IMG/VR virus record: IMGVR_UViG_3300025828_004167
Span: 1 to 64,000 of that record
Strand: one strand, 5' to 3'
DNA length: 64,000 nucleotides
Origin: a virus
Shown here: positions 1-64,000 of the stretch, piece after piece
Layout: each line of letters starts with the position of its first letter
Numbering within the stretch: the stretch's first letter is position 1
Made by a program: the position numbers and the translations under genes
The notes under the pieces: model-generated
Told to the model about the DNA's origin: nothing
Seen by the model: only the letters and a program-made list of their open reading frames with translations
The model's database searches: none

Positions 1-2
1 GA

Positions 3-371
3 GAAGGACTGGCCGTTAAGTTTATGAATCATCGTAAAATTAGCGGTCAGTTACCTAACCCGTCTGATATCCTGAGCGGTAAAGTAAGAGATCTAAAAAC
101 AAAAGAAATATCAGCGATGTACTCACTCACAGTTTCGTTGTGCTATGAACTACAACAGGCACACCAGAACGGTGACAAGAAGTGGAACGACATGGCTGAC
201 AGGTTCTTCAACTACATGATGGACAACTTCGAGACTGAGTTGGTTGTGATGGGTGCCAAGATAGCACTCACGAACTACAAACTTCCGTTCGATCCTAGCA
301 AGTTGAAATCATTTGATAGGTTCCATAAGAAGTTTGGCAAGTACGTCATAACTGCTATGGAGTCTAAGTAA
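3..371 (+). CDS. MoxR-type AAA+ ATPase, C-terminal part (5' truncated by window edge)
   Basis: The reading frame is open to the left edge, so the ATG at 24 is probably internal and the true start lies outside the window. The visible 115-123 residues match the small C-terminal lid region typical of MoxR/AAA_5 ATPases: a stretch with LPNPSDILSGKV followed by an EISAMYSLTVSLCYEL helix. The Walker motifs would lie upstream, unseen. The stop overlaps the start of the next gene (TAATG), and that gene encodes a VWA/metallopeptidase-like protein. MoxR ATPases commonly pair with VWA proteins as metal-insertion or remodelling chaperones. The family call is inferred from this C-terminal pattern and the neighbour, not from catalytic motifs. 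Confidence 0.6.
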   Translation, partial: EGLAVKFMNHRKISGQLPNPSDILSGKVRDLKTKEISAMYSLTVSLCYELQQAHQNGDKKWNDMADRFFNYMMDNFETELVVMGAKIALTNYKLPFDPSKLKSFDRFHKKFGKYVITAMESK

Positions 372-1612
372 TGGACTACAGGGAACAGAAGATCATAGAC
401 AAACTGGTAACGGCGCGGATCGCACTGCTACTGAAACATCCGTTCTTTGGCAACCTGGCCACAAGGTTGAAACTTGTGAACGCGGACGACTGGTGTCCAA
501 CTGCCGGAACAGATGGCAGGCACTTCTTCTACAACACCAAGTTCATAGATTCACTGACTCCAAAGGAGGCCGAGTTCCTGTTCGGACACGAGGTGCTACA
601 CAACGTATTCGAACACATGCTGGTGAGGATAGGTGACAGGGATCCACAACTGTGGAACATAGCGGCGGACTATGCCGTTAACCAGATCCTGAAGGACAGC
701 AACATCGGTGACATGCCGAAAGGTGAGAAGGGCGAGAACAAGGGCTTCCAGGACGACAAGTACAAGGACTGGGCTTCAGAAAGAATATACGACGACCTGT
801 ACAAGACTGCCAAGAAGAACGGTAAGAAGTTCCTGGAGAAACTGGGCGAGCTGATGGATGACCACCAGGAGTGGGGCAAGGGTGACGGTGACTCGAAAGA
901 CAAGGGCGAAGGTGATGGCAAGAAAGGTGGCAAGGGCAGACCCGTGTACACCAAGGAAGAATTGAAGAAGATCAGAGACGAAGTCAAAGAAGCGATGGTA
1001 TCAGCGGCACAGTCAACAGGTGCCAGCAACCTACCAGGCGCATTACAGAGACTGGTATCACAACTCACAGAGCCCAAGATGGACTGGAGGGAGATACTGC
1101 AACAACAGATAATGAGCACCATCAAGTCAGACTACACTTGGATGAGACCCAGCAGGAAATCATGGCACACATCAGCGATACTGCCAGGTCAAAACAATGA
1201 CGAGATGATTGATATATGCTTGGCTCTTGACGCATCAGGATCAATCAGCAACGAACAGTGTACCGAGTTCTTGACAGAAGTTAAAAACATAATGGACCAA
1301 TACAAGGACTTCAGGATACATCTTTGGAGTTTTGACACGGAGGTGTTCAACCCTGTGGTGTTCACACCAGACAACGCAGACGAGTTGTTGGACTACAAAC
1401 TGGGTTCAGGTGGTGGCACGGAGTTCGAGTGCAACTGGAAATACATGAAGGACCAAGGCATAGAGCCCAAGAAGTTCGTGATGTTCACGGACGGTTGGCC
1501 TTTTGATTCATGGGGTGATCCTGACTACTGTGACACAATATTCTTAATCAACAATCCATACGAGAGGGACATAGAGGCCCCGTTTGGACTAACGGTGCAG
1601 TACGATGATTAG
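371..1612 (+). CDS. VWA-like / putative metallopeptidase domain protein (DUF2201-like)
   Basis: This 413-residue protein has two recognisable parts. The N-terminal part holds a zincin-type HEVLH motif at residues 73-77, as in the putative metallopeptidase half of DUF2201 proteins. A charged, glycine/lysine-rich linker (about 160-200) leads to a C-terminal VWA-like fold. That fold has an intact MIDAS metal site: D287-x-S289-x-S291, T350 in GGGTEF and D374 in FTDGW. It directly follows the probable MoxR ATPase with a TAATG overlap, so the two are likely co-translated and act as a chaperone or remodelling pair. Such pairs occur in large marine myoviruses, but their phage role is unknown. The start is fixed by the overlap. 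Confidence 0.82.
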   Translation: MDYREQKIIDKLVTARIALLLKHPFFGNLATRLKLVNADDWCPTAGTDGRHFFYNTKFIDSLTPKEAEFLFGHEVLHNVFEHMLVRIGDRDPQLWNIAADYAVNQILKDSNIGDMPKGEKGENKGFQDDKYKDWASERIYDDLYKTAKKNGKKFLEKLGELMDDHQEWGKGDGDSKDKGEGDGKKGGKGRPVYTKEELKKIRDEVKEAMVSAAQSTGASNLPGALQRLVSQLTEPKMDWREILQQQIMSTIKSDYTWMRPSRKSWHTSAILPGQNNDEMIDICLALDASGSISNEQCTEFLTEVKNIMDQYKDFRIHLWSFDTEVFNPVVFTPDNADELLDYKLGSGGGTEFECNWKYMKDQGIEPKKFVMFTDGWPFDSWGDPDYCDTIFLINNPYERDIEAPFGLTVQYDD

Positions 1613-1715
1613 AATACTTTGGGAAACATTCAAGGATTGGTTCCTCAACGAGGTGTCCATATCGATAATGTGCTTTGGCCTGTTGGCGATAGCACTGTGG
1701 AGTTACATCACATGA
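1605..1715 (+). CDS. Small single-helix membrane protein (36 aa)
   Basis: A 36-residue frame (MIRILWETFKDW...) overlaps the end of the VWA gene by 8 nt and ends in an ATGA overlap with the next small frame. It has an amphipathic N-terminus and one strongly hydrophobic segment (about residues 18-34: SISIMCFGLLAIALWSY). The nested overlaps and the lack of any other use for this 185-bp stretch support it being real. Function is unknown; small phage membrane peptides include holin-like and superinfection-exclusion proteins, but nothing here decides between them. Confidence 0.55.
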   Translation: MIRILWETFKDWFLNEVSISIMCFGLLAIALWSYIT

Positions 1716-1798
1716 GAAATTTTTTCGAGAACCCGATAGTGTTGGCTGTCATAATCGTCAGCATATCACTGTTGATAATGCAGATAGGGATAGGATAA
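1712..1798 (+). CDS. Small single-helix membrane protein (28 aa)
   Basis: This 28-residue frame begins MRNFFENPIV and continues into an almost uninterrupted hydrophobic helix rich in Val, Ile and Leu, ending IGIG. Its start lies in an ATGA overlap with the preceding membrane peptide, and its stop shares an A with the next gene (TAATG). This coupled arrangement argues for translation. The helix is long enough to cross a membrane once. No function can be assigned. Confidence 0.5.
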   Translation: MRNFFENPIVLAVIIVSISLLIMQIGIG

Positions 1799-2040
1799 TG
1801 AGTGACCTTTGGATAGAAGACGTGGAGTACCACAGGGTTAACCTCACCAAGAGATACACACTGGACGAGGAAGACGTCATAAAGGAATTTGGTTCAGTTG
1901 AGAAGTTCAAGGAACTGTTCGACGCCGAAGACGAACGTGCCAGGCAGTACGTGTACGAGGGCGACTACGAGACTGATGAGGACTGGTGGACCGCAAACAA
2001 GGGTGGATACGAGATAGACACCACCACAAGTTGGGAATAG
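1798..2040 (+). CDS. Unknown acidic phage protein (80 aa)
   Basis: An 80-residue, strongly acidic protein rich in Asp, Glu, Tyr and Trp, with no membrane segment or catalytic motif I recognise. Its start is coupled to the preceding gene by TAATG, and it is followed after one base by the next frame. The coding strand and spacing fit the rightward operon. The antisense frames over it are shadows. Small acidic proteins of this kind are common in myovirus early or middle regions, sometimes as host-takeover factors, but that is only context. Confidence 0.6.
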   Translation: MSDLWIEDVEYHRVNLTKRYTLDEEDVIKEFGSVEKFKELFDAEDERARQYVYEGDYETDEDWWTANKGGYEIDTTTSWE

Positions 2041-2041
2041 T

Positions 2042-2308
2042 ATGAGGATAAACCCCAACAACTTTTTCGACAGAGAGCTGGACATATTACCACCACACTT
2101 CGTGAACACTGTCGTGAAGGCACACGAGGCCGACGTGGAGATGATGCGTAAATGGATCTACGAGAACTGCTCGGGCCGATACTCAATTACCAAGGATGTC
2201 ATATTCGAGGGTGACACCTCAAGATCTGTCACCGTTCTGGGATTCGAGGAACCCGGAGACCTCACCTTGTTCGCACTCAGCGGGGTGGCTCAGAAGTACT
2301 CAAAATAG
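2042..2308 (+). CDS. Unknown phage protein (88 aa)
   Basis: An 88-residue soluble protein (MRINPNNFFDRELDIL...) with a likely helical N-terminal half (HFVNTVVKAHEADVEMMRKWIYENC) and a beta-rich second half. It starts one base after the preceding stop and is the last gene before a 73-bp intergenic region with a promoter, so it probably ends the first transcription unit. I do not recognise the family. Confidence 0.6.
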   Translation: MRINPNNFFDRELDILPPHFVNTVVKAHEADVEMMRKWIYENCSGRYSITKDVIFEGDTSRSVTVLGFEEPGDLTLFALSGVAQKYSK

Positions 2309-2311
2309 TCG

Positions 2312-2340
2312 TTGCTCACCATAATTAATTTTAGTATAAT
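2312..2340 (+). promoter_or_regulatory. Sigma70-like promoter (TTGCTC-N17-TATAAT)
   Basis: The 73-bp gap upstream of the 2382 gene has TTGCTC at 2312-2317, a 17-bp spacer and a perfect TATAAT at 2335-2340. Transcription would start near 2347. It would give a leader of about 35 nt containing an AGGAG ribosome site at 2368-2372, nine bases before ATG 2382. The match is good but untested. Confidence 0.6.
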
Positions 2341-2352
2341 ATACGTATATTA
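2337..2352. promoter_or_regulatory. 16-bp perfect palindrome overlapping the -10 box (possible operator)
   Basis: TAATATACGTATATTA is a perfect inverted repeat without spacer. It covers the last four bases of the -10 box and the expected transcription start of the promoter at 2312-2340. That placement is typical of a repressor or activator site. The AT-rich composition makes a chance palindrome more likely than usual, so this is only a candidate. Confidence 0.4.
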
Positions 2353-2381
2353 ATACCAATTGCAATTAGGAGAAAAACAAA

Positions 2382-2696
2382 ATGGCAACAAAGAAGAAGA
2401 ACTTGAAGAAGCCAAGCAAGGCATCTGCCAAGCCAAAAGCGGCCGCGCAACCGCAACAGGCATCGGCAGGCACACAGGCTCCACAACCGGATCCAACTGC
2501 CCTGTCTATAGGCGATCTTAAGAATCTCTCAACCATACTTGACGTGGCATCCACCAGGGGCGCGTTCAAGGCCAATGAGATGGCGGGTGTGGGGTTCCTT
2601 TACAACAAACTACAGGCGTTCCTGGCCAAGGTGGCACCGGAACAGAAACCTGAGGATGCTAAGGCAGAAGCACCAGCAACCGAGGAGAAGAAATAA
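2382..2696 (+). CDS. Unknown phage protein with Lys/Ala/Pro-rich tails (104 aa)
   Basis: A 104-residue protein with a basic, low-complexity N-terminus (about residues 1-36, Lys/Ala/Pro/Gln-rich) and a likely helical core (LSIGDLKNLSTILDVASTRGAFKANEMAGVGFLYNKL...). It ends in an acidic Ala/Glu/Lys tail. It is preceded by an AGGAG ribosome site and a sigma70-like promoter, making it the lead gene of the second rightward unit. Its stop overlaps the next start (TAATG). The compact core flanked by disordered tails suggests a nucleic-acid or protein scaffold factor, but the family is not recognised. Confidence 0.65.
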   Translation: MATKKKNLKKPSKASAKPKAAAQPQQASAGTQAPQPDPTALSIGDLKNLSTILDVASTRGAFKANEMAGVGFLYNKLQAFLAKVAPEQKPEDAKAEAPATEEKK

Positions 2697-3250
2697 TGGC
2701 AACACTGATGAACGTGAACAACCAGGCCATGCCAATGGGTGACAACACCGGACAGGCGGGTGACGGACAGACTGGTCCAAAAAGACACTTCAAACACATC
2801 GGAGAGTTAGCGGACGGATCAAAAGCCAAAGTGGTGATCCTGTACAGGACTGTGCCAGGCGAGGCGGACAACTGCCTAGTTGTGGGCACCAAGTTCCTGC
2901 CAGACCTATACCACAATGGTCTAATGAAGGCCGTGGAATCAACAGGCGGACAGGAAGCGGATGAACTGGCAGACTACCTAGGTAGGCAGACCTTTGCGGA
3001 TGGCACCAACATGTTGGCCATGCTACACAACGACAACTACATCAAGAAGTTCAAGACCAAGGACATAATGGTCACTTACGGTAATACCGCAGATGGCAGG
3101 ATCCTATTGAACAAGTTGAACGAGATGATAGCCAAGGAGAAGGGCACCACTGTCAAGGAGATGGCCGCGGATCCAGAGGCTTCCAAGGCACCGGCAAAGA
3201 AAGCCAAAAACAAGAAAGCGGATGCCAAAGAGACAGCCGCCAAAGAATAG
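2696..3250 (+). CDS. Unknown phage protein (184 aa)
   Basis: A 184-residue soluble protein with a flexible Gly/Asn-rich N-terminus (1-28) and a folded middle (about 29-140, beta strands around KAKVVILYRTVPG and DNCLVVGTKFLPD). Its C-terminal tail is rich in Lys and Ala, like that of the preceding gene. The two genes share a TAATG junction and similar low-complexity tails, so their products may work together. No catalytic motif is visible. Confidence 0.62.
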   Translation: MATLMNVNNQAMPMGDNTGQAGDGQTGPKRHFKHIGELADGSKAKVVILYRTVPGEADNCLVVGTKFLPDLYHNGLMKAVESTGGQEADELADYLGRQTFADGTNMLAMLHNDNYIKKFKTKDIMVTYGNTADGRILLNKLNEMIAKEKGTTVKEMAADPEASKAPAKKAKNKKADAKETAAKE

Positions 3251-3566
3251 CACTTGGGTACAGTTGACGAAGGACTTCGTCAAGGAATGGCCGGAGGTTT
3301 TGGAGGGACTACAGTTCCAGAACATGCCGGTCAAGTACCTGATGTATATAAACATAATACTCAAGAATAACATCACCATACATTACGACATAGCCAAAGA
3401 ACTGCGTAAAAAGAAGCAGGCCACGATAGCAAAATTTTTGAAAGAAACTATCGAGGCCAACTACCTCAAGATAAAATCTGTGGACCTAAAATTTGACATA
3501 CCTGCCCTGAAAAGAGACATGGAATCTAGGACTTCATTACTAATGGCCAAGACTTTTAAACGATAG
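3222..3566 (+). CDS. Unknown phage protein (114 aa)
   Basis: A 114-residue basic protein whose first ten residues overlap the previous gene in another frame. It contains two beta-strand/helix units (NITIHYDIAKELRKKKQATIAKFL and LKIKSVDLKFDIPALKRDM). It is the last rightward gene; its 3' end overlaps the convergent aminotransferase gene by 11 bp with no visible terminator between. I do not recognise the function. Confidence 0.6.
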   Translation: MPKRQPPKNSTWVQLTKDFVKEWPEVLEGLQFQNMPVKYLMYINIILKNNITIHYDIAKELRKKKQATIAKFLKETIEANYLKIKSVDLKFDIPALKRDMESRTSLLMAKTFKR

Positions 3567-4629
3567 AATTGAATTTTTTAATCACGTAACCGATCTCGTC
3601 ATCAGTCATCAACGGCCAGCAAGGTAGACTCAAAATTGTGTCCGCGACATGTTCCGTGTTTTCCAAATAATTTTTGCTACTATACACAGGTTGTGCATGA
3701 CAGCCTAAAGGCCACATGACTCCTGTCTGTATGCCGGCATCCTGTAATTTATTTTGAATGGTTAACCTGTCTTTTACTTGTATTGTGTACTGATTGTAGA
3801 CATTCTCACACCAATCTGCTGTCTTTACCATGGTGGTTGTTTTTAATTCTTTGTCGTATACAGAAGCGATGCGTCTCCTGTCCTTGTTGTGTGCATCAAT
3901 TTTAGTGATCATGTGATTCAGCACATTTGCCTGTACGGAATCCAACCTCTCATTCCAACCCAGAATTTCGTGTATATATTTGTCTGTGCGACCGTGATCC
4001 CTGGACATGGATATCCTATCTATATAACTTTGATCGCCAACCACAGCACCACCATCACCAAAGCACCACATGTTCTTGGCAGGATAGAAACTGAAACAGG
4101 TGAGATCATTGTATGTTCCGTTCATTTTGCCTTTGTATTTTCCACCAAAACTCTGAGCGGCATCCTGGACCACTGGAATGTTGCCCGCTATACTTTTGAC
4201 TGTGTCCCAGTCACAGGTGTGTCCAAATATGTCCACTCCAACGATTGCCTTTACATTTTTGTTTGCACTCAATATTTCTGCCAAATGATCCGTGTCAATG
4301 GTGTAGTTTTCCTTGTTGCAGTCGGCCCAAATTATTTCAAGTCCCAACTTACTTGCCATCTCTGGTGTGCTAATGAATGTGAAACTTGGAATGACTACCT
4401 TGTCTCCGGGGTTCAATCCAAGGCATTCATAAGCCAAAAGTAGAGCACTCGTACCACTGCTAACTCCAACGGCGGGAGCACCGCAGTACCTGGCTAGGTT
4501 CTTCTCGAATTCTTCAACCTTTGGTCCTTTGATGAACCAACTATTATCAATGCAGTCTTGCACGGCTTTGTCTAATTCTGCCTTTGACTCTTGATATATC
4601 CTGTTTAAATTTGCGTAGGGGACTTCCAT
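3556..4629 (-). CDS. DegT/DnrJ/EryC1-family sugar aminotransferase
   Basis: A 357-residue PLP-dependent enzyme of the DegT family, which transfers an amino group to a keto-sugar nucleotide to make amino sugars. Visible signatures: GVSSGTSALLLA (about 55-66), QDAAQSFGG with D156, the PLP lysine K185 in SFYPAKNMW followed by a GDGG loop, and the C-terminal SLPCWPLMTDDEI segment. Length fits the family. It ends the leftward operon and overlaps the upstream radical SAM gene by 25 nt. With the epimerase and carbamoyltransferase nearby it suggests synthesis of a modified deoxyamino sugar; the exact substrate cannot be read from sequence. Confidence 0.9.
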   Translation of the reverse strand: MEVPYANLNRIYQESKAELDKAVQDCIDNSWFIKGPKVEEFEKNLARYCGAPAVGVSSGTSALLLAYECLGLNPGDKVVIPSFTFISTPEMASKLGLEIIWADCNKENYTIDTDHLAEILSANKNVKAIVGVDIFGHTCDWDTVKSIAGNIPVVQDAAQSFGGKYKGKMNGTYNDLTCFSFYPAKNMWCFGDGGAVVGDQSYIDRISMSRDHGRTDKYIHEILGWNERLDSVQANVLNHMITKIDAHNKDRRRIASVYDKELKTTTMVKTADWCENVYNQYTIQVKDRLTIQNKLQDAGIQTGVMWPLGCHAQPVYSSKNYLENTEHVADTILSLPCWPLMTDDEIGYVIKKFNSIV

Positions 4630-5807
4630 TTATTCTCTAATTCTTGTTTCCAATCTAGGCCTTGTGCTTTATATTGTTTCGCTTCGTGTATTAACAAAGT
4701 GGTTGTGTGATCAAAGGCATCAAGAAAACCCACATCAAAAGGTTGTGCTTTGATCCCGGGTCCTTGCAGATGCTGTCTAACGATGTCAGTGACATTGGAG
4801 TTTTTGATGTTTCCAATGATATACCGATCACTGCCTGGTCTATCAAGGAAACCGGTCTCATGGTAAACATAAAGGTTACCCAAACTGTCTATGGATGTCG
4901 CTATCTGTGGCCACCCATGTCGGTCCATTTGTTCGTGCGTGGACATCTTGATAGGACCTGTTGGGTTGCCGTGTCTTACTGAGTGCAAGGCATAGCCATA
5001 GTCTATATGCACATCCGTGTGTTGTTCCACTTCAAGGAAAATCTTATGTAATTTTTCACGTTCCTCATCTGATATGTAGTTGTTGGATTGGGAGAAATCC
5101 TCCCTCAATGTTACAAATGATATCTTGAAATCAGACACACTGTTAATGTCTTTTATCATTCGGAACACACTTCTCACGTCTTCACTGTGCCCTGGCAGTA
5201 TTATCCAATTCACTCCTAATTTTATCTTGCTTCCTGTTGTTGGAACTTTTCTACAGAAGTCCTTTAGGTTCCTGGTAACGATATCAAATGCTTTTTTATT
5301 CTTTGTTACCCTGTAGTAACTTTCCTGGTCATGGCCATATAGGCTTATGCGCATGACTTCTAGATCCAGAATGCCGTGTTGCTTTTCCAAAAAATTTTCA
5401 GACAGAGCATAGCCATTGGTGTACATCTGCATCTTGAATCCTTTGCTGTTGCCGTAACTAATGATCTTGCCTATGTGTGGATTTGTAAGCGGTTCCAGTC
5501 CACCGCTTATCCTAAATCTATCCTGCCAGAATTTTCCTTCCTTGGGATCTTGGTCGATGACCTGTTTGAATACTTCGAAACTATTATCTATGTCCTCCGA
5601 CTGATATTTCGCATTGTAGTTCCTGCCACAGAAAGTGCAGAAGAACTGACAGGTCATTCCCGGATACAAGCCAATCCTGTTAGGGTAAGCGTATGTTCCC
5701 TCCACTGCGTGTTCCAGTGAACCATTGTTCAATAATGGACTAATTGTATTGTTCCAATATCTGTTTGATTCTATTTGATCTTTTTCGTGTTTGTATCCTA
5801 ACCTCAT
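4605..5807 (-). CDS. Radical SAM enzyme
   Basis: A 400-residue protein with the radical SAM cluster motif CQFFCTFC (C53, C57, C60) near the N-terminus, followed by the GGLEPL region that corresponds to the SAM-binding GGEP motif. The C-terminal part resembles a SPASM domain in layout (SLGNLYVYHETG, IIGNI) but lacks its cysteines, so auxiliary clusters are doubtful. It sits between a sugar aminotransferase and a glycosyltransferase-like gene, suggesting radical chemistry on a sugar or its carrier. The true substrate is unknown. Confidence 0.82.
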   Translation of the reverse strand: MRLGYKHEKDQIESNRYWNNTISPLLNNGSLEHAVEGTYAYPNRIGLYPGMTCQFFCTFCGRNYNAKYQSEDIDNSFEVFKQVIDQDPKEGKFWQDRFRISGGLEPLTNPHIGKIISYGNSKGFKMQMYTNGYALSENFLEKQHGILDLEVMRISLYGHDQESYYRVTKNKKAFDIVTRNLKDFCRKVPTTGSKIKLGVNWIILPGHSEDVRSVFRMIKDINSVSDFKISFVTLREDFSQSNNYISDEEREKLHKIFLEVEQHTDVHIDYGYALHSVRHGNPTGPIKMSTHEQMDRHGWPQIATSIDSLGNLYVYHETGFLDRPGSDRYIIGNIKNSNVTDIVRQHLQGPGIKAQPFDVGFLDAFDHTTTLLIHEAKQYKAQGLDWKQELENKWKSPTQI

Positions 5808-5815
5808 ATGATTGT

Positions 5816-7108
5816 TTATCCGTGCCTGTCCTCGAAGTATTTTTTTATCCAGTCGAAATCATAACTGCTATAGGGATCGTTGCCCTGCTCTAGGAACTCT
5901 ACGGCATCCAGCGCACCCTTATTGACCCATTCCGCGTTGTCGCCATTGCCTAACGTTAACCATTTTTTCAACCTATATGTGCTTTCCACAGTTGGCTTCT
6001 GCAACTTCAACTTGATTACTTCCCTGAACGCGGTCCTCCAGGCCAACAACGGGGTCTCGTCGAGGTTATTGACAGCACTCAACGTTGGTACTGACTGCAC
6101 CGGTTGGGATAGTGTGAAATCCAATCCCGGCTTGGTTGTTTCTAACACTAATCTTTTATTGTATAGTATGACTCCGTCATGTCCGTACGTGCAGTCAATT
6201 ACACTGTTGTAACAGTCAAAAATGTAATGGCATGGGTGCTTGAGTCTGTCTGGTTGGAAATCAAACTTGAAATCATCTACTACATCAATTTTTGGAAATA
6301 CGGCGAAGAAGTAGTCGGTCTTGCTCATCATCGCGGCCGTCATGTAGGCCAGTGTCTGCCCTTGGACATTCCTGCACCACTGCGTCCTTGGAAATTTGCT
6401 TTTCAGTCTGTTATACCTTTTCTCAGCGCCTGGTTCGTCATATGATATGAATATTATGTCCATGGGTTTAATAGCGTATTGTAGATCAAAGTTCACGTTC
6501 CTGTCTATGTCATAGAATTGTTTCAACCCCTGCCTGTGTGGCACCATCATGATGTCTTTGGTTTGTCCCCATGTGTAAACCTTTTCATCCTCCCAGAAAC
6601 TAGGATAGAAGTCTGGAAGATCTTGATCTTTTAGATCTTTGTTGATCAACCACTGATAGAAAATTTTATTTTTGTAGTATGATTCATAAGGATCACCTAA
6701 CTTGAAATAGGTTTTAGAAATGGGCCTTTGGAAAAGCGTTTCGTGTGGATGATAATTTATGTCTTTGAAATCTCTGAGAAACTTTAAATCTTTCATCTGT
6801 TCCTTGAATTTTTTTGTGGGTATCAACATGACATTCCCTTCTTTGTTGAGTCCTCCCATGGGATGGGTGGTGTACCATACGTGTATCTGGTCACGCTCGT
6901 GCTGTTCAGGAATGTAATCTAGGTCGATGTCGTCTAGTTTGACGAAATTTGAAAAGAACCAGAAGTATTCTGTCTTGACATCACCAACCACAGACTTGAG
7001 GATGTTGAAGTAACTATCGATGAATGGTACAACACGGGTGTTCGCTAGGGGCGATTCTATGTGAGTTGTGTTTTTAAATTTTACCTGTATACTGTCGAAT
7101 CCAGTCAT
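5816..7108 (-). CDS. Glycosyltransferase-like protein with a duplicated domain
   Basis: A 430-residue protein that appears to contain the same domain twice. Residues about 45-100 (KTEYFWFFSNFVKLDD...VMLIPTKKF) and about 216-320 (IFISYDEPG... KTDYFFAVFPKIDVVDD... VILYNKRL) align with each other and with the glycosyltransferase-like protein encoded at 22068-22970. In that paralogue the core reads ETDFFISIDGDN; here the DGD motif is changed in both copies, so catalysis may be lost or altered. The start at 7108 overlaps the epimerase gene by 35 nt and has only a weak ribosome site, so the N-terminus is uncertain. Confidence 0.65.
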   Translation of the reverse strand: MTGFDSIQVKFKNTTHIESPLANTRVVPFIDSYFNILKSVVGDVKTEYFWFFSNFVKLDDIDLDYIPEQHERDQIHVWYTTHPMGGLNKEGNVMLIPTKKFKEQMKDLKFLRDFKDINYHPHETLFQRPISKTYFKLGDPYESYYKNKIFYQWLINKDLKDQDLPDFYPSFWEDEKVYTWGQTKDIMMVPHRQGLKQFYDIDRNVNFDLQYAIKPMDIIFISYDEPGAEKRYNRLKSKFPRTQWCRNVQGQTLAYMTAAMMSKTDYFFAVFPKIDVVDDFKFDFQPDRLKHPCHYIFDCYNSVIDCTYGHDGVILYNKRLVLETTKPGLDFTLSQPVQSVPTLSAVNNLDETPLLAWRTAFREVIKLKLQKPTVESTYRLKKWLTLGNGDNAEWVNKGALDAVEFLEQGNDPYSSYDFDWIKKYFEDRHG

Positions 7109-8033
7109 AGTAACTTTCTAGTCCTTGCCTTAGAGAGAACAGGGGTTTATAACCTAAAAGATCCCTAGCTCTGCTGATGTCCAGAGTGCCACGCATCGGA
7201 TACAATTTGTGCATGCCTATGTCTTTGAGTTCTGACTTGCTCCCAGTTATGTCTATGATGGTCTCCGCCAGCGTCCGGAGGCTTGTGGCGTTTCCCGCCG
7301 TTATGTTGAAACTAGTGTTGGACACCTCTGAGATTGCGGCCTTGATTATGCCATAAGCGGCATCCTGTCTGTATGTGAAGTCCACCTTGTTGTCGCCATT
7401 GTGTAACGTGATGACATCATTGTTCATGGCCCTCTCGAAGAACTTGGATACCACCCTGTCAGGGAGATCGCCTGGCCCGTACACGCCACTGGGTCTAACT
7501 ATCACGTAGTTTAGACCGTCCCGCTGAGCGAACAGTTTGGTCATTCTCTCACCTGTGAGTTTGGCCTCACCGTATATGTTTTGTGGTCTTGTTATGGAAT
7601 CCTCACGAGTGCCATCCTTGAAGTCTCCGTACACCATGCTACTGCTGATGTACACAAATTTCTTGGCGCCAAACTTTGATGCGTGCCATAGTAGATTAGT
7701 TGTGGTATCTATGACTTTAGGTATGCCCAGTATGGGATCCTCGTCCACTATCTTGGCACGTGGATACGTGGCCATATGTATCACGATGTCTGGCGCTGTC
7801 TTAAATGCCCTCAGGCACACATCGCGATCAAGCAGGTCACCGTTGATCACAGAAACGTTCTTGTGGTCCCAGTGACGGGTTCTCCAGGCTATGAGCTTGT
7901 TCAACTCCACAGGCGATATTATACCGTATGTGTCCTTGTTGTCCACACAGATGATGCTGTGCCCTTCCTGTGATAATTTTTCTATGATCTTAGTCCCTAT
8001 GAATCCCAGTCCGCCAGTTATTAAAAATTTCAT
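7074..8033 (-). CDS. NAD-dependent epimerase/dehydratase (extended SDR)
   Basis: A 319-residue extended short-chain dehydrogenase acting on nucleotide sugars. It shows the Rossmann motif GGLGFIG (7-13), the catalytic serine region YISSSMVYG (about 128-136) and the YGEAK catalytic pair (Y154, K158). The C-terminal half has the usual substrate-binding features, including RPSGVYGPGD. It may convert or reduce a sugar nucleotide for the aminotransferase and carbamoyltransferase encoded beside it. Its start codon shares an A with the stop of the hidden lipoprotein gene upstream (TAATG). Substrate is not predictable. Confidence 0.9.
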   Translation of the reverse strand: MKFLITGGLGFIGTKIIEKLSQEGHSIICVDNKDTYGIISPVELNKLIAWRTRHWDHKNVSVINGDLLDRDVCLRAFKTAPDIVIHMATYPRAKIVDEDPILGIPKVIDTTTNLLWHASKFGAKKFVYISSSMVYGDFKDGTREDSITRPQNIYGEAKLTGERMTKLFAQRDGLNYVIVRPSGVYGPGDLPDRVVSKFFERAMNNDVITLHNGDNKVDFTYRQDAAYGIIKAAISEVSNTSFNITAGNATSLRTLAETIIDITGSKSELKDIGMHKLYPMRGTLDISRARDLLGYKPLFSLRQGLESYYDWIRQYTGKI

Positions 8034-8182
8034 TAGAATTCCTTCTTTACACCCACAGTTGGATTTTCAACACAACTGTCAGTTATATCTTTAATTGATT
8101 CTTTATCCATATCTATGCTACAACTGGCCGAGGGTTTAATTCCGCAACCAACTAACAATAATAACACAATTAGGTATCTCAT
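8033..8182 (-). CDS. Small lipoprotein (49 aa)
   Basis: A 49-residue frame fills the gap between the epimerase and carbamoyltransferase genes, joined by TAATG and ATGA overlaps. It begins MRYLIVLLLLVGCG: a short basic n-region, a hydrophobic core and a lipobox LVGC, with Cys13 as the predicted lipidated residue. The mature part would be about 37 residues with two further cysteines. Known small phage lipoproteins include outer spanins and superinfection-exclusion factors; no neighbouring inner spanin is seen. Its place inside a sugar-modification operon is unusual. The signal is clear, the role unknown. Confidence 0.7.
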   Translation of the reverse strand: MRYLIVLLLLVGCGIKPSASCSIDMDKESIKDITDSCVENPTVGVKKEF

Positions 8183-9651
8183 CCTAGCACTTTCACTCCG
8201 TACTTGCGGGTGAACGCTCGACCATCCTCACGATCATTCACGATAGGCTGTCCCTTTATGTTGAGGCTGGTGTTTAAGAGTATAGGGCAACCGGTCTGCT
8301 TTTTCCATTCTGTGAGCAGTGCGTGGAATCCGGGATTGTCCGTCTTACGCACGGTTTGAACCCTGGATGTGTGATCATGATGTATTATGGCAGGAAACTC
8401 TTTACCATGCGTACACGCCGCTGTAAATTGCATATAAGGGGTGTTTTTGACGGCTTTAGGTAGCTCAAAATAGTCGTTTACATCCTCTTCTAATATGGCC
8501 GGAGCAAACGGTCTAAACTGCTGTCTCTTCTTGATCGAGTTTACCAAATCCTTGATCTCAGGTCCTCGAGGATCTGCTAACAGTGATCTATTACCAAGCG
8601 CCCTAGGTCCAAATTCCGCCCTGCCGCTCGCAACACCAACCATCTTGTTTTCCTTCAATTCTTTGATCAGACTGTCCACGGGATATTCTCCATCTATGTT
8701 GTGTCCCAGGAACGGATGTTGCCAATTGAGGTGTGACTTCTGGTGTGCGGCTATACACCCTAGGCTTGACCCCGCATCACCAGGATTGGGTATGATCCAG
8801 ATGTTGTCAAACAGTCCCATGTCTGCGAGCACCCGGTTGGCGGCACAGTTCAATGCCACTCCTCCAGCATACACCAGATTACGTGATCCGTATCGGCTGG
8901 CTCTCGTCCATAAATCAGCGAGTAGTTCCTCCGTGACTGCTTGTATACTGGCGGCTATGTCCATGACATCCGCGTTTGTCTCCCAGTCACTCAATCCCCT
9001 GTGTAGATTCTTCTTGAGACTGAAAGGTGATTGATTGACAAATTCATCATAGATTTTCTGCTTGTACTTGGGTGTGCCATACGCGGCCATTCCCATCAGG
9101 ATGTACTCCTCTTCCGCCGGTTTCAATCCACAACGATGTGTGAATGCCGAATAAAGTATTCCTATGCTGTGTGGATACTTGATTGTCTCTTTCCTATCGA
9201 TCCATATCTTGTCTGCTGTGGATATAGACACGGTGTCCCACTCACCAATGGCATCCACTGTAAGTATTGTTGCTCCCTCGTCCTTGAACGGTGATGTGAA
9301 ATACCCCGCCGCCGCGTGTGAGTCATGGTGCTTTACGTACTCGTCAATCTTTATGTCAAAGTGATCCAAGTGCCACTGTGGCATCTCGGTATAGCTCATG
9401 GCAAGTCCATACTGTCCCGCGTAGAACTGCCTGGTCTTTTTCAACAATGGCTTCTCGTAGTACACCACCTTGTCGAAAGGTCCAAAGGTACGTGCCTCGT
9501 CCACTATCTTTTGGTTGAGGTAGTGGTCATTCTTGACCTTGCTGTATCTCTCCGCGTGTGCGGCCCACAGGATCTCTCCTATGCCTGAACTATAGTCAAC
9601 CACTGCCATGGCGGCATCATGATTCATGCAGTTAATTCCCAGTATTCTCAT
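8179..9651 (-). CDS. O-carbamoyltransferase (NodU/CmcH family)
   Basis: A 490-residue carbamoyltransferase of the NodU/CmcH/TobZ type, which uses carbamoyl phosphate and ATP to carbamoylate a hydroxyl group, usually of a sugar. It has the N-terminal Kae1-like domain with metal-binding HHDSHAA (H108, H109, D110, H112) and GGVALNCAANR. The C-terminal domain carries EFGPRALGNRSLLADPR and LNTSLNIKGQPIV. Length is somewhat short of the roughly 570 usual for bacterial members. A strong AAGGAGG ribosome site precedes ATG 9651. Carbamoyltransferases are recurrent in marine T4-like phages. Here it probably decorates the sugar made by the neighbouring genes. Confidence 0.92.
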   Translation of the reverse strand: MRILGINCMNHDAAMAVVDYSSGIGEILWAAHAERYSKVKNDHYLNQKIVDEARTFGPFDKVVYYEKPLLKKTRQFYAGQYGLAMSYTEMPQWHLDHFDIKIDEYVKHHDSHAAAGYFTSPFKDEGATILTVDAIGEWDTVSISTADKIWIDRKETIKYPHSIGILYSAFTHRCGLKPAEEEYILMGMAAYGTPKYKQKIYDEFVNQSPFSLKKNLHRGLSDWETNADVMDIAASIQAVTEELLADLWTRASRYGSRNLVYAGGVALNCAANRVLADMGLFDNIWIIPNPGDAGSSLGCIAAHQKSHLNWQHPFLGHNIDGEYPVDSLIKELKENKMVGVASGRAEFGPRALGNRSLLADPRGPEIKDLVNSIKKRQQFRPFAPAILEEDVNDYFELPKAVKNTPYMQFTAACTHGKEFPAIIHHDHTSRVQTVRKTDNPGFHALLTEWKKQTGCPILLNTSLNIKGQPIVNDREDGRAFTRKYGVKVLG

Positions 9652-9799
9652 CTTCCTCCTTGTGCCAACCTATGTCCTCTATGTTGTCACTGCTACACTT
9701 CGGACAGACGTACCATTCGTTTGCCGAATCGTCTTTGTCTAGTTCGTTAGCCACGCCCTTCCATTTACAATCGTAACAAAGAAAATTCCACCAGGTCAT
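9632..9799 (-). CDS. Small zinc-ribbon protein (55 aa)
   Basis: I choose ATG 9799, which makes an ATGA overlap with the upstream gene and follows a GAGGA ribosome site; a longer frame from 9844 would overlap by 49 nt without such support. The product has two CxxC pairs (C8/C11 and C32/C35) framing a single zinc ribbon, then an acidic tail. Zinc ribbons this small usually bind nucleic acid or serve as a protein-protein adaptor. The 3' end overlaps the carbamoyltransferase gene by 20 nt. Confidence 0.65.
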   Translation of the reverse strand: MTWWNFLCYDCKWKGVANELDKDDSANEWYVCPKCSSDNIEDIGWHKEEDENTGN

Positions 9800-10359
9800 G
9801 CTATCCTCAAAACCTTTTTGGTTTTCTCCAAATATTTCTCCCACTGCTCCAGCGTGATGTCGTACTCGAAGTTCTGTGTGGTCTCGTTCTTTCTCAAAAG
9901 TTTGGCGCCATTCTTGATGTGGAACCGTTCCGCCATCTCCGTCAAGGGACTCAGCGTCACCAACCTGTCTATGTGATGTTCCCTCTTGAATTTCTTATAT
10001 ACTTCGTTGAGTATGTGTTTGCCACCACCCTTCTTTTTAGCCCATACTGTGTAGGCTATCGCTATCCTGCCCACCAGGCCGCCACGCAGTATGCTCTGGT
10101 TGTAGGCGTCATGTGACATCAACGCCATCTCCTCTACAGTGGCTGGCACATCATTAGTGAACGCTATACATATGATCGCGGCAGTGTCTCCCTCATCGTC
10201 TCGTAGTCCTAGTATGCGTTTGCCATTGCTCTTGCGGAACTCCACGCTCAGTTCTGGCCTCACTGGATCCTCCGTGACATCTATTTCTGTGAGATCCACC
10301 AATTCAAATCGCGGATTTCTTTTGAACAGATCTTTTAACTTCTGTTTTATCTTTTCCAT
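9796..10359 (-). CDS. GNAT-like acyltransferase
   Basis: A 187-residue protein whose C-terminal two thirds read as a GNAT fold. A beta-strand (GRIAIAYTVWAKK) leads into a glycine-rich turn GGGKHILNEVYKKF in the place of the acetyl-CoA loop. A second strand-helix unit follows (DRLVTLSPLTEMAERFHIKNGAKLL). The N-terminal 50 residues are basic then beta-rich. Sequence identity to characterised enzymes cannot be judged here, so the activity is a fold-level inference. Its context suggests acylation of a sugar or protein. Confidence 0.55.
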   Translation of the reverse strand: MEKIKQKLKDLFKRNPRFELVDLTEIDVTEDPVRPELSVEFRKSNGKRILGLRDDEGDTAAIICIAFTNDVPATVEEMALMSHDAYNQSILRGGLVGRIAIAYTVWAKKKGGGKHILNEVYKKFKREHHIDRLVTLSPLTEMAERFHIKNGAKLLRKNETTQNFEYDITLEQWEKYLEKTKKVLRIA

Positions 10360-10362
10360 GTG

Positions 10363-10467
10363 CTATTTGTATATGAAAGGATCTTTTTTCTTAAGTTCTT
10401 TTAATCTCTTCCTGTACCGAATCTCTTCTCTGATCTTGTTCCACATTCTCTTAAACCATCTGATCAT
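10363..10467 (-). CDS. Small basic helical peptide (34 aa)
   Basis: A 34-residue, highly basic frame (MIRWFKRMWNKIREEIRYRK...DPFIYK) with a perfect AGGAGG ribosome site five bases before its ATG. It overlaps the SGNH gene by 17 nt and ends three bases before the next start. It should form one amphipathic helix. The ribosome site is among the strongest in the window, which supports expression. It may contact membrane or nucleic acid; no function is known to me. Confidence 0.6.
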   Translation of the reverse strand: MIRWFKRMWNKIREEIRYRKRLKELKKKDPFIYK

Positions 10468-11272
10468 TTTTTCCTCCTGTTATTTTTTCAAAAGTTGGTA
10501 ACATTAATTTTACAGCATCCGCATGCGCTTGGTCAAGTGGATGTGTGGTGCCACGTGGGTAGTCATTGAGCAGTGCCCATTGGTTGAAACCCATATAACG
10601 TTCTCCAAAAAAGAACCATTTGGTAAAATCTATCTCAGAATAGAGTGCTTTCATGAAGGGGTCCTGATCTTTGTGTGGTGTCAGTTCGTTATAGAAAAGG
10701 CTGTTATCTGCCAGTGTGAACATGAATGGTATTTTTTTCTTTTCCAATATGTTCTGCAACCATATGATAGATTTCCAACTGAGGTATATCTCGTGGTATT
10801 GGTTTGCCGCATATTTGTAAATGCTTTCGGCGAAATCCCTCACTCCAGTTTCACGGAAAAGTTCTTTCCTCACACGCCACTGTTCTTGTTGTGTCTCCGA
10901 ACTATGCATGGTCCTGAACGCCTCTTCGTTGCCTGCGTTTGTGTCCCATGGTGATATCGATGCCCATCTAGTATCTTCTAATACCTTGTGCCTGGGCATG
11001 GCCCAGTCGTACCTAGACAGAAAACTCCACATCACGACTACACAATCTATACGGTCATTGTTAGCAACAGCATTGAAAGTCCTTCTCGCTATAGCAGAAT
11101 TACCTAATCCGCCAAAAGCGGAGCACAGATACACAGTATCATCGTCGTCCCTAGAAGTTTTGAATAACCTGTGTGCCCATGAGTTCTTTGATGGAGTCTT
11201 GCCGTCCTGATCGTCGCTGAGCTCGTTGCCCAATGTAAAACTGCATCCTCCCGCTATAAATTTCTTAGTCAT
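10451..11272 (-). CDS. SGNH/GDSL-like hydrolase family protein (DUF6071-like)
   Basis: A 273-residue protein with the layout of an SGNH hydrolase: GGCSFTLGNEL near the N-terminus supplies the nucleophile region, SAFGGLGNSAIARR the Gly/Asn block, and THPLDQAHAD near the C-terminus a Asp/His-like catalytic site. A paralogue at 19972-20715 shares GCSFT, GSGNETISR and SHPPPIAHYH. Such enzymes add or remove O-acyl groups from glycans. The gene overlaps its neighbours on both sides and belongs to the leftward operon. The family name is from memory of phage proteins with this pattern. Confidence 0.65.
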   Translation of the reverse strand: MTKKFIAGGCSFTLGNELSDDQDGKTPSKNSWAHRLFKTSRDDDDTVYLCSAFGGLGNSAIARRTFNAVANNDRIDCVVVMWSFLSRYDWAMPRHKVLEDTRWASISPWDTNAGNEEAFRTMHSSETQQEQWRVRKELFRETGVRDFAESIYKYAANQYHEIYLSWKSIIWLQNILEKKKIPFMFTLADNSLFYNELTPHKDQDPFMKALYSEIDFTKWFFFGERYMGFNQWALLNDYPRGTTHPLDQAHADAVKLMLPTFEKITGGKNDQMV

Positions 11273-12431
11273 ATATCTTCAACACTGTATTTAAAAGTGG
11301 GAACACCTCTCCAAAATTTTCCTTCCTGTACTGGTCCGTCTGTAGTATACGCTGTTTCCTCTGTTCTCTGATCTCGGCTGTGTCCCTGTCCGCGGCGTTC
11401 ATGAAACGTATGCTGGGTTGATAATCTGTGAGCATGTGGTACCTGTCCGTCACTATGTCCTTGATCTGCCGTGGCAGTGTCTGTATGTTGAACACGTCTG
11501 GATCAAAACAGGTGTTCACATAGAAGAACTTGGGCTGATACTGTGCCACCCACAGGGCGATCTTAGCCCAGTTGAACACGTTGAATATCGAGACCGTTGA
11601 ACATATCTGGAAGTCCATGTTCGCAGTCTTCATCTCCTTGAACTTCACAAGGTTGGCGCTGACCTCACGCCAGTTTGCCGGGTGCCTTTGGTACTCAAAT
11701 GGTTCTCCCACGTCGTCTATGCTGAACGCTATTTCTACATGCTTGAAGTAACCCCATAGGTCGAATATGTCCTTGGGTGGTAACTGTGTGCCGTTGGTGT
11801 TGTAGTGTATGTCTATGTTCTTGGCGTAGCCCTTCTCCACACAGTACATCAAGATCTTGAAGTGATCTCGAATCATGAACGGCTCGCCTCCCGTGAACTC
11901 GAAGTACTCCACATGCTTGAGATCTTCCTTGAGGTCCTCGAAGAACTGTGGGTTACGTTTTGGCCATCCACCCTCACGCAGATTTTTCAGTGCCACAGGG
12001 TTCTTTCCGTAGTCCAGTTCCTCTTGTGCCCATTTGCTGGAACTCCAGGAACCGCATATCCTACACTTTAGATTGCAAACGTTGCCTAACTTAAAGTCAA
12101 TGAATTTCAACATTGGCTCGCTATTAGGTGTCCAGTCCGTCAAGCTCTTCTTCATCTTGTATATAGAGTTTTGTCTTTTACTCGTTTTTCCTGCGTCTTC
12201 TTCTTGCCAGCAACTCTGACAACCTACAGGACGTTCTCCTTTACGGAACTGCTCACGTAAATTTTGCATGTATCCAGTATCCTGTATTGATTTGAGGCTT
12301 TGTTTGTAAACTTTGACCTCTGGAACACTACCCTTGTAGAGACAGCAGGGAGATGCACCGCCGTTAACGTCTACTTCTAAGTGGGTCCATGGCAAGGGAC
12401 AAATGTTTGATTTTATATATTTGTCCACCAT
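11265..12431 (-). CDS. Twitch-domain radical SAM enzyme (paralogue 1)
   Basis: A 388-residue radical SAM protein with an N-terminal twitch/SPASM-like cysteine module (CPLPW with C11, PCC at 29-30, CQSC at 71-74). The core follows, with cluster motif CNLKCRIC (C119, C123, C126) and SAM-binding FTGGEPF. Placing the auxiliary module before the core is the reverse of classical SPASM enzymes. Four more paralogues lie nearby in the window. The substrates of this family are unknown to me; context points to glycans or peptides. Confidence 0.85.
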   Translation of the reverse strand: MVDKYIKSNICPLPWTHLEVDVNGGASPCCLYKGSVPEVKVYKQSLKSIQDTGYMQNLREQFRKGERPVGCQSCWQEEDAGKTSKRQNSIYKMKKSLTDWTPNSEPMLKFIDFKLGNVCNLKCRICGSWSSSKWAQEELDYGKNPVALKNLREGGWPKRNPQFFEDLKEDLKHVEYFEFTGGEPFMIRDHFKILMYCVEKGYAKNIDIHYNTNGTQLPPKDIFDLWGYFKHVEIAFSIDDVGEPFEYQRHPANWREVSANLVKFKEMKTANMDFQICSTVSIFNVFNWAKIALWVAQYQPKFFYVNTCFDPDVFNIQTLPRQIKDIVTDRYHMLTDYQPSIRFMNAADRDTAEIREQRKQRILQTDQYRKENFGEVFPLLNTVLKIYD

Positions 12432-13732
12432 TCTAGAATTTCCTTGTCTTTGGCTAATATTTTTTTAATGTCAGTTGCCCTCACCCGGTCAAGCCTTTCT
12501 ACTGTTTCTTTTCCTGCTACCAACCCCTCTTTATACTTGTCATGGCCATATGTCTCCTCATATGTTGGTTTTTCCTTTAAATCTTTTAGAGCACTGAAAA
12601 AGTAAATGTGATTTTTAAGTCTTGACTTGTTCTTTTCTAAAAATTCATCCACGATTCTGTTGAGTATTTTACGTGGCAGGCACATCGGAGACCATATGTT
12701 AGTTGGATCAAAACCAAACACCCTTTTGGCCAGAAGATCAATGTCAAGCTCTTCAGCGGCGTCTAACATTTCCTGTAGACCTACCATACCCGGCATTGTC
12801 ATTGTGAGATCCATCCTCAGGTCACGCCTTGTCTTTGTGAACTTCCTTGCGTACTTCATGTTCGCCACCCACTCTTGCCATTTCAATCCTGTACGCACAT
12901 ACTCACCCACTTCGCCTGCACCGTCTATACTGGCAAGTATGCTCCAGTGTTTGAATTTACTCAGGATGTCATCGAACAGATTCATTCCAAAGAAATTGAT
13001 CCTACTCATATTGGAGTTGTACCTGATGCTGACACTGTCATGGTAGTCCAACTCAATTATCCTTTTCATCGACTCCCAATGTATTTTCCACATGAGTGGC
13101 TCTCCTCCACACCAGTAAATCTCTTTGATTGTCTTCGATTCTACAGCATCCTTGAACTCGTGTACAATGACTTTGTCATGGAAACTGTCTATTTCCGCCT
13201 TTATGTCTTTCCGCATCCACATCTGCGAGGGCTTGTTTGGATCCCATTCGCCTGTATCTCTGTTCTCCGCCTCCCAACTAGAGCTTAACATGTCTCCACA
13301 CATCCTACACTTGAAGTTGCAGAGGTTATTGAACCTGTAGTCCCAACTAGTTACTTTCATGTCAGTGTGTCCATCATCTCCTGTCTTTTCATAGGCTTCA
13401 TCAATCTGGGATTCAAACAACTTGTTGAAATGAGTCCTGTATGTTGCGACAGACAACAGTTTGCCATTACACACCTGGCACTGCGGTATCTCCTTGCCTT
13501 GCATAAGATCTACCCTGACCTTCTTCATGTAATCGCTATTCCAATGTTCATCCAGTGTATCTGGAGAGAAAGGCTGTGACTTTTTGTTTAGGTCGATGTA
13601 CTGGTTGAATGTTTTAGAATCCTCACGTGAACTGCAACACAGTCTACGCTCCATCTGTGGCGAAAGATATGTATGTGTCCATGGAGCCATACAAAAAGTT
13701 TTATTGCCTTCGCTGGGTTTAATTCTCTTCAT
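12413..13732 (-). CDS. Twitch-domain radical SAM enzyme (paralogue 2)
   Basis: A 439-residue paralogue of the preceding gene. The N-terminal module has CMAPW (C14), LCC (32-33) and CQVC (85-88); the core cluster motif is CNFKCRMC (C138, C142, C145) and the SAM motif WCGGEPL. The spacing between the N-terminal module and core is longer than in paralogue 1. It overlaps the downstream paralogue by 19 nt and the upstream one by 14 nt, so the run is read as one transcript. Divergence is high enough that the copies probably have different substrates. Confidence 0.85.
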   Translation of the reverse strand: MKRIKPSEGNKTFCMAPWTHTYLSPQMERRLCCSSREDSKTFNQYIDLNKKSQPFSPDTLDEHWNSDYMKKVRVDLMQGKEIPQCQVCNGKLLSVATYRTHFNKLFESQIDEAYEKTGDDGHTDMKVTSWDYRFNNLCNFKCRMCGDMLSSSWEAENRDTGEWDPNKPSQMWMRKDIKAEIDSFHDKVIVHEFKDAVESKTIKEIYWCGGEPLMWKIHWESMKRIIELDYHDSVSIRYNSNMSRINFFGMNLFDDILSKFKHWSILASIDGAGEVGEYVRTGLKWQEWVANMKYARKFTKTRRDLRMDLTMTMPGMVGLQEMLDAAEELDIDLLAKRVFGFDPTNIWSPMCLPRKILNRIVDEFLEKNKSRLKNHIYFFSALKDLKEKPTYEETYGHDKYKEGLVAGKETVERLDRVRATDIKKILAKDKEILEWWTNI

Positions 13733-15002
13733 ACAACTCCATCAGTTCTGGGAACACTTCTAACATATTTTCATCTCTAATCGAGTCAAGTTTTTTCATT
13801 GTATCCTTAAACTGCTGTATATCCTTGCTATTATCACGTCTCATCATGTAATCCATTCCTGACTCGTACCCCTTAGTTGCTCTAGTGAGATGATCTAACG
13901 GACGTAACCATTCTAAATGTTTTTCATATTTCTCTTTTACTTTCTGCTTGTAAGATTCCGGCAACAGGTCTATCCTCTGCGCATATGGAAACTGTAAAAG
14001 ATTGAAGTTAAAGTCCTGTGGTTTCAAAAGACCTTGGTCTACCCAATTTCTGTGGAAATCTGGTATGTGTAGTGCATTAATCAGACCCACTGTTGAACTA
14101 ATGTAGAAATCAACTTGTGGACATACCTCTAACATCCTTTTCCTGTTTGCTACCACATCCTCCCAAACAGTACCTTTACGCATCAGTTCTCCTCTTTTGC
14201 CTTCGGCATCTAAACTAGCACCAATCGACACTGAATCAAACTTGTTCCATAATTCAAGAACATCTATATCCTTATATTTGGTCTTTGTGAAATTGGTGTT
14301 GTATATCAGTCTTACATGGTACATCTTGCGCCTATCCAATTCTTTGAGTATCCTGTAGTGTTCCTCCATGATGATCGGTTCGCCGCCAGCAAAATAAAAC
14401 TGCTCTACATGATCAAACTGTTCCAGCATCTGGGTCCAGATGTCGTCACTACTTCTGCCCACCCTCATAATCTTTGCATGATTAGGCGGAGCGCCTGTAA
14501 GTTTCTTGTGATCCTCGTACCAGTTAGAACTGAACCATGTGCCACAACTCCTACACGCAAGATTACAGAGATTGCTGAACCTGATGTCCCAGTACTTGAT
14601 CATGAAGTCGGCCGTGCCGTCTGGTTGTGTGTTGTCCACCATGCCTATGTTGTGTCCGAAATGCTTGTTAGAACTCAATCTCAGACTGAAGAATCCCGAC
14701 TTCTCCTGATCATAGCATTTTGTACAGTGTTTGCTGGGTTTGTTTGCCAGCATGTTATTCCTGATGCCTTTCATCTCGTTGTTGTTGAAAACTTCCGCCA
14801 TTGAATTCTGGTTGAGGTCACCCACTGGATACTTGTCCAACGCGAAACAGCAAGGATACGCCCTGCCGTCTGGAAAGGCGTGTATATGCAACCATGGCAT
14901 CATACAGAAAGTGTCGCTGTCTATCAACAGTTCTTTCTGTCGATCAGTCATGTCCTTGATTTTTAATTTCTCGGGCTCCTTGGCCCCGTAATCATATGCC
15001 AC
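13719..15002 (-). CDS. Twitch-domain radical SAM enzyme (paralogue 3)
   Basis: A 427-residue member with CMMPW (C33), PCC (51-52), CTKC (93-96), core CNLACRSC (C146, C150, C153) and the SAM motif FAGGEPI. The start is a GTG at 15002 preceded by AGGAG nine bases upstream; no in-frame ATG is better placed. It overlaps the 3' end of paralogue 4 by 11 nt. Residues 1-30 precede the first cysteine and are Lys/Glu-rich. It is otherwise typical of the set. Confidence 0.85.
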   Translation of the reverse strand: MAYDYGAKEPEKLKIKDMTDRQKELLIDSDTFCMMPWLHIHAFPDGRAYPCCFALDKYPVGDLNQNSMAEVFNNNEMKGIRNNMLANKPSKHCTKCYDQEKSGFFSLRLSSNKHFGHNIGMVDNTQPDGTADFMIKYWDIRFSNLCNLACRSCGTWFSSNWYEDHKKLTGAPPNHAKIMRVGRSSDDIWTQMLEQFDHVEQFYFAGGEPIIMEEHYRILKELDRRKMYHVRLIYNTNFTKTKYKDIDVLELWNKFDSVSIGASLDAEGKRGELMRKGTVWEDVVANRKRMLEVCPQVDFYISSTVGLINALHIPDFHRNWVDQGLLKPQDFNFNLLQFPYAQRIDLLPESYKQKVKEKYEKHLEWLRPLDHLTRATKGYESGMDYMMRRDNSKDIQQFKDTMKKLDSIRDENMLEVFPELMELYEEN

Positions 15003-16347
15003 GATACCATTCTCCTATGATCGGGAAAGTCTTTTCAAAATTTTTTCCTCTTCTTTTATCATATTGCACAAAGTAATTTTTGAACCATTTAACCACTTTG
15101 TCTCTATCCTTAATTTGATTAGATTCATTCTTAAGATACTCTATCAGTCTTTCTACTTGTTCCACCTCCATGGCATGAAGCAAGTGTGAATTTCTATTTT
15201 GCGAAAGCCAGTTAGTCAGCTCATCTGCAAATCTTTGTCTCAATTCATGTGGAAGTATCAAACAACTTTGAAAATTTGGAAACCTCAGAATATTTAAAGT
15301 GAATGTGACCGCATCACTACTGTTGGCTTTTTGTTTTATTTCCAAACACCAATCTAAGTAGTCCACTAAACCTTCAAGAGACAATGCGCCAATTGTACAC
15401 ATAGAATGCATTGAGCTGAAAGACTTTGATTCAGCAATCTTGTTGAAATTTTTGACCCACATATTCCAATTCAATCCATCCCTGATGTACTCTGCTTTCT
15501 CTCCCATTGATTCGTTACTGCTATAAATGTGAAGTCCTCGGATAGTCTTTGCCTTTTGTATCAATTTTTCTATGAGTGATTCTTTACTATTTAAATTGGT
15601 GTTGATTGCGAAATAGGAAACGTTCGAATCACCCAACGCCATGAGGTCCAACAACTTCCATGTGTGTTTGCTCATTAAAGGTTCGCCCCCTGTGAGTCTT
15701 AGATGCGTTAGTGTGCGTTTTAGATCTGACTCCCACCATTTGAAGAAGGCCTTTACGTAAGGATTATTGTCCTCATCAAACCTACTAGCGTTGTCATGAG
15801 GATGGCCGTAATGATCATGACCGTTTGGTCCTATGTCTGTATAACCTTTGTTAGTTTTGATGTCCTTTGCCCAAGTGGTGGAAAATGCGGGGTTACAATA
15901 ACTACAAGCAAAATTACAAGTTCTGTCAAAGCTCAATTCCAAGTATCTAAGATCAAAGTCATCCTCCGGATCAGATTCAAATGCTTTTTGTAACTCGTCG
16001 TCTGTGTACAACACAGACTTGTAAACCCTATCGCTTATTTTGTCTGCGTTGAGGTTTTCAACACGCCAGCAATAATCACAACCGTTACACTGGATTCCTT
16101 TCTGCATCTCTGCACGTTCCTTTTTCTTTTGCGGGGTGTTGCTCAGCAGTTTTGGATTTTGTAACACTGCTTCAGCGTCTACCTGGTGTGGCAATGGATG
16201 GTGACACGCCGTTGTCTGTCCTGTATTCAACCAAACCGTGGCGTAATACCATTTGGCTCCACAGAAGGAATTGCTTTTTGTGTCTAGCACTCTTTCTTTA
16301 TACTGAGAAAAACTTTCTCCAGGCAATAAATGTTGATCACTACTCAT
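14992..16347 (-). CDS. Twitch-domain radical SAM enzyme (paralogue 4)
   Basis: A 451-residue radical SAM enzyme with N-terminal cysteines at 29, 48, 87, 90 and 93, core CNFACSYC (C144, C148, C151) and LTGGEPL. It resembles the copy at 20708-22078 more than the other three: both have a His-rich ACHHPLPHQ / SCYHPPLHE segment where others have PCC, and both have SYCNPAFSTTW / SYCSPQFSTTW after the cluster. No ribosome site is obvious before ATG 16347, which overlaps the upstream oxygenase gene. Confidence 0.85.
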   Translation of the reverse strand: MSSDQHLLPGESFSQYKERVLDTKSNSFCGAKWYYATVWLNTGQTTACHHPLPHQVDAEAVLQNPKLLSNTPQKKKERAEMQKGIQCNGCDYCWRVENLNADKISDRVYKSVLYTDDELQKAFESDPEDDFDLRYLELSFDRTCNFACSYCNPAFSTTWAKDIKTNKGYTDIGPNGHDHYGHPHDNASRFDEDNNPYVKAFFKWWESDLKRTLTHLRLTGGEPLMSKHTWKLLDLMALGDSNVSYFAINTNLNSKESLIEKLIQKAKTIRGLHIYSSNESMGEKAEYIRDGLNWNMWVKNFNKIAESKSFSSMHSMCTIGALSLEGLVDYLDWCLEIKQKANSSDAVTFTLNILRFPNFQSCLILPHELRQRFADELTNWLSQNRNSHLLHAMEVEQVERLIEYLKNESNQIKDRDKVVKWFKNYFVQYDKRRGKNFEKTFPIIGEWYRGI

Positions 16348-16975
16348 TTGTCAAAAAAACTATTGCCTTTCTTTTTGATCCTGGCGGAAACCATGCACTG
16401 GCATGTAGGTTGACTCGGGGCCAATGTATCGCAGAGCCTACCTCCCAATGCAGAACCTTTTTGAGATTGAAGGGCAGACTGTCTGCCTTTAGATGCGGTA
16501 ACCATTTTTCTTGATCTTGCTTTGACATCGTCGAATTGGATCTAGGTAGATCTACCTGTTCGTAACTTAGTATACCTTTCTGTCCTAGTCCTGTCGCTCC
16601 ATTGTAGGTGATGGCCTTTTCACTCGTTTCTTCAAAAATCAAAGTGGCGTTTTCGCTGTATTCTGATTCCAAAGGTATCAAAAAAGTATAACCTAGTTTG
16701 CCTTTCTCTGGGGTGCTTACCCAGCCATCCGAATGGATGCCACCGGGATGATAATCACTGTATATAGTTGCGTGTGTGATCCAACCAGAATAGTGTGGTT
16801 TTAGAAACTCCTCTAACTTTTGTCTGAACATTTTGCTAAAATCTTGCTCAACAAAAGTATTTGCATTGATTCTCAGCCCATTATCTTTTTTAGGTAGAGA
16901 ACCGAACTTTTCTAAAAGTTCTTGGACCATGTACGAAGGGAAAAAATTATCTATTTTGCCTATTTTATTTTTCAT
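16340..16975 (-). CDS. 2-oxoglutarate/Fe(II) oxygenase-like protein
   Basis: A 211-residue protein with the facial triad of the cupin-like oxygenase fold: HSD in GGIHSDGW for the first two iron ligands and a distal His in NLHASAWFPP. SKRKAIVFL follows, supplying a basic residue for 2-oxoglutarate. Size fits prolyl-hydroxylase-like phage enzymes. It is the only oxygenase in the left accessory block and heads the minus-strand run that lies downstream of the inverted B12-type gene. The likely reaction is hydroxylation of a protein side chain or sugar; the target is unknown. Confidence 0.7.
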   Translation of the reverse strand: MKNKIGKIDNFFPSYMVQELLEKFGSLPKKDNGLRINANTFVEQDFSKMFRQKLEEFLKPHYSGWITHATIYSDYHPGGIHSDGWVSTPEKGKLGYTFLIPLESEYSENATLIFEETSEKAITYNGATGLGQKGILSYEQVDLPRSNSTMSKQDQEKWLPHLKADSLPFNLKKVLHWEVGSAIHWPRVNLHASAWFPPGSKRKAIVFLTNE

Positions 16976-16982
16976 TGTTGTG

Positions 16983-16991
16983 TGCTATATT
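16983..16991 (+). promoter_or_regulatory. Possible extended -10 promoter for the plus-strand gene
   Basis: The 33-bp divergent gap holds TGCTATATT, an extended -10 form (TGn before TATATT), with transcription expected near 16999 and no ribosome site before ATG 17009. A second AT-rich motif, TATAAAT at 17001, lies too close to the start to be a normal -10. The plus-strand gene has no upstream plus-strand neighbour, so it needs a promoter here. Confidence 0.25.
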
Positions 16992-17008
16992 TAAATACCA
17001 TATAAATC

Positions 17009-18487
17009 ATGAAAGACCAATCTGACATAGTACTTTGTAACATTCCTTTTATGAGTGTTGCTTACGCACCAGCCGGCACTAGCCTTCTTAAAGCATGCCT
17101 GCAGGAACAAGGTTTTACCTGTACAGTAAAAGATTATAACATCAAATTATGGGATAGTCTATCTGATAAAAAAATCATCGATGATCTTGAAAACTATTTC
17201 ACAGTCAATACCTCGCTAGACACAGACACACAGGTTTTAGTTGATCAGTACTATGAACTTATTGTGTCCGAACTGGTTAAACTAGATCCCAAGTGGATAG
17301 GATTCAGTGTATTCACATTCCAATGCCAGAGAGCTACCACAGAGATACTACAGAGGTTGAGGGGTAGATACAGAGGTAAAATAATGGTGGGTGGTGCTGG
17401 AATAAGCACCAGGGGTATAGCAAGTTCAAACGCCGATTATGCCGAAAAACTCATAAAAGACAACCTCATAGATGCCTACATCAAAGGTGATGGAGATATA
17501 GCGTTAATCGAATTACTGAAGGGCAATCTAGAATTTGCAGGTATAAACGGCAATCCATACAAAGGAGTGCCTGACTTAAACGTAATTCCGAAGCCAGACT
17601 GGAGCGATGTAATAGATTTGCCATACAGATACCATGATAGGAAAATTTTGCCTATCACTGGTAGCAGGGGTTGTGTAAGACACTGCACATTCTGTGACAT
17701 ACATGAATTTTGGACAAAATTCAAATTCAGGTCAGGCCAAAATATAGCCGACGAAATGATAGAAAATTACAAAACGCACGGTATCACAGATTTCTATTTC
17801 ATGGACAGTCTCATAAACGGCAGTATGAAAGCATTCAGAGAACTTTGTCATACTTTAGTAAACTATTACAAAGAAAACAACTTGCCCGAAAAATTTTTTA
17901 GATGGGGCGGGCAGTTTATTGTGCGTTCGAAAACACAGATGCTTCCTGAGGATTTTGAAGTGGCGGCGAAAAGTGGATGTGACAACCTTTGCTGGGGTGT
18001 CGAATCTGGCAGTGAAAAAGTTAGGAATCACATGCAGAAACAATTCTCAAACGACGACCTAGACTACTGCATGGAACAAATGAGCAGAGTAGGCATGCAC
18101 TGCTATTTTTTTATGATTATAGGGTATCCAACGGAAACAGAAAAAGATTTCCAAGATAGTCTAGATATGTTCAGCAGATATCAGAAATATGCTATAGAAG
18201 GAACTTTGTACGGAGTAAACCTTGGTGCGTTAGCCAGCATAGACGATGGTACACCACTTTTTAAAAATTCTACCGAGCTAGGATTGACCCCTATACTTCC
18301 GGCAGAACACGCTCATGGATTAAACTGGCAAAGTAAAAAAAATCCAGTAAGTTTAGAAAAAAGAATATTGCGCAGAATATTGATACAGGAACACTGTATC
18401 AAATTGAAATACACCGTGTGGAATGCTGACATGCATTTAAAACGTATTAAAGCAAGTTACGAAAAGATAAAAAACAAAACCTATTAA
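17009..18487 (+). CDS. B12-binding-type radical SAM enzyme
   Basis: A 492-residue protein with an N-terminal cobalamin-binding-like Rossmann region (VAYAPAGTSLLKACLQEQGF at about 17-36, KWIGFSVFTFQC, GKIMVGGAGIS at about 123-133). A radical SAM core follows with CVRHCTFC (C222, C226, C229). The canonical DxHxxG B12 motif is not evident, as in many members of this class. Related enzymes methylate or rearrange unactivated carbons or act on lipids and sugars. It is the only plus-strand gene between 3.6 and 64 kb, and its stop directly abuts the stop of the convergent gene (TAATTA). Its orientation suggests separate acquisition. Confidence 0.82.
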   Translation: MKDQSDIVLCNIPFMSVAYAPAGTSLLKACLQEQGFTCTVKDYNIKLWDSLSDKKIIDDLENYFTVNTSLDTDTQVLVDQYYELIVSELVKLDPKWIGFSVFTFQCQRATTEILQRLRGRYRGKIMVGGAGISTRGIASSNADYAEKLIKDNLIDAYIKGDGDIALIELLKGNLEFAGINGNPYKGVPDLNVIPKPDWSDVIDLPYRYHDRKILPITGSRGCVRHCTFCDIHEFWTKFKFRSGQNIADEMIENYKTHGITDFYFMDSLINGSMKAFRELCHTLVNYYKENNLPEKFFRWGGQFIVRSKTQMLPEDFEVAAKSGCDNLCWGVESGSEKVRNHMQKQFSNDDLDYCMEQMSRVGMHCYFFMIIGYPTETEKDFQDSLDMFSRYQKYAIEGTLYGVNLGALASIDDGTPLFKNSTELGLTPILPAEHAHGLNWQSKKNPVSLEKRILRRILIQEHCIKLKYTVWNADMHLKRIKASYEKIKNKTY

Positions 18488-19495
18488 TTACCATTCGGTG
18501 GCATGGATCAAATTCCATTTTGCCGATGAACATTTTTCAAAACATTCTTTAGGACCTTCTCCTATTAATAAATCTGTCTGTAATTTTTTCCATTTTTCAT
18601 CCTCAAGAACATCAGGCAATTTCCTATCAAAATCTATGTAATCAAAAAGTTTTTTGTTGTGAGAATATCGTAAACCTGTCCAGCAACAGGGAAAGAACTT
18701 ACCTTCAGCGTTTATATAAAGGCCCTTGTTTCCAATCAAGCATAACGGAACCACACTTCTCTTAGAAACGTCCATCTCATGAAATCTTTTCGTGAAGATA
18801 TCAAGAGTAGAATCTTTCCACTTGCGTGTTGACAAAGATGTAAATTGCCTGGTAAACCTTCCCTGTGCCACATATTCGTCACTGGGTTGTAATGGATCAT
18901 TGGTGGGATATCCACTGTAATTTTTTCCAAACTTTGTGCTTAGGGTAAGTTGGAATCTGTCAAAACGCAAAGCCAGTGCCATTTGCTTCATGTATTCTAT
19001 TTTTTGCTCATTGAATTTAAAAGCAATAGCGGCCCATGTCTTGTATGGTCTGCTCAATTGTTTTATACCATTGACAATAGATTCCCAATTGCAATTGATT
19101 CTATAGATTTCATTTGATTCTTGATCCCAACCATCTAAACTAAAATGCACATTATCGTTTTCATCTAGCAATGAATTTAATTTCATCCACCAATCTCGGG
19201 TTTTGAAACTGCCGTTCGTGACAATAACAAATTGTATCTTTGGATTTTCATTTTTCAACCATTCAATGATCGAAAGCAAATCCTTGGCGTATATCGGATC
19301 GCCGTCGTCTCCACAGAAAGTGATCTTTTTCACATCTTTTGCGAATATAAAATTTTCCTTGAACCATTCCAAGGACAGCTCTTTGTTAACAAACCCAGGC
19401 AATTCTTGTCTGGTGCATCTAGGACATTTCAGTGGACATTTACCACTTATTTCAATGTGCCAATGTTCCAGCGGCCAATTATTGTGATTTTCCAT
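18488..19495 (-). CDS. Radical SAM/SPASM enzyme
   Basis: I place the start at ATG 19495, which follows a strong GGAGGA ribosome site; a longer frame would need TTG. The 335-residue product has the cluster motif CPLKCPRC (C20, C24, C27), FCGDDGDP in place of GGEP, and a C-terminal SPASM-like block (PLCLIGNKGLYI, PCCW, ECFEKC). The same C-terminal pattern occurs as a separate gene at 36344-36754. SPASM enzymes usually modify peptides or proteins, but some act on sugars. Its 3' end abuts the inverted B12-type gene without spacing. Confidence 0.82.
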   Translation of the reverse strand: MENHNNWPLEHWHIEISGKCPLKCPRCTRQELPGFVNKELSLEWFKENFIFAKDVKKITFCGDDGDPIYAKDLLSIIEWLKNENPKIQFVIVTNGSFKTRDWWMKLNSLLDENDNVHFSLDGWDQESNEIYRINCNWESIVNGIKQLSRPYKTWAAIAFKFNEQKIEYMKQMALALRFDRFQLTLSTKFGKNYSGYPTNDPLQPSDEYVAQGRFTRQFTSLSTRKWKDSTLDIFTKRFHEMDVSKRSVVPLCLIGNKGLYINAEGKFFPCCWTGLRYSHNKKLFDYIDFDRKLPDVLEDEKWKKLQTDLLIGEGPKECFEKCSSAKWNLIHATEW

Positions 19496-19988
19496 CTTGT
19501 TCCTCCACAATTTTGCCAAAGTATTCCTTCATCTCGTACAATAGATCCATGTTGTATGATCCCATGTTGCTACTGACCTTTGCTCCATGGGTATGGTAAT
19601 CTAGCAAGAAGTCTATAACGGGTGACTGCATATTATATTCTATGTAACCATTATGTCCAAGGTACAAATTGGATTCCCATTTGAAGTCATTCTTATCTTG
19701 CCAACTAGGGATCTCAGGTACTTGGGTAGTTTCCCACAACATGTTTTTTATGTCAATGTCGTTAAAGTATATCTTTTTGACTTCTACAAATTTTTCACTT
19801 TCTTTCTTCATATCTTTGCCATAGTGCATGATACAGAATTTGAATGTCCCCTTGCCTACACAAAATTCAAAGTCCTCCGACACATTGTCTCCCACAAAAT
19901 CATGCGCTACCTTGCCATTAACCAACACTTTGCATTTTGGATTTCCAAATGCTTCATAGTCTATCCTACATTTAATTCTTTCTTCCAT
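19479..19988 (-). CDS. Unknown beta-rich phage protein (169 aa)
   Basis: A 169-residue protein preceded by an AAAGGA ribosome site. Its first half reads as alternating beta strands (KCKVLVNGKVAHDFVG, FKFCIMHYGKDMKK, KKIYFNDIDI), like a small carbohydrate-binding or jelly-roll module. The second half (GYIEYNMQSPVIDFLLDYHTHG...) ends in an acidic helix. It lies between an SGNH hydrolase and a SPASM enzyme in one operon, so it may bind a glycan or serve as a carrier. That is inference only; the family is not recognised. Confidence 0.55.
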   Translation of the reverse strand: MEERIKCRIDYEAFGNPKCKVLVNGKVAHDFVGDNVSEDFEFCVGKGTFKFCIMHYGKDMKKESEKFVEVKKIYFNDIDIKNMLWETTQVPEIPSWQDKNDFKWESNLYLGHNGYIEYNMQSPVIDFLLDYHTHGAKVSSNMGSYNMDLLYEMKEYFGKIVEEQDGKSQ

Positions 19989-20715
19989 CTTTTCCTTTGA
20001 AGTAATCTTTCAGTTTATTGTATTCATCATCCGGACAGAGGATGTCACTCTTGAACATCACGTCTTTGACCCAGTGGTAGTGTGCTATAGGAGGTGGATG
20101 TGACTCGCCGGGTATGTAGTACTCCTTGTAGTGATCCTCCGCAAATTCCCAGAGTCCTGCCTTGTCCTTGTAGAATAAAAATTTTGTCCAATCGATTTGA
20201 TTATATAAAGCTCGTTCACTCTCACTGTAGAAACTGTCACGTAGAACATCCTTGTTGAATATCATCATCGTATAAGGTATTTGCTTTTTATCTAGTACCA
20301 GTTGTGTCCTTTGTATATGTTCAAGTGTCCTGTAATACTGATGCTCTTCATCCCAGAAATGTCTACGATAGTATTCATGCTTGTCTTTTTCCGGGTGTCC
20401 CCCGTACCAGGTGCTCCACTGAAAGTCCTCGTCCCACACATAGTAAGTCACACGTCCTTTGACCTCATCTGCCCCTTTGTCTTTTGTGATCACTTCGTAC
20501 CTATCTGTGCCCGACCACATGATGTATATGTGATCTACCTGAGTGTGTTTCATCGCACTGTTGATCGCCGCACGTGATATCGTCTCATTGCCGCTACCTG
20601 ACCTGCCCTTGTTCAGCATCGTGATACCACCATTGAACCAAGGCACGAATTTGGGCCAGCATGGCCACGCGTACCTGGTGAAACTGCAACCGTGTGCTAT
20701 GGTCTTGTTATGCAT
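19972..20715 (-). CDS. SGNH/GDSL-like hydrolase family protein (paralogue)
   Basis: A 247-residue paralogue of the protein encoded at 10451-11272. Shared elements: GCSFTRYAWP near the N-terminus, GRSGSGNETISRAAINSA, DHIYIMWSGTDRYEV, and a C-terminal ESHPPPIAHYHWVKD that supplies the His site. A GGAGGAG ribosome site precedes ATG 20715. It overlaps the twitch enzyme gene upstream by 8 nt. In both cases an SGNH gene sits directly downstream of or beside a twitch radical SAM gene, which suggests that they work as a pair. Confidence 0.65.
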   Translation of the reverse strand: MHNKTIAHGCSFTRYAWPCWPKFVPWFNGGITMLNKGRSGSGNETISRAAINSAMKHTQVDHIYIMWSGTDRYEVITKDKGADEVKGRVTYYVWDEDFQWSTWYGGHPEKDKHEYYRRHFWDEEHQYYRTLEHIQRTQLVLDKKQIPYTMMIFNKDVLRDSFYSESERALYNQIDWTKFLFYKDKAGLWEFAEDHYKEYYIPGESHPPPIAHYHWVKDVMFKSDILCPDDEYNKLKDYFKGKDGRKN

Positions 20716-22078
20716 TCCTACACTCCTCCCAGAACTCCTCCATCTCAGGGAAGGTGTTAAGGAACCTTGTTAGCCGCCTGCGATCGTGTTCGTTGAAGAA
20801 AGCGTAAAAATTCTTTTTATGCTGTACGCTCGCGTCAGCGTTCTCGCGCCAGTAGGCGAGGTTGCGTCGCATCTTTTGTATCTCGAAGTCCTTGAAAATG
20901 TGTAGCCCGTTTTCTTCGCCAGAATTCAGTTCCATGTACTTGATGTTGTCCTCGTGTATGCTCTGGTACGACTCTGGCAGTAGTGTGATCTGTTGCCATG
21001 CGGGTTGGCGTAGTAATGGCACGTCGAACCAAACACGTTGGTATGTCTTGCTATATTTTTTACGCAGATCCAATATCTTCTCCAGCAGTTTATCCATGCT
21101 GGTGATACTCAGGTTGTTGTAGGTGCATATAAACGTTATCGAGTTACGGACAGGAATGCGATCCAGAAACTCCTCCACGTTGTCCATCATGTAGTTGAAA
21201 TCTAATCCATTCCTTATGTATTCGGCTCGTTTGCCAAACGCATCCACAGAAACAAACTGCATCATGTGTTCCACTTTCTCCTCCATGCAGATGTTCTGCA
21301 CCATGTTGAAGTACTTCTTTTTCAGTTTCTCGTCGGCCGGACACATGTTGGATGTGACATTTAGATGTAGGTCCTGTTTGGGGTGGTCCATTATGTACTG
21401 TAGCACCCGGTAGGTGTTGTGATCCATCATGGGCTCGCCCCCGGTCATGCGGAAGTGTTTTAGGTTCTTGTACAGTTCTGGCCACCACTTCCAGAAAGCA
21501 TCAACATATGGGTTGGATTCCCTGTTGGGTATTGGACTCCTACGCCCTTGGAAGTGCTCGGGCGCGTTGTGTGGAGGGGTAGTCGGGTACTCCCCATAGC
21601 GTTCCGTCTCCTTGCCCCAGGTGGTGGAGAACTGTGGCGAACAGTAACTACACTTGAAATTACAAGCGTGGTTGAAGTTGACCTCCACGTACCTGGGTGT
21701 CCATGTCTCAGACAATGGATTCTTAACAATTTCTTCGAAGTCCTGCATGGCCCATGGCTCACCGCTACGATAATGCCTGTCACTCATCTCATTAGCGTCC
21801 TCCAGTTTCCAGCAATAACTACAACCTTTGGGTCTTTCGCCCTTCAACATCTGTTCCCTTTGCTCCAACTTCTCTGAGGTGTTGTGCAGTGCGGCTGGAT
21901 TGCTCTGTAGTTTCGTAGCATCTATCTCGTGCAGTGGCGGGTGGTAGCAGGAATTGGTCAGTCCCGTTGGCAGGTGCAGTGACGTCTGGTTCCATTTGGC
22001 CAGGCACATGGTGGGAGAAACTTGTTTAAGTTTTTCCTTGGCCCGCAGTGCGTCTGATTTGTAATCACTAGTACTCAC
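20708..22078 (-). CDS. Twitch-domain radical SAM enzyme (paralogue 5)
   Basis: A 456-residue enzyme with N-terminal cysteines C25, C44, C86 and C89, cluster motif CNFKCSYC (C139, C143, C146) and MTGGEPM. Its closest relative here is the enzyme at 14992-16347. The start is GTG 22078, nine bases after an AAAGGAG ribosome site, overlapping the upstream glycosyltransferase-like gene by 11 nt. It is separated from the other four twitch genes by the inverted B12-type gene and three others, which hints that the run was once continuous. Confidence 0.85.
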   Translation of the reverse strand: MSTSDYKSDALRAKEKLKQVSPTMCLAKWNQTSLHLPTGLTNSCYHPPLHEIDATKLQSNPAALHNTSEKLEQREQMLKGERPKGCSYCWKLEDANEMSDRHYRSGEPWAMQDFEEIVKNPLSETWTPRYVEVNFNHACNFKCSYCSPQFSTTWGKETERYGEYPTTPPHNAPEHFQGRRSPIPNRESNPYVDAFWKWWPELYKNLKHFRMTGGEPMMDHNTYRVLQYIMDHPKQDLHLNVTSNMCPADEKLKKKYFNMVQNICMEEKVEHMMQFVSVDAFGKRAEYIRNGLDFNYMMDNVEEFLDRIPVRNSITFICTYNNLSITSMDKLLEKILDLRKKYSKTYQRVWFDVPLLRQPAWQQITLLPESYQSIHEDNIKYMELNSGEENGLHIFKDFEIQKMRRNLAYWRENADASVQHKKNFYAFFNEHDRRRLTRFLNTFPEMEEFWEECRNA

Positions 22079-22970
22079 GATCTTGCACTCCTTTGTTGAC
22101 GTGCGGTGGCATGCAGTATTTGAAAAAACGACTCTGCTCTGCGTCTAGCTCTGCTACCGGAATATCCAACCGGGTCCTTATACTCTCTCCGTACAATTTT
22201 AATTCTTCATCCAAGTTTGTCATGTGGTCCTGCAGGTTTTGGTCATAGATGTCCTTCATCATGTCGAGATCAGATATCTGATACAGGCTGTCGTCTCCAA
22301 GTGCGGTTTTGTAACAACCAATTCTTGCACCCAACATGGCATACTGACCGTTTTCGACCTCTGCACCCACCGACATCCAAGTTGTGAGAATCTTTAAATT
22401 TGCCGCCCATATCCTTTGTCTGAATTCTGATGGGGAGACCCTCTCCCCCTTCTCCAAACTCATCTTAACACCTTCCCTGTATCCGGCCACAAATGCCTGT
22501 CTTGGCGTGGAATTGATCACTGTCTGCGAATAGCAGTTGTGTAAATTCTCGTGTTTGACTGTCCAGCAGAAATCTAATTTGGCTCTTGAATCTTTTGCGT
22601 TCTCGTGTGTATGCATATTCAAACAAGTTTCCTTGTCCCATCCTACCAAACCACCATTGCCGTACACAAGACCGTTTATGCTGTTTTTTGCCCTCCATCT
22701 GTGCACCGCTTTTTTGTCTGTCTTGGTCCAATCTAGTGTCTCCAACAGGAACTTCTCGTCAATAATGTTGTCACCGTCAATGCTTATGAAGAAGTCGGTC
22801 TCCGCCACGTCGGCCGCGGCCTTGTGTGCGTTGTCGAAGCCGACCACACCGTCCACACGCTTGGCCCAGGGCACCTTGTTCTTGAGGTCCACCCAGTTCT
22901 GTTCCTTGTTGGGTTCCTTGAACGAGATGTACACGAAGTCCAGATCGCTTACTCGTACTCTATCAACCAT
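22068..22970 (-). CDS. Glycosyltransferase-like protein (GT-A type)
   Basis: A 300-residue protein with a GT-A-like start (DLDFVYISFKEP) and an acidic DGD motif at residues 65-67 in ETDFFISIDGDN, the expected metal/nucleotide-sugar site. It continues with GLVYGNGGLVGWDKET. It is the single-domain, DxD-containing relative of the duplicated protein at 5816-7108. A strong GGAGGAG ribosome site precedes ATG 22970. Sugar donor and acceptor are unknown. Confidence 0.7.
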   Translation of the reverse strand: MVDRVRVSDLDFVYISFKEPNKEQNWVDLKNKVPWAKRVDGVVGFDNAHKAAADVAETDFFISIDGDNIIDEKFLLETLDWTKTDKKAVHRWRAKNSINGLVYGNGGLVGWDKETCLNMHTHENAKDSRAKLDFCWTVKHENLHNCYSQTVINSTPRQAFVAGYREGVKMSLEKGERVSPSEFRQRIWAANLKILTTWMSVGAEVENGQYAMLGARIGCYKTALGDDSLYQISDLDMMKDIYDQNLQDHMTNLDEELKLYGESIRTRLDIPVAELDAEQSRFFKYCMPPHVNKGVQDREY

Positions 22971-23263
22971 GTCTCTCCTCCATTCACTATTCCATTGGGC
23001 CAGTGTATATCGCCCTGTTCAAAACTGTAGCCTTTCCTTGCTTTCTGCAAAACGCTGTAACGTGTTTTGGGTTTGGGTTTGGGTTTGAGAACAAACTCCG
23101 TACCAAGTTCCCCAGTTTTGATTGTGTAATTTTCCTCACCGTGTTGCATTATCTCCAGTTTCTTTTTGAGAGGCACATCGTATTGTTTGCCCTGTATGAT
23201 CACGAAATGTTTCTTCTCCGGTGGTTGCGGTAATCCCTGTAATGCTTCAAGAAACTCTGACAT
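22949..23263 (-). CDS. Unknown phage protein with Lys-Pro repeat (104 aa)
   Basis: A 104-residue protein in two parts. Residues 1-60 hold a short beta unit (KHFVIIQGKQYDVPLKKKLEIM); a rigid KPKPKPKT linker encoded by a hexamer repeat follows; then a C-terminal piece with DIHWPNGIVNGGETWLIEYE. An AAGGGG ribosome site precedes ATG 23263. It overlaps both neighbours in the glycosyltransferase run. The Lys-Pro linker suggests a spacer between two small modules. Function unknown. Confidence 0.6.
   Translation of the reverse strand: MSEFLEALQGLPQPPEKKHFVIIQGKQYDVPLKKKLEIMQHGEENYTIKTGELGTEFVLKPKPKPKTRYSVLQKARKGYSFEQGDIHWPNGIVNGGETWLIEYE
23066..23089. repeat. Tandem TTTGGG hexamer repeat
   Basis: Three exact TTTGGG units and a fourth with one change (TTTGAG) run on the plus strand and encode the Lys-Pro linker on the minus strand. 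Only three GGG tracts are present, so a four-tract G-quadruplex is not complete. Repeat-length changes would add or remove Lys-Pro pairs in frame. Confidence 0.8.
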
Positions 23264-24041
23264 TCATCCCCTTATCGAAGTAGTGCCACGCCCTAGAAAC
23301 CCTTTTGTCTCCTAGGTAGAAGGCATCCTGATGTTTGTTTGGGTACAGATAATTGTTTTGATCTTTCATGTTGTCTAGCCCATTGACCGACGGCTTGTGA
23401 TGTAAGAACTTAAACCATTCGTAATCGATCAGTTTTTTGTTTGTGGGATCGATCATCCTGTATGCGAGTGCGAACACCACGTCAGTGCTTGGATATTCGT
23501 CGTGACAGTTTATCAACATGGTTTTCCTGATCTGTTGCCAGTTCTGTGTGATGTGCCGTGTATGCTCAAAGAAGTTTTGTGCCCATTTACTTTTTCTGAA
23601 GTACATCAAACCATTGTAGATGTTTGGCAGGTAATTCCTACGGAATAGACTCCTATAGGGTGTTTGCTTGACCACTTGATCCTTGTAGTTCCTGCAATTC
23701 ACACTGAACACTAGATCATGTTGCCATAGATGATACCACCACCAATCCGTGGTGTCCGTCCATAGTATGTCGGCCTCTAACTTGATCGTGTGGGTGAACG
23801 GGCTCATATAGAAAGCCTTATGTTCGTTGGCCCATTTGATCTCATGATCTACGCTGTCATCCTGTTTTAACACTTTCACAACGTCCACCGATGGGTGTTC
23901 GAACCTGCTCTTTTCATCTGTGATCACACAGATCTGGTTATCTTTATTCCAACGCTTGATGCTCTCCGCGAGTTTTATGCTCAACCCAACATAATCCGTG
24001 GTATCGTTGTTCTGCGCAAACCATAGGAAACCCCTAGACAT
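23247..24041 (-). CDS. Glycosyltransferase-like protein (GT8-like)
   Basis: A 264-residue protein with the order of elements seen in GT-A enzymes that use nucleotide sugars. An N-terminal strand (GFLWFAQNNDTTDYVGLS) is followed by QICVITDEKS, then by KLEADILW at the usual DxD position, and then NIYNGLMYFRKSKWA. The acidic motif is E-A-D rather than D-x-D. It overlaps a similar gene upstream by 8 nt, and the pair probably arose by duplication. The last residues carry WHYFDKG. Confidence 0.65.
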   Translation of the reverse strand: MSRGFLWFAQNNDTTDYVGLSIKLAESIKRWNKDNQICVITDEKSRFEHPSVDVVKVLKQDDSVDHEIKWANEHKAFYMSPFTHTIKLEADILWTDTTDWWWYHLWQHDLVFSVNCRNYKDQVVKQTPYRSLFRRNYLPNIYNGLMYFRKSKWAQNFFEHTRHITQNWQQIRKTMLINCHDEYPSTDVVFALAYRMIDPTNKKLIDYEWFKFLHHKPSVNGLDNMKDQNNYLYPNKHQDAFYLGDKRVSRAWHYFDKGMNVRVS

Positions 24042-24783
24042 CGGCCAACTCCTTGTTCAAAACGTGTACGTCCTGGTGTTCCGTGTAGTTGATCTGATCG
24101 TTGTACTGCCAGGCGATGCCGGTGTCGGTGAATTTTACTACCTTGCAGTCAGACGGCAATGTGGACAACCTAATAGGCAATGTGTCATAACTTATAAATC
24201 CATTCGCCTGTTCTAATGCAATAGCGAACGCATAATCGTTACGGAAGTTTTTGCCATATACTCTGTACATCTCGTTGAAATAATGGTAATACTGTTTGAC
24301 ATATTTCACAGTGTCAAAAATACGTTTGGCCTTTTTGCCCTTACGGAATATGAACACCGTGGCCCACACCATATCTATCATGCTCCAACGCCTCTGATCG
24401 AAACTGTTTCTGTTAGTGAGATCATATGCATCCTTTGATATCAGAAAATCGTAATCAGTGTCCAGGAACTGCCTAAGATTGTCTGTGAATGGGAAATAGT
24501 CGATGTCCATAACGAGTGTGACGTCATAGGGTGACAGTTCGTATGCCATGTGGCGATCCACGTTACGCCATTCAGATCCGTTCTTCCTATTGCCCAATTC
24601 CGGTTCGATGAATTTGTAATTGATGAAGCCTAACGGACGTAATTTTCTATACGTGTCGTAGTTTGTAACCACCGTGATTTCTAACTGTAAATTTTTCTTA
24701 ATTAGGGTTACACACTGCTCCAATATCCTATGATAGGAAACATCCTCTGTGTCAAAACAAAATAATAATACACCCTTGGTCAT
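24034..24783 (-). CDS. Glycosyltransferase-like protein with DxD motif
   Basis: A 249-residue protein from ATG 24783 (a TTG one codon upstream is less likely), preceded by GAGGTGG and overlapping the upstream stop as TGATG. It shows the GT-A sequence of elements: GVLLFCFDTEDVSYHR, ITVVTNYD, an acidic MDIDYF motif and VFIFRKGKKA. The fit to GT8-like transferases is better than in the downstream paralogue because the DxD is intact. Donor and acceptor are unknown. Confidence 0.68.
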   Translation of the reverse strand: MTKGVLLFCFDTEDVSYHRILEQCVTLIKKNLQLEITVVTNYDTYRKLRPLGFINYKFIEPELGNRKNGSEWRNVDRHMAYELSPYDVTLVMDIDYFPFTDNLRQFLDTDYDFLISKDAYDLTNRNSFDQRRWSMIDMVWATVFIFRKGKKAKRIFDTVKYVKQYYHYFNEMYRVYGKNFRNDYAFAIALEQANGFISYDTLPIRLSTLPSDCKVVKFTDTGIAWQYNDQINYTEHQDVHVLNKELADV

Positions 24784-25100
24784 CAACCACCTCGTTTTCC
24801 AAACGTCTTTGACATTTGGTGATACGTGTTGATGGCTTCTTGATTACGAGAGATCAGCAGTTCCAGAAATTCCGTTGGATCAATTATTTCTACTGGATTG
24901 TCATTCGTGTCCAATACGAAAAATTTTTCCATGGTTTCCTTCAGTGTTCTGACCAGACAGATGGTTTCAGCATCCGCACGGAATATGTGTTCTCGGTACA
25001 CCACAACCATCCGTGAGTGTGCCTTCTCCAGGGCGTTGCGCTTGGCAACGGCTATATCATACGAGAGGTCAGATTGTTTTTTTAGTTCGCCAATGTCCAT
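24783..25100 (-). CDS. Unknown helical phage protein (105 aa), lead gene of the left accessory operon
   Basis: A 105-residue, mostly helical protein from ATG 25100 (MDIGELKKQSDLSYDIAVAKRN). A longer frame would start at a TTG inside the promoter and is unlikely. There is no clear ribosome site; the -10 box of a good promoter ends seven bases before the ATG, which would give a leaderless message. The acidic core VLDTNDNPVEIIDPTEFLELL is followed by a helical tail. It is the first gene of the long leftward operon. Family not recognised. Confidence 0.62.
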   Translation of the reverse strand: MDIGELKKQSDLSYDIAVAKRNALEKAHSRMVVVYREHIFRADAETICLVRTLKETMEKFFVLDTNDNPVEIIDPTEFLELLISRNQEAINTYHQMSKTFGKRGG

Positions 25101-25106
25101 ACCACA

Positions 25107-25135
25107 ATTATACAATAATTATGGTGGAAATTCAA
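25107..25135 (-). promoter_or_regulatory. Sigma70-like promoter (TTGAAT-N17-TATAAT) of the left accessory operon
   Basis: On the minus strand, TTGAAT (25135-25130) and TATAAT (25112-25107) are separated by 17 bp in the 48-bp gap after a fibre gene. Transcription would begin at or next to ATG 25100. It is well placed to drive the leftward accessory genes toward 3556. Confidence 0.62.
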
Positions 25136-25148
25136 CCTGGTAAAATTA

Positions 25149-26105
25149 TTACGATGCTGAGTTTGAAACTTCCGTGTTGGAACTAGACTGGATATTCGCG
25201 CTCAATCCCTCGGTGTTGTTGGGATAGAACTCGGTCAAGGTCAACGTCATCTGAGGAGCCTCGTTAGGGTTGGCTGGCACACCTGACGTGTTGGGTGAAG
25301 TGTACGTGGTGTCATCCGCTGGGTCCTGTGCAATTTGTTGTATGGTCAATGTGACTGCTGTACCCACCGCCGCGTCCAGTTTGGCATTTATCTCTAAAGT
25401 GTTTGAATTGTAGTCAGCACCATTGTTTGAAGTTAATTTTAGTAATGTAGTGTATCCCGTTCCTAGGTCATGGAATCCATTGGCCAGACCGTCCGTGGTC
25501 AGTGACTCACCCGATCCCGATCTAGTTGATGCTTGTGACTTGAGATCTATGTTACCAAATCCTGAAGCGAGTTCTGAGAACACGGTGTCCTTGTCACCAT
25601 CCACCGATCCCGTTATCGTGGGTGCGATCCTGATGTAGCCGCCAGCGTTGAAGAAGTGTCTCATAGCGTCCGCTGATGCCCAAGTGATCGATCTCTCAAT
25701 GGTAGAAGTAGTGTTCCATGTGCCGGAGTTGGTCGATGCACCCGCCGCCTGTGAAGAAATAGCCGTTGCGTTTGGTGATCCCGCCGCTACCGAAGCCGCC
25801 AGTGTTGCTAGGTCAGCCTCCACGGCCGCCTTGATGGCTATGGTGTCTCCTGCCGATACCTGTGATCTTGTAGTCAGTGTGTCGTTGGTGTGGTTGGCGA
25901 TGTTGTCCATCGAAGTGAATAAGGTGTTCCAATGTGATGCAAGGATGGTGTCTCCCGCGCCCACTGTTGGTATCGCGGCCTGTCCAAGACCATATACCCC
26001 TGATCCTGTGCCCGCGAAATGGTTGTACCCGTATGGTGAACTTGAACTGTTCACAAACGTGTTGTATTCGTCATCTAAAATTTTTTCTCCTGCTACGTAT
26101 CCCAT
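25149..26105 (-). CDS. Virion structural / tail-fibre protein
   Basis: A 318-residue protein of low charge, rich in Ser, Thr, Ala, Gly and Asn, with no catalytic motif. The N-terminus contains the phrase AGDTILASHWNTLFTSMDNIANH, of the kind seen in marine myovirus structural proteins. A middle alanine-rich helix (AAVEADLATLAASVAAG) and a beta-rich C-terminus follow. It lies four bases downstream of a clear tail-fibre gene in the same orientation, and a GGAG site is present before its ATG. A fibre-tip or adaptor role is likely but not proven. Confidence 0.62.
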   Translation of the reverse strand: MGYVAGEKILDDEYNTFVNSSSSPYGYNHFAGTGSGVYGLGQAAIPTVGAGDTILASHWNTLFTSMDNIANHTNDTLTTRSQVSAGDTIAIKAAVEADLATLAASVAAGSPNATAISSQAAGASTNSGTWNTTSTIERSITWASADAMRHFFNAGGYIRIAPTITGSVDGDKDTVFSELASGFGNIDLKSQASTRSGSGESLTTDGLANGFHDLGTGYTTLLKLTSNNGADYNSNTLEINAKLDAAVGTAVTLTIQQIAQDPADDTTYTSPNTSGVPANPNEAPQMTLTLTEFYPNNTEGLSANIQSSSNTEVSNSAS

Positions 26106-26109
26106 AATG

Positions 26110-27750
26110 TTATTTCACTCCTATCACGCACTCTGTCAGTGCTGTTTCTTCGTTATATTTATGCTTAATCAGCCTGCCCAGGGTGTTAAAAGCGGTGCAT
26201 TCGTCCAGGTTGGCTGTCCTAGCCTCCCCATTGCCTGCTGAAACTATGCGGTCTCCCGCCTGTCCTGTACCCTTGATCTTGACGAAAACACGCCCTTTCA
26301 GTGCTATCATGGGGTGTGTTTCGTTGTTGCCGGCCTGTGCGTTCATTAAAAAAGCCGGAGATTCTGATACGACACCAAACACGGCGTCGTCTAATTCTTT
26401 TGTACACTTGGTTATCTCTGCATGTCCGCCTAAGATCACCACATCTCCCACTGCCAATTCACAATCGGCCTCATAACGCTCGGCCAAGTCAGCGTACTGC
26501 GCCGATGTTGATACCGCATGTACCACGTTGGCCCTGATGTCCACCAGTGTTGGCGCGCCCAGTTCAGTGTCTGTGTTACCGGACTTGAATGCAGTCCAGG
26601 CACCGCCTGCGTTGCCGTAAATGGTTGTTCCGTCGTCTGCGAAGGTCTCGTCCCACACCCAGAAGAGATCCTGTTCCGTAGCACTTGAAGTTTCGCCCCT
26701 GTTGACCTTCAGTCCTGAGTAGTTGGGCATTCCCGCCGCGCTTGATATGTTCCTGTTCAATTCTATGATGTTATCCTCCACTGTCAGCGTTGAAGTGTTG
26801 CTGGTCACAGTGTCGCCGTCTATGGTGAGGTTTCCTGTTATTCTTAAATCTCCTGACATGCTTACATTGCCGGTTGCTCCTGTCATGGTCATCACGGTCT
26901 TTGTGACCCCACCGTCATTTACCTTGAAACTGATGTCTCCGTCCTCCGTGACGTTGGCTATAGAGAAGTTGTCGCCCGACATGGTCATCTCTATGTCATT
27001 GCTGGCACCTATCCTCAATCCATTGTCGTTCTGTATCTCCAGGTGTCCCGTGGTTGAATCGTTCTGGTCAGATCTCAGGAAGTTGGCCACTGCGACGCCT
27101 CCTAACGCATCTGAATCCGTTGCCGTGCCCCTGAACTTGGCGTTAGAAACTGTGCTTGAAAGTTGTATACCCTGAGCCACCGATGAGAATCCTGCCGCTA
27201 TCAAGGCCGCCGCGTTCTCTTCTGTGGCGCTCGGTGTGAACGCAAGGTTTGATATCACGCCCACCACTGTGTCCTGTGTGACTAATTTAAGTATAGACCT
27301 GAATACTCCTGTGTTGTCCTGCACTACTTCTGTCACAACCTGTGTCACACCCGAACCCGCTATGGAAGTTGGACCGATCAAGGTCCACACAGATCCTGTG
27401 TAAACATAGAGTTGATTGTTGGCCGTGTCAAACCATAGGTCACCCTGCACAGCATTCGTTGGTGAAGTTGAGGAGTTGGTAGTTGAACCCACTGGCTTCC
27501 ACTTGGCCCCTGTGTAAACATTGATCTGTTTGTTGGTCTGGTCGAACCACAACTGTCCCTGTATCTTGTTCACAGGCGCTGATGTGTTGTTGAAATTCTC
27601 CAGTACCTTTACGAAGTTTTCGTTCAGTCGTTCACCAAACCCGGCATAGCCCTTACCAAAAAGTGTTAGGTCTGTCGTGGCGGTGTCTATGGTGCCGTCT
27701 GGCAGAGTTACTAATAAAGTACCGAATGTGTTGTTAATTTTGTACGCCAT
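26110..27750 (-). CDS. Tail-fibre protein with processing-type C-terminal domain
   Basis: A 546-residue fibre protein. The N-terminus (MAYKINNTFG...DLTLFGKGYAGFGERLNENFVKVLENF) precedes two tandem repeats of about 40 residues (QGQLWFDQTNKQINVYTG and QGDLWFDTANNQLYVYTG). The middle is a beta-rich shaft. The C-terminus (YADLAERYEADCELAVGDVVIL...HPMIALKGRVFVKIKG) resembles the peptidase_G2-type/self-processing domain that ends many phage fibres. The protein at 41518-42735 is a paralogue in its N-terminal and middle parts. A CATAAATA late-type motif lies seven bases before the ATG. Confidence 0.8.
   Translation of the reverse strand: MAYKINNTFGTLLVTLPDGTIDTATTDLTLFGKGYAGFGERLNENFVKVLENFNNTSAPVNKIQGQLWFDQTNKQINVYTGAKWKPVGSTTNSSTSPTNAVQGDLWFDTANNQLYVYTGSVWTLIGPTSIAGSGVTQVVTEVVQDNTGVFRSILKLVTQDTVVGVISNLAFTPSATEENAAALIAAGFSSVAQGIQLSSTVSNAKFRGTATDSDALGGVAVANFLRSDQNDSTTGHLEIQNDNGLRIGASNDIEMTMSGDNFSIANVTEDGDISFKVNDGGVTKTVMTMTGATGNVSMSGDLRITGNLTIDGDTVTSNTSTLTVEDNIIELNRNISSAAGMPNYSGLKVNRGETSSATEQDLFWVWDETFADDGTTIYGNAGGAWTAFKSGNTDTELGAPTLVDIRANVVHAVSTSAQYADLAERYEADCELAVGDVVILGGHAEITKCTKELDDAVFGVVSESPAFLMNAQAGNNETHPMIALKGRVFVKIKGTGQAGDRIVSAGNGEARTANLDECTAFNTLGRLIKHKYNEETALTECVIGVK
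26156..26163 (-). promoter_or_regulatory. Possible late promoter motif (CATAAATA)
   Basis: CATAAATA lies inside the end of the fibre gene, about 50 bases before ATG 26105. T4-like late promoters have the consensus TATAAATA with variation at the first base. Here the leader would be about 40 nt and contains GGAG, so it is a more conventional arrangement than the other candidates. Chance occurrence is possible. Confidence 0.3.
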
Positions 27751-27757
27751 GTACGGG

Positions 27758-27765
27758 TATTTATG
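27758..27765 (-). promoter_or_regulatory. Late promoter motif (CATAAATA) for the tail-fibre gene
   Basis: CATAAATA on the minus strand overlaps the stop codon of the upstream oxygenase gene and ends seven bases before ATG 27750 of the fibre gene, which has no ribosome site. It matches the NATAAATA late consensus of T4-like phages and is followed by the same AC context (ATAAATAC) as two other sites in the window. Confidence 0.5.
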
Positions 27766-28645
27766 CTGGAATCAAAGGCTTTGTGTACCTGCTAAACGGA
27801 GTGTAATATCCCTCTAGCCTGTTGTTGTAATTGACATCTCGCTTCATAAGATGCAGAGTGAGGCCTATCTTGTATGAGCAACCGTGCTTACGGTAGTCAG
27901 CGGGTGCGTGTAGCACACTGGCATCATGGACTATGGCACACTTTGGACGCCATGGCAATATCTTCTCTATGCTGAGACCCTCGTAGATGCTCATGGGTAT
28001 GTGTGCGGGCATGATGTCTTCCAAGATCTGTTGATCGCGAGCGCTGTGTTCCAGATTCTCCACGCCATACTCCTCGTAACTCTGGTGGCGGATCACATTA
28101 GCGTAGTTGGCGAAACTGCCTATGTCCCTGCCCCTCATGAAGTGCGTGGCCCTGCCCCTGTAACGCTGATTAAATGTCACGTACTCTGACGCATCGATCT
28201 TGTCCAGTTCCACTGGTATTATTATGTCCTTGTAGGGTCGATATCCCGTGAGGTGTGTCACGGCATCTGTGTGTAATCCATAGGGTTTTACTGATTTGAA
28301 GAACTGATCTCCCACGCTGATGGGATCCGACTGTGCGATGTCACTGTAAAAAATTACGTCATCACCAAAGTGCTCATAGATCTTAGGTCTTACTATGTCC
28401 GATATCTTGGCTATCAACATGGGGTACGTGATGTGTAGTACGTGATCGTTGATTGTATGACCAATTGTGTCAAAATTATCACTAAAGAACGATGCCAATG
28501 TTTCGCATTCGTGATCAGTGATGAAATCGTCCACCACGTATGATTCTTCATTTTGGTCTTTGAACAAAGTCGTGTTTGGATCATGGATTACATCCATTGA
28601 CTTTAATTCTTCCTGAGTGAATGGCCTATCTGTTTTGTATTTCAC
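27761..28645 (-). CDS. 2-oxoglutarate/Fe(II) oxygenase-like protein
   Basis: A 294-residue protein beginning at GTG 28645 after an AGAGAGGA ribosome site. Iron ligands are visible as HTD in YGLHTDAVTH and a distal His in SVLHAPADYRKHGCSYKIGLTLHL. A basic residue there could bind 2-oxoglutarate. The N-terminal 60 residues hold an acidic lead segment. This is the last gene of the right accessory block, and its stop overlaps the late motif of the fibre gene. Likely a hydroxylase; substrate unknown. Confidence 0.7.
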   Translation of the reverse strand: MKYKTDRPFTQEELKSMDVIHDPNTTLFKDQNEESYVVDDFITDHECETLASFFSDNFDTIGHTINDHVLHITYPMLIAKISDIVRPKIYEHFGDDVIFYSDIAQSDPISVGDQFFKSVKPYGLHTDAVTHLTGYRPYKDIIIPVELDKIDASEYVTFNQRYRGRATHFMRGRDIGSFANYANVIRHQSYEEYGVENLEHSARDQQILEDIMPAHIPMSIYEGLSIEKILPWRPKCAIVHDASVLHAPADYRKHGCSYKIGLTLHLMKRDVNYNNRLEGYYTPFSRYTKPLIPA

Positions 28646-29114
28646 TTGGTATCCTCTCTATGATCTCTTGCCATGGATGTCTTATGCAGAACTTTAGCAT
28701 CAGCCTATCGTAGTTGACCGGTTCCACCCAATGTTTCAGTTTGCCATTTTCCAACAAAACACACTCGTAGGGAACCTGCTGGTCCTCTACGACCATCACT
28801 GGTTGCGTGTCGAACAGGTTTATTTGTATGCTTGTCATGTCATCCTCGTCCACGTGTGGAGGCACATCGTTATTAGCGAAAAGATAGGCAAAACGGGGAT
28901 AGGTGTTCATCCCCCATATGCCAAGATCCTGCTCCACTTCCTTTGTGAGGTATCTTATGTCCGATCCGTCTTTCAGGTACACTTTCCACCATGATAATTT
29001 TGGCTCGAACTTCTTCCACTGATACCATTCACCACGTTGGTGAATGTCGTAGAATATTTTCCTGTATTTCTCTTTGTCTATTCTGTAATCAAGATGGATC
29101 AAATTCATAGGCAT
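28626..29114 (-). CDS. 2-oxoglutarate/Fe(II) oxygenase-like protein (short)
   Basis: A 162-residue protein with HVD in VPPHVDEDDMTSIQINLF. A distal His occurs in LKHWVEPVNYDRLMLKFCIRHPW, where the Arg could anchor 2-oxoglutarate. An AAAGGAG ribosome site precedes ATG 29114. It is near the minimum size for the double-stranded beta-helix fold, so it may be a compact enzyme or a binding-only remnant. It overlaps both neighbouring oxygenase-like genes. Confidence 0.65.
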   Translation of the reverse strand: MPMNLIHLDYRIDKEKYRKIFYDIHQRGEWYQWKKFEPKLSWWKVYLKDGSDIRYLTKEVEQDLGIWGMNTYPRFAYLFANNDVPPHVDEDDMTSIQINLFDTQPVMVVEDQQVPYECVLLENGKLKHWVEPVNYDRLMLKFCIRHPWQEIIERIPSEIQNR

Positions 29115-29571
29115 GATCTCCTTTAAAAAATTTTAAACACTTGTAAAATTCAATGCAGTCCTCTATGTCGTCATCAAACGATATGTTCAAATTTATCCGT
29201 TTGTTATTGTTGTTGAATACCGCGTGTCTGACCTGTGTGTTTAGGAACATGGGTTTTGAAATTTCCGCATGCTCAAAACTACAAGGGGCGTAATCCTCAC
29301 TCAGGGGATATATCAAAGCAGTGTTACGTTTGCCACCATCGGTATGCCATTCCTGCACGGCGTTGGGACGTATCATTAAAAGATAACAGTTCCTCCCATG
29401 GAACGTCATGTTTAGATCATAAAAGTTCAGCACAGTAGGTTTCCTGGTCTTCGTGGATTTATGCGTAGTCCAATCCTCGTCTTTGAGACTCATTCCTATT
29501 CTGAGCAGTCTGTCTTTGACTTCAGTATCTAGGAACTCAGGTAACTCATAATGGCTAAGATCACTAGGCAT
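29089..29571 (-). CDS. 2-oxoglutarate/Fe(II) oxygenase-like protein (short)
   Basis: A 160-residue protein with HTD in EWHTDGGKRNTALIYPL and the distal His with Arg in QVRHAVFNNNNKRINLNISF. The layout (HxD about 60 residues before the distal His) fits small prolyl-hydroxylase-like enzymes. AAAGGA lies nine bases before ATG. It begins MPSDLSHYE, like the next upstream gene's MPGDLTIDAE, suggesting that these genes share a duplicated translation-start region. Confidence 0.68.
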   Translation of the reverse strand: MPSDLSHYELPEFLDTEVKDRLLRIGMSLKDEDWTTHKSTKTRKPTVLNFYDLNMTFHGRNCYLLMIRPNAVQEWHTDGGKRNTALIYPLSEDYAPCSFEHAEISKPMFLNTQVRHAVFNNNNKRINLNISFDDDIEDCIEFYKCLKFFKGDHAYEFDPS

Positions 29572-30217
29572 CTCTGTAGTCCTTTTCCATCATTTTCTTG
29601 TATGACCTTTCAATTATCTGTGCAGGCACCTTTCCACTGTAAATGATATGTAACCGCTGTTCACTGCTGTTGTTCTCTACCCAGTGTTTATCGTAGAGAT
29701 TCATCATGTTGACCGGATTCGAATCAAAATCAATGATGCCTGCTCTCTCGTTATGGAAATGACATCCACTGGGATTGGTTATGGCGATGTTGGCTCCGTG
29801 CAGGTTACTATGCCGACTATCCCTGTGGACTGCGATCTTTCCTCCCGGCTCTAACAGGCTGAAATAAATCCTTCCCACAAAGTTGTCTTCTCCAAAGGTG
29901 TCCTTGAACCACTGTACGGTAACGGGACACTCATTAGCCACATCCTTCCAGACATGTCTGTCTTTGCTGACGAACCCATTTTTGTCTGAACTGACCGAGG
30001 TTTCAACCGACAGCGGAGCATAAAGTTCGAGGCTATTCCACCCCACGAATCTGGGATCGATCGATCCATCTGTTTTGCGGTGAGGTGATGCTCGATGCTT
30101 GACCGCCTCCCACTCCTTGAAGATCCTTTCCTTTGGAACTTCTATTTCAAGTGGCAAGTGGCTAATGCCACTTTTAAAGATTATCCACTCAGCATCTATA
30201 GTTAGATCACCAGGCAT
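29564..30217 (-). CDS. Aspartyl/asparaginyl beta-hydroxylase-like oxygenase
   Basis: A 217-residue protein of the aspartyl/asparaginyl beta-hydroxylase type. It has HRD in GGKIAVHRDSRHSNLHGANIAI, then a GCHFHNE segment, and the distal His in YDKHWVENNSSEQRLHIIYSG followed by Arg. This order and the VENNS-x-x-x-R-x-H signature recur in the protein at 35182-35766. Known family members hydroxylate Asp or Asn side chains in proteins. Possible targets here are the phage's own tail proteins, but that is inference. Confidence 0.75.
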   Translation of the reverse strand: MPGDLTIDAEWIIFKSGISHLPLEIEVPKERIFKEWEAVKHRASPHRKTDGSIDPRFVGWNSLELYAPLSVETSVSSDKNGFVSKDRHVWKDVANECPVTVQWFKDTFGEDNFVGRIYFSLLEPGGKIAVHRDSRHSNLHGANIAITNPSGCHFHNERAGIIDFDSNPVNMMNLYDKHWVENNSSEQRLHIIYSGKVPAQIIERSYKKMMEKDYRDA

Positions 30218-30870
30218 CTTTGTAATCCTCTGATACTATTTGTTGGGAACTTGGTATCATGCCATTTGGCATTAAATCTCGCGGCCAGCCAATCGTCGTC
30301 ATAGAACGACCATAACCACTTATCAGTCTTAATGTAGAACACATCATGGCTTTCTATGTCCTCCCACATGTTCGGCTCAAGGTTCTTCCATGTGCATATG
30401 GCATCATAGGAGGGGCGGAATCTATTGGAATAATATGTCAGCAGTACCTGATCACAGTGTTTCTTCAACACATCTATTATGTCTCGAGTTTCCTCGAAAG
30501 TGAAATGCGTGAATACCGAAAAGGCAACACACACATCGTAATGATTTTTTATCGTTGGCACCCGTTCCTGTCCATGTGGATTGTACATGTGATTGTATCC
30601 GTCATAGTGTTCGAACTTGTACTGTGGTAATCGGAATTTATTTTTGTTTATAACCCCTAGATCTATGTCCATTCCTGTATAATTGCCATGTGATTCGAAA
30701 CTGACAAAGTTTGCTTCGCCGCACCCAAAATCCAACACACTCTTGCCTTCGAATTGAATGAATTGCTCAAAATATTTCCTTATCTGTCCCCTACCCCAGT
30801 ACCTGCCATACAGGTCTGTATCGCCGTTAGACATATAAAGATAGTTTGCCTGTAGTCCGGGTTTAGTCAT
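30202..30870 (-). CDS. SAM-dependent methyltransferase (class I)
   Basis: A 222-residue class I methyltransferase with motif I as SVLDFGCGEANFVSF (about 39-53) and the acidic loop GMDID at the end of strand 2. Motif IV is in VCVAFSVFTHFTFEE and the later strand in DQVLLTYYSNR. A strong AAAGGAG ribosome site precedes ATG 30870. It lies beside a second methyltransferase with 8 nt overlap. Substrate is unknown; sugar O-methylation or protein methylation both fit the context. Confidence 0.8.
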   Translation of the reverse strand: MTKPGLQANYLYMSNGDTDLYGRYWGRGQIRKYFEQFIQFEGKSVLDFGCGEANFVSFESHGNYTGMDIDLGVINKNKFRLPQYKFEHYDGYNHMYNPHGQERVPTIKNHYDVCVAFSVFTHFTFEETRDIIDVLKKHCDQVLLTYYSNRFRPSYDAICTWKNLEPNMWEDIESHDVFYIKTDKWLWSFYDDDWLAARFNAKWHDTKFPTNSIRGLQRCLVI

Positions 30871-31567
30871 CGGTCTCCTTTATGGCAACACCACCTAAAA
30901 ACATATGATCCATCCAAAACGGTTGGATCAAATTAAATCCCGCATCACTCAACATCTGGTCGATTTCCTTCCAGGAGTTAGGTTTTAACATGCTACGCAA
31001 TTTCTTTTCCTTTTCCAATATCTCGTCGGAAGTAAAATGTTTGGATTTGTAATCATAGTAGTTGAATGTGAGCATTTCCTGGAATCTCGCATCACTGCAC
31101 ACAATTTTTTCTGCGAAAATGAAGCATCCTCCCTTATTCAATCCTTTGTATATCTTTTCAATCATCGATGCTCTGTCCTTAACTGGCAAAAACTGGAGTG
31201 TGAAAAGTGACGTGACCAATGAACAGTTTGTGAATTTATAATCCCGTATGTCGCCATGTATGAAGGACAACCTAGTGCTTGGTTGTTTTTTGTAAACTAA
31301 TTGCTTTGTATTATCTAGGGACTTTACAAAATTTTCCTCTATCTCGACGCCAACATACTCACAGTCAATGACATTCTTTGCAAAGATCTCATAAAGTAAT
31401 TTGCCAGTGGAACAACCTATGTCTACAACTGTGGTATTCTGCTCGACGAAATACTGCGATAGATTGACAACGTCTTGTAATAAATTATCGTAACCACGTA
31501 TGGATTTCTTTATGTGTTCGTCAAAATTTTCCGCTTCGCCGTGTCCAAATGTAAACTTATGGTTCAT
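30863..31567 (-). CDS. CmoA-like SAM-dependent methyltransferase-fold enzyme
   Basis: A 234-residue class I fold with TVVDIGCSTGKLL as motif I. Its N-terminus (FDEHIKKSIRGYDNLLQDVVNLSQYFV) matches the F.eHv...i..S.pGY pattern of CmoA, the carboxy-SAM synthase of tRNA wobble modification. Other motifs include SLFTLQFLPVKDR and GLNKGGCFIFAEKI. Whether it makes carboxy-SAM or methylates is undecided, since many CmoA-like proteins are plain methyltransferases. It overlaps the PP-loop ATPase gene, so the two may act in one pathway. GGAGGT precedes ATG. Confidence 0.7.
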   Translation of the reverse strand: MNHKFTFGHGEAENFDEHIKKSIRGYDNLLQDVVNLSQYFVEQNTTVVDIGCSTGKLLYEIFAKNVIDCEYVGVEIEENFVKSLDNTKQLVYKKQPSTRLSFIHGDIRDYKFTNCSLVTSLFTLQFLPVKDRASMIEKIYKGLNKGGCFIFAEKIVCSDARFQEMLTFNYYDYKSKHFTSDEILEKEKKLRSMLKPNSWKEIDQMLSDAGFNLIQPFWMDHMFLGGVAIKETDD

Positions 31568-32535
31568 ACTGTTTTACCTCCGAGATGACTGACCAAATCG
31601 TTGTATTCCCACGAATGCACCTGATTACAATGTCCGTACTTCTGCATCAAAACAGTTCTACACTTTAGGTCGAAGTGCATTATATTTTCAAAACCCGTTT
31701 GCTTACGCTCCTGTACAATATCAGGAAATCCTTCTTCATATATCTTTTTCTTGCTAAGTTCCACGTCTATCTCTCCCCATTCTCCACATTCTGCTAGGTG
31801 CTTTGTCCATGGATGATGTAAAAATGACAATAGAATTTCTGGTGTGTATATAAAGAACCCAGGCACTGCTGGTTTTTGTTTTAACATTGGATAACGAAAG
31901 ATCGACATGTGTCTTTCGTTCCTTTTGACGTACCAAGGCACTTTTGGATATTCTTTTATTTCGTTTTCGATCACTGTCATAGTCTTTAGATCCCACTTCC
32001 AATATTTTGAAAAATCTCTGTGTACTACGTTTGTGTTGTAACCCAAAACAGGCACTCCCTCAACTTGATCATATAACCATAAAAATAAAAGCATCTGTGG
32101 TGTGGGACAACTTGACAAGTCTGCATATTCAAATGCTTCAGATTCCAAAAACTCTTCAATATCTAGTTTATGTATGATTGGTTTTATTCCGTTTGCATCA
32201 CAGAACTTGTACGCACATCCAACATCCTGCAGGTTGAGATTATCTGCAAATTCTACGACGTTTACATTGACCGGTATGTCTTGTTCTATGAAACTCCTCA
32301 ACATGACCTCACTGTCTGAACCTCCACTGTACAGTACGTCAACAGGCAACGACAGAGCATCTACTCTGTCTTTTATCATTCTGGCAACCCTAAAACATTC
32401 TTCCTTGAATGTTCCAACATTCCTTGACACGGTTCCGTATCCTGCCCAAAACTTGTCATCCTCGTTTTGCCTAGTGTTATATTCTAGACCGTTGTACCCA
32501 AATTTGAAGTGGTTATTTTCTGTGTATTCGAACAT
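31564..32535 (-). CDS. PP-loop ATP pyrophosphatase (asparagine synthase-like)
   Basis: A 323-residue protein with the PP-loop LYSGGSDSEVML near residue 70 (numbered from ATG 32535; a GTG one codon upstream is less likely). Enzymes with this SGGxDS motif activate a carboxyl, amide or tRNA base by adenylation before amidation or thiolation. A GAGGAG site precedes the start. The rest (YKFCDANGIKPIIHKLDIEEFL) fits the N-type ATPase fold of asparagine synthases rather than a full tRNA enzyme, and no glutaminase domain is present. It sits between a CmoA-like enzyme and an oxygenase. A ligase acting on a small molecule or protein residue is the cautious reading. Confidence 0.78.
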   Translation of the reverse strand: MFEYTENNHFKFGYNGLEYNTRQNEDDKFWAGYGTVSRNVGTFKEECFRVARMIKDRVDALSLPVDVLYSGGSDSEVMLRSFIEQDIPVNVNVVEFADNLNLQDVGCAYKFCDANGIKPIIHKLDIEEFLESEAFEYADLSSCPTPQMLLFLWLYDQVEGVPVLGYNTNVVHRDFSKYWKWDLKTMTVIENEIKEYPKVPWYVKRNERHMSIFRYPMLKQKPAVPGFFIYTPEILLSFLHHPWTKHLAECGEWGEIDVELSKKKIYEEGFPDIVQERKQTGFENIMHFDLKCRTVLMQKYGHCNQVHSWEYNDLVSHLGGKTV

Positions 32536-33056
32536 CACGTTAACTCCTCGAACCCGATATCATGGATCCCCATATGAAATACTACTCTCTCTTTTGATGG
32601 AGGCCTTACTCCGTGTGGTTTCTTTGTGTTCAATACCACCATGGAATGATAAAGTATGCTGTCGCTGTTGGTACCGTCGTTAAAGTACAGCTCTCCTGTG
32701 TTTTCCGTTATGGGAATCACAAACGAACACTTACTCTTTTTATCAACGTGTATCGGCAACTCTCCTCCCGCCAGCACCCTGAAGAAATTACATCTGAATT
32801 CCCTGGGTCTGATCCCAAACTCGTTCCATATGTTTTTTATGAGTCTCAACAACTTGCGGTCGAAGTCGTGAATCTCTTGTACATAGAACTTGTTCATTTC
32901 CTTTCCGCCCGTCGCCTCATTAACATATTCGGAGTACAACTGGTTGCTGTCTTCCCACTTGCCGTTGAAATAACCGTTCCAGAAATCAGTAGGAACCTTG
33001 TAATCGGTCTCTATAAACAAGTTTTTATGCCAGTTTTTTTGTATATGCCTTGTCAT
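32535..33056 (-). CDS. 2-oxoglutarate/Fe(II) oxygenase-like protein
   Basis: A 173-residue protein from ATG 33056 (a frame two codons longer would need TTG). It has HVD in ELPIHVDKKSKCSFVIPI and the distal His with Arg in KKPHGVRPPSKERVVFHMGIH, a complete oxygenase triad. Its stop overlaps the PP-loop gene as TGATG. AGGA lies 12 bases before the start. It overlaps the upstream TauD-like gene by 32 nt. Substrate unknown. Confidence 0.7.
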   Translation of the reverse strand: MTRHIQKNWHKNLFIETDYKVPTDFWNGYFNGKWEDSNQLYSEYVNEATGGKEMNKFYVQEIHDFDRKLLRLIKNIWNEFGIRPREFRCNFFRVLAGGELPIHVDKKSKCSFVIPITENTGELYFNDGTNSDSILYHSMVVLNTKKPHGVRPPSKERVVFHMGIHDIGFEELT

Positions 33057-33867
33057 AATCAAATGCTATCCTGTGGAGTAATCTGTTTTTCATGCCGTCA
33101 AAACTCCATCTTTTGTGTATGCTCAACCATTGCTCGGATATGACAAGATCGTTGTCCTGCCACGCATGATGGTAGATGTACTTTTCCTGTGTACAGTGTT
33201 CCTTGAGTAGTTTGTGTAACTCCTTCCATTCCTCTCTTGTTGCTCCTTCCACTATATCGTACACTTGCTGGAATGGAAAGTAAAGTCCTTTTTTACCCTC
33301 TTTGTTCGTATGAACAAGACTGATAGGGTTTTCATAATTTATTTTTTCCTTTGCTACTGCCATGTTGCTGAACGAACCCACTTTATACCCAGAAGCATAT
33401 TTTATAGTTTCCAGTTTTCTTTTCATTTCCATTGACAGGTCGTTGTATGCCATTTCCTGGTTTATCCAACTTGTACGTGATCCTGCACTGCCCTTAACGG
33501 CGTACAGCCAGACGAATGGGTATCTCTTCACGGCATTGGCATGATGTGTGTGCCAATCCAGTTCCTCGTCGTGACCGAACAGTCCCTTGTCACCTTTAGC
33601 ATTCAACTCTCCTGTGACTCTGATCACGCCTGGTTCGATCAGTATCCGTTCTTTCTCCGCGGCGTCCTTCCCATGATCCAGTTTTACTGTGCCAATGCTC
33701 GAAGCGATTCTCATCTGGTCCTGTATCGTTAGAGTTTGATCTCTGAATATCACCACAAAATGCCTGTTACACAATTTTGCGACTTCATGCAGTTGTGTTA
33801 CAGAAAGGCTGTTGATGTCCTCGTGTATTGTTAGTGTCCAACCGTTACTGTCTATTGATGATTTCAT
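33025..33867 (-). CDS. TauD/TfdA-family dioxygenase-like protein with altered iron site
   Basis: A 280-residue protein of TauD/TfdA layout: FVVIFRDQTLTIQDQMRIASSIG, the active-site strand ELDWHTHHANAVKRYPFVWLYAV, and a C-terminal LSIHKRWSFDGMKNRLLHRIAFDY with the distal His and Arg. The usual WHTD is WHTH here, so the carboxylate iron ligand is replaced by His. A three-His site is possible, or the protein may no longer be an oxygenase. AGGA is five bases before ATG. It is flanked by canonical oxygenases. Confidence 0.72.
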   Translation of the reverse strand: MKSSIDSNGWTLTIHEDINSLSVTQLHEVAKLCNRHFVVIFRDQTLTIQDQMRIASSIGTVKLDHGKDAAEKERILIEPGVIRVTGELNAKGDKGLFGHDEELDWHTHHANAVKRYPFVWLYAVKGSAGSRTSWINQEMAYNDLSMEMKRKLETIKYASGYKVGSFSNMAVAKEKINYENPISLVHTNKEGKKGLYFPFQQVYDIVEGATREEWKELHKLLKEHCTQEKYIYHHAWQDNDLVISEQWLSIHKRWSFDGMKNRLLHRIAFDYDKAYTKKLA

Positions 33868-34669
33868 CCAAATCCTGCTGTCCTTGTAATGATATAATGA
33901 TGTGTGACCTGGTTGTTGAACCTTTGTTCCATGCCGAATGCCTCATTCCTTGATTCAAAAACCAGCAGGATCCGGGTTCCATTTTTTGATAAACTTTTTC
34001 ACCAGACTTGTCCACACAGTAGAAACCACATTTATCATTCGTAGTGATAGGTATATGGAAACGCACAGAGTAATCGGTGTTGTAGTCTATGTGTTCGGCC
34101 ACGTATGCTCCGGGATCCATGATCGCTATCCTGGCCCTCGTGGTCTCCGCCTTGAATGATGTGATCACTTCCTCGAGGTAAGTGCCTTTGACCCAATCCT
34201 TGATCTTGTTGTAGTGTCTCTCATCAAGTCTACTCTTGGGTATCTTTTTATCGTATACCCTCGTCTCTTCGTCTGGATTATATTGAGTTAAGGCAATCTG
34301 TTTGTAGGGAGATCCATTGACCTCGTACTTGCCGTTCTCGTCCTTCTGTATGTAATTCTCAAAGGGCTTGACATAGTTCCTGTAGTCCCAAGCCATCCTC
34401 TTGTTGCCCAGTCCCTTGCGCAGTTCTGATTCTTCAACATCGTTGTCCTGTAGGAACTTGTAGGCGTCCTCTATGGAATCAAACTTCAAGCCGAATGCCT
34501 TCTGTAGTTTAGGTGATTTACCCCCAACCCTAACTCCGTATCCATATTTGGTTTTCAGATCATCCTCTGCGACTGGCATGTCCTGTACCACTTTGATCAT
34601 CCTGTCAACGTCAAACGTTTGATCTAGTTTCAAGAAAGGTGGCAGTTCGTATCTAGTCTTTAATTTCAT
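33845..34669 (-). CDS. Aspartyl/asparaginyl beta-hydroxylase-like oxygenase
   Basis: I choose ATG 34669, preceded by AAGGGG; a longer frame to 34720 would need TTG and a 68-nt overlap. The 274-residue product has HID in YVAEHIDYNTDYSVRFHIPI, then GFYCVDKSGEKV, and FLNQGMRHSAWNKGSTTRSHIIISL with the distal His and Arg. This is the beta-hydroxylase arrangement. The N-terminal 120 residues form an extra domain with a YGYGVRVGGKSPKLQKAFG segment that I do not recognise. It may select the protein or sugar substrate. Confidence 0.75.
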   Translation of the reverse strand: MKLKTRYELPPFLKLDQTFDVDRMIKVVQDMPVAEDDLKTKYGYGVRVGGKSPKLQKAFGLKFDSIEDAYKFLQDNDVEESELRKGLGNKRMAWDYRNYVKPFENYIQKDENGKYEVNGSPYKQIALTQYNPDEETRVYDKKIPKSRLDERHYNKIKDWVKGTYLEEVITSFKAETTRARIAIMDPGAYVAEHIDYNTDYSVRFHIPITTNDKCGFYCVDKSGEKVYQKMEPGSCWFLNQGMRHSAWNKGSTTRSHIIISLQGQQDLDEIINRQ

Positions 34670-35201
34670 AAGTCCCCTTGTATTGCCAACACGATTCATG
34701 TTTGGGATCACACACCGCAACCTTGCCTTCGTGCATTTTCCATTCCGTGTCAGTTTTTTCGCCCAATTCTATAAAGAGTCTCTTCATAAATCCCGGGTTT
34801 CTACATCTACTGATAAACACTTTATTGTAGCCTGCTTCCTTGGCAAATGTCAACTGATGTTTTACCGTGGCTACTAGGTGTGGCCTGGCGATCAATCTCC
34901 CATTCATCCTAAGTTTTGGATGTTCCCAGTACCTATTTAGAATACGTGCTTCTCCCTCATCATAATACTCAGGACGGTGCCATACAGAACTAAAACCAAG
35001 CACTTCTTTTTCCTTCAGTAGCACAGTGATACAGTCAAAAGCAAACCAATCTATGTTCTCATAGTTGCTGGCTATCTCTTCCGAACCAAAATCTATGTCT
35101 CTCAACTGCTTGAGAATATCTGTACGATCCCCTGGGGCGAAAGTCAGCACATCGCACTCGCTGTTCTTGTTGGCAAAATTTTTATCTCCAGGCGTGAACA
35201 T
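34653..35201 (-). CDS. GNAT-like acetyltransferase
   Basis: I place the start at ATG 35201 (MFTPGDKNFANKN), which leaves only a 20-nt overlap; the frame extends upstream to 35276 inside another gene. The 182-residue product reads as a GNAT fold: FDCITVLLKEKEVLGFSSVW, RPHLVATVKHQLTFAKEAGYNKVFISR, and a C-terminal beta unit. The acetyl-CoA loop is less clear than usual. It sits among oxygenases and would acylate a product of theirs or a sugar. Confidence 0.55.
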   Translation of the reverse strand: MFTPGDKNFANKNSECDVLTFAPGDRTDILKQLRDIDFGSEEIASNYENIDWFAFDCITVLLKEKEVLGFSSVWHRPEYYDEGEARILNRYWEHPKLRMNGRLIARPHLVATVKHQLTFAKEAGYNKVFISRCRNPGFMKRLFIELGEKTDTEWKMHEGKVAVCDPKHESCWQYKGTYEIKD

Positions 35202-35766
35202 TGTTCCAGAATTCCTTTTTCTTTTTACCATGCACCAGAAGATGCACACGTTCTTGATCTGAATTGTTCTCAACATAGTGCTCGTAGTGTATGTTTAAAA
35301 CCAACGGCATTCCGGGCACATAATCTACCTGTTTATTGTTTAAAACGAATCTGTTACCTTCGGGATAACTCAGACAGATGTTTAAAGGTTCTAACCAGTT
35401 GCGTTCTGGCACATCTATGTGCTTTGTGATATAACCGTTTGGTTTGATCACAAGGAATCTTATGTCATCTATCCTAGCGTATGGCAAACTCTTTACCCAC
35501 TCTATTGTGCGTGGACAACGTTCGCCAACATCAGTTACACCTGGCTTTTGTTTTTTGCGATCATACTCCCAATGGCTGTTTGTCTTGTCTGAAGCGAATC
35601 CATAAAGGGTCACGGCACACCAATCCTTGTGTCCGTCCTCTGGCCTGTGTATGACTAGCCTATCCTTGATCAGTTCGTATTCCGTCAAAATTTGTTTGAC
35701 CGGGACATCGAAGTCCATCTGCACGTATTCCACACTGCTGTTTCTATCAAATTTTTGAGTGTTCAT
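35182..35766 (-). CDS. Aspartyl/asparaginyl beta-hydroxylase-like oxygenase
   Basis: Start at ATG 35766, five bases after AAGGA; a longer frame would run 95 nt into the desaturase gene. The 194-residue product has HID in GYITKHIDVPERNWLEPLNICL, then NRFVLNNKQVDYVPG, and the distal block IHYEHYVENNSDQERVHLLVHG. That block is very like YDKHWVENNSSEQRLHIIYSG in the protein at 29564-30217, so the two are close paralogues. A protein Asp/Asn hydroxylase is the family expectation. Confidence 0.75.
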   Translation of the reverse strand: MNTQKFDRNSSVEYVQMDFDVPVKQILTEYELIKDRLVIHRPEDGHKDWCAVTLYGFASDKTNSHWEYDRKKQKPGVTDVGERCPRTIEWVKSLPYARIDDIRFLVIKPNGYITKHIDVPERNWLEPLNICLSYPEGNRFVLNNKQVDYVPGMPLVLNIHYEHYVENNSDQERVHLLVHGKKKKEFWNNVHAWR

Positions 35767-36310
35767 GATGATCCTTGTGGTTCCCTTCAAATGGTGCAAC
35801 CAAATTGATGAGGAATCTGTTTGCAGGACCCTTGGCATCATGTCCGTAAAAATTCAGTATACCAAAACCTACATATGAAAGAATGTATAACATTAGGTTA
35901 ATTATAACTGCATTTACGCCAAAAAGCAATGTTGTTATTATCCAGTGTGCGGCGAAAATAAGTTTGCCGTACCTGTGGAAAAACATCACTCTTGGATTTT
36001 TTATTAGATCGTCAATATATTTTCTTGGTATTTGTTTTACCTTCCATAAACTGAAGAGAATCACATGCCAAGGATGATTCCTAGGACTGTGTGGGTCCTT
36101 GTCTGTGTCTGCATAAGCGTGGTGTATCCTATGAACACCTGCCCAGGTCAATGCACTCCTACCACCGCATAACAATCCAAGATATAGAAGTACGATTTCT
36201 GCCAATGGACTGGCTTTGTAATCACTGTGTGAGAAGTATCTGTGGTATCCGTAGGTTATTCCAACTGCGGCCACAAGCCAATAAATCATGTATCCATATA
36301 ATAATATCAT
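35747..36310 (-). CDS. Membrane fatty-acid desaturase (compact)
   Basis: A 187-residue integral membrane di-iron enzyme of the acyl-CoA/acyl-lipid delta-9 desaturase type. All three histidine boxes are present: HRYFSH, HRIHHAYADTDKDPHS and NHKDHHEH at the C-terminal end. There are hydrophobic helices at about 1-20, 36-50, 115-150. It is far shorter than the roughly 300 residues usual for bacterial enzymes, with reduced membrane segments and N-terminus. It would introduce a double bond into host membrane lipids, changing fluidity during infection. No ribosome site is clear before ATG 36310. Confidence 0.85.
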   Translation of the reverse strand: MILLYGYMIYWLVAAVGITYGYHRYFSHSDYKASPLAEIVLLYLGLLCGGRSALTWAGVHRIHHAYADTDKDPHSPRNHPWHVILFSLWKVKQIPRKYIDDLIKNPRVMFFHRYGKLIFAAHWIITTLLFGVNAVIINLMLYILSYVGFGILNFYGHDAKGPANRFLINLVAPFEGNHKDHHEHSKI

Positions 36311-36343
36311 GCTAGATATTTAACCGTCATTTCCTTCATGCTT

Positions 36344-36754
36344 TTACGATCCTACAAATCCTTTATTATTATTTGTTGTAATCATAGGTTGACCTGGTAC
36401 ATCATAATGGTACTGTTCCATTTCAGACCAATTTCTTAAATCTTCACCTTCTTCAACACCACATTTTTCTCTACAAGGACGAGGTGCATTATTAGGATCA
36501 TCAAACATAATATCCCAAAATGCTTTCCATTCTTTAGAGTGAGTAATTTCTTTAATATCTTTTACCTTATCAAGATGTAAATGTTCACTATATAATGCTT
36601 CGTGTTCTTTTGTTAATGGTTTTTTAGATTGAAATGCTTTGCTATCGCACCAACAACAAGGTAACAAAAATCCTAAAGCACTATGACCCATAGTAACTCT
36701 ATCCCCCACAACACATTTAGGTACTATCTTATCTATTTTCTTTTGTTTGGACAT
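36344..36754 (-). CDS. SPASM-like cysteine protein, C-terminal half of a split radical SAM enzyme
   Basis: A 136-residue protein from ATG 36754, 26 nt inside the end of the next upstream gene. Its cysteines (C-VVG...LPCCWC, PRPCREKC) and the HLHLDKVKDIKEI strand correspond to the C-terminal SPASM block of the fused enzyme at 18488-19495 (PLCLIGNKG, PCCW, ECFEKC). The radical SAM core is the upstream gene, so the enzyme appears to be encoded as two polypeptides. The DNA is very AT-rich (Lys AAA, Leu TTA, Asn AAT, Ile ATT dominate), unlike its neighbours, which indicates recent acquisition. Confidence 0.72.
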   Translation of the reverse strand: MSKQKKIDKIVPKCVVGDRVTMGHSALGFLLPCCWCDSKAFQSKKPLTKEHEALYSEHLHLDKVKDIKEITHSKEWKAFWDIMFDDPNNAPRPCREKCGVEEGEDLRNWSEMEQYHYDVPGQPMITTNNNKGFVGS

Positions 36755-37391
36755 AATTCTCTTTATTTTTAGGCACACCTGCTTCCATATAATGAAACCT
36801 AGATGACTTTTTAAGTAACAATTTAATTTTTTTATCTTTACAAAATTTTTTTGCGTCTTCTATTTGACGTTCATTAAAAGAAAATATTATAAATTGCCAC
36901 GCTACATTAAAACCTAATTCTTTTAATTTTATCATAGTATCAAATAAAAATTCTGAGTCTTGGTTATGACGGTATATATGACTAACATCTGGAAAACCAT
37001 CTAGTCCTATTTTCCAATATATTCTTTCAGGATATATTTCACTTATTTTTTTATACCAATCAAACTTTTTATTTTTAACGGTTGCGGCTGTGTGTATTGA
37101 TAGATAATTTATTTTATGTTCTTTGGCAATTTCTATAAATTTTGCTAGATTAGGATTAAAAATAGGATCAGATATTTGACCACATAAACATAAATGTTTA
37201 AAATGTTTACATAGTTTTGTCCATTGAGAGATTGAAGTATCGTAACCAGGTATAGGTTTACCTGCAAATCTATTCGTTTGCCTAGAACAAGCAATACATT
37301 CTAAAGTACACTTATTACTAATATCTAAATTTACGCTAGGTCTACTAATAAATCTATTATATAATTGTTTATAATTTTGTGAATGACTCAT
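36729..37391 (-). CDS. Radical SAM core protein, N-terminal half of a split enzyme
   Basis: A 220-residue protein from ATG 37391 after GGGAAG; the frame extends 75 nt further into the glycosyltransferase gene but codon use changes at this ATG. The cluster motif CTLECIAC is followed by CLCGQISDP in the place of GGEP and by WKIGLDGF. The order matches the core of the enzyme at 18488-19495. The last residues lack the SPASM region, which is supplied by the next gene. The DNA is as AT-rich as that gene's, so the pair came in together. Confidence 0.75.
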   Translation of the reverse strand: MSHSQNYKQLYNRFISRPSVNLDISNKCTLECIACSRQTNRFAGKPIPGYDTSISQWTKLCKHFKHLCLCGQISDPIFNPNLAKFIEIAKEHKINYLSIHTAATVKNKKFDWYKKISEIYPERIYWKIGLDGFPDVSHIYRHNQDSEFLFDTMIKLKELGFNVAWQFIIFSFNERQIEDAKKFCKDKKIKLLLKKSSRFHYMEAGVPKNKENYVQTKENR

Positions 37392-38085
37392 AATCTTCCC
37401 AGTCATGTGGTTTATTTGTGGCATGGGTAAAGTGCACCATTTTGATGTCTGGATGAAATTCACCACCCAAATAAACGTAGTCGTTGCCCGTGACCTTGTG
37501 GTACAACTGACTGGTCTTGACCTTCCATTTATTTAAATCAAAATTTTTCACACCAATATCCTCTTTGGCGCACCATCTAGCGACCCAACTGTCAGGCACC
37601 GTGATCAATTCCAGTTCCTCATTGACGTTGTCTTCAACGAAGTACTGCTCCCCATTCACCGGTCCCTTTGCTATGCCCCTCTTGATGTAGTAGCTCTGCC
37701 AGAAGTCTGGGTCTGACATGAACTTGTCATAGATATACCTGCAGTCCTTGGGATAGTACTTGAAGAACCCTCCATTTATCTTGTAGCGTTTCTTTTCTGT
37801 GTCTCTCCACCATCCCGGTATCGAAACAAACTGACCTTTCTTTATGGGATACTCAAAAAGTTCTTTATAGTTGTTGACCAAAAGCACGTCAATGTCCATT
37901 ACAACTATGGGTTCGTCAATGTCTAAAGACATACCATACATTTTATTCCATTGCAGTAATACACCTTCTTTTATTGGCTTTCGTATCCATATAAATTCAT
38001 ACTCCGGCAATTTTTCTTCCAAGTATTTCTCGTACTCTGGACCGTACCTGTCACCTATGCGCACTGCTACAATTTTCATCGCCAT
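37369..38085 (-). CDS. Glycosyltransferase-like protein with DxD motif (GT8-like)
   Basis: A 238-residue GT-A-type protein with KIVAVRIGDRYGPEYEKYL at the N-terminus, the acidic motif VVMDIDVLL (about 62-70), a KINGGFFKYYPKD donor-region loop and a C-terminal HPDIKMVHFTHATN. The DxD and the final His-rich strand fit retaining GT8-like transferases. GAGGT precedes ATG 38085. It overlaps the nitroreductase-like gene by 10 nt. Sugar donor and acceptor unknown. Confidence 0.72.
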   Translation of the reverse strand: MAMKIVAVRIGDRYGPEYEKYLEEKLPEYEFIWIRKPIKEGVLLQWNKMYGMSLDIDEPIVVMDIDVLLVNNYKELFEYPIKKGQFVSIPGWWRDTEKKRYKINGGFFKYYPKDCRYIYDKFMSDPDFWQSYYIKRGIAKGPVNGEQYFVEDNVNEELELITVPDSWVARWCAKEDIGVKNFDLNKWKVKTSQLYHKVTGNDYVYLGGEFHPDIKMVHFTHATNKPHDWEDYESFTKL

Positions 38086-38801
38086 TTTATGACCTCATCT
38101 AATGTTGGCTTCGCCACCCAGCTCTTGTGATTGAATCTGTCATAGTCTCCATAGCCTATGCCCATGACGAACGCCAAACCAGATCTCAGTGTGATGTCAT
38201 TGTGTATCGCAGGCTCATAGAAATAACATTTACAGAAAGAAACATCTAATCCCTGTTCCACAGCCAACATCGTTGTGACCATCGCGTTCATGCCCGCCTG
38301 CTGATTGAATTGATCCTTATGGATTTTTTCAACCTTGTCAAAAATTTGTTGTAGTTTTCCGCTTTCCCAGTACTTGCCCTGTTTCTGAGATTTCCTCATT
38401 TTCTGTGTGGCCGGATAGTACGCCAGGAGATATGGAGCCGTGACCTGGTTGTTGAAGTGCCAACTGTCGTCCTTGATGTACTGCTTGGTCTTGTCTCCGT
38501 AATGATAGGCCAACCAGTCATCATATCTCGTTTCCAACTCCTTGGCCATCTCCAGTGTCATGTTGCTCCATCTATTGTGATCATTCTTGTGTTTTCCACA
38601 CACTGTGCTCATGGCCAATTTCTTCTTCTGCGCAGAATGTTCAGGACCATACACATCTATCTCGTAGTGCCAAAAATTGTTCTTGTGTGGTGTCAGCTCT
38701 TTTGCTTTTTCCAGTATTTGCTGTATCAAGGCAACATCGGGTATCCTGTCCTGTTTGAAGAAAGAAATGTTCCTCCTCTTTTTCAGCAGATCTTCTATCA
38801 T
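38076..38801 (-). CDS. Nitroreductase-family protein
   Basis: A 241-residue protein with the nitroreductase N-terminal pattern (LLKKRRNISFFKQDRIPDVALIQQIL). The later dimer-interface and flavin segment includes QQAGMNAMVTTMLAVEQGLDVSFCKCYF and GIGYGDYD. Enzymes of this fold bind FMN and reduce nitro, quinone or enone groups; some act as flavin-dependent dehydrogenases in peptide modification. It is encoded between a glycosyltransferase and a methyltransferase. Substrate cannot be read. Confidence 0.72.
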   Translation of the reverse strand: MIEDLLKKRRNISFFKQDRIPDVALIQQILEKAKELTPHKNNFWHYEIDVYGPEHSAQKKKLAMSTVCGKHKNDHNRWSNMTLEMAKELETRYDDWLAYHYGDKTKQYIKDDSWHFNNQVTAPYLLAYYPATQKMRKSQKQGKYWESGKLQQIFDKVEKIHKDQFNQQAGMNAMVTTMLAVEQGLDVSFCKCYFYEPAIHNDITLRSGLAFVMGIGYGDYDRFNHKSWVAKPTLDEVIKWR

Positions 38802-39454
38802 ATCTTCGTTCCTATTATCATGAATCTTTTGTATTTGCCGAAATCTTTCTCATAGAACTTGATGTTCCTCAATTTCGACACGTACTGATTCGCGAAATCC
38901 TCCACCGTGTCCACACAATTGATGTGTTGTGTTATTTCCCTGTAGTTGTTGCTCTGCAACACGACCAATGTGTGTTCCTCTAATTTACTTATAGTGTCGT
39001 AGATCATGGATTGATCAAGATGTTCACAGGATGTACATATAACAATGGAATTTTCAAACTTATCTATTTCTTTGATATCCTTTTCAACAAATTTAATGTA
39101 TGTTAGGTAACCATTTTTCAAATTATCAGCATCAACTTTCTGCCATAGTTTTTTAGCCACAGTTTTGGCTTGTGGATCAAAATCTACACAATCTATGTGA
39201 CCTATCTTTTTCAGTGTCAATTTTTTTACCAACATGTGTGCCAACAGTCCATACCAACTGCCTAAAATAGAAACACTGATATTTTTATCCAACGTCTTGC
39301 ATTTGAAATGGTGAGGATATTCATTTAATTTTTCAATCAGCCAGTCTTTACTAGCATACTGATTTGTGCTGAGACTATCAATGACGTCAATTATTCTGTC
39401 TGGACATTTCTCTAACAGTCTCTTTACCGTGTCTAGTGTGTCCCTATCAAACAT
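38798..39454 (-). CDS. Methyltransferase-like Rossmann protein
   Basis: A 218-residue protein whose middle reads as a class I Rossmann fold: SVSILGSWYGLLAHML in place of motif I, IGHIDCVDFDPQAKTVAKKLW ending strand 2 with an acidic residue, and SIVICTSCEHLD at motif IV. The glycine-rich loop is reduced to GSWYG, weaker than in the two methyltransferases at 30-31.5 kb. It overlaps its neighbours by 4 and 8 nt. Methyl transfer is likely but not certain. Confidence 0.55.
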   Translation of the reverse strand: MFDRDTLDTVKRLLEKCPDRIIDVIDSLSTNQYASKDWLIEKLNEYPHHFKCKTLDKNISVSILGSWYGLLAHMLVKKLTLKKIGHIDCVDFDPQAKTVAKKLWQKVDADNLKNGYLTYIKFVEKDIKEIDKFENSIVICTSCEHLDQSMIYDTISKLEEHTLVVLQSNNYREITQHINCVDTVEDFANQYVSKLRNIKFYEKDFGKYKRFMIIGTKI

Positions 39455-40022
39455 ATTTTTGATTGTGCAACAGTATTGTGTTGTGTTCCACTCCCTCCTG
39501 CCAGCTGGATATCTGATCTCCTATGAAATAGTTGTATTTGACGTCTTCGTTGTAGATGTATCTGTCTATACCAGAGTACAATCTCACATATAGATCTCTG
39601 TGTTTCATGAACTTTTCAAACACGTGCCGTTGATCGCTCCAACGCATTATCGAAGAGTTCACCAGCGTGTTCTGTGTCACACGGAATTTCAAGGGCGTCT
39701 TCAAAGATTCCTGTTTCCATGCACTGCTGTTGACCAAGGTCAACCCTTCGAAATCACTCGCTAAGAAATCAATGTTATCATTTATGGCTATGTCTAAATC
39801 AAAGAACAAGCACTGTCCCGTGAACTGTAGTAGGGATAACTTATGGAACACACCACGCAGTTCGGGGTGCGTGACTGGAATATCATACTCCTTCTCTGGT
39901 CTATCTGTGAGACATCTAAATGTGTGATCTAATGTGAGATGTTCTGCGACAGAGTTTTTTAACTTTTTATCAAAGTCTCTGGTGTATTTCGTTCCGACGT
40001 TAACACAGTATACATCAATCAT
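39447..40022 (-). CDS. Small glycosyltransferase-like protein with DxD motif
   Basis: A 191-residue protein from ATG 40022 (a TTG codon upstream is unlikely), sharing a TGATG-type overlap with the gene before it. It has VYCVNVGTKYTRDFDKKL, a GVFHKLSLLQFTGQCLFFDLDIAI segment whose DLD is the acidic motif, and NSSIMRW. It is shorter than the other GT8-like genes. Related proteins usually transfer a hexose to a surface glycan. Confidence 0.68.
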   Translation of the reverse strand: MIDVYCVNVGTKYTRDFDKKLKNSVAEHLTLDHTFRCLTDRPEKEYDIPVTHPELRGVFHKLSLLQFTGQCLFFDLDIAINDNIDFLASDFEGLTLVNSSAWKQESLKTPLKFRVTQNTLVNSSIMRWSDQRHVFEKFMKHRDLYVRLYSGIDRYIYNEDVKYNYFIGDQISSWQEGVEHNTILLHNQKYV

Positions 40023-40485
40023 CAAAGTTATTGTAGGCCACCAACAGCTCGAGCGGTGTCTTTGCTGATCTTAGTTGAGATTTCTTTTCCTTGTCGGTAG
40101 ACCCCTTCACTTTTTCTGTTTCAAATATTTCCACCTTGGTGGTGAACAACATTTCCTTACACTGTGCGTCGTTTGGATCAAAGTTCAGTATGCACTTGAC
40201 GAAGTCCTCCACAGATACACGTTGTTTGATATCTGTTTTTGACTTTATGCCAGCGTCCACTATGTCGCTCAGTTGCTGTGCGTATCTCCTGTTCCGGGCG
40301 ATCGTGGCCTCCGCTATCTTGTCCGTGCTGTATTCCGACACGAGGTCCTTGAAGTCTTGGTTGTTGTAATCAACCGGGAGATAATGATTTATCGCCCGCT
40401 TGCCGTCCTCATAGATCACCTCGACTGTGTTGTTTTCTGAATTTGCGAAATACGCCTCTATTATTTTTCCACTGAATATTGCCAT
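40015..40485 (-). CDS. Unknown phage protein (156 aa), lead gene of the right accessory operon
   Basis: A 156-residue protein with a beta-rich N-terminus (FSGKIIEAYFANSENNTVEVIYEDGKRAIN) and a helical remainder (STDKIAEATIARNRRYAQQLSDIV). It has a good sigma70-type promoter upstream and an AAGGA ribosome site six bases before ATG 40485. It is the first gene of the leftward right-hand accessory block and directly follows a structural gene. Proteins of this size next to fibre genes are sometimes assembly chaperones, but nothing in the sequence shows it. Confidence 0.6.
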   Translation of the reverse strand: MAIFSGKIIEAYFANSENNTVEVIYEDGKRAINHYLPVDYNNQDFKDLVSEYSTDKIAEATIARNRRYAQQLSDIVDAGIKSKTDIKQRVSVEDFVKCILNFDPNDAQCKEMLFTTKVEIFETEKVKGSTDKEKKSQLRSAKTPLELLVAYNNFDD

Positions 40486-40508
40486 TTTTAATCCTTTGTT
40501 GCTGTGTT

Positions 40509-40537
40509 ATTGTAGCAGAACAACATCAAAAAGTCAA
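40509..40537 (-). promoter_or_regulatory. Sigma70-like promoter (TTGACT-N17-TACAAT) of the right accessory operon
   Basis: On the minus strand TTGACT (40537-40532) and TACAAT (40514-40509) have a 17-bp spacer. The start site would be near 40502, giving a short leader with AAGGA before ATG 40485. The 52-bp gap between a structural gene and the accessory block is the natural place for it. Confidence 0.7.
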
Positions 40538-41470
40538 TTATGATTTCAGTATCTTGAATGTGTAGGTGTTTACAGTTGTGGGTGTTCCGTCTGGGAATTC
40601 CTGTGCCCGGTAGTCGTTGGAATTGACGAATCTGGTCTGGTAATTTCCACTTCCGCCAGTGAGCTGTGTGTTCACTATGGCTGTGCCCCTGGCCGTACCA
40701 CTTCCGTCTATGTTGTATGAGATCTGGTATCCTGTCGAGGAGTTAACCACTTGATCTTTGATGTATTCCTGTAGCAGTACACCGATCTCCGCGCCCGAAT
40801 ACTGTTTGAGATTGTTAGACGCATCTATGTACACGGGAGGATTGTAGGTGGGTAACACCCCATCGATGACATGTAGGTAATAGTTGGTTATGGTCTGTGG
40901 CTGGTCCTGTGGCTCGCTTATATCAGCGGCCGAATACGCCGAGGTGTCTGCCCTGGTGTCAGTGAATATCGGTGTCGATGATACCAGTGTCGCTCCTGTA
41001 ACAGAAGTAGATGTCGAAACGAAATATGTTCCTGCCTGGGCACTCGTTGTATCGCCCAATGACATTTGATTTATGGTTGGATACACGAATGTATCTATGA
41101 AATCCTGTTCGGTCATGGCCTGTACCTGTGTGCCATTCCAGTAGATTGGGAAGGTCTTGCCCGTATCTGTGGTGGTTATAGATGCTGATCCTGTGACCTG
41201 TGTGATACGTTGGAACGAAGTCGTGACCACGCTGGGTTCATCTGTTGTTGCTTCAGACGGATAACCTCCACTTGCCGACAATCCCGCGCCTGCCTGTAGC
41301 CTAGTGTCGTCGATTGATGTTAGATTTCCCCCCGAACCAGACACTGTCAGTGTCCTTGAAGGTGATAATGAATAGTAATATGCGCCGAGGGTGTATATGT
41401 TGGTCAGATCACTGCTCTTCATCTGCTGAAGTTGTGCGCCGTTGTATATTAAAGGTGTTCTAACAGTCAT
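40538..41470 (-). CDS. Virion structural protein with internal repeats
   Basis: A 310-residue protein rich in Thr, Ser and Tyr. A short motif recurs three times: TPLIYNGAQLQQMKSSDLTNI near the start, FPIYWNGTQVQAMTEQDFIDTF near the middle, and PPVYIDASNNLKQYSGAEIGVL toward the end. Each has an aromatic residue, Asn/Asp, a Gln/Lys and a helical turn. Between them lie beta-rich segments. No ribosome site is visible; the -10 box of a promoter lies ten bases before the ATG. A baseplate or fibre-attachment role is likely. Confidence 0.68.
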   Translation of the reverse strand: MTVRTPLIYNGAQLQQMKSSDLTNIYTLGAYYYSLSPSRTLTVSGSGGNLTSIDDTRLQAGAGLSASGGYPSEATTDEPSVVTTSFQRITQVTGSASITTTDTGKTFPIYWNGTQVQAMTEQDFIDTFVYPTINQMSLGDTTSAQAGTYFVSTSTSVTGATLVSSTPIFTDTRADTSAYSAADISEPQDQPQTITNYYLHVIDGVLPTYNPPVYIDASNNLKQYSGAEIGVLLQEYIKDQVVNSSTGYQISYNIDGSGTARGTAIVNTQLTGGSGNYQTRFVNSNDYRAQEFPDGTPTTVNTYTFKILKS

Positions 41471-41480
41471 ATGATTAGTT

Positions 41481-41509
41481 ATTATAAAACATTCCTAGGA
41501 ACATTTCAA
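41481..41509 (-). promoter_or_regulatory. Sigma70-like promoter (TTGAAA-N17-TATAAT) with palindromic spacer
   Basis: TTGAAA (41509-41504) and TATAAT (41486-41481) on the minus strand have a 17-bp spacer. The spacer contains the perfect 10-bp palindrome TTCCTAGGAA (41492-41501), extended on both flanks by AAA/TTT pairs. The start site would be about four bases before ATG 41470. The palindrome could be an operator. Confidence 0.62.
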
Positions 41510-41517
41510 CCATAAAA

Positions 41518-42735
41518 TTACGCTCCTGCGCCGTATATGGTCTTTAGTACCGTTCCCGTACTGCTCAGGATTTGTAATGATGTGCTTGATGCGAACATGG
41601 TCGATGTCACTGTGCCAGTGTCTCCAGTCGTTACCACTGTACCTGTGACGTTTGGTATGGTAATGGTCCTGTCCGCAGTTGGGTTGGCCACTGTGATCGT
41701 GGTTTCGAAAGCGTCATCTGATGATCCTTCGAAGATGATTGTACCACTGGTTGTGAGTTGTATGCCCGACGTTGTTACAGCACCTGTTAATGGTCCTGTG
41801 AAAGCGGTCGCGTTCACAGTGCCCGCCACATCCAGTTTGGTACTAGGAGTTACTGTGCCTATACCTACCCTAGACTCGGCTCCATCGATGGTCATCACCG
41901 TAGTGCTGGTTCCACCATCATTGACCTTGAACGTGATGTCTGTGTTCTGTGCCGTGTTTGACAATATCACACCGTTGCTGTCAACTGTGATAGAAAGGTC
42001 ATTGTCAGCACCCACGGTAATACCTGAGTCATTGACAATACCCAGTGTGCCTGTTGTGGTGTCGTTGGCGTCTGATCTGAGGAACGATGCCGCCGCTATG
42101 CCGCCAAGTTTATCTGCGTCTGTGGCAGTACCGTTTAATTTGATTCCTGAAGGTGAAGTTGTGAATGTTATTCCCTTGTACACAGTTGGGAAACCTGTTA
42201 TCGCTGTCTGTGGCGTAAACTCCGTGTCCGAAACTATGGCTATCAGCGTGCCATCACTGTACCATTTGGTTATGGGTTGACTAGCTGTGGTGGAATCTGT
42301 GACTGCTTCATACACGAAACCATTTAACGAACCTGTTGAAGTTGGTGGACCGACCAGCACACTCTGAGATCCGTCATAGTAGAACAGTTGTCCTACATCT
42401 GAATCTATCCAGAGGTCTCCCTGTTGTATACCACTTGGTTGTGTGGATTGGTAGGGAATGTTACCCCCGGCAGGAACGAAAAGGTTCCCTGTGTAGACTT
42501 TCAATCTGTCAACGTCACTGTCATACCAGAGTTGCCCTTGTACTGGTTTGGTCGGTGCCGAATCGTTGGCAAAATTTTCCAGTAGATGGAGGAAATTCTC
42601 CGCTATCAGCTCTCCATAACCCGCATAACCCTTACCAATGAAACTGAGATCCGTCTGTGTGTTGACCACACCGTCCTGTACTATGTACTGGTTAGGTGAA
42701 GCGGCGCTGTTTGTCTTGTTTACTGTGTAAGCCAT
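41518..42735 (-). CDS. Tail-fibre protein (paralogue of the 26110 fibre)
   Basis: A 405-residue fibre-like protein. It shares the N-terminal head (TDLSFIGKGYAGYGELIAENFLHLLENF), the two tandem repeats (QGQLWYDSDVDRLKVYTG and QGDLWIDSDVGQLFYYDG) and the shaft segment LGGIAAASFLRSD...TTGTL with the fibre at 26110-27750. It lacks that protein's self-processing C-terminal domain and ends in a short beta-rich tip (TGTVTSTMFASSTSLQIL). The two genes bracket the right accessory block in the same orientation. Confidence 0.78.
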   Translation of the reverse strand: MAYTVNKTNSAASPNQYIVQDGVVNTQTDLSFIGKGYAGYGELIAENFLHLLENFANDSAPTKPVQGQLWYDSDVDRLKVYTGNLFVPAGGNIPYQSTQPSGIQQGDLWIDSDVGQLFYYDGSQSVLVGPPTSTGSLNGFVYEAVTDSTTASQPITKWYSDGTLIAIVSDTEFTPQTAITGFPTVYKGITFTTSPSGIKLNGTATDADKLGGIAAASFLRSDANDTTTGTLGIVNDSGITVGADNDLSITVDSNGVILSNTAQNTDITFKVNDGGTSTTVMTIDGAESRVGIGTVTPSTKLDVAGTVNATAFTGPLTGAVTTSGIQLTTSGTIIFEGSSDDAFETTITVANPTADRTITIPNVTGTVVTTGDTGTVTSTMFASSTSLQILSSTGTVLKTIYGAGA

Positions 42736-42738
42736 CCG

Positions 42739-43464
42739 TTAGTATCCTGTGTTACCACCTGCTGTAGTTCCACTCACTGTATTCGAAGTTGACAGTGCTG
42801 TCGAGCTCGTCTCAGTGAACGTTGTTAAACTTTGAATTCTCAGTGTGTAGTCGATCTGTATCAACCGGTTAAGTGATTTCTGTACTGGGTGGAAGATCAC
42901 GTGTGTCAGTAACTTGTTGGTCGCTCCGTTCTCAGATCCTTCCCATGACTTGAGACCCAGTTCATCAAACACATAGTCACCGTTGAAGTTGGTCGTGTTG
43001 TCGAATGACGCCTGTCCTGTGGGTTCACCGTAGTCCAGTGTACATGTACACACGATGTCAGTGAATTTATTTCCTGTGATATGTCTCACTTCCATCTTGT
43101 TCCTTGTAGTATCTTTGTTTGTTGCGGAGTTGTTGTCGATGACTTTGTAATAGGTCTGGTTATATAGAGTGGCGTTTGTTCCAGTAGAGTTGGGTGTGAG
43201 GTAAGTTATGATACCTGTTGGGTCGACTGAAGTACCACCATTTCCAAAGGCCATCTCATGTATGAATCCCGTGCTCTTGTTGGCCAGCGAGTTGGCCATG
43301 GCCTGACTCATGTTCTCATAGTGTATGGCGTTGCGCTTGTCCACTATGACCTCACCCGTCTCTGGATCGAAAATCTTGATGTGCCCAGTCATCATCACTC
43401 CGGTGTGATCCTGTGGCTTCTTGTTCTCTTCTTTTGATTCTTGTGATTTGTTTTCCTGTGTCAT
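42739..43464 (-). CDS. Virion structural protein (baseplate/fibre-associated)
   Basis: A 241-residue protein with a charged, disordered N-terminus (1-20), then GHIKIFDPETGEVIVDKRNAIHYENMS and EMAFGNGGTSVDPTGIITYL. I recall this pattern from structural proteins of T4-like cyanophages and relatives. The C-terminus is Thr/Ser-rich. It follows the giant tail gene by nine bases; an AATAAATA late-type motif overlaps that gene's stop and ends six bases before this ATG, with no ribosome site. A baseplate-periphery role is the best guess. Confidence 0.7.
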   Translation of the reverse strand: MTQENKSQESKEENKKPQDHTGVMMTGHIKIFDPETGEVIVDKRNAIHYENMSQAMANSLANKSTGFIHEMAFGNGGTSVDPTGIITYLTPNSTGTNATLYNQTYYKVIDNNSATNKDTTRNKMEVRHITGNKFTDIVCTCTLDYGEPTGQASFDNTTNFNGDYVFDELGLKSWEGSENGATNKLLTHVIFHPVQKSLNRLIQIDYTLRIQSLTTFTETSSTALSTSNTVSGTTAGGNTGY

Positions 43465-43470
43465 CTAGTG

Positions 43471-43478
43471 TATTTATT
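43471..43478 (-). promoter_or_regulatory. Late promoter motif (AATAAATA)
   Basis: AATAAATA on the minus strand overlaps the stop codon of the giant tail gene and ends six bases before ATG 43464. It matches the NATAAATA late consensus and shares ATAAATAC with the sites at 27758 and 59609. Initiation six bases downstream would put the transcript 5' end on the start codon. Confidence 0.45.
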
Positions 43479-46400
43479 CAGGTGCGTTTGTGGGCTCCTC
43501 TGCTATGAATTGGGCCTGTTGTGATGTAGAACCCTGTAGTCCTTTACCATCAGCAGGATTACCATCCTTCGCAGTGTACCATACCTGTCCTCTCTTGTGT
43601 AATATCTTGATCTGTACGGCGTCAGCGGGTGCTGTGCTCAAAGTGACAACATTGGTGCTTCCGTCCACAGAATAGTTGATAGTTGATCCATCCTCGCTAG
43701 TGAGCAACAATCGTTGGCCACCAATGAATATGTCTAACTCACTAGCGAATGATGGGGTTTGTGATAGAGTGAACGCAATCGTACTGCCATCACCTGTGAA
43801 GGTGTTGGTGTATATCGTGTCCACGTAAGGGATGGTTTGAGTACCAGACGCGTCTACCACTGCTGTGCCTGATCCATGCTCCTTGACTCCTGTTCCCAAC
43901 GTACCACGCTTGATCTGTCCAAGTTGGTTGTTGGTCTTTGTAAAGTATTCGATTCTCTCCTTGCCTATGAACACCACTCCCGGTATTATGGTGCTAACCG
44001 TGGACCCGTCTAGACCAATCACAGTCTGTGGGTTGGCCAATACTGACCCATCCGCCACCGTTATGGTCTCGTCATCCACTGATAAAGTCTGCGTCAGTTC
44101 CGTGGTGTGTGTCTTAGAGATACGCTTGTAGAAAGTCCTGTTCATCATGTCCTTGAATATCCTGTAACCGGTTGCGCCCGTGGCAGTCTCTAATGCGAAG
44201 TACATCACATCTAATCTGTCAGATGACACGATTGTCTTGCCTGATATTGTGATAGTGCTTCCTGAAAGTGTGTAGTCGAATCCCTGTGCTAATTGCTGAC
44301 CGTTCAACCACACGAACATGTATGAAGAGTTCAGTGGTGTGTAGTACAGTTCATGTACACCGCTCGGTCTCCCCTCCAGCACTTCTCTCCTCATCTTAGT
44401 TCCAAGAGCATTATTAAAAGTAGTCACCCTCAACACGGAACCGTTCGTAAGTGTGTGACCGTCTGCGGCGATTTGAGCAGTGTCTAGAACTAGTGCTGAT
44501 GAACTGTCCCCGCCGTCGATCGTATAATGTTTATCAACCAAGGTCGTTATGGCTATCACATCTCCCTCCACTGCACCTGTACCTTGCATATGCACAGTCT
44601 GTGTCACAAGATCAACTTCATAGTTTCCCTCCTGAGCCACGGTGCCCTCTACTAATTTCCTTCCGTTGTAGTGTACCTCGATCTGATCTTTACTGGTGAT
44701 CACCTTGGCGGGATCCACCGTCGAACCATCACTCAGTCCAGATGTTACACCAAATGAGTATGTGGTTCCGTCACCCACGTAATATGTGGTGTCTGGCCCT
44801 CTTAAAACTTTTCCGTCCAGTTCCACTATTGTGAGTGCGTGGAAAGGCGAGACCGATCCCGGTGGGAATGTCATCGGCAAGGTTGTTGTGGAACCGTCGT
44901 ATATTATGTCCTCAGCTCTGATCTGTGCCACGCTCCTGGATATGCCTGTTTTCTGGAAACCTGCCACTTGTATGAAATCTCCTGCCGCTGGCGGTTCAAC
45001 GAATGTTATTGTCAAAGTGTTTGAGAAACTGCTTCCAGAAGACACGGTCGATGTGAACGCCGTTGTAGGTAATCCATTCTTGGTCACGTAGATCTCAGAC
45101 GCTGTTGAATCTATGTTGAAGTCTTCCCTCACAGATGTTGCGAACTCCACAGTCGATCCATCACCCGTGTACTGATCCAACACCCTGTAATTCTGTCCCG
45201 ATATAGCAAACACTTTTGTTGTGATGATGCTAGTGTTTGCTGGTGCTGACGTGAATGTGATGGTCTTGGCCGCTACATCCACTGTGTAGTCTGCCGCTGT
45301 CGAACCATCCAACGAAACTTTTTTAGTTACTCCGTCAACTGTCACCATGACTGATGCCAATGATCCTGGATATTCCCCTATAGAATAAGTGGTTGTGCTA
45401 CCATTACCTATGTAAGTTTTCTCTGTGATGAAAGGTACGCCCGATTCCGGTGAAGTGTACACCTTGATGTCCACTGTGTCAAAGATCTGTCCTGGCACGA
45501 CTTCCTCCGGTGCGTAACTGGTTGTGGGAGATAGGAACTCATCGCCATCCACGTTGATGTCTGAAGGTGCTGATCCCAGCGCCGAAGCATACAGTCCATC
45601 CTTGGTGAACAGTCCGCCTTTGATTATGGAATCAAGTGTCCTATCGTCCGTTGGTGTTAACACACCGTCGTCATCCGCTGGTATGAATTCTACTAGTGCG
45701 TTCTCGTCTGGTGTAGTGCTCAAAGTGAATGTTGTCGTGCTACCGTCTCCCGTGATCACATCTGACAGTTTGGTTCTTGTGCTGTCATCTTTTGATGTGT
45801 AAACGTAATACACTGATCCACTGGCCGGAGCCGTCGGGAAGGTATATGAGTTAGTTGATCCATCTGCTAGGAACGGCACCGTCCTTGATAATCCGTAATT
45901 GTCCCATGGGTAGTCATACCAAGCCGACTGATCCCAGCCCTGGCTCTGTGTGAATAATAGTCCTGTGACCATGGTTCCACCGTAGTCCACTCCCGACATT
46001 ACCTGTGAAAGTTCGTTGCCCGGCATTCCCGCCGCCGGTGTGTAGAATCCCTTGATCCTGTCCGCCGCCGTCAATCCTGACTCATCACCATAGTACTTGC
46101 TGACAGCACCTATGTTGTCGTCGAAGTCGGTGGTGGATGTGAAAGGACTGACCGCCTTGTACAATTCGTTGTCGTATCTGATCTTGTCACCGTAGGCGTA
46201 ACTGGTGTTGGCCGCCCAGTTGACCACTGTTGACGTGCTGGCTATCCTATCAAACTTGATTGTGGTGTTGAAATCCCTCACCAGGTCATTGCCTAGATTA
46301 GCATAGGCCTTGGCCACGTCTGTTGGTGTTGAACCGTCCGCCTTACCACCTGTTATGGTCACCGTTGGTGTGGTACTATAACCAAATCCTATACCCGTCA

Positions 46401-49400
46401 CAGTGATTGAAGTCACCGCGCCACCACTTATGGTCGCCGTTGCTGTGGCAGATGTTGAGTCATCGCCAGTGATTGTTACTGTGGGTGCCACTTCATATCC
46501 GGATCCACCGTAAAACACAGTTATAGATTGTACGTGCTTCCTGTGGTAGTCATACCACAACTGCCATGGGTACTGCGTGAGCCTGGTGGTCTCTGTGGCT
46601 GGGTTGATGGATCTTATCTTGCCAATGCTCTCGTCATAGAACGGTGGATTGTCGAAATCGGTTATGACACCATCGTGCTGTTCCGGCGCGTTGTAGCCCA
46701 GTTTGTACTCTCTTAATTTTGTGTGGAAAGGTTTGACCTCATTGATGTAGCTCTCTATCCAGTCATCCGTTCCCGTGGTGTATGTTTTCCTCTGGTCGAA
46801 CTGCCTCACCTTGTTGACCGCTGTTATGAAACTGGTCTTGAACATCCAATCAACATAGGTCTGTTCTTCCAGCACCTTCCTCAATCCCGTGAAGAACAGT
46901 GTGTTGTACTCGAATTTAAGGTCACCTATGAACAGGTCATCCCTCAATGCCGTCAATATCTTTCTCGTCTCAGTAACCGGTTCTTGGTCAAAGGTGTTGT
47001 CATCAAAGTTGTCCTCACCATCATAACCTGTGGCGTCTTGTGAATAATCATAGAGCTTAGTGCTCAATCTAATTGTGCCGTTTTCCGTGCCCACGTTTTC
47101 CCATCCTGTGGCCGTCCTCATGAACAGTTTCCACCCACCAGTGTCTGCACTGGTCACTTTCACATGTTTTCCAACTGCTAGGTCGAGGGCGTCAAGTTCG
47201 TACTCGAAGGTCACTTGTTTGTCGATCACGGTGTTCTCGTCGTGTACCATGTCGCCGTCGGTCTTATACCAGTCAGTGTAACTCCAGTAGTTTGATGTGT
47301 TGTATGTCTGTATCCTCGTCCTAGACCATTCCGTGCCATCCCATTGGTATATCGCCCAGTAGTTGTTTGCGGTCTCGTCTGATTTCACGAGGTAGTTCAC
47401 TGTTCCTGACAGGTCTCCTGTGTTCAAGTATCCCAACTCAGCATAGGTATCCACCTGCCCGTCCCATAGACCGCTGGCGCTGGTCGGCTCTGGCTCCTTG
47501 GCGTCAAGATTTGTTAGGCTTATCTGTCCCACCAGTTGGTTCTTCTTGAGAACCGAATTAGCGTAATCGATTATCTCCTTAAGTGCTGAGAATCTATCCA
47601 CGTACCAACTCTGTCTTGGTCTGATGTTGTTTCCATATTTCTGGTTCAAAGATAGATCCACGTCCGGAACGGCATCCCCCGAGATATTCTTACCACACAG
47701 TGAATCCCACCAACGAGACTCGATCTGGTGTCCTGGCCTGTAGTCCGGATCTCCTTCTCGTACTAGTTTCCATACCGAGTGTGCGTCTCCGTCAAATGAG
47801 TTGGTTCTGATGTCCACGTTCAACACGATATCGCTGTTGACGAGATCGTTCACGCCATTTATGATCAATTTGTTGGTGTCTGTTACCGAGTAATATTTCA
47901 TGCCTGAGTTTTCCGGGTTCCTGATCAGGTTCGCCACCAATGCCGTGGTGTTCTTCCTGTTCACCACCGAGTTTGACGGGATCGATGACCTGTTCTTGAC
48001 CCAAAAGTAGTACCTGTTCACAAATGTATCTACTCTAGAATCGTATTTCTGCACCACTGTGAAGTTTTCAGATGCCTCTCCTGTCACTGATGAGAATGCA
48101 CCCTCCTGTGTGCCTGACAGCGTGTTCCATTCAGTTGGAGTAAACTGAGATTCCGTCCATTCGTAAATGTCTATGCTGGATCCTGGGAAAGTTTTGCCCC
48201 AGTTGTTGACCTTGTATTCCTGCGTGCCTTGTTCGTACCATAACCATTTCACTGTTGAAAGGTCCCACCATACCTCACCAATGTGGTTTTCGGCCCATGG
48301 TGTCTTGGTGTTGGCATTGTCACCGGTATTGTACACTGCCGGATCCCATGGAGACTTGATGTTGATTTCTCTATCTGCCACTCCCAGTATCCTACCTTTC
48401 ATTGGATCATATAAATCGTAGTAATCCCTGATCTGCTTGGTCTTGTTATCAAAGTCAAATACCTGTCCAAGTTTGGCTATGTCTACTAATACCGTTTCTG
48501 TTGTGATGTTCTTCCATGCGTACTCGTCCTCTACCTTTAGGTCATAACAATATACTGTACCGTCATTGGTCAAGCCAGTATTGCCCTCGTCCTTTGGTGC
48601 TCCTATGAACAGGTTGTTGTCGATCATGCACACGCCCCTACCGAAGTCGTCGTTCTCCGAAACGTTATCTGATATTATTCTGTCATCCAATACAAACTTG
48701 GTATTGTACACCGTGGCAGTGTATGCCGCACCAGAACCTGTGTTGAGGTCAATTATATTAGTGTCTTGTAGGTCGAAAGTGGTCTCACCTGAATCAAATT
48801 TCATTGGTCTAGGATTGGCTGATTTCTCAGCACCTATGATCAATCTGGTTCCCGATTGGTTCATTGACAACGATGAACCGAACTTGGCATCAGAAATGTC
48901 CCCAGGCTCGTTTATGGTCTGATCCAATGTGTAGGTGTTGGTCGATCCATCCCTGTTCCATTTGTATATGTAGACTGCGCCCGCGTCGGCCTGATCTGCG
49001 TTATCCACTCCTGGTGCGCCTATGGCCAGTGTCGTACCGTCCTTGCTCATCGCAATCGACTCACCGAACGACGTATTCAAAGTTGAACCATCTTGTTCAA
49101 CACCTGTCAATGTCTGTGCCAGTGCGAATGAGTTGATCGTGCTCTCGTCATTTGCCTGTGATGTCCTCACGAATATCTCGACCTTGCCGGCATTGCCTGA
49201 CGCCACGGAACTCACGACAAGTATGTCGCCGTTGTCATTGACTTCTAGTTTGTGTCCAAACCTCTGTCCCGAACCACCCGCTGGAGCATCTATAATTAAA
49301 TCCTGTGTCCATGTGTCATATGTAGAACCATCAGCGCCAATGCCCCAGGTGTACATGTACACCCTACCTGTGTCGTTGTTGTGTCCTGGTGCTGTCACAA

Positions 49401-52400
49401 ACAGATATTTCTGGTTGGTGCTTCTAGTTGAACTTGTTGTTGGTTCAGCAATCTTGTGTGCCCATCCAAAATTCAGATCTTCATTTGCTGTGGATCCGTC
49501 TGTGGGTGCAGTCAATGTTGAAAGAGGACCATACTTGAATGTGTCTGGATCCCATACGTAAATCTTGATTAGCCCTTCGTTGTAATACCTAGTGCTTCCG
49601 TCATTGGTCAGTACATTCGTGTATGGTGCACCTGCGATCACGAAGTTCTCGTCTGTGCTGATCGACAATGATTCACCCAACCTGCTGGTGTTGTCATCGT
49701 TGTCGGTCATCGTGGTGGTGGCCTGTACGGAATATTCCGTACCAGCACTGTGACTAGATCTGAATAAGAAGTGTATTTCGCCTTGTCCTTTGCCTGGTGC
49801 CGATATGACTGCTGTCCTTCCGTCGTTACGCGCCACTACACGGTATCCGAAATCTTGATCTGCGGTCGTTGTGTCTGGGGACAGCGTCCTAAATTCTGTG
49901 TATGGATCCTGCTTCTCATAAACACGCCACAGCCCTGAACTGTCCGCGTCAGCGAAAACCTTGTCGCCCTCTACCTTGACCTGTTGGTTCTCATCCTTGT
50001 CATTGTAAACATTGTAGTTGATCCTGTCATTAACATTGTCCATCGAACTTAACCTCACGGAAACAAACTTGTAAACGTTGCCGTAACTGTCCGCCGTTGA
50101 ACCGTCCGCCAGGGTCGGTATGAAGTCAACATTGTCATCGTAGTCCACTATCACGGTCTTGTGGTCCGGCACGCTGGCCACCTGGAACACCCTGTTCAGT
50201 GTCGTGGCCTCACTGTTTGAGATCGCGAAGTAGTCGGCCTCGGTGGTGTTTGATCCTGCTGACAGTCCATGTGAACCTGTGAACTGTATCAACAGTCTCG
50301 TGGCATTCTCTGAAGTGCTAAGTTGATCTATCTTGATTCCGGCACTGGTCAGCCTGAACACGTCCCAGTCCTTGTTCTGCTTGTTGGCGACCCATATGAG
50401 ATCATTCTTTGTGATCGAGTTGATGTCAAGGTTCAGTAGGTCTGATATGTCAAACGCCGTGTGCTGTACCTGTTCCGTTTGTGGATAACCCGCTGTCTTG
50501 TACACCTGTGCCTTGTCCCTGTCCACCCCGGCCTTGGTATAGTCTAGGAGTGAGAAAGTGCTGGCGGCCGTATACTCCACAGGTTTCCTGTAAAGAGTTT
50601 CCTTGATTACCGCCAATGATCTTCGATATTCTTTCGTGTCTGCTGTGTTATCTAATAACTCGATGCTCTGGGGATCTGCATTAACTTGATCATCACTCAA
50701 GGTGATCTGTATGTTTTCCACGGAGTCTGTGTTGCCGAACACACCGGTCCTGATCATCCATTCTGGGTAGAGGCTTAGATTGATGTCTGAATTTTCATAC
50801 TTGGCCTTGAGCAATTTATCGATCGCGGCCTGTGTGCCCTTCTCTCTGATGTATCCTTGATAAAACTTGTACTGTGATACGTCATTCACAAACAAGTTCT
50901 CTAGGTAATCCCTCGATTGGTAACCTATCAGCCTCTGTGCCAACTGTTGTTGTGATTCGTCGAAGTTGTTGGTCTCGAGATTGTAGAAATCATTGAACTG
51001 AGATATCTTGTAGTCGAAGTTGGGTATCAGTTGCGGTGCTGGCTTGTCTGCTTTCAGCGTCCAATTAGTGCTGTCAAATGTACCAGTCGAGTTATGATTG
51101 ATCTTCGCAACATAGAACTTGCCTTGGTACTCTACAGAATCACCTATCCTATAATTGGTGTTGTCTTCCCAGTACGTGACCTGCGCGGCGTCGAAAACAA
51201 AACCTGGTGCGTAATAGTCGCCATTCCAGTTTGCTGTTTTCCAGCCCACTAGTTTCAACCTCTGTTGTCTGAATCCCGTGAATGGTTCATATATTATGTC
51301 TGAGAACACTGTGCTGTTGTCAAATATCAACACATGTTCCTTCTGAACTGTGTTTAATGAAATATTGTATAACCCGATGTCTTGGGATTTGACACTCAAG
51401 TCAAAAGTTTTACCAACACGTTTTGTTGATATCTCACGTATGTCTATCTTCCTACCTCCAGCGTCTAACAATGAGTAGTCGCCTGCAAGGTTCCTTAACC
51501 TACCAACTATGCTGTTGTTGGTATCTAATTCAAAACCGTCCGCGGCCGGTGACACTGTAATTGCCGAACCAGGTGACCACTCTTGTGTGGTCCAGAACAG
51601 GAATTCTCTGACTGCGTTGGTCCAGTTGAGTGTCTCCTTTATCTCATTCGAATATTTGTTGAATCGGAAACTCTGCGATTCTAACCAGTGTCCATATCCC
51701 AGTAGGAAATCCGCCACGTCCTGAATGGTGCTGAACACATAACCATAAGGTATGGTCTGCACGGTCTCTTGATAATTCTTGTATTGTGAAACAGCCACTG
51801 ACCCTGTTACAGATAATGTGCCAGCGACAGTGGATTTTGCTGGATAGTTGAACTTGAAGTAAGGTTTTGTTGTTGAGTAACCCAGCACTTTGTATCCTCC
51901 CAACAGTGTCGACCCGTCTACACCTATGTCCGTGTTTTTTTCGATCAACACGCCTGAGTAGTTAAAGCTCTCAACCGGATTGGATGTTCTAAACAGAATC
52001 TTGTAGTTCTCGTCTGGTATGAATTTAGATCCCGAGGTGGATCCCGGAGAAACAGAATCGGTCAGTACCTTGATGTTGTCCTTGTCAGTGAACCCTCCCA
52101 ACTTGTAGGCCAACTGCACATTCAAGTTTTTCATCTTGTCATAATAGAATGTTTTTGGATCTAGGTTCTTGGCCACCATGTGGTTTACCACAAAAACTTG
52201 GTACCCCGCTGTCTGATATCTCGTTGTTATTCCCGTGTTGTTGTCCGTCAAAGTTTCGAGGTGATATTTCGCGTTCGAAAGTTGTTTCCTTATTCCCGTG
52301 TCGGCGTATATCTGGTTCCCGGCAACGTTTGTGGATAACCTGGAAACATCAAAGAAGTTCGAGAAGAACTTGGCCGGTTTTGTTATGGCCAGTGTCTTCA

Positions 52401-55400
52401 TGACCGTGAAAGGGTATGCTGACGACCTTCTCCATGCCGTCTCCGCTGGTGCTTGGTCACCAAACTTCCAAGGCTGTCTCCTGCTTGGTATGTCAAAATT
52501 ATCTATCAGTCTCGCCGCGATCGGATCGAGCAAGTTACCCGAAGCGTCCACTGGTAGATAGTTGGCGATGCCTGGCTTGCCATACCTGCCGGCCGCTGTG
52601 GCAACCGCGTTCCATAGTATGTCATTGCCAGAAGTGTAGGGTGCTGGTCCGTAGGTGTCATCCCATGTGCTTGGTTTCTCGGAGTACCCCAACATCTCCC
52701 ATGGTCTAGTGTGTGGTGCGTCTGTGTCGTAGTGGTACTTGTAGATGGCCCTCCAGTGTCCTGGCAGTTTAGCACCAGTCAGTCTGCCCGTCGAGTTGGC
52801 ATAGTTGTAAGTGAACGGAGATCCCTCCGAGAACGTTGTGTTATTGATGTACTGCACACTGTTACGTCCCGCCCACACATAGAAGTCAGTGCCCATGATG
52901 TCATCTATCTCTACGAGGGTGTAATCTGTAGATTTAAACGCACTTGGTAGGACATCATGTATGTCTAACAACGTGCTGTCGTATGCTGTCTTGCAGTTGT
53001 TGTATATCCTCTTTTCGAGTTCCAGTATCAGATCATCACGTTCATCACCGTAGGCCTTGATTATAGATCCGTCGTGTCTTCTTATTACTGTAGTGTTGGT
53101 TGTGTATGTGTCATCCGTGAATAACTCGGGTTTGAATTTTGGATACATTCCCAACTTGGTAGGCGTTGGCGGTATGTAACTTCCAGTTGTGTCGGCGTAA
53201 TCCTTGATCACTATTGTGTCGCCCACTGCAAGTGCTTTTGATATGTTTATACTATCGTCGGTTGTGCTGAATGTGTAATCTGTGCCCAATACAAGTTGTG
53301 TGTCATTAAGATAAACGTATACCGCCCTGTTACTCAGTGTTGTGACATTGTGCTGTGAATCCATAGCGTAATCTTTTTGGGAAGTGCCCTGTACCGTGTA
53401 TGTCCTTGTTGAGACGTTTTGTCCCCAACCCACCATATCCTCGTAGAAAAACGGAAATGAACTGTTCTTGCCTACGTTAATACTTTCGATTATCTCATCC
53501 ACACGATCTCTAGCCACACCCTCGTATGCCGTTCCGATTGCTTTTGTCAAGAATGCGTTGTACCATTTCTCGTATTCCTGGTTGACGTAGTCAATGGCCG
53601 CGATGGCGTTTGCTTCCTGGTCCACTAGATTGAATATCGCTGGCACCAACGGTGCCTCGTGTTGGTGTATAGTACCACCTTTCAATCTCGCTTCCGGTAT
53701 GTCCCTGAGATTCGTAGCACCTGGGACCGCGCCTGTGAGATCTTGGTTCTTGTCAAATATGTCAGTGACATGTTTCAGTATCTGTCCATACGTGAACGTG
53801 CCTATGGTCTGGTTTAAACTGTTCGTTGAGAGGTTCTCGGGTATCTCATAGATGCCCTTGTTAGTGACCTTGATGGCACTGCTGTAGCCGGCTATCCTGA
53901 TTTGATCATTGACTTTCAGTTCTTTGACGAATCTCACATACTTGTTGGTTGTGCCGTTGACCAAGGTGTAGTCCGTGGTCAGTGTCTTCCTCACACCATT
54001 CACTGACACACTTATCTCCAGATCCGTTAATGACGCGGAGTTGGTGTAGAAATCAATTGGAAAGAGTCTCTTCTCTGTGTCATCGACTATATGCGTCCTG
54101 ATCACACGCTGTTTGCTCTCGTTGGTACGCTTGATCCAAGCACTCTTGCTATTGTGCGTGGTCCTGCCTGTTGTGTAGTGTAGGTGTCCCTCGGCCAAGT
54201 TCTTGGTCACTGTCTTGCCATCCACTTGATATGTGAACGTTCCTGACGTATGATCAGATTCGAAAACCATGTCTCCCACGTTATTGATGGTGTTGTACTT
54301 GACCTTTATACCCAGCACCGTGTCTGTGGTCGCAGTGTCTGACGTGGCATAGGCAAATACTTTGGCTCCTGCGAATGACGAGTTGGGATACGCCGTGGCG
54401 TCGTCGAAACTGGTGTGGTTGTTGTCGTACATGTTGAACAACGGCTGTTGGTTCAACGCTGTCTTCTGTTGTGTAATTTTCCATGTTGTGGAAGCGGCAT
54501 CATAGTAGTATGACTTACCCTTGTTGTTAACTCCACCTTTGACAAACACCGTGTCCTTGTCCAGTGCCGTGCCGTTAGTGTCCTCGTTCAATGTCAACGA
54601 CAGCACCGTGGAATCACCTGCGTCGACGAAGTTGGCCACGTATACCTTACTCCTCACCAACGGATCGGTGTCCGCCGAGAATATGATCCTCATGCCGTCT
54701 GTTATGGCAGTCTCGTCACAGAAGTATCCAAACTGTCCTGAGACCTGACTGAACGCGTCCCTGGTGGTCGTGTCGAAGAGGTCCACTGGATTCTTGGCCA
54801 CTGTTCCTGAGTTGTACAGTGACAGTCCCGAATCAAATTCAATTATGGGTCTCTTGGCCCTGTCCGTCTCATCAAGAACCGTGCTTGTTCCATTTACCTG
54901 CGACGCTTTTTCTATCACGGATCTGTGGAACCACCTGTTGTATCTTGACCATGCGTTGTGATCTAGTGAATCCCTCTTGATTGTTATGTAATCCTTATCC
55001 ACCGGAGAACCATCCGTGGCGTAGCTCTCTGGAGTGGCCAGCACCGTGGTATCGGTCAAGGTGATTGCATCTCCAACCCCCTCTACGTAGTATTCCTTGT
55101 TCCTGTACGCGGCTGGGACCTTGCTGGAACTGAACTTGATCTTCATGCCGTTTGAAAATGCCAGTGTCCTCAATTTGTAATTCTTGACTCCCACTATGTC
55201 GTCGGCCACGTTGATCTGTGATGTGGAGGCCACTGTCCTTATGTGTAGTATTCCGTACATGCCGTCATGATTACCACACTGGTAATATAAAGTGTCGGGT
55301 GCTCCGTCTGGCACCACAAATGTCACAGTGCCCTGATCAGCACCGTTGTTGGTCACACCAGATGTGTACAACACCGATGTTGACCCATCAGCGCCAATAC

Positions 55401-56112
55401 CGTCCCTGCTGGGCTCGGTCATTATGTAGAATGGATGTCCCTGTGCTTCCACTGTGAACTTGTAGGTGTTGCCCCTCCAGAGCGTCATGTCTGGATTCCT
55501 CTCGTTCTCGAGATGTCGGAAAGTGTATGCCCTTCCGGAAGATCCGTCATCGGGTAGTGCTTCCACCTTGTATTCCGCTACCGCACCTGTGCCGACTGAA
55601 TCAATTTCTATGGCGCTCGGTCCATTGGGTAGCCAGTAGTATTCTCTGTAGTTGACCAACTTGTCGTAGTCTATGGCCGGGTTCCAACTGTACACGGTCT
55701 CCTTGTTGAGCCTGTCATGGTTGTCGACCTTGCCTCCTAGGTACTGGATCTGATTGATGTAGTCGTCATACGTTCCTGTGAACTTGACCTGGTCCTCTGG
55801 ATTCACCGAAGTTGTGTCTCTGTCCGTGTATGTCACGGCTGGTTCCAATTGATATGCGAACCTATCCCTGCTGGTGGCGCCTATGTATCTGTCTGTGATC
55901 TGCCTGGTGTAAGCGTCCTGCCTTCCTACGAACCCGTCTAATCTCTCCAGTTGACCTTTCTGTACTAGTGGATCTAAAGTGCTGGCCAGGAAACGCTGGT
56001 TGGTGTCGGTCCTGTAAAACGCTGGTAGGTGCTGTACCGTCCTACGATACTCGTTCGTGCCCTGCTTGACGACTTCGTTGTTGGTCAGTGCGTTAATTGG
56101 ATCGTCGGCCAT
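43474..56112 (-). CDS. Giant virion tail protein (4,212 aa) with cupredoxin-like and integrin-like propeller domains
   Basis: The largest gene in the window, placed directly after gp6 where T4 carries gp7/gp8, so a baseplate wedge or distal tail organelle is likely. The N-terminal 170 residues ([35 protein letters not shown]) look like a virion-attachment region. Residues about 205-295 form a cupredoxin-like domain with H226, C279, H282 and M285. A seven-repeat FG-GAP-type beta-propeller spans about residues 2080-2530. Near residue 3200 lie GGxGYxxxPTVTITG repeats, and the last 850 residues carry many GDGSTxxFTL hairpins. DGST occurs 19 times overall. Its start shares an A with the gp6 stop. 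Confidence 0.85.
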
Positions 56113-59100
56113 TAATATCCTGCCCCACTACTGCCGGTGCTTGAACCGGAACCTGTTGTAGTAGAGCCTGATACCGCTGATCCTGTGGTGGTGTTGATAG
56201 TGGCAGTTGATGTTGATGTGACCACAGTTCCCGAAGCCTCAAGTTGATTGGCTCCAAGCGCTGTTATTATTGACACATCATCAACGGTGGCCCCACTGAT
56301 GAAAATCTCGTCTGCCGCTGAGTTTATCTGAAACAGAGACCCAAAACCCTGTCCTGATTGGTTTGGTACTATCACAACCGTCAGTAAGTCTGGTGCTAAC
56401 TGGTTGTGTACATATGCGGCTAATTCTGTGAAATAGAAAGTGTCTCCGAAGTCCCAGTTGTCTAAGGCAAAGAACTCGTTTATAGCGGCGATCACCCTGG
56501 TCTTGATCACTGCGTCTGTGACATTGGTTTTTGAGTTCTTCACGACCTTGAATGTTGCTTGAAGTTCTTCATTGGCACTTGTTCCAAATAATATCTTGTA
56601 CTTGACCGGATGATACACTATCTGATCGGACAGAGATTTCAATGGGTTTAACACACCCGAATAGTTTATACGCAGTGTGTCTGAAGTAGATGTTGTGGGT
56701 TTTGATCCACCGTCCTGTAGCCAAATCCTGAATAGGTTGTCATAGGTCCTCTCCAATAGGTAGACATCCACTATGTTTGAAACGCTAGGATCTATCCTGG
56801 TCTCTTGTCCTGCGTGGTGTTTGTACTGGAAGTCTATAGAACTTCTGCCTCTCCTCGCATAGTAATCTGTGGTTGTTGTCAAAATGTTTGTGGTTGAACT
56901 GTACTTCTTGACAACATTTTCCGTGTCTGCGTAAAAATAAAATAGTTGTCCGTCGGTGTATGTTGTTGTGTTTAGATTGATGTCAGTTTCGTTCTGTGTC
57001 ACCACGAAGTTACTCGCCGCGTAAGGTCGGAATCTTTCTATGGTGTCATATGAGATATACTTCTCGAAGAACACGAATTTTGTAGACACCGATGTGTCTG
57101 GTTCCACGAATATATCAAACAGTTCTGGGTTGTCTACGACGCCGTCGTCGTCACGGTCATAGAAACCAACCTTGATCTTCCTGTTGTCTTGGAATCCGTC
57201 GGCTTCGGTCACTGTGTCCGTGACCTGCCATGTGATGGGATGACCTATTGCGTTTCCTGAAGATAAAATAGAATTTGTCTTTAAAATTTTAACCGTATCT
57301 TTGACCACATTACCGGTCTTGTAATCGTAGATTCTTTCCTCCGTGTCATAATGGAATTTGTTCTGTGATTCTGATTCAAAAATGTAGTCCAGTTTTCTGT
57401 AGTGCACTGTGTAGGTGTTGCCGTCATTGGTGAATTTGAACCACCAACTGGCGTCTAGATTGGTGCCAGCAGTACTACCAGTGTTTGCTAGACTGAACAC
57501 AGTGCTGGTGCTTAGGTTGGTAGTTGTTATAACTCTCCATTCTTCGCTGTCCACATCATATCTAAGACCAAAGTCCTCATAGTTTTCTATCCTGTCTATG
57601 ATATCTGCCTCCAGCACAGTCGAAAAAGCAGTTGTGAAACTCGGGATCACCGCATTCAACACAGCACCGTTGGGTATAATATCATTCAGTGTGATAGGTC
57701 CCACTCCTGTGGAAAGATTACCTTGTCCGTTGTTCGAACCATCTCCCACAACGTCTGATATCTTAGCCCAGGCTCTGTCCTCGGCGTTGTCTGTACCTGA
57801 TGTCACTAGTGTTCCGTTCAAGAACTTTCTAGTGTCTGGTGATGTAAATTTTATCAGAGCACCTTCCTTGGCATATTTGAGATTAGATGTTGCAAAATTT
57901 CCCACAGCCAACGCACCGCCCGATGTGAAGTACCCAGTGTTAGTGTTGGTCGTGGTTGTTGTGGAATTCCATGTCGCTGTCAGTGACGTCAGGCTTTTGG
58001 CATCGTACTTGTCATAATAGAACTGCCTGGCATACGCTTCTTTTAATTTTGTTTCAACAGAACCATCAAGGACTGATTGTATTTCGCTCCTGTTGTTGAA
58101 GGTAAATGTGAATGTTGGTGTGCTCTCTTCCCTGTAGAGAATTCCGTCCTCAGCGAACACTGAAACGTTTGAATATGCCCCTGTTGGATCCAGTATCTCC
58201 TTGGCCCTTGAGATTCCCGAAGCGCTTCTGTTCACAGATCTAACCTTGACGATTTCTTGTGATGCCGACAATGGCACAACTTGGTAGTCTTCCGCTGTGA
58301 TCATCCTGTTCTGAGAGTAGTAAACCTGTGCCGCTTTTTCTCTGATCGAGTCATTTGATTCCGTCGCGGCCGAATTATAAACCGATTGTTTAAGACTCAA
58401 GGTAATCGTCAAAGTCTGTTGTGAACCATTAGCGTCTATGTAAGGAACAGATAATGATACCGCCTGCATGTCGGCAGGTTGTATTGCATACTTGGCGTTG
58501 TCGCTGATCCTGTAGTATGTTCTAAAGTTGCCCAATGGTAGATTAGAGAAGTTGCCGTCGCCAAACACAAGATCTATCGTGTCGTTGTTTTTTGTGACAA
58601 CATTGTAAATATTCCTTATATCTTTTGATAAAGAATTATAGATGGCGTTGTTGCCTGTCAGTGCTGGTACCTTGGTCCACTGTTCCGCAATCTGTCCAAA
58701 CTGATCCAATCTATACAACCATACATCGGTATTGTTAACATTACTGGTATCAAAACTTTTAACATAGTTTGTTATGGCGGTGTCTACAGAAAACTCCTGT
58801 CTCTCTATAGTTCCTTGTTTGAAAAGGAAAAAGAATCCTGTGCTGTTGGAACTATCTCCTGCTCCATCCGACCTATATGTGTATGTCAATCCGGTTCCGG
58901 GTACTGGAGACGATTCATAGATCGACTCCGAATCTGTTATAGTACTCGACACTATTTCAAATGCCCTTGTTGTTCCACCAATGCTTTTACTGAAAGTGAA
59001 TATCGGCAAATCCAGTTGATTGGAACTTAAAGTGTATACCTCTGTATCGACTCCACCTATCTTGTTTGCTTCTCTAGGACTGCCGAACAGTTGTCCGGTC

Positions 59101-59594
59101 TGGTTGGCCGCGTTCAATATAGCAATAAATTGTTCTCTGTAATTGGAGTTGGCGGAATCATTCCAAATTATAGTTTGGTTCGCTAAGTTTGTTCCCGAAC
59201 TGTCATTGACATTCTGTGTAGTAGATATAGAATCTACTTTTAATAGTCCTGTGGCTGGAAGGTTTCTCTTTGCGTTGTAGTTGATCAGACGTGCAAGCCT
59301 TAAAATAGAATTCCTCCTCTCGGCTGTCTCTAGGAAGTTCTCCCTTGCGTTGAGATCAACCCTGAATGACAGGGCCTGTGCTATGTAGGCTATCAGATCT
59401 ATGAGGGCCACATACTCAGAACTCTCAACGAAATCATTGAAGTCATCTGGATAGTTCTCCTGAAGATACGCCACCATAGTTCTCCTCAGTGTCTCGAAGT
59501 CGTAACTTTTGAAGTCTGCCTGTTGGAAAGCCTGGTAGATCTTACGCCAATCCTCGGCTACTAGTAATCTGTTCTGTCTATCTGTTGTGGCCAT
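56112..59594 (-). CDS. gp6: Baseplate wedge protein gp6-like
   Basis: An 1,160-residue baseplate wedge protein of the T4 gp6 family. The diagnostic N-terminal region is present ([66 protein letters not shown]). [19 protein letters not shown] segment lies in the middle, and the C-terminus contains [24 protein letters not shown] and the wedge-core helix [20 protein letters not shown]. It is nearly twice T4 gp6 (660), with large insertions between the conserved ends and a Ser/Thr/Gly-rich tail. TATAAATA lies 14 bases before the ATG and no ribosome site is seen. Confidence 0.88.
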
Positions 59595-59608
59595 TGTATA
59601 TACAACGG

Positions 59609-59616
59609 TATTTATA
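59609..59616 (-). promoter_or_regulatory. Late promoter motif (TATAAATA) before gp6
   Basis: A perfect T4-type late -10 element on the minus strand in the 42-bp gap between gp25 and gp6. The predicted start is about six bases downstream, leaving a leader of about eight bases. The gene order (late promoter before a baseplate gene) and exact consensus make it the best late-promoter candidate in the window. Confidence 0.68.
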
Positions 59617-59636
59617 TGCGAGGAAATGTGCGTATA

Positions 59637-60041
59637 TTAAGATAGACGTAGAAGCGAGTTCTCATCAAAGTTGAACCTCAGTTTCTCAGTGATGTTCAGG
59701 GGCACATATGTTATAGTGGCCTGTATAGCCAAGCCCTTATCGGCTTCTGTGACCAGTATCTCCTGTGTGCTGATACGTGGATCCGCGTTAAGGTTTGCTG
59801 TGACATCCTCCACTATAGCCTCTTTCAATGCTTCCGTGAAGGGCTCAAACAACGCATCATATATTATAGTTCCAAACTCAGGATTCTCCACACGCTCGCC
59901 TTTCCTGACGGAAAGCCTGTTGATGAGGTCCTGTTTGGCAACCTCGAAGTCGTACAGTTTGAAGTTTTGCTTATCCGCACGGCTACTGAAACCCTTGAAG
60001 GTCACTTTCCTGTTTGATAGGTCTTGGTTCTTCTCTGCCAT
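59637..60041 (-). CDS. gp25: Baseplate wedge protein gp25-like
   Basis: A 134-residue member of the gp25/GpW family that nucleates the contractile sheath. It shows the characteristic core RKGERVENPEFGTIIYDALFEPF, with LKEAIVEDVTANLNADPRI and the closing beta unit ITYVPLNITEKLRFNF. Size equals T4 gp25 (132). It shares a TAATG junction with the hub-like gene upstream and is followed by gp6 after a gap with a late promoter. Confidence 0.92.
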   Translation of the reverse strand: MAEKNQDLSNRKVTFKGFSSRADKQNFKLYDFEVAKQDLINRLSVRKGERVENPEFGTIIYDALFEPFTEALKEAIVEDVTANLNADPRISTQEILVTEADKGLAIQATITYVPLNITEKLRFNFDENSLLRLS

Positions 60042-62494
60042 TAGTTCAATCTCCTAAATTCCACGTCCACTTTATTATAGTCAACCATGTAGAATCCCGT
60101 GTCGGTTATAACACTGGCCCACGGCACCTCTTGTGCCATCACGCCCTGGTATGTGCCCGGCAACTGCTTGTATTTAAACTCGTAGATGTTGATTCCCTGT
60201 GCGGATCTGCCGATTAATTTTATGTCTTCCTTCAATCTTTGGTCACTGAATTTAAATCCACTGAAGAAATTCTTGACCACACCACCTATGGCACCTATCT
60301 TGCTGGATAGATTCACTCCCACGTTCTGTAGGAAACTCTGTCCCAATCTAGAGGCGTCCCTGGCGTTGAACAGTCCCGCCTTGCTGGCCAGGCTCTTGAC
60401 CTGGTTCATGCCCACTATCTTGCCACCTACAACACTTGAGTACGTCTGAGTTATACTGCTTAGGTTAGATATGCTTGGCACTATGTTGCCCGCTGAAAGA
60501 TTCTTTGTGAGACCTTGAACAGAGTTCAAGGCGTTATTGGCCAAATCAATGTTGCCAGAAATTCCAGACAGTGTGTTATTACCCAGTGTGAACAGTTCAC
60601 CTGCTTGATTGACGAAAACGTTGTCCTTGAACAGTTCCGTGCTCTTGCCCGTGAACGACTCCACCACCTGTGACGTTAGATTTGATGTCAGATTCTTAAC
60701 ATCTGTGTTGAATTCGAATCCTTTGATCTTCTCTGATATACTGTCCTTGATGTCGAAAGGTAGATTTATTTTATTTGTTATTCCGTAGATGTCATTGTAC
60801 TTAGATCCGAAGTCGGTGAGTAGTTGTTTGGCTTTGACTGCATTGGTGCTCGATCCCATCTTCTGTTTCACGTACTCCAGTGCGTCCGCTTGGTATTGCG
60901 CATCTCTAATCGCGCTGTTCTCACTCAGCCTGTTCTGCTGGTTGACGAATTCGGCCGTACCTGGTGTGTTGGCCAACTGGCTCCATCTCTTCTTGTCATC
61001 ACTGTCCACCGGTATGATTCCATCATTACCGATCACGCTGGCCCTGAACATGGGTTCGTGTGTGACGAATCTGTGTACTGTGGTCTTGGTCTTCCTTGTG
61101 AACTGTTCTAGAGGTTTGATGCCTTTCTGTGTGAGCTCCACATCTCCCTCGTCCCTCAACTGCATTCCTGCTTTTTCTGGTGTGAGCCAATTTGGCCCCC
61201 ACGTTGGGCTCGCGCTGGTCGAGTTGAAGTGAACCTGCGATCCCGCTAGGTGTATCTGTCCGGAAGCGCCATGTAACTGTGTGCCACCGGTGAATGATGA
61301 TATTCCGTCCCTAGCATAGTCTCTTACAGATCCCGCCTGCGAACTATTAAGTATGCCCTTCTCTCCGAGGTTCAACAGTAGGTCAGCAGAGTGTATCATC
61401 TCCTTGGCCGAACTGAATCTTACCTGTCCGTTGGCATGCATGTTGATGTTGCTGTCTGAGTGCAGGTTGAAGTCTCCCTCTGTCCTCATATTGATACCAC
61501 CCACTCCGGAGTATAGATCTATCCTACCGTTGCTCTGCATCTCTATCCAGGCGTTTCCCGAACCGTTTGCTATGTACACAACACCCTCGGTGTCGTGCAT
61601 CAAAAGTTGATGTCCCGAAGCAGTTCTTAACCTTGTCAGTTGGTTCGTACCGTTAACGGCACCGTCGTCCATAACAAACGTGTGACCTGTGGTCCTTGTC
61701 ACGTAGTCGGTGGCTTCTGAATCTTTTGAACCCACTTTCTTCTTTGGTGTGCCGGTATCTTTCCTACCCGGTGTGCTTATACCAAACACCTGACTGGGTG
61801 TCTCTCTCCTGGCCGACGACGTCGTTGTTCCCCTAATTGGATCAGCTATCAAGCCCTGTTTCAACAACACATCCGCGAAAGGATGTATAGGTTTTGGGGT
61901 TGACTCATAATTACCATTGGCGAGAGCACCAGGTGTGTTCCTGTTAAGTTCACCGGCTGGTACTGTTTTTGTTCCGTAATTTTTTTGCTTGTCGATTAAA
62001 TCTTGTTGTGCGCCCGGGGGGCCTTCCTGTTCCCCGGTCACTTTGTCCCAAGTGTTGGCACTGGCCGCTATTCCCGGTGTCATGTGGTTGGTGTAGGGAT
62101 CCTGAACACAACCTATCCAATAGGCCTGGTCCATCTTGCCCTCGGCAAATATGACGAGAACCTTGGTGTCTAGGTCAGGTGGCACCGCCCAGAAACCATA
62201 CGAATGTTGACTGTCCTCGAACTCCCTGGAAACACCGTTGGTGTACTGTGCGCCCTTGGCACCATAGAAAGGTGATAGGTAGTCACAGGTTATCAACTGC
62301 TTCTCTGTGGGGTTCTCTGTCTTTACTAGGCTTGGTATGAAAACCTTGAGCCTTCCCATCCTGGCTGGGTCCTTGTTGCCCTTGACTATGCCAAGGTAGG
62401 GTCCGGAGTTAGTGACCGACCATTCCTGGTTCCAGTTACTGCCCGACGGTTTGGGTGTCGAAGCGTGTCCTTTCAAATAATCTCTCTGTGCCAT
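60041..62494 (-). CDS. gp5: Baseplate hub / spike protein gp5-like with S74 chaperone domain
   Basis: An 817-residue hub protein. Residues about 30-140 (GPYLGIVKGNKDPARMGRLKVFIPSL, YGFWAVPPDLDTKVLVIFAEGK) match the OB-fold domain of gp5/VgrG-like hub proteins. The middle (TEGVVYIANGSGNAWIEMQSNG, NLHSDSNINMHANG) is a run of short beta repeats like a spike. No lysozyme domain is seen, unlike T4 gp5. The C-terminus ends with SDQRLKEDIKLIG...GVMAQEVPWA, a peptidase_S74 intramolecular chaperone that trims itself after trimer folding. It directly precedes gp25. Confidence 0.85.
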   Translation of the reverse strand: MAQRDYLKGHASTPKPSGSNWNQEWSVTNSGPYLGIVKGNKDPARMGRLKVFIPSLVKTENPTEKQLITCDYLSPFYGAKGAQYTNGVSREFEDSQHSYGFWAVPPDLDTKVLVIFAEGKMDQAYWIGCVQDPYTNHMTPGIAASANTWDKVTGEQEGPPGAQQDLIDKQKNYGTKTVPAGELNRNTPGALANGNYESTPKPIHPFADVLLKQGLIADPIRGTTTSSARRETPSQVFGISTPGRKDTGTPKKKVGSKDSEATDYVTRTTGHTFVMDDGAVNGTNQLTRLRTASGHQLLMHDTEGVVYIANGSGNAWIEMQSNGRIDLYSGVGGINMRTEGDFNLHSDSNINMHANGQVRFSSAKEMIHSADLLLNLGEKGILNSSQAGSVRDYARDGISSFTGGTQLHGASGQIHLAGSQVHFNSTSASPTWGPNWLTPEKAGMQLRDEGDVELTQKGIKPLEQFTRKTKTTVHRFVTHEPMFRASVIGNDGIIPVDSDDKKRWSQLANTPGTAEFVNQQNRLSENSAIRDAQYQADALEYVKQKMGSSTNAVKAKQLLTDFGSKYNDIYGITNKINLPFDIKDSISEKIKGFEFNTDVKNLTSNLTSQVVESFTGKSTELFKDNVFVNQAGELFTLGNNTLSGISGNIDLANNALNSVQGLTKNLSAGNIVPSISNLSSITQTYSSVVGGKIVGMNQVKSLASKAGLFNARDASRLGQSFLQNVGVNLSSKIGAIGGVVKNFFSGFKFSDQRLKEDIKLIGRSAQGINIYEFKYKQLPGTYQGVMAQEVPWASVITDTGFYMVDYNKVDVEFRRLN

Positions 62495-64000
62495 TAACTA
62501 AAAAATCCTTTTATTTTAGAAATCAAGTCAGTGAACTTTCTTCCTATGTTACTTACATCCTTGTACACACCCTGCAGTTCGGTAACGAGTTTCTGTGCCT
62601 CACTGAAGGTTTTTACTTCAGATGTAGTGCCGTCTTTTGATAACACAACAGATGTGGGCACAGGGTTAGATATAGTCACTCCTTGATTGTTAAATCTTGT
62701 TATCTGTAATACGTTGGTGTATTTGCCGTCCGAGAAATTGTGTTCCACTCCGATCACCCTGTACAGTCCGCTGAACTCGGCCGACTGATCACTCTGGAGG
62801 TCATACACCCCTGTCCTGTCATTGAGATCTGTGGGCATCCTGAAATTCAGGAGCACGATGGGTTCCGCCACGTCGGGATTGTAGCAACGGAACTCATCGT
62901 TCCATATCCTGTTCCTGGCACTCTGCCAGTAGTCCATGTCTGTGTCCCTGTGTATGCGTTTGGTACCAAATAATTCAGGACTCACTGGTATGAACTGGCT
63001 CTGTCCCAGCCATGCGGGATCGCCCAGTATCTCCATCCTGATGTTGACCATGTCCGCCAACGGGTGTGTCAACGTGTCAAGGAACGCGTCCAGTTCTGTG
63101 GGCGTGCCTCCGGTCTTGCCCGTGCCCGGGCTGGAGAATATGGTGGACTCGGTCTTCAGTAGTAGATTGCCATCTCCGAAATGTTCTTGTGCCGTCGTCC
63201 CTCCCGTGGGCTGACCCCTGACATTCTCCACCGTGTTCTTCCTGGTGTTGGTGGCCTGCACGTCCTTGAGTGCGCCTTGGTAATAAGCCACCCTGTAGTT
63301 GATGTTTAGGTCCAACACATCCACGTTGTCGCCCGTGAATATGTAGTTGTAGGTCTTGAACACGAAGTTCTTGAAGTTCTTTCCTGTGCTCACCCCTGGT
63401 ATGGACAACGAGTAGGCGTGTATCTTGTAGGGCTCTATGGTGAACTTGATTATCTTGGGATTGGTCGCACGTTTCAAATCAAAATTGCTGTCGTCGGGTA
63501 TCACACTGGATTTTATCCTGAAGTATTTGAAATAGAATTCCTCGGCTTGTTCCAGCACCGCCTGTGCGCCACCCTTGAACTGTGCCAGGCCCAACTCCCT
63601 GGATGCTTTCTGTCGGAACTCTTTGTATTTCTTTTCAGTGAAATCCGGATGTCCCTTCATTATCTCCTCGAGTACCTTGATGATGTTGTTTCCTGTGTTG
63701 ACCTTCATGAATTCCACCGGAACGTCTCCTGTGTCCACCACACCAACCACCTCGGTCTGTTGCTTGTACATTCCTGTCTGATCTATGCTACTGACATCGA
63801 ATGTCTTCTCAGGATTGAGATCCTCGTGTATGGAAATCTGATACTTGTCTGGTATACCGATCTTGCCCGCCGCTCGATCATCCTCCGCCCCTTGGTTCAT
63901 GAGGTCCTCCAGCGCTTTGACAACATCCGCGACGGTCTTGCCCTGTGGGTAGAGACTGCCCGACGTCTTCAACTCCGTGTAGGTGTTGACGAACCCGAAC
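62494..64000 (-). CDS. Baseplate hub-like structural protein (5' end beyond window)
   Basis: At least 500 residues; the frame is open to the right edge, so the first Met seen is not a real start (it is a TTG). The C-terminal third has SGLYRVIGVEHNFSDGKYTNVLQITRF, a pattern of gp27/late-control-D-like hub proteins, in which a beta-barrel collar holds the spike. A coiled C-terminal helix (AQKLVTELQGVYKDVSNIGRKFTDLIS) follows. It overlaps the gp5-like gene as TAATG, the expected neighbour for a hub. The specific family is inferred. Confidence 0.65.
   Translation of the reverse strand, partial: FGFVNTYTELKTSGSLYPQGKTVADVVKALEDLMNQGAEDDRAAGKIGIPDKYQISIHEDLNPEKTFDVSSIDQTGMYKQQTEVVGVVDTGDVPVEFMKVNTGNNIIKVLEEIMKGHPDFTEKKYKEFRQKASRELGLAQFKGGAQAVLEQAEEFYFKYFRIKSSVIPDDSNFDLKRATNPKIIKFTIEPYKIHAYSLSIPGVSTGKNFKNFVFKTYNYIFTGDNVDVLDLNINYRVAYYQGALKDVQATNTRKNTVENVRGQPTGGTTAQEHFGDGNLLLKTESTIFSSPGTGKTGGTPTELDAFLDTLTHPLADMVNIRMEILGDPAWLGQSQFIPVSPELFGTKRIHRDTDMDYWQSARNRIWNDEFRCYNPDVAEPIVLLNFRMPTDLNDRTGVYDLQSDQSAEFSGLYRVIGVEHNFSDGKYTNVLQITRFNNQGVTISNPVPTSVVLSKDGTTSEVKTFSEAQKLVTELQGVYKDVSNIGRKFTDLISKIKGFFS

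Follow-up and report, generated by a model that had tools for sequence, protein, structure and literature searches.

The enzyme-rich island at positions 3556-40485 of the analyzed window (64,000 nucleotides, corresponding to positions 1 to 64,000 of the virus record IMGVR_UViG_3300025828_004167) may be regarded, at roughly even chances, as a host-recognition locus, in which one enzyme block (block 1) represents a glycan-assembly module and the other (block 2) a further set of modifying enzymes which is linked to fibres and can be exchanged. Block 1 is co-oriented and apparently co-transcribed with fibre genes, and its product is most likely a glycan. A short glycan would be built by three GT-A-type glycosyltransferase (GT)-like proteins (g25, g27, and g28), and its sugars would be tailored by five twitch radical SAM enzymes that are not interchangeable (g15-g18 and g24), the O-carbamoyltransferase g12, and SGNH enzymes, while swappable distal nucleotide-sugar genes (DegT, DesII-like, epimerase) would determine the identity of one of the sugars. 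The glycan would most likely be transferred to tail-fibre or baseplate proteins of the same operon.

A scan of the whole 72.8-kb record confirmed the enzyme tally of an earlier reading made from the sequence only, which had listed at least nine radical SAM, nine oxygenase-like, and six GT-like proteins among other enzymes, all at the positions found here. The radical SAM loci number exactly nine in the record (at 4605, 11265, 12413, 13719, 14992, 17009 on the plus strand, 18488, 20708, and 36729). Four of the nine oxygenase-like proteins reach Pfam cut-offs, namely those at 29564, 33845, and 35182 (Asp_Arg_Hydrox) and at 33025 (TauD), while the remaining five are called from HxD motifs and context; an automatic HxD...H...R pattern, which makes wrong pairings in several of the oxygenases, was given no weight. 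None of the six GT-like proteins (at 5816, C-terminal half, 22068, 23247, 24034, 37369, and 39447) has a Pfam GT match. Pfam cut-offs are also reached by the carbamoyltransferase, DegT, epimerase, desaturase, and two methyltransferases, and the third methyltransferase as well as the SGNH, GNAT, PP-loop, and nitroreductase assignments are made at the motif level. PHROGs leaves the block enzymes almost without annotation. Overlaps or distances of at most 10 nt are seen in 38 of 46 adjacent gene pairs, and chance is excluded by conservation across relatives.

A view on the gene content of 20 relatives shows that the two blocks are distinct entities. All 20 share the block 1 order g10-carbamoyltransferase-SGNH-four twitch radical SAMs-fifth twitch radical SAM-GT-GT-GT-fibre genes, and the core of this block occurs again in a second virus clade at about 57% identity. 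The measurable enzymes are under purifying selection, with dN/dS values of 0.04-0.09 versus 0.03-0.05 for g54 and g56. Block 2, in contrast, is present as a whole in none of the 20 relatives, largely in one (G024), and partly in two (G025 and G040), while 17 have something else at this site. The sequence-only reading had proposed one line acting on a single product over both blocks, and a comparison of relatives for genes that always travel together; the single line is supported for block 1, and the comparison is passed by block 1 and failed by block 2. Because block 1 is conserved and block 2 mostly absent, the island is better described as a conserved line that is joined by a cassette specific to the strain. 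A single 37-kb unit comprising both blocks is ruled out by the relatives' gene content.

The distal end of block 1 is variable. It starts with g08 (3556-4629; this and all further genes are on the minus strand unless noted), a DegT/DnrJ sugar aminotransferase which is nearer to DesV (2oga) than to DesI (2po3) and has an ortholog in G046 only. The adjacent g09 (4605-5807) is a DesII-like radical SAM protein resembling sugar-nucleotide deaminases, which scores 317 bits against TIGR04426 (DesII), under the equivalog cut-off of 450, indicating a likeness in function only; it occurs in just two of 47 records (G000 and G046). An NAD-dependent sugar epimerase/dehydratase is encoded by g11 (7074-8033), and the relatives carry an oxidoreductase and a PIG-L-like deacetylase as swapped sugar genes at their distal ends. 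Present in all 20 relatives are g10 (5816-7108), which has a g25-like glycosyltransferase domain as its C-terminal half, the O-carbamoyltransferase g12 of the NodU/TobZ family (8179-9651), in which Carbam_trans_N and Carbam_trans_C are both above cut-off (148 and 187 bits), and g14 (10451-11272), an SGNH-like esterase/acyltransferase recognized by motif only. The GNAT-like g13 (9796-10359), which has no Pfam match, is found in 15 of the 20.

The five twitch radical SAM proteins are encoded by g15 (11265-12431; 366 bits; dN/dS 0.04), g16 (12413-13732; 317 bits; 20/20 relatives), g17 (13719-15002; 415 bits; matches at 73-93% in 58 IMG/VR loci), g18 (14992-16347), and g24 (20708-22078; 321 bits). 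Their scores of 287-415 bits against the NCBIfam twitch radical SAM family NF033640 are all far above its curated cut-off of 170 bits and place them in this family, which is marked by an N-terminal twitch ahead of a CxxxCxxC core, and their Cys motifs are conserved in the 21-genome alignments. Compared with the rest of the family, g18 (CxAKW...CHHP; a divergent allele in this genome) and g24 (CxAKW...CYHPP) represent a separate CxAKW/CxHP subtype, which is also found in Bdellovibrionota; at least 517 relatives of these two are present in IMG/VR. A description of the function of the NF033640 subfamily was not found in the literature. Between g18 and g24 lie variable genes coding for a 2OG-oxygenase-like protein with an HxD motif (g19, 16340-16975), a B12-binding radical SAM protein inserted on the opposite strand (g20, 17009-18487, plus strand), a radical SAM/SPASM protein (g21, 18488-19519), g22 (19479-19988), and a second SGNH-like protein paralogous to g14 (g23, 19972-20715); g19, g21, and g22 are further insertions, and g19 co-occurs with g20/g22 in two other loci (L132 and L268).

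The radical SAM genes adjoin a nucleus of glycosyltransferase and fibre genes. The core protein g25 (22068-22970; at least 596 IMG/VR relatives) is GT-A-like with an invariant DxD, and its structural matches are weak (E 6e-4, TM about 0.3), the top hits all being GT-A-like. It is followed by the small protein g26 (22949-23263; 20/20 in the near clade) and two further core proteins, the GT-like g27 (23247-24041), whose gene immediately precedes g25 on its upstream side in 66/66 distant loci, and g28 (24034-24786; 64/64 distant loci), a retaining-type glycosyltransferase with an LgtC/GT6/GT8-like GT-A fold (Foldseek E 4e-6 to LgtC/GalT) and an invariant DxD. Next come the small core protein g29 (24783-25115; 55/59 distant loci), the structural-like, GT-linked g30 (25149-26105; 56/57 distant loci), which is absent from cultured phages, and the tail-fibre protein g31 (26110-27750; 20/20 relatives) with PHROGs tail fibre matches. 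The inner nucleus, consisting of the fibre protein g30, the small g29, and the three GTs, is found again in hundreds of IMG/VR contigs, and the order g30-g29-g28-g27-g25 is near-invariant in distant viruses. Of 37 distant loci with enough sequence, 28 show a twitch radical SAM gene downstream of the nucleus, and nine have the nucleus without one nearby.

Block 2 (g32-g51, 27761-40485) codes for eight oxygenase-like, three methyltransferase-like, and two GT-like proteins (g47 and g50), the desaturase g44, the PP-loop protein g38, the nitroreductase-like g48, and a radical SAM/SPASM protein (g46+g45, 36344-37466). The ninth radical SAM ORF (36729-37466) contains the N-terminal half alone, and the SPASM half is encoded in the next ORF (36344-36778) in another frame, which indicates one split gene; full-length versions of 342-343 aa occur in G025 and G040. 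At the neighboring fibre site, the type of protein encoded (here g52, 40538-41470) tracks the enzyme cassettes: the g52 fibre is accompanied by enzyme cassettes in 5/5 cases, and a Hint-tailed fibre by GNAT, SDR, and 2OG genes in 7/7 versus 0/13 of the other relatives. Fibre tips and enzymes are exchanged together at this site. Linkage of this kind could also stem from a shared recombination site.

Beyond g52 follow the fibre protein g53 and the baseplate-associated protein g54 (phrog_11259; together 41518-43464), and then g55 (4212 aa) and the baseplate wedge protein g56 (43474-59594), which flank the island on one side. Late-promoter-like motifs are present immediately upstream of g13 (TACAAATA) and upstream of g56 (TATAAATA, 59616-59609); TATAAATA alone is no more frequent in the window than by chance, the motif being enriched only in the 21-genome intergenic test. 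The label 'marine T4-like' used in the sequence-only reading has to be corrected, as among cultured phages the baseplate genes are closest to those of jumbo myophages (Phosso, Atu_ph07, SCTP-2, PA5oct, and GAP32). When cultured phages were searched at the DNA and protein levels for the radical SAMs, g25, and g30, nothing was returned beyond Vibrio phages K566/K567, which gave weak radical SAM matches only.

The sequence-only reading favored modification of a surface glycan or of the tail proteins, and a glycan as target is supported by cellular neighborhoods. The families of g15, g21, g24, g25, and g49 also occur in chromosomal glycan clusters of Bdellovibrionota, next to GT2, DegT, epimerase, and membrane-GT genes. 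On such chromosomes, g25+g24 (L393, with flagellin adjacent) and g15-g49-g21-g25...g24 (L395) have GT2, PMT-like, DegT, and epimerase genes around them, and of ten g25-family regions in the Bdellovibrionota class, eight contain a twitch radical SAM gene and six have GT2, DegT, or epimerase neighbors. It is conceivable, though less likely than not, that a dedicated, ancient team of five radical SAMs and three GTs decorates the host-binding fibres of a very widespread lineage of uncultured aquatic phages with a glycan tailored by radical chemistry, and that phages and predatory Bdellovibrionota have exchanged this team as a unit with the surface-glycan clusters of the latter. The cellular homologs serve cell-surface glycans, and modification of the host surface fits them equally.

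Remodeling of the host O-antigen or capsule, either for superinfection exclusion or for keeping new virions off debris, with the fibre linkage reflecting a host-recognition locus, is rather unlikely, though it deserves serious consideration: the same role has been proposed for the glycosyltransferases of the pelagimyophage cluster (PMC7029224), the bacterial homologs sit in surface-glycan clusters, and the variable sugar end resembles serotype variation. However, the families PF02397, PF00953, PF01943, and PF04932 (initiating transferase, WecA, flippase, and Wzy) and any other lipid-linked step are absent from 26 related, incomplete records, which thus lack the initiating transferase, flippase, and polymerase typical of O-antigen or capsule clusters; as these records are fragments, export genes could lie elsewhere. 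Moreover, the enzymes are soluble, the desaturase being the only membrane-like one, and the apparent co-transcription with virion genes suggests late action. The structural operon and the lack of lipid-linked export genes therefore favor tail-fibre or baseplate proteins over the host surface as carrier.

SPASM/twitch radical SAM enzymes often act on peptides, and the team might accordingly modify side chains of the fibre or of g26, g29, or g30 in the manner of peptide maturases, with the GTs glycosylating the same protein. In a bacterial operon (L133), these radical SAM subtypes are accompanied by a small secreted protein but by no GT, so that they may act there on a non-glycan, and the best PDB matches of g25 include, weakly, the peptide glycosyltransferases SunS/ThuS. 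Nevertheless, this seems improbable, since no precursor-like peptide is conserved in both clades (g26 was considered as one, and was not detected in the second clade) and the closest cellular sets lie in glycan clusters. A recombination hot spot collecting unrelated auxiliary genes without a common product would account for the free variation of block 2 and the g19-g23 insertions and for the split radical SAM gene, and is possible for block 2, but is already contradicted for block 1 by a gene order kept over two deep clades under strong constraint, making it very improbable for the island. Biosynthesis of a diffusible small molecule is suggested by natural-product-like enzyme types (DesII, carbamoyltransferase, B12 radical SAM), but appears most improbable of all, as a scaffold-making enzyme and a transporter were not found and the linkage to fibre genes is fixed.

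If glycan assembly for virion proteins is indeed the function of block 1, many aquatic phages devote a large share of their structural region to making an exotic glycan. Its chemistry, and not solely the sequence of the fibre proteins, may then govern receptor specificity or shielding. This would also provide testable substrates for the NF033640 subfamily, and the Bdellovibrionota glycan loci with g24+g25 would offer a cellular system for working out the chemistry.

Radical SAM cassettes together with glycosyltransferases have already been reported from marine phage host-recognition clusters, while literature on twitch radical SAMs in phages or on this module was not found, nor on the conserved team of five enzymes, the coupling between fibres and enzymes, or the cellular counterpart. 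A complete desosamine pathway (DesI, DesII, DesV) was rejected: overlapping DesII-like and DesV-like genes resemble it, but the DesII score is under the equivalog cut-off and the only DegT in the window is DesV-like, with no clear DesI. Glycans on phage proteins, as proposed here, are known from mycobacteriophage virions, which are glycosylated on capsid and tail-tube (Freeman et al., 2023, cited in PMC12619734); that citing account mentions no radical SAM team. The T4-like environmental genome TARA_ERS488813_N000010 with its 12 radical SAM genes (Nishimura et al., 2017; PMC5332604) is, by its description, likewise a radical SAM-rich marine myovirus, and the passages describing it interpret these genes as Fe-S metabolism and draw no link to fibres or glycans. 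Among the closest known systems is the host recognition cluster of pelagimyophages, which is located between VrlC and the neck gene gp14 and contains tail fibres, mostly GT8 glycosyltransferases, and radical SAM cassettes (Zaragoza-Solas et al., 2020; PMC7029224), and the island described here shares its large size, its position in the structural region, and these gene classes. However, the pelagimyophage cluster is described as non-syntenic and hypervariable (PMC7029224), whereas the core found here keeps its gene order in 20/20 relatives and again in the second clade and belongs to another phage lineage, with a baseplate nearest to those of jumbo myophages.

The enzyme inventory listed in the sequence-only reading was borne out by Pfam, NCBIfam and PHROGs scans of the window, which derives from a 72.8-kb IMG/VR virus record. 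The scans yielded nine radical SAM loci in the island, together with nine oxygenase-like proteins, of which four exceed Pfam cut-offs, and six glycosyltransferase (GT)-like proteins, as well as the carbamoyltransferase, DegT, epimerase and desaturase; the remaining enzyme types named there have motif-level support. Adjacent genes overlap or lie at most 10 nt apart in 38 of 46 pairs. The radical SAM gene at 36729 is split, its SPASM half being the neighbouring ORF at 36344 in a different frame, and the overlapping ORFs (36344-37466) could reflect genuine decay or an assembly error.

A scan with the twitch radical SAM gene g17 retrieved 58 IMG/VR loci (73-93% identity), 20 of which were taken with 49-81 kb around the match and mapped for all window genes. 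A core extending from block 1 (3556-25100) into the fibre genes, namely g10, g12 (O-carbamoyltransferase), g14 (SGNH-like), g15-g18 and g24-g31, occurs in conserved order in all 20 relatives, with g05-g07 and g53-g55 as the flanking genes in every case. The epimerase g11 and the GNAT-like g13 are common, but not universal; g19-g23 are variable, as are the DegT/DesII genes g08/g09, whose orthologs were found only in G046. The distal end in the relatives holds different sugar-nucleotide genes, read from sequence as a Gfo/Idh-like oxidoreductase plus DegT or as a PIG-L-like deacetylase. The window's g18 (14992-16347) is a strongly divergent allele on a long branch, found at 73% on a 7.7-kb contig (L132) along with g19, g20 and g22. 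Also kept in relatives are g02 (371-1612), a DUF2201 metallopeptidase/VWA protein next to the island, and g55 (43474-56112), which encodes a structural protein of 4212 aa and has the baseplate wedge gene g56 immediately after it.

NG86 estimates of dN/dS, with dS saturated in many pairs and some values from one to three pairs, are 0.04-0.09 for g12, g14, g15, g24, g27 and g28, close to those of the baseplate-related g54 and g56 (0.03-0.05), and 0.11-0.17 for fibres, above the measured enzymes. For g28, the predicted model (pLDDT 89) finds its matches among retaining GT-A enzymes (E 4e-6); that of g25 (pLDDT 87) resembles GT-A enzymes only weakly (E 6e-4, TM 0.3); the DxD motif is invariant in g25, and a g25-like domain is present in g10.

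Scans with the g18/g24 subtype and with g25 returned at least 517 and at least 596 relatives, respectively. A second clade, with g24 at 56-63% identity, shows the order g54-g31-g30-g28-g27-g25-g24-g18-g17-g15-g16, often with g12. Among 67 distant loci, taken from best-80 lists rather than a random sample and counted only where enough sequence was present, g27 and g28 precede g25 in 66/66 and 64/64, g29 and g30 lie upstream of it in 55/59 and 56/57, fibres do so in 44/49, and a twitch radical SAM lies downstream in 28/37. By these counts the nucleus consists of fibre, g29 and three GTs, and the radical SAM team is an attached module, common yet dispensable to the arrangement. The only cultured phage matches to the twitch family are Vibrio phages K566 and K567, the former carrying three radical SAM genes side by side (L127).

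In most relatives, the g31-g53 interval holds two fibres, one Gly-rich and one g31-like, in place of block 2 (27761-40485). The Gly-rich fibre ends in a Hint (hedgehog/intein-like) domain in seven genomes (G004, e.g., L075:17831-19252, G011, G022, G027, G033, G043, G045), and a GNAT-SDR-2OG trio adjoins it in all seven and in no other genome; Gly-rich fibres without Hint end in other tails. Five genomes have a fibre of the g52 type, each together with an enzyme cassette composed of varying sets of GT-like g47/g50, g51, PP-loop and radical SAM genes, and the g47, g50, g51 and PP-loop families are absent from this site in the other sixteen. These associations indicate that fibre tips are exchanged together with enzymes as units, the shared descent of linked genes making the evidence weaker than independent cases would be.

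Cellular counterparts occur in Bdellovibrionota. A g18/g24-type radical SAM is present in 46 of 129 genomes of the class containing L133, a chromosomal operon that adjoins obgE and rplU and encodes the radical SAM subtypes but no GT. In ten g25-family regions from this class, a twitch radical SAM occurs in 8/10 and GT2, DegT or epimerase neighbours in 6/10. A 112-kb contig with flagellin nearby (L393) encodes GT2, GT2, PMT-like, FAD oxidase, g25, g24, GT2, GT2, DegT, epimerase and twitch radical SAM, and a 2.04-Mb contig (L395, adjoining grpE-dnaK-dnaJ) encodes GT2, GT2, g15, g49, g21, g25, membrane GT, FAD oxidase, g24 and GT2. Families of both window blocks occur together in these bacterial glycan clusters, and the strongest evidence for a glycan product comes from this co-occurrence. 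A quick-method tree places the g18 and g24 types in two deep clades, both containing viral as well as bacterial proteins. A bacterial chromosome contig near trmD, pheS and pheT (L416, end of G108:C21) carries a viral-type g30-g29-g28-g27-g25 block plus radical SAMs, possibly a prophage, a domesticated module or a chimeric assembly.

The glycan may be carried by virion proteins or by the host surface. In 26 related, incomplete records, searches for initiating transferases, flippases, polymerases and the WecA family found none, and the desaturase is the only membrane-bound-looking protein. Minus-strand intergenic regions are enriched in the motif TATAAATA (26/152 versus 1.8 expected); TA[TC]AAATA lies upstream of g56 in 11/19 and of g13 in 12/16 cases, and was not found before g15-g30 or g53-g55. 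This motif type resembles the T4 late promoter; late transcription of the island, along with the virion genes, is therefore possible. The lack of lipid-linked export families in these records, the mostly soluble-looking enzymes and the late-promoter-like motif favour virion proteins over the host surface as the likelier carrier.

In our literature search we found no paper on the conserved team of five radical SAM enzymes, on its exchange along with fibres or on the module's counterpart in Bdellovibrionota. PMC5332604 describes a marine T4-like genome that has 12 radical SAM genes. Host-recognition clusters of pelagimyophages combine fibres, GT8 and radical SAM cassettes, and a change of the host O-antigen has been proposed for them (PMC7029224).
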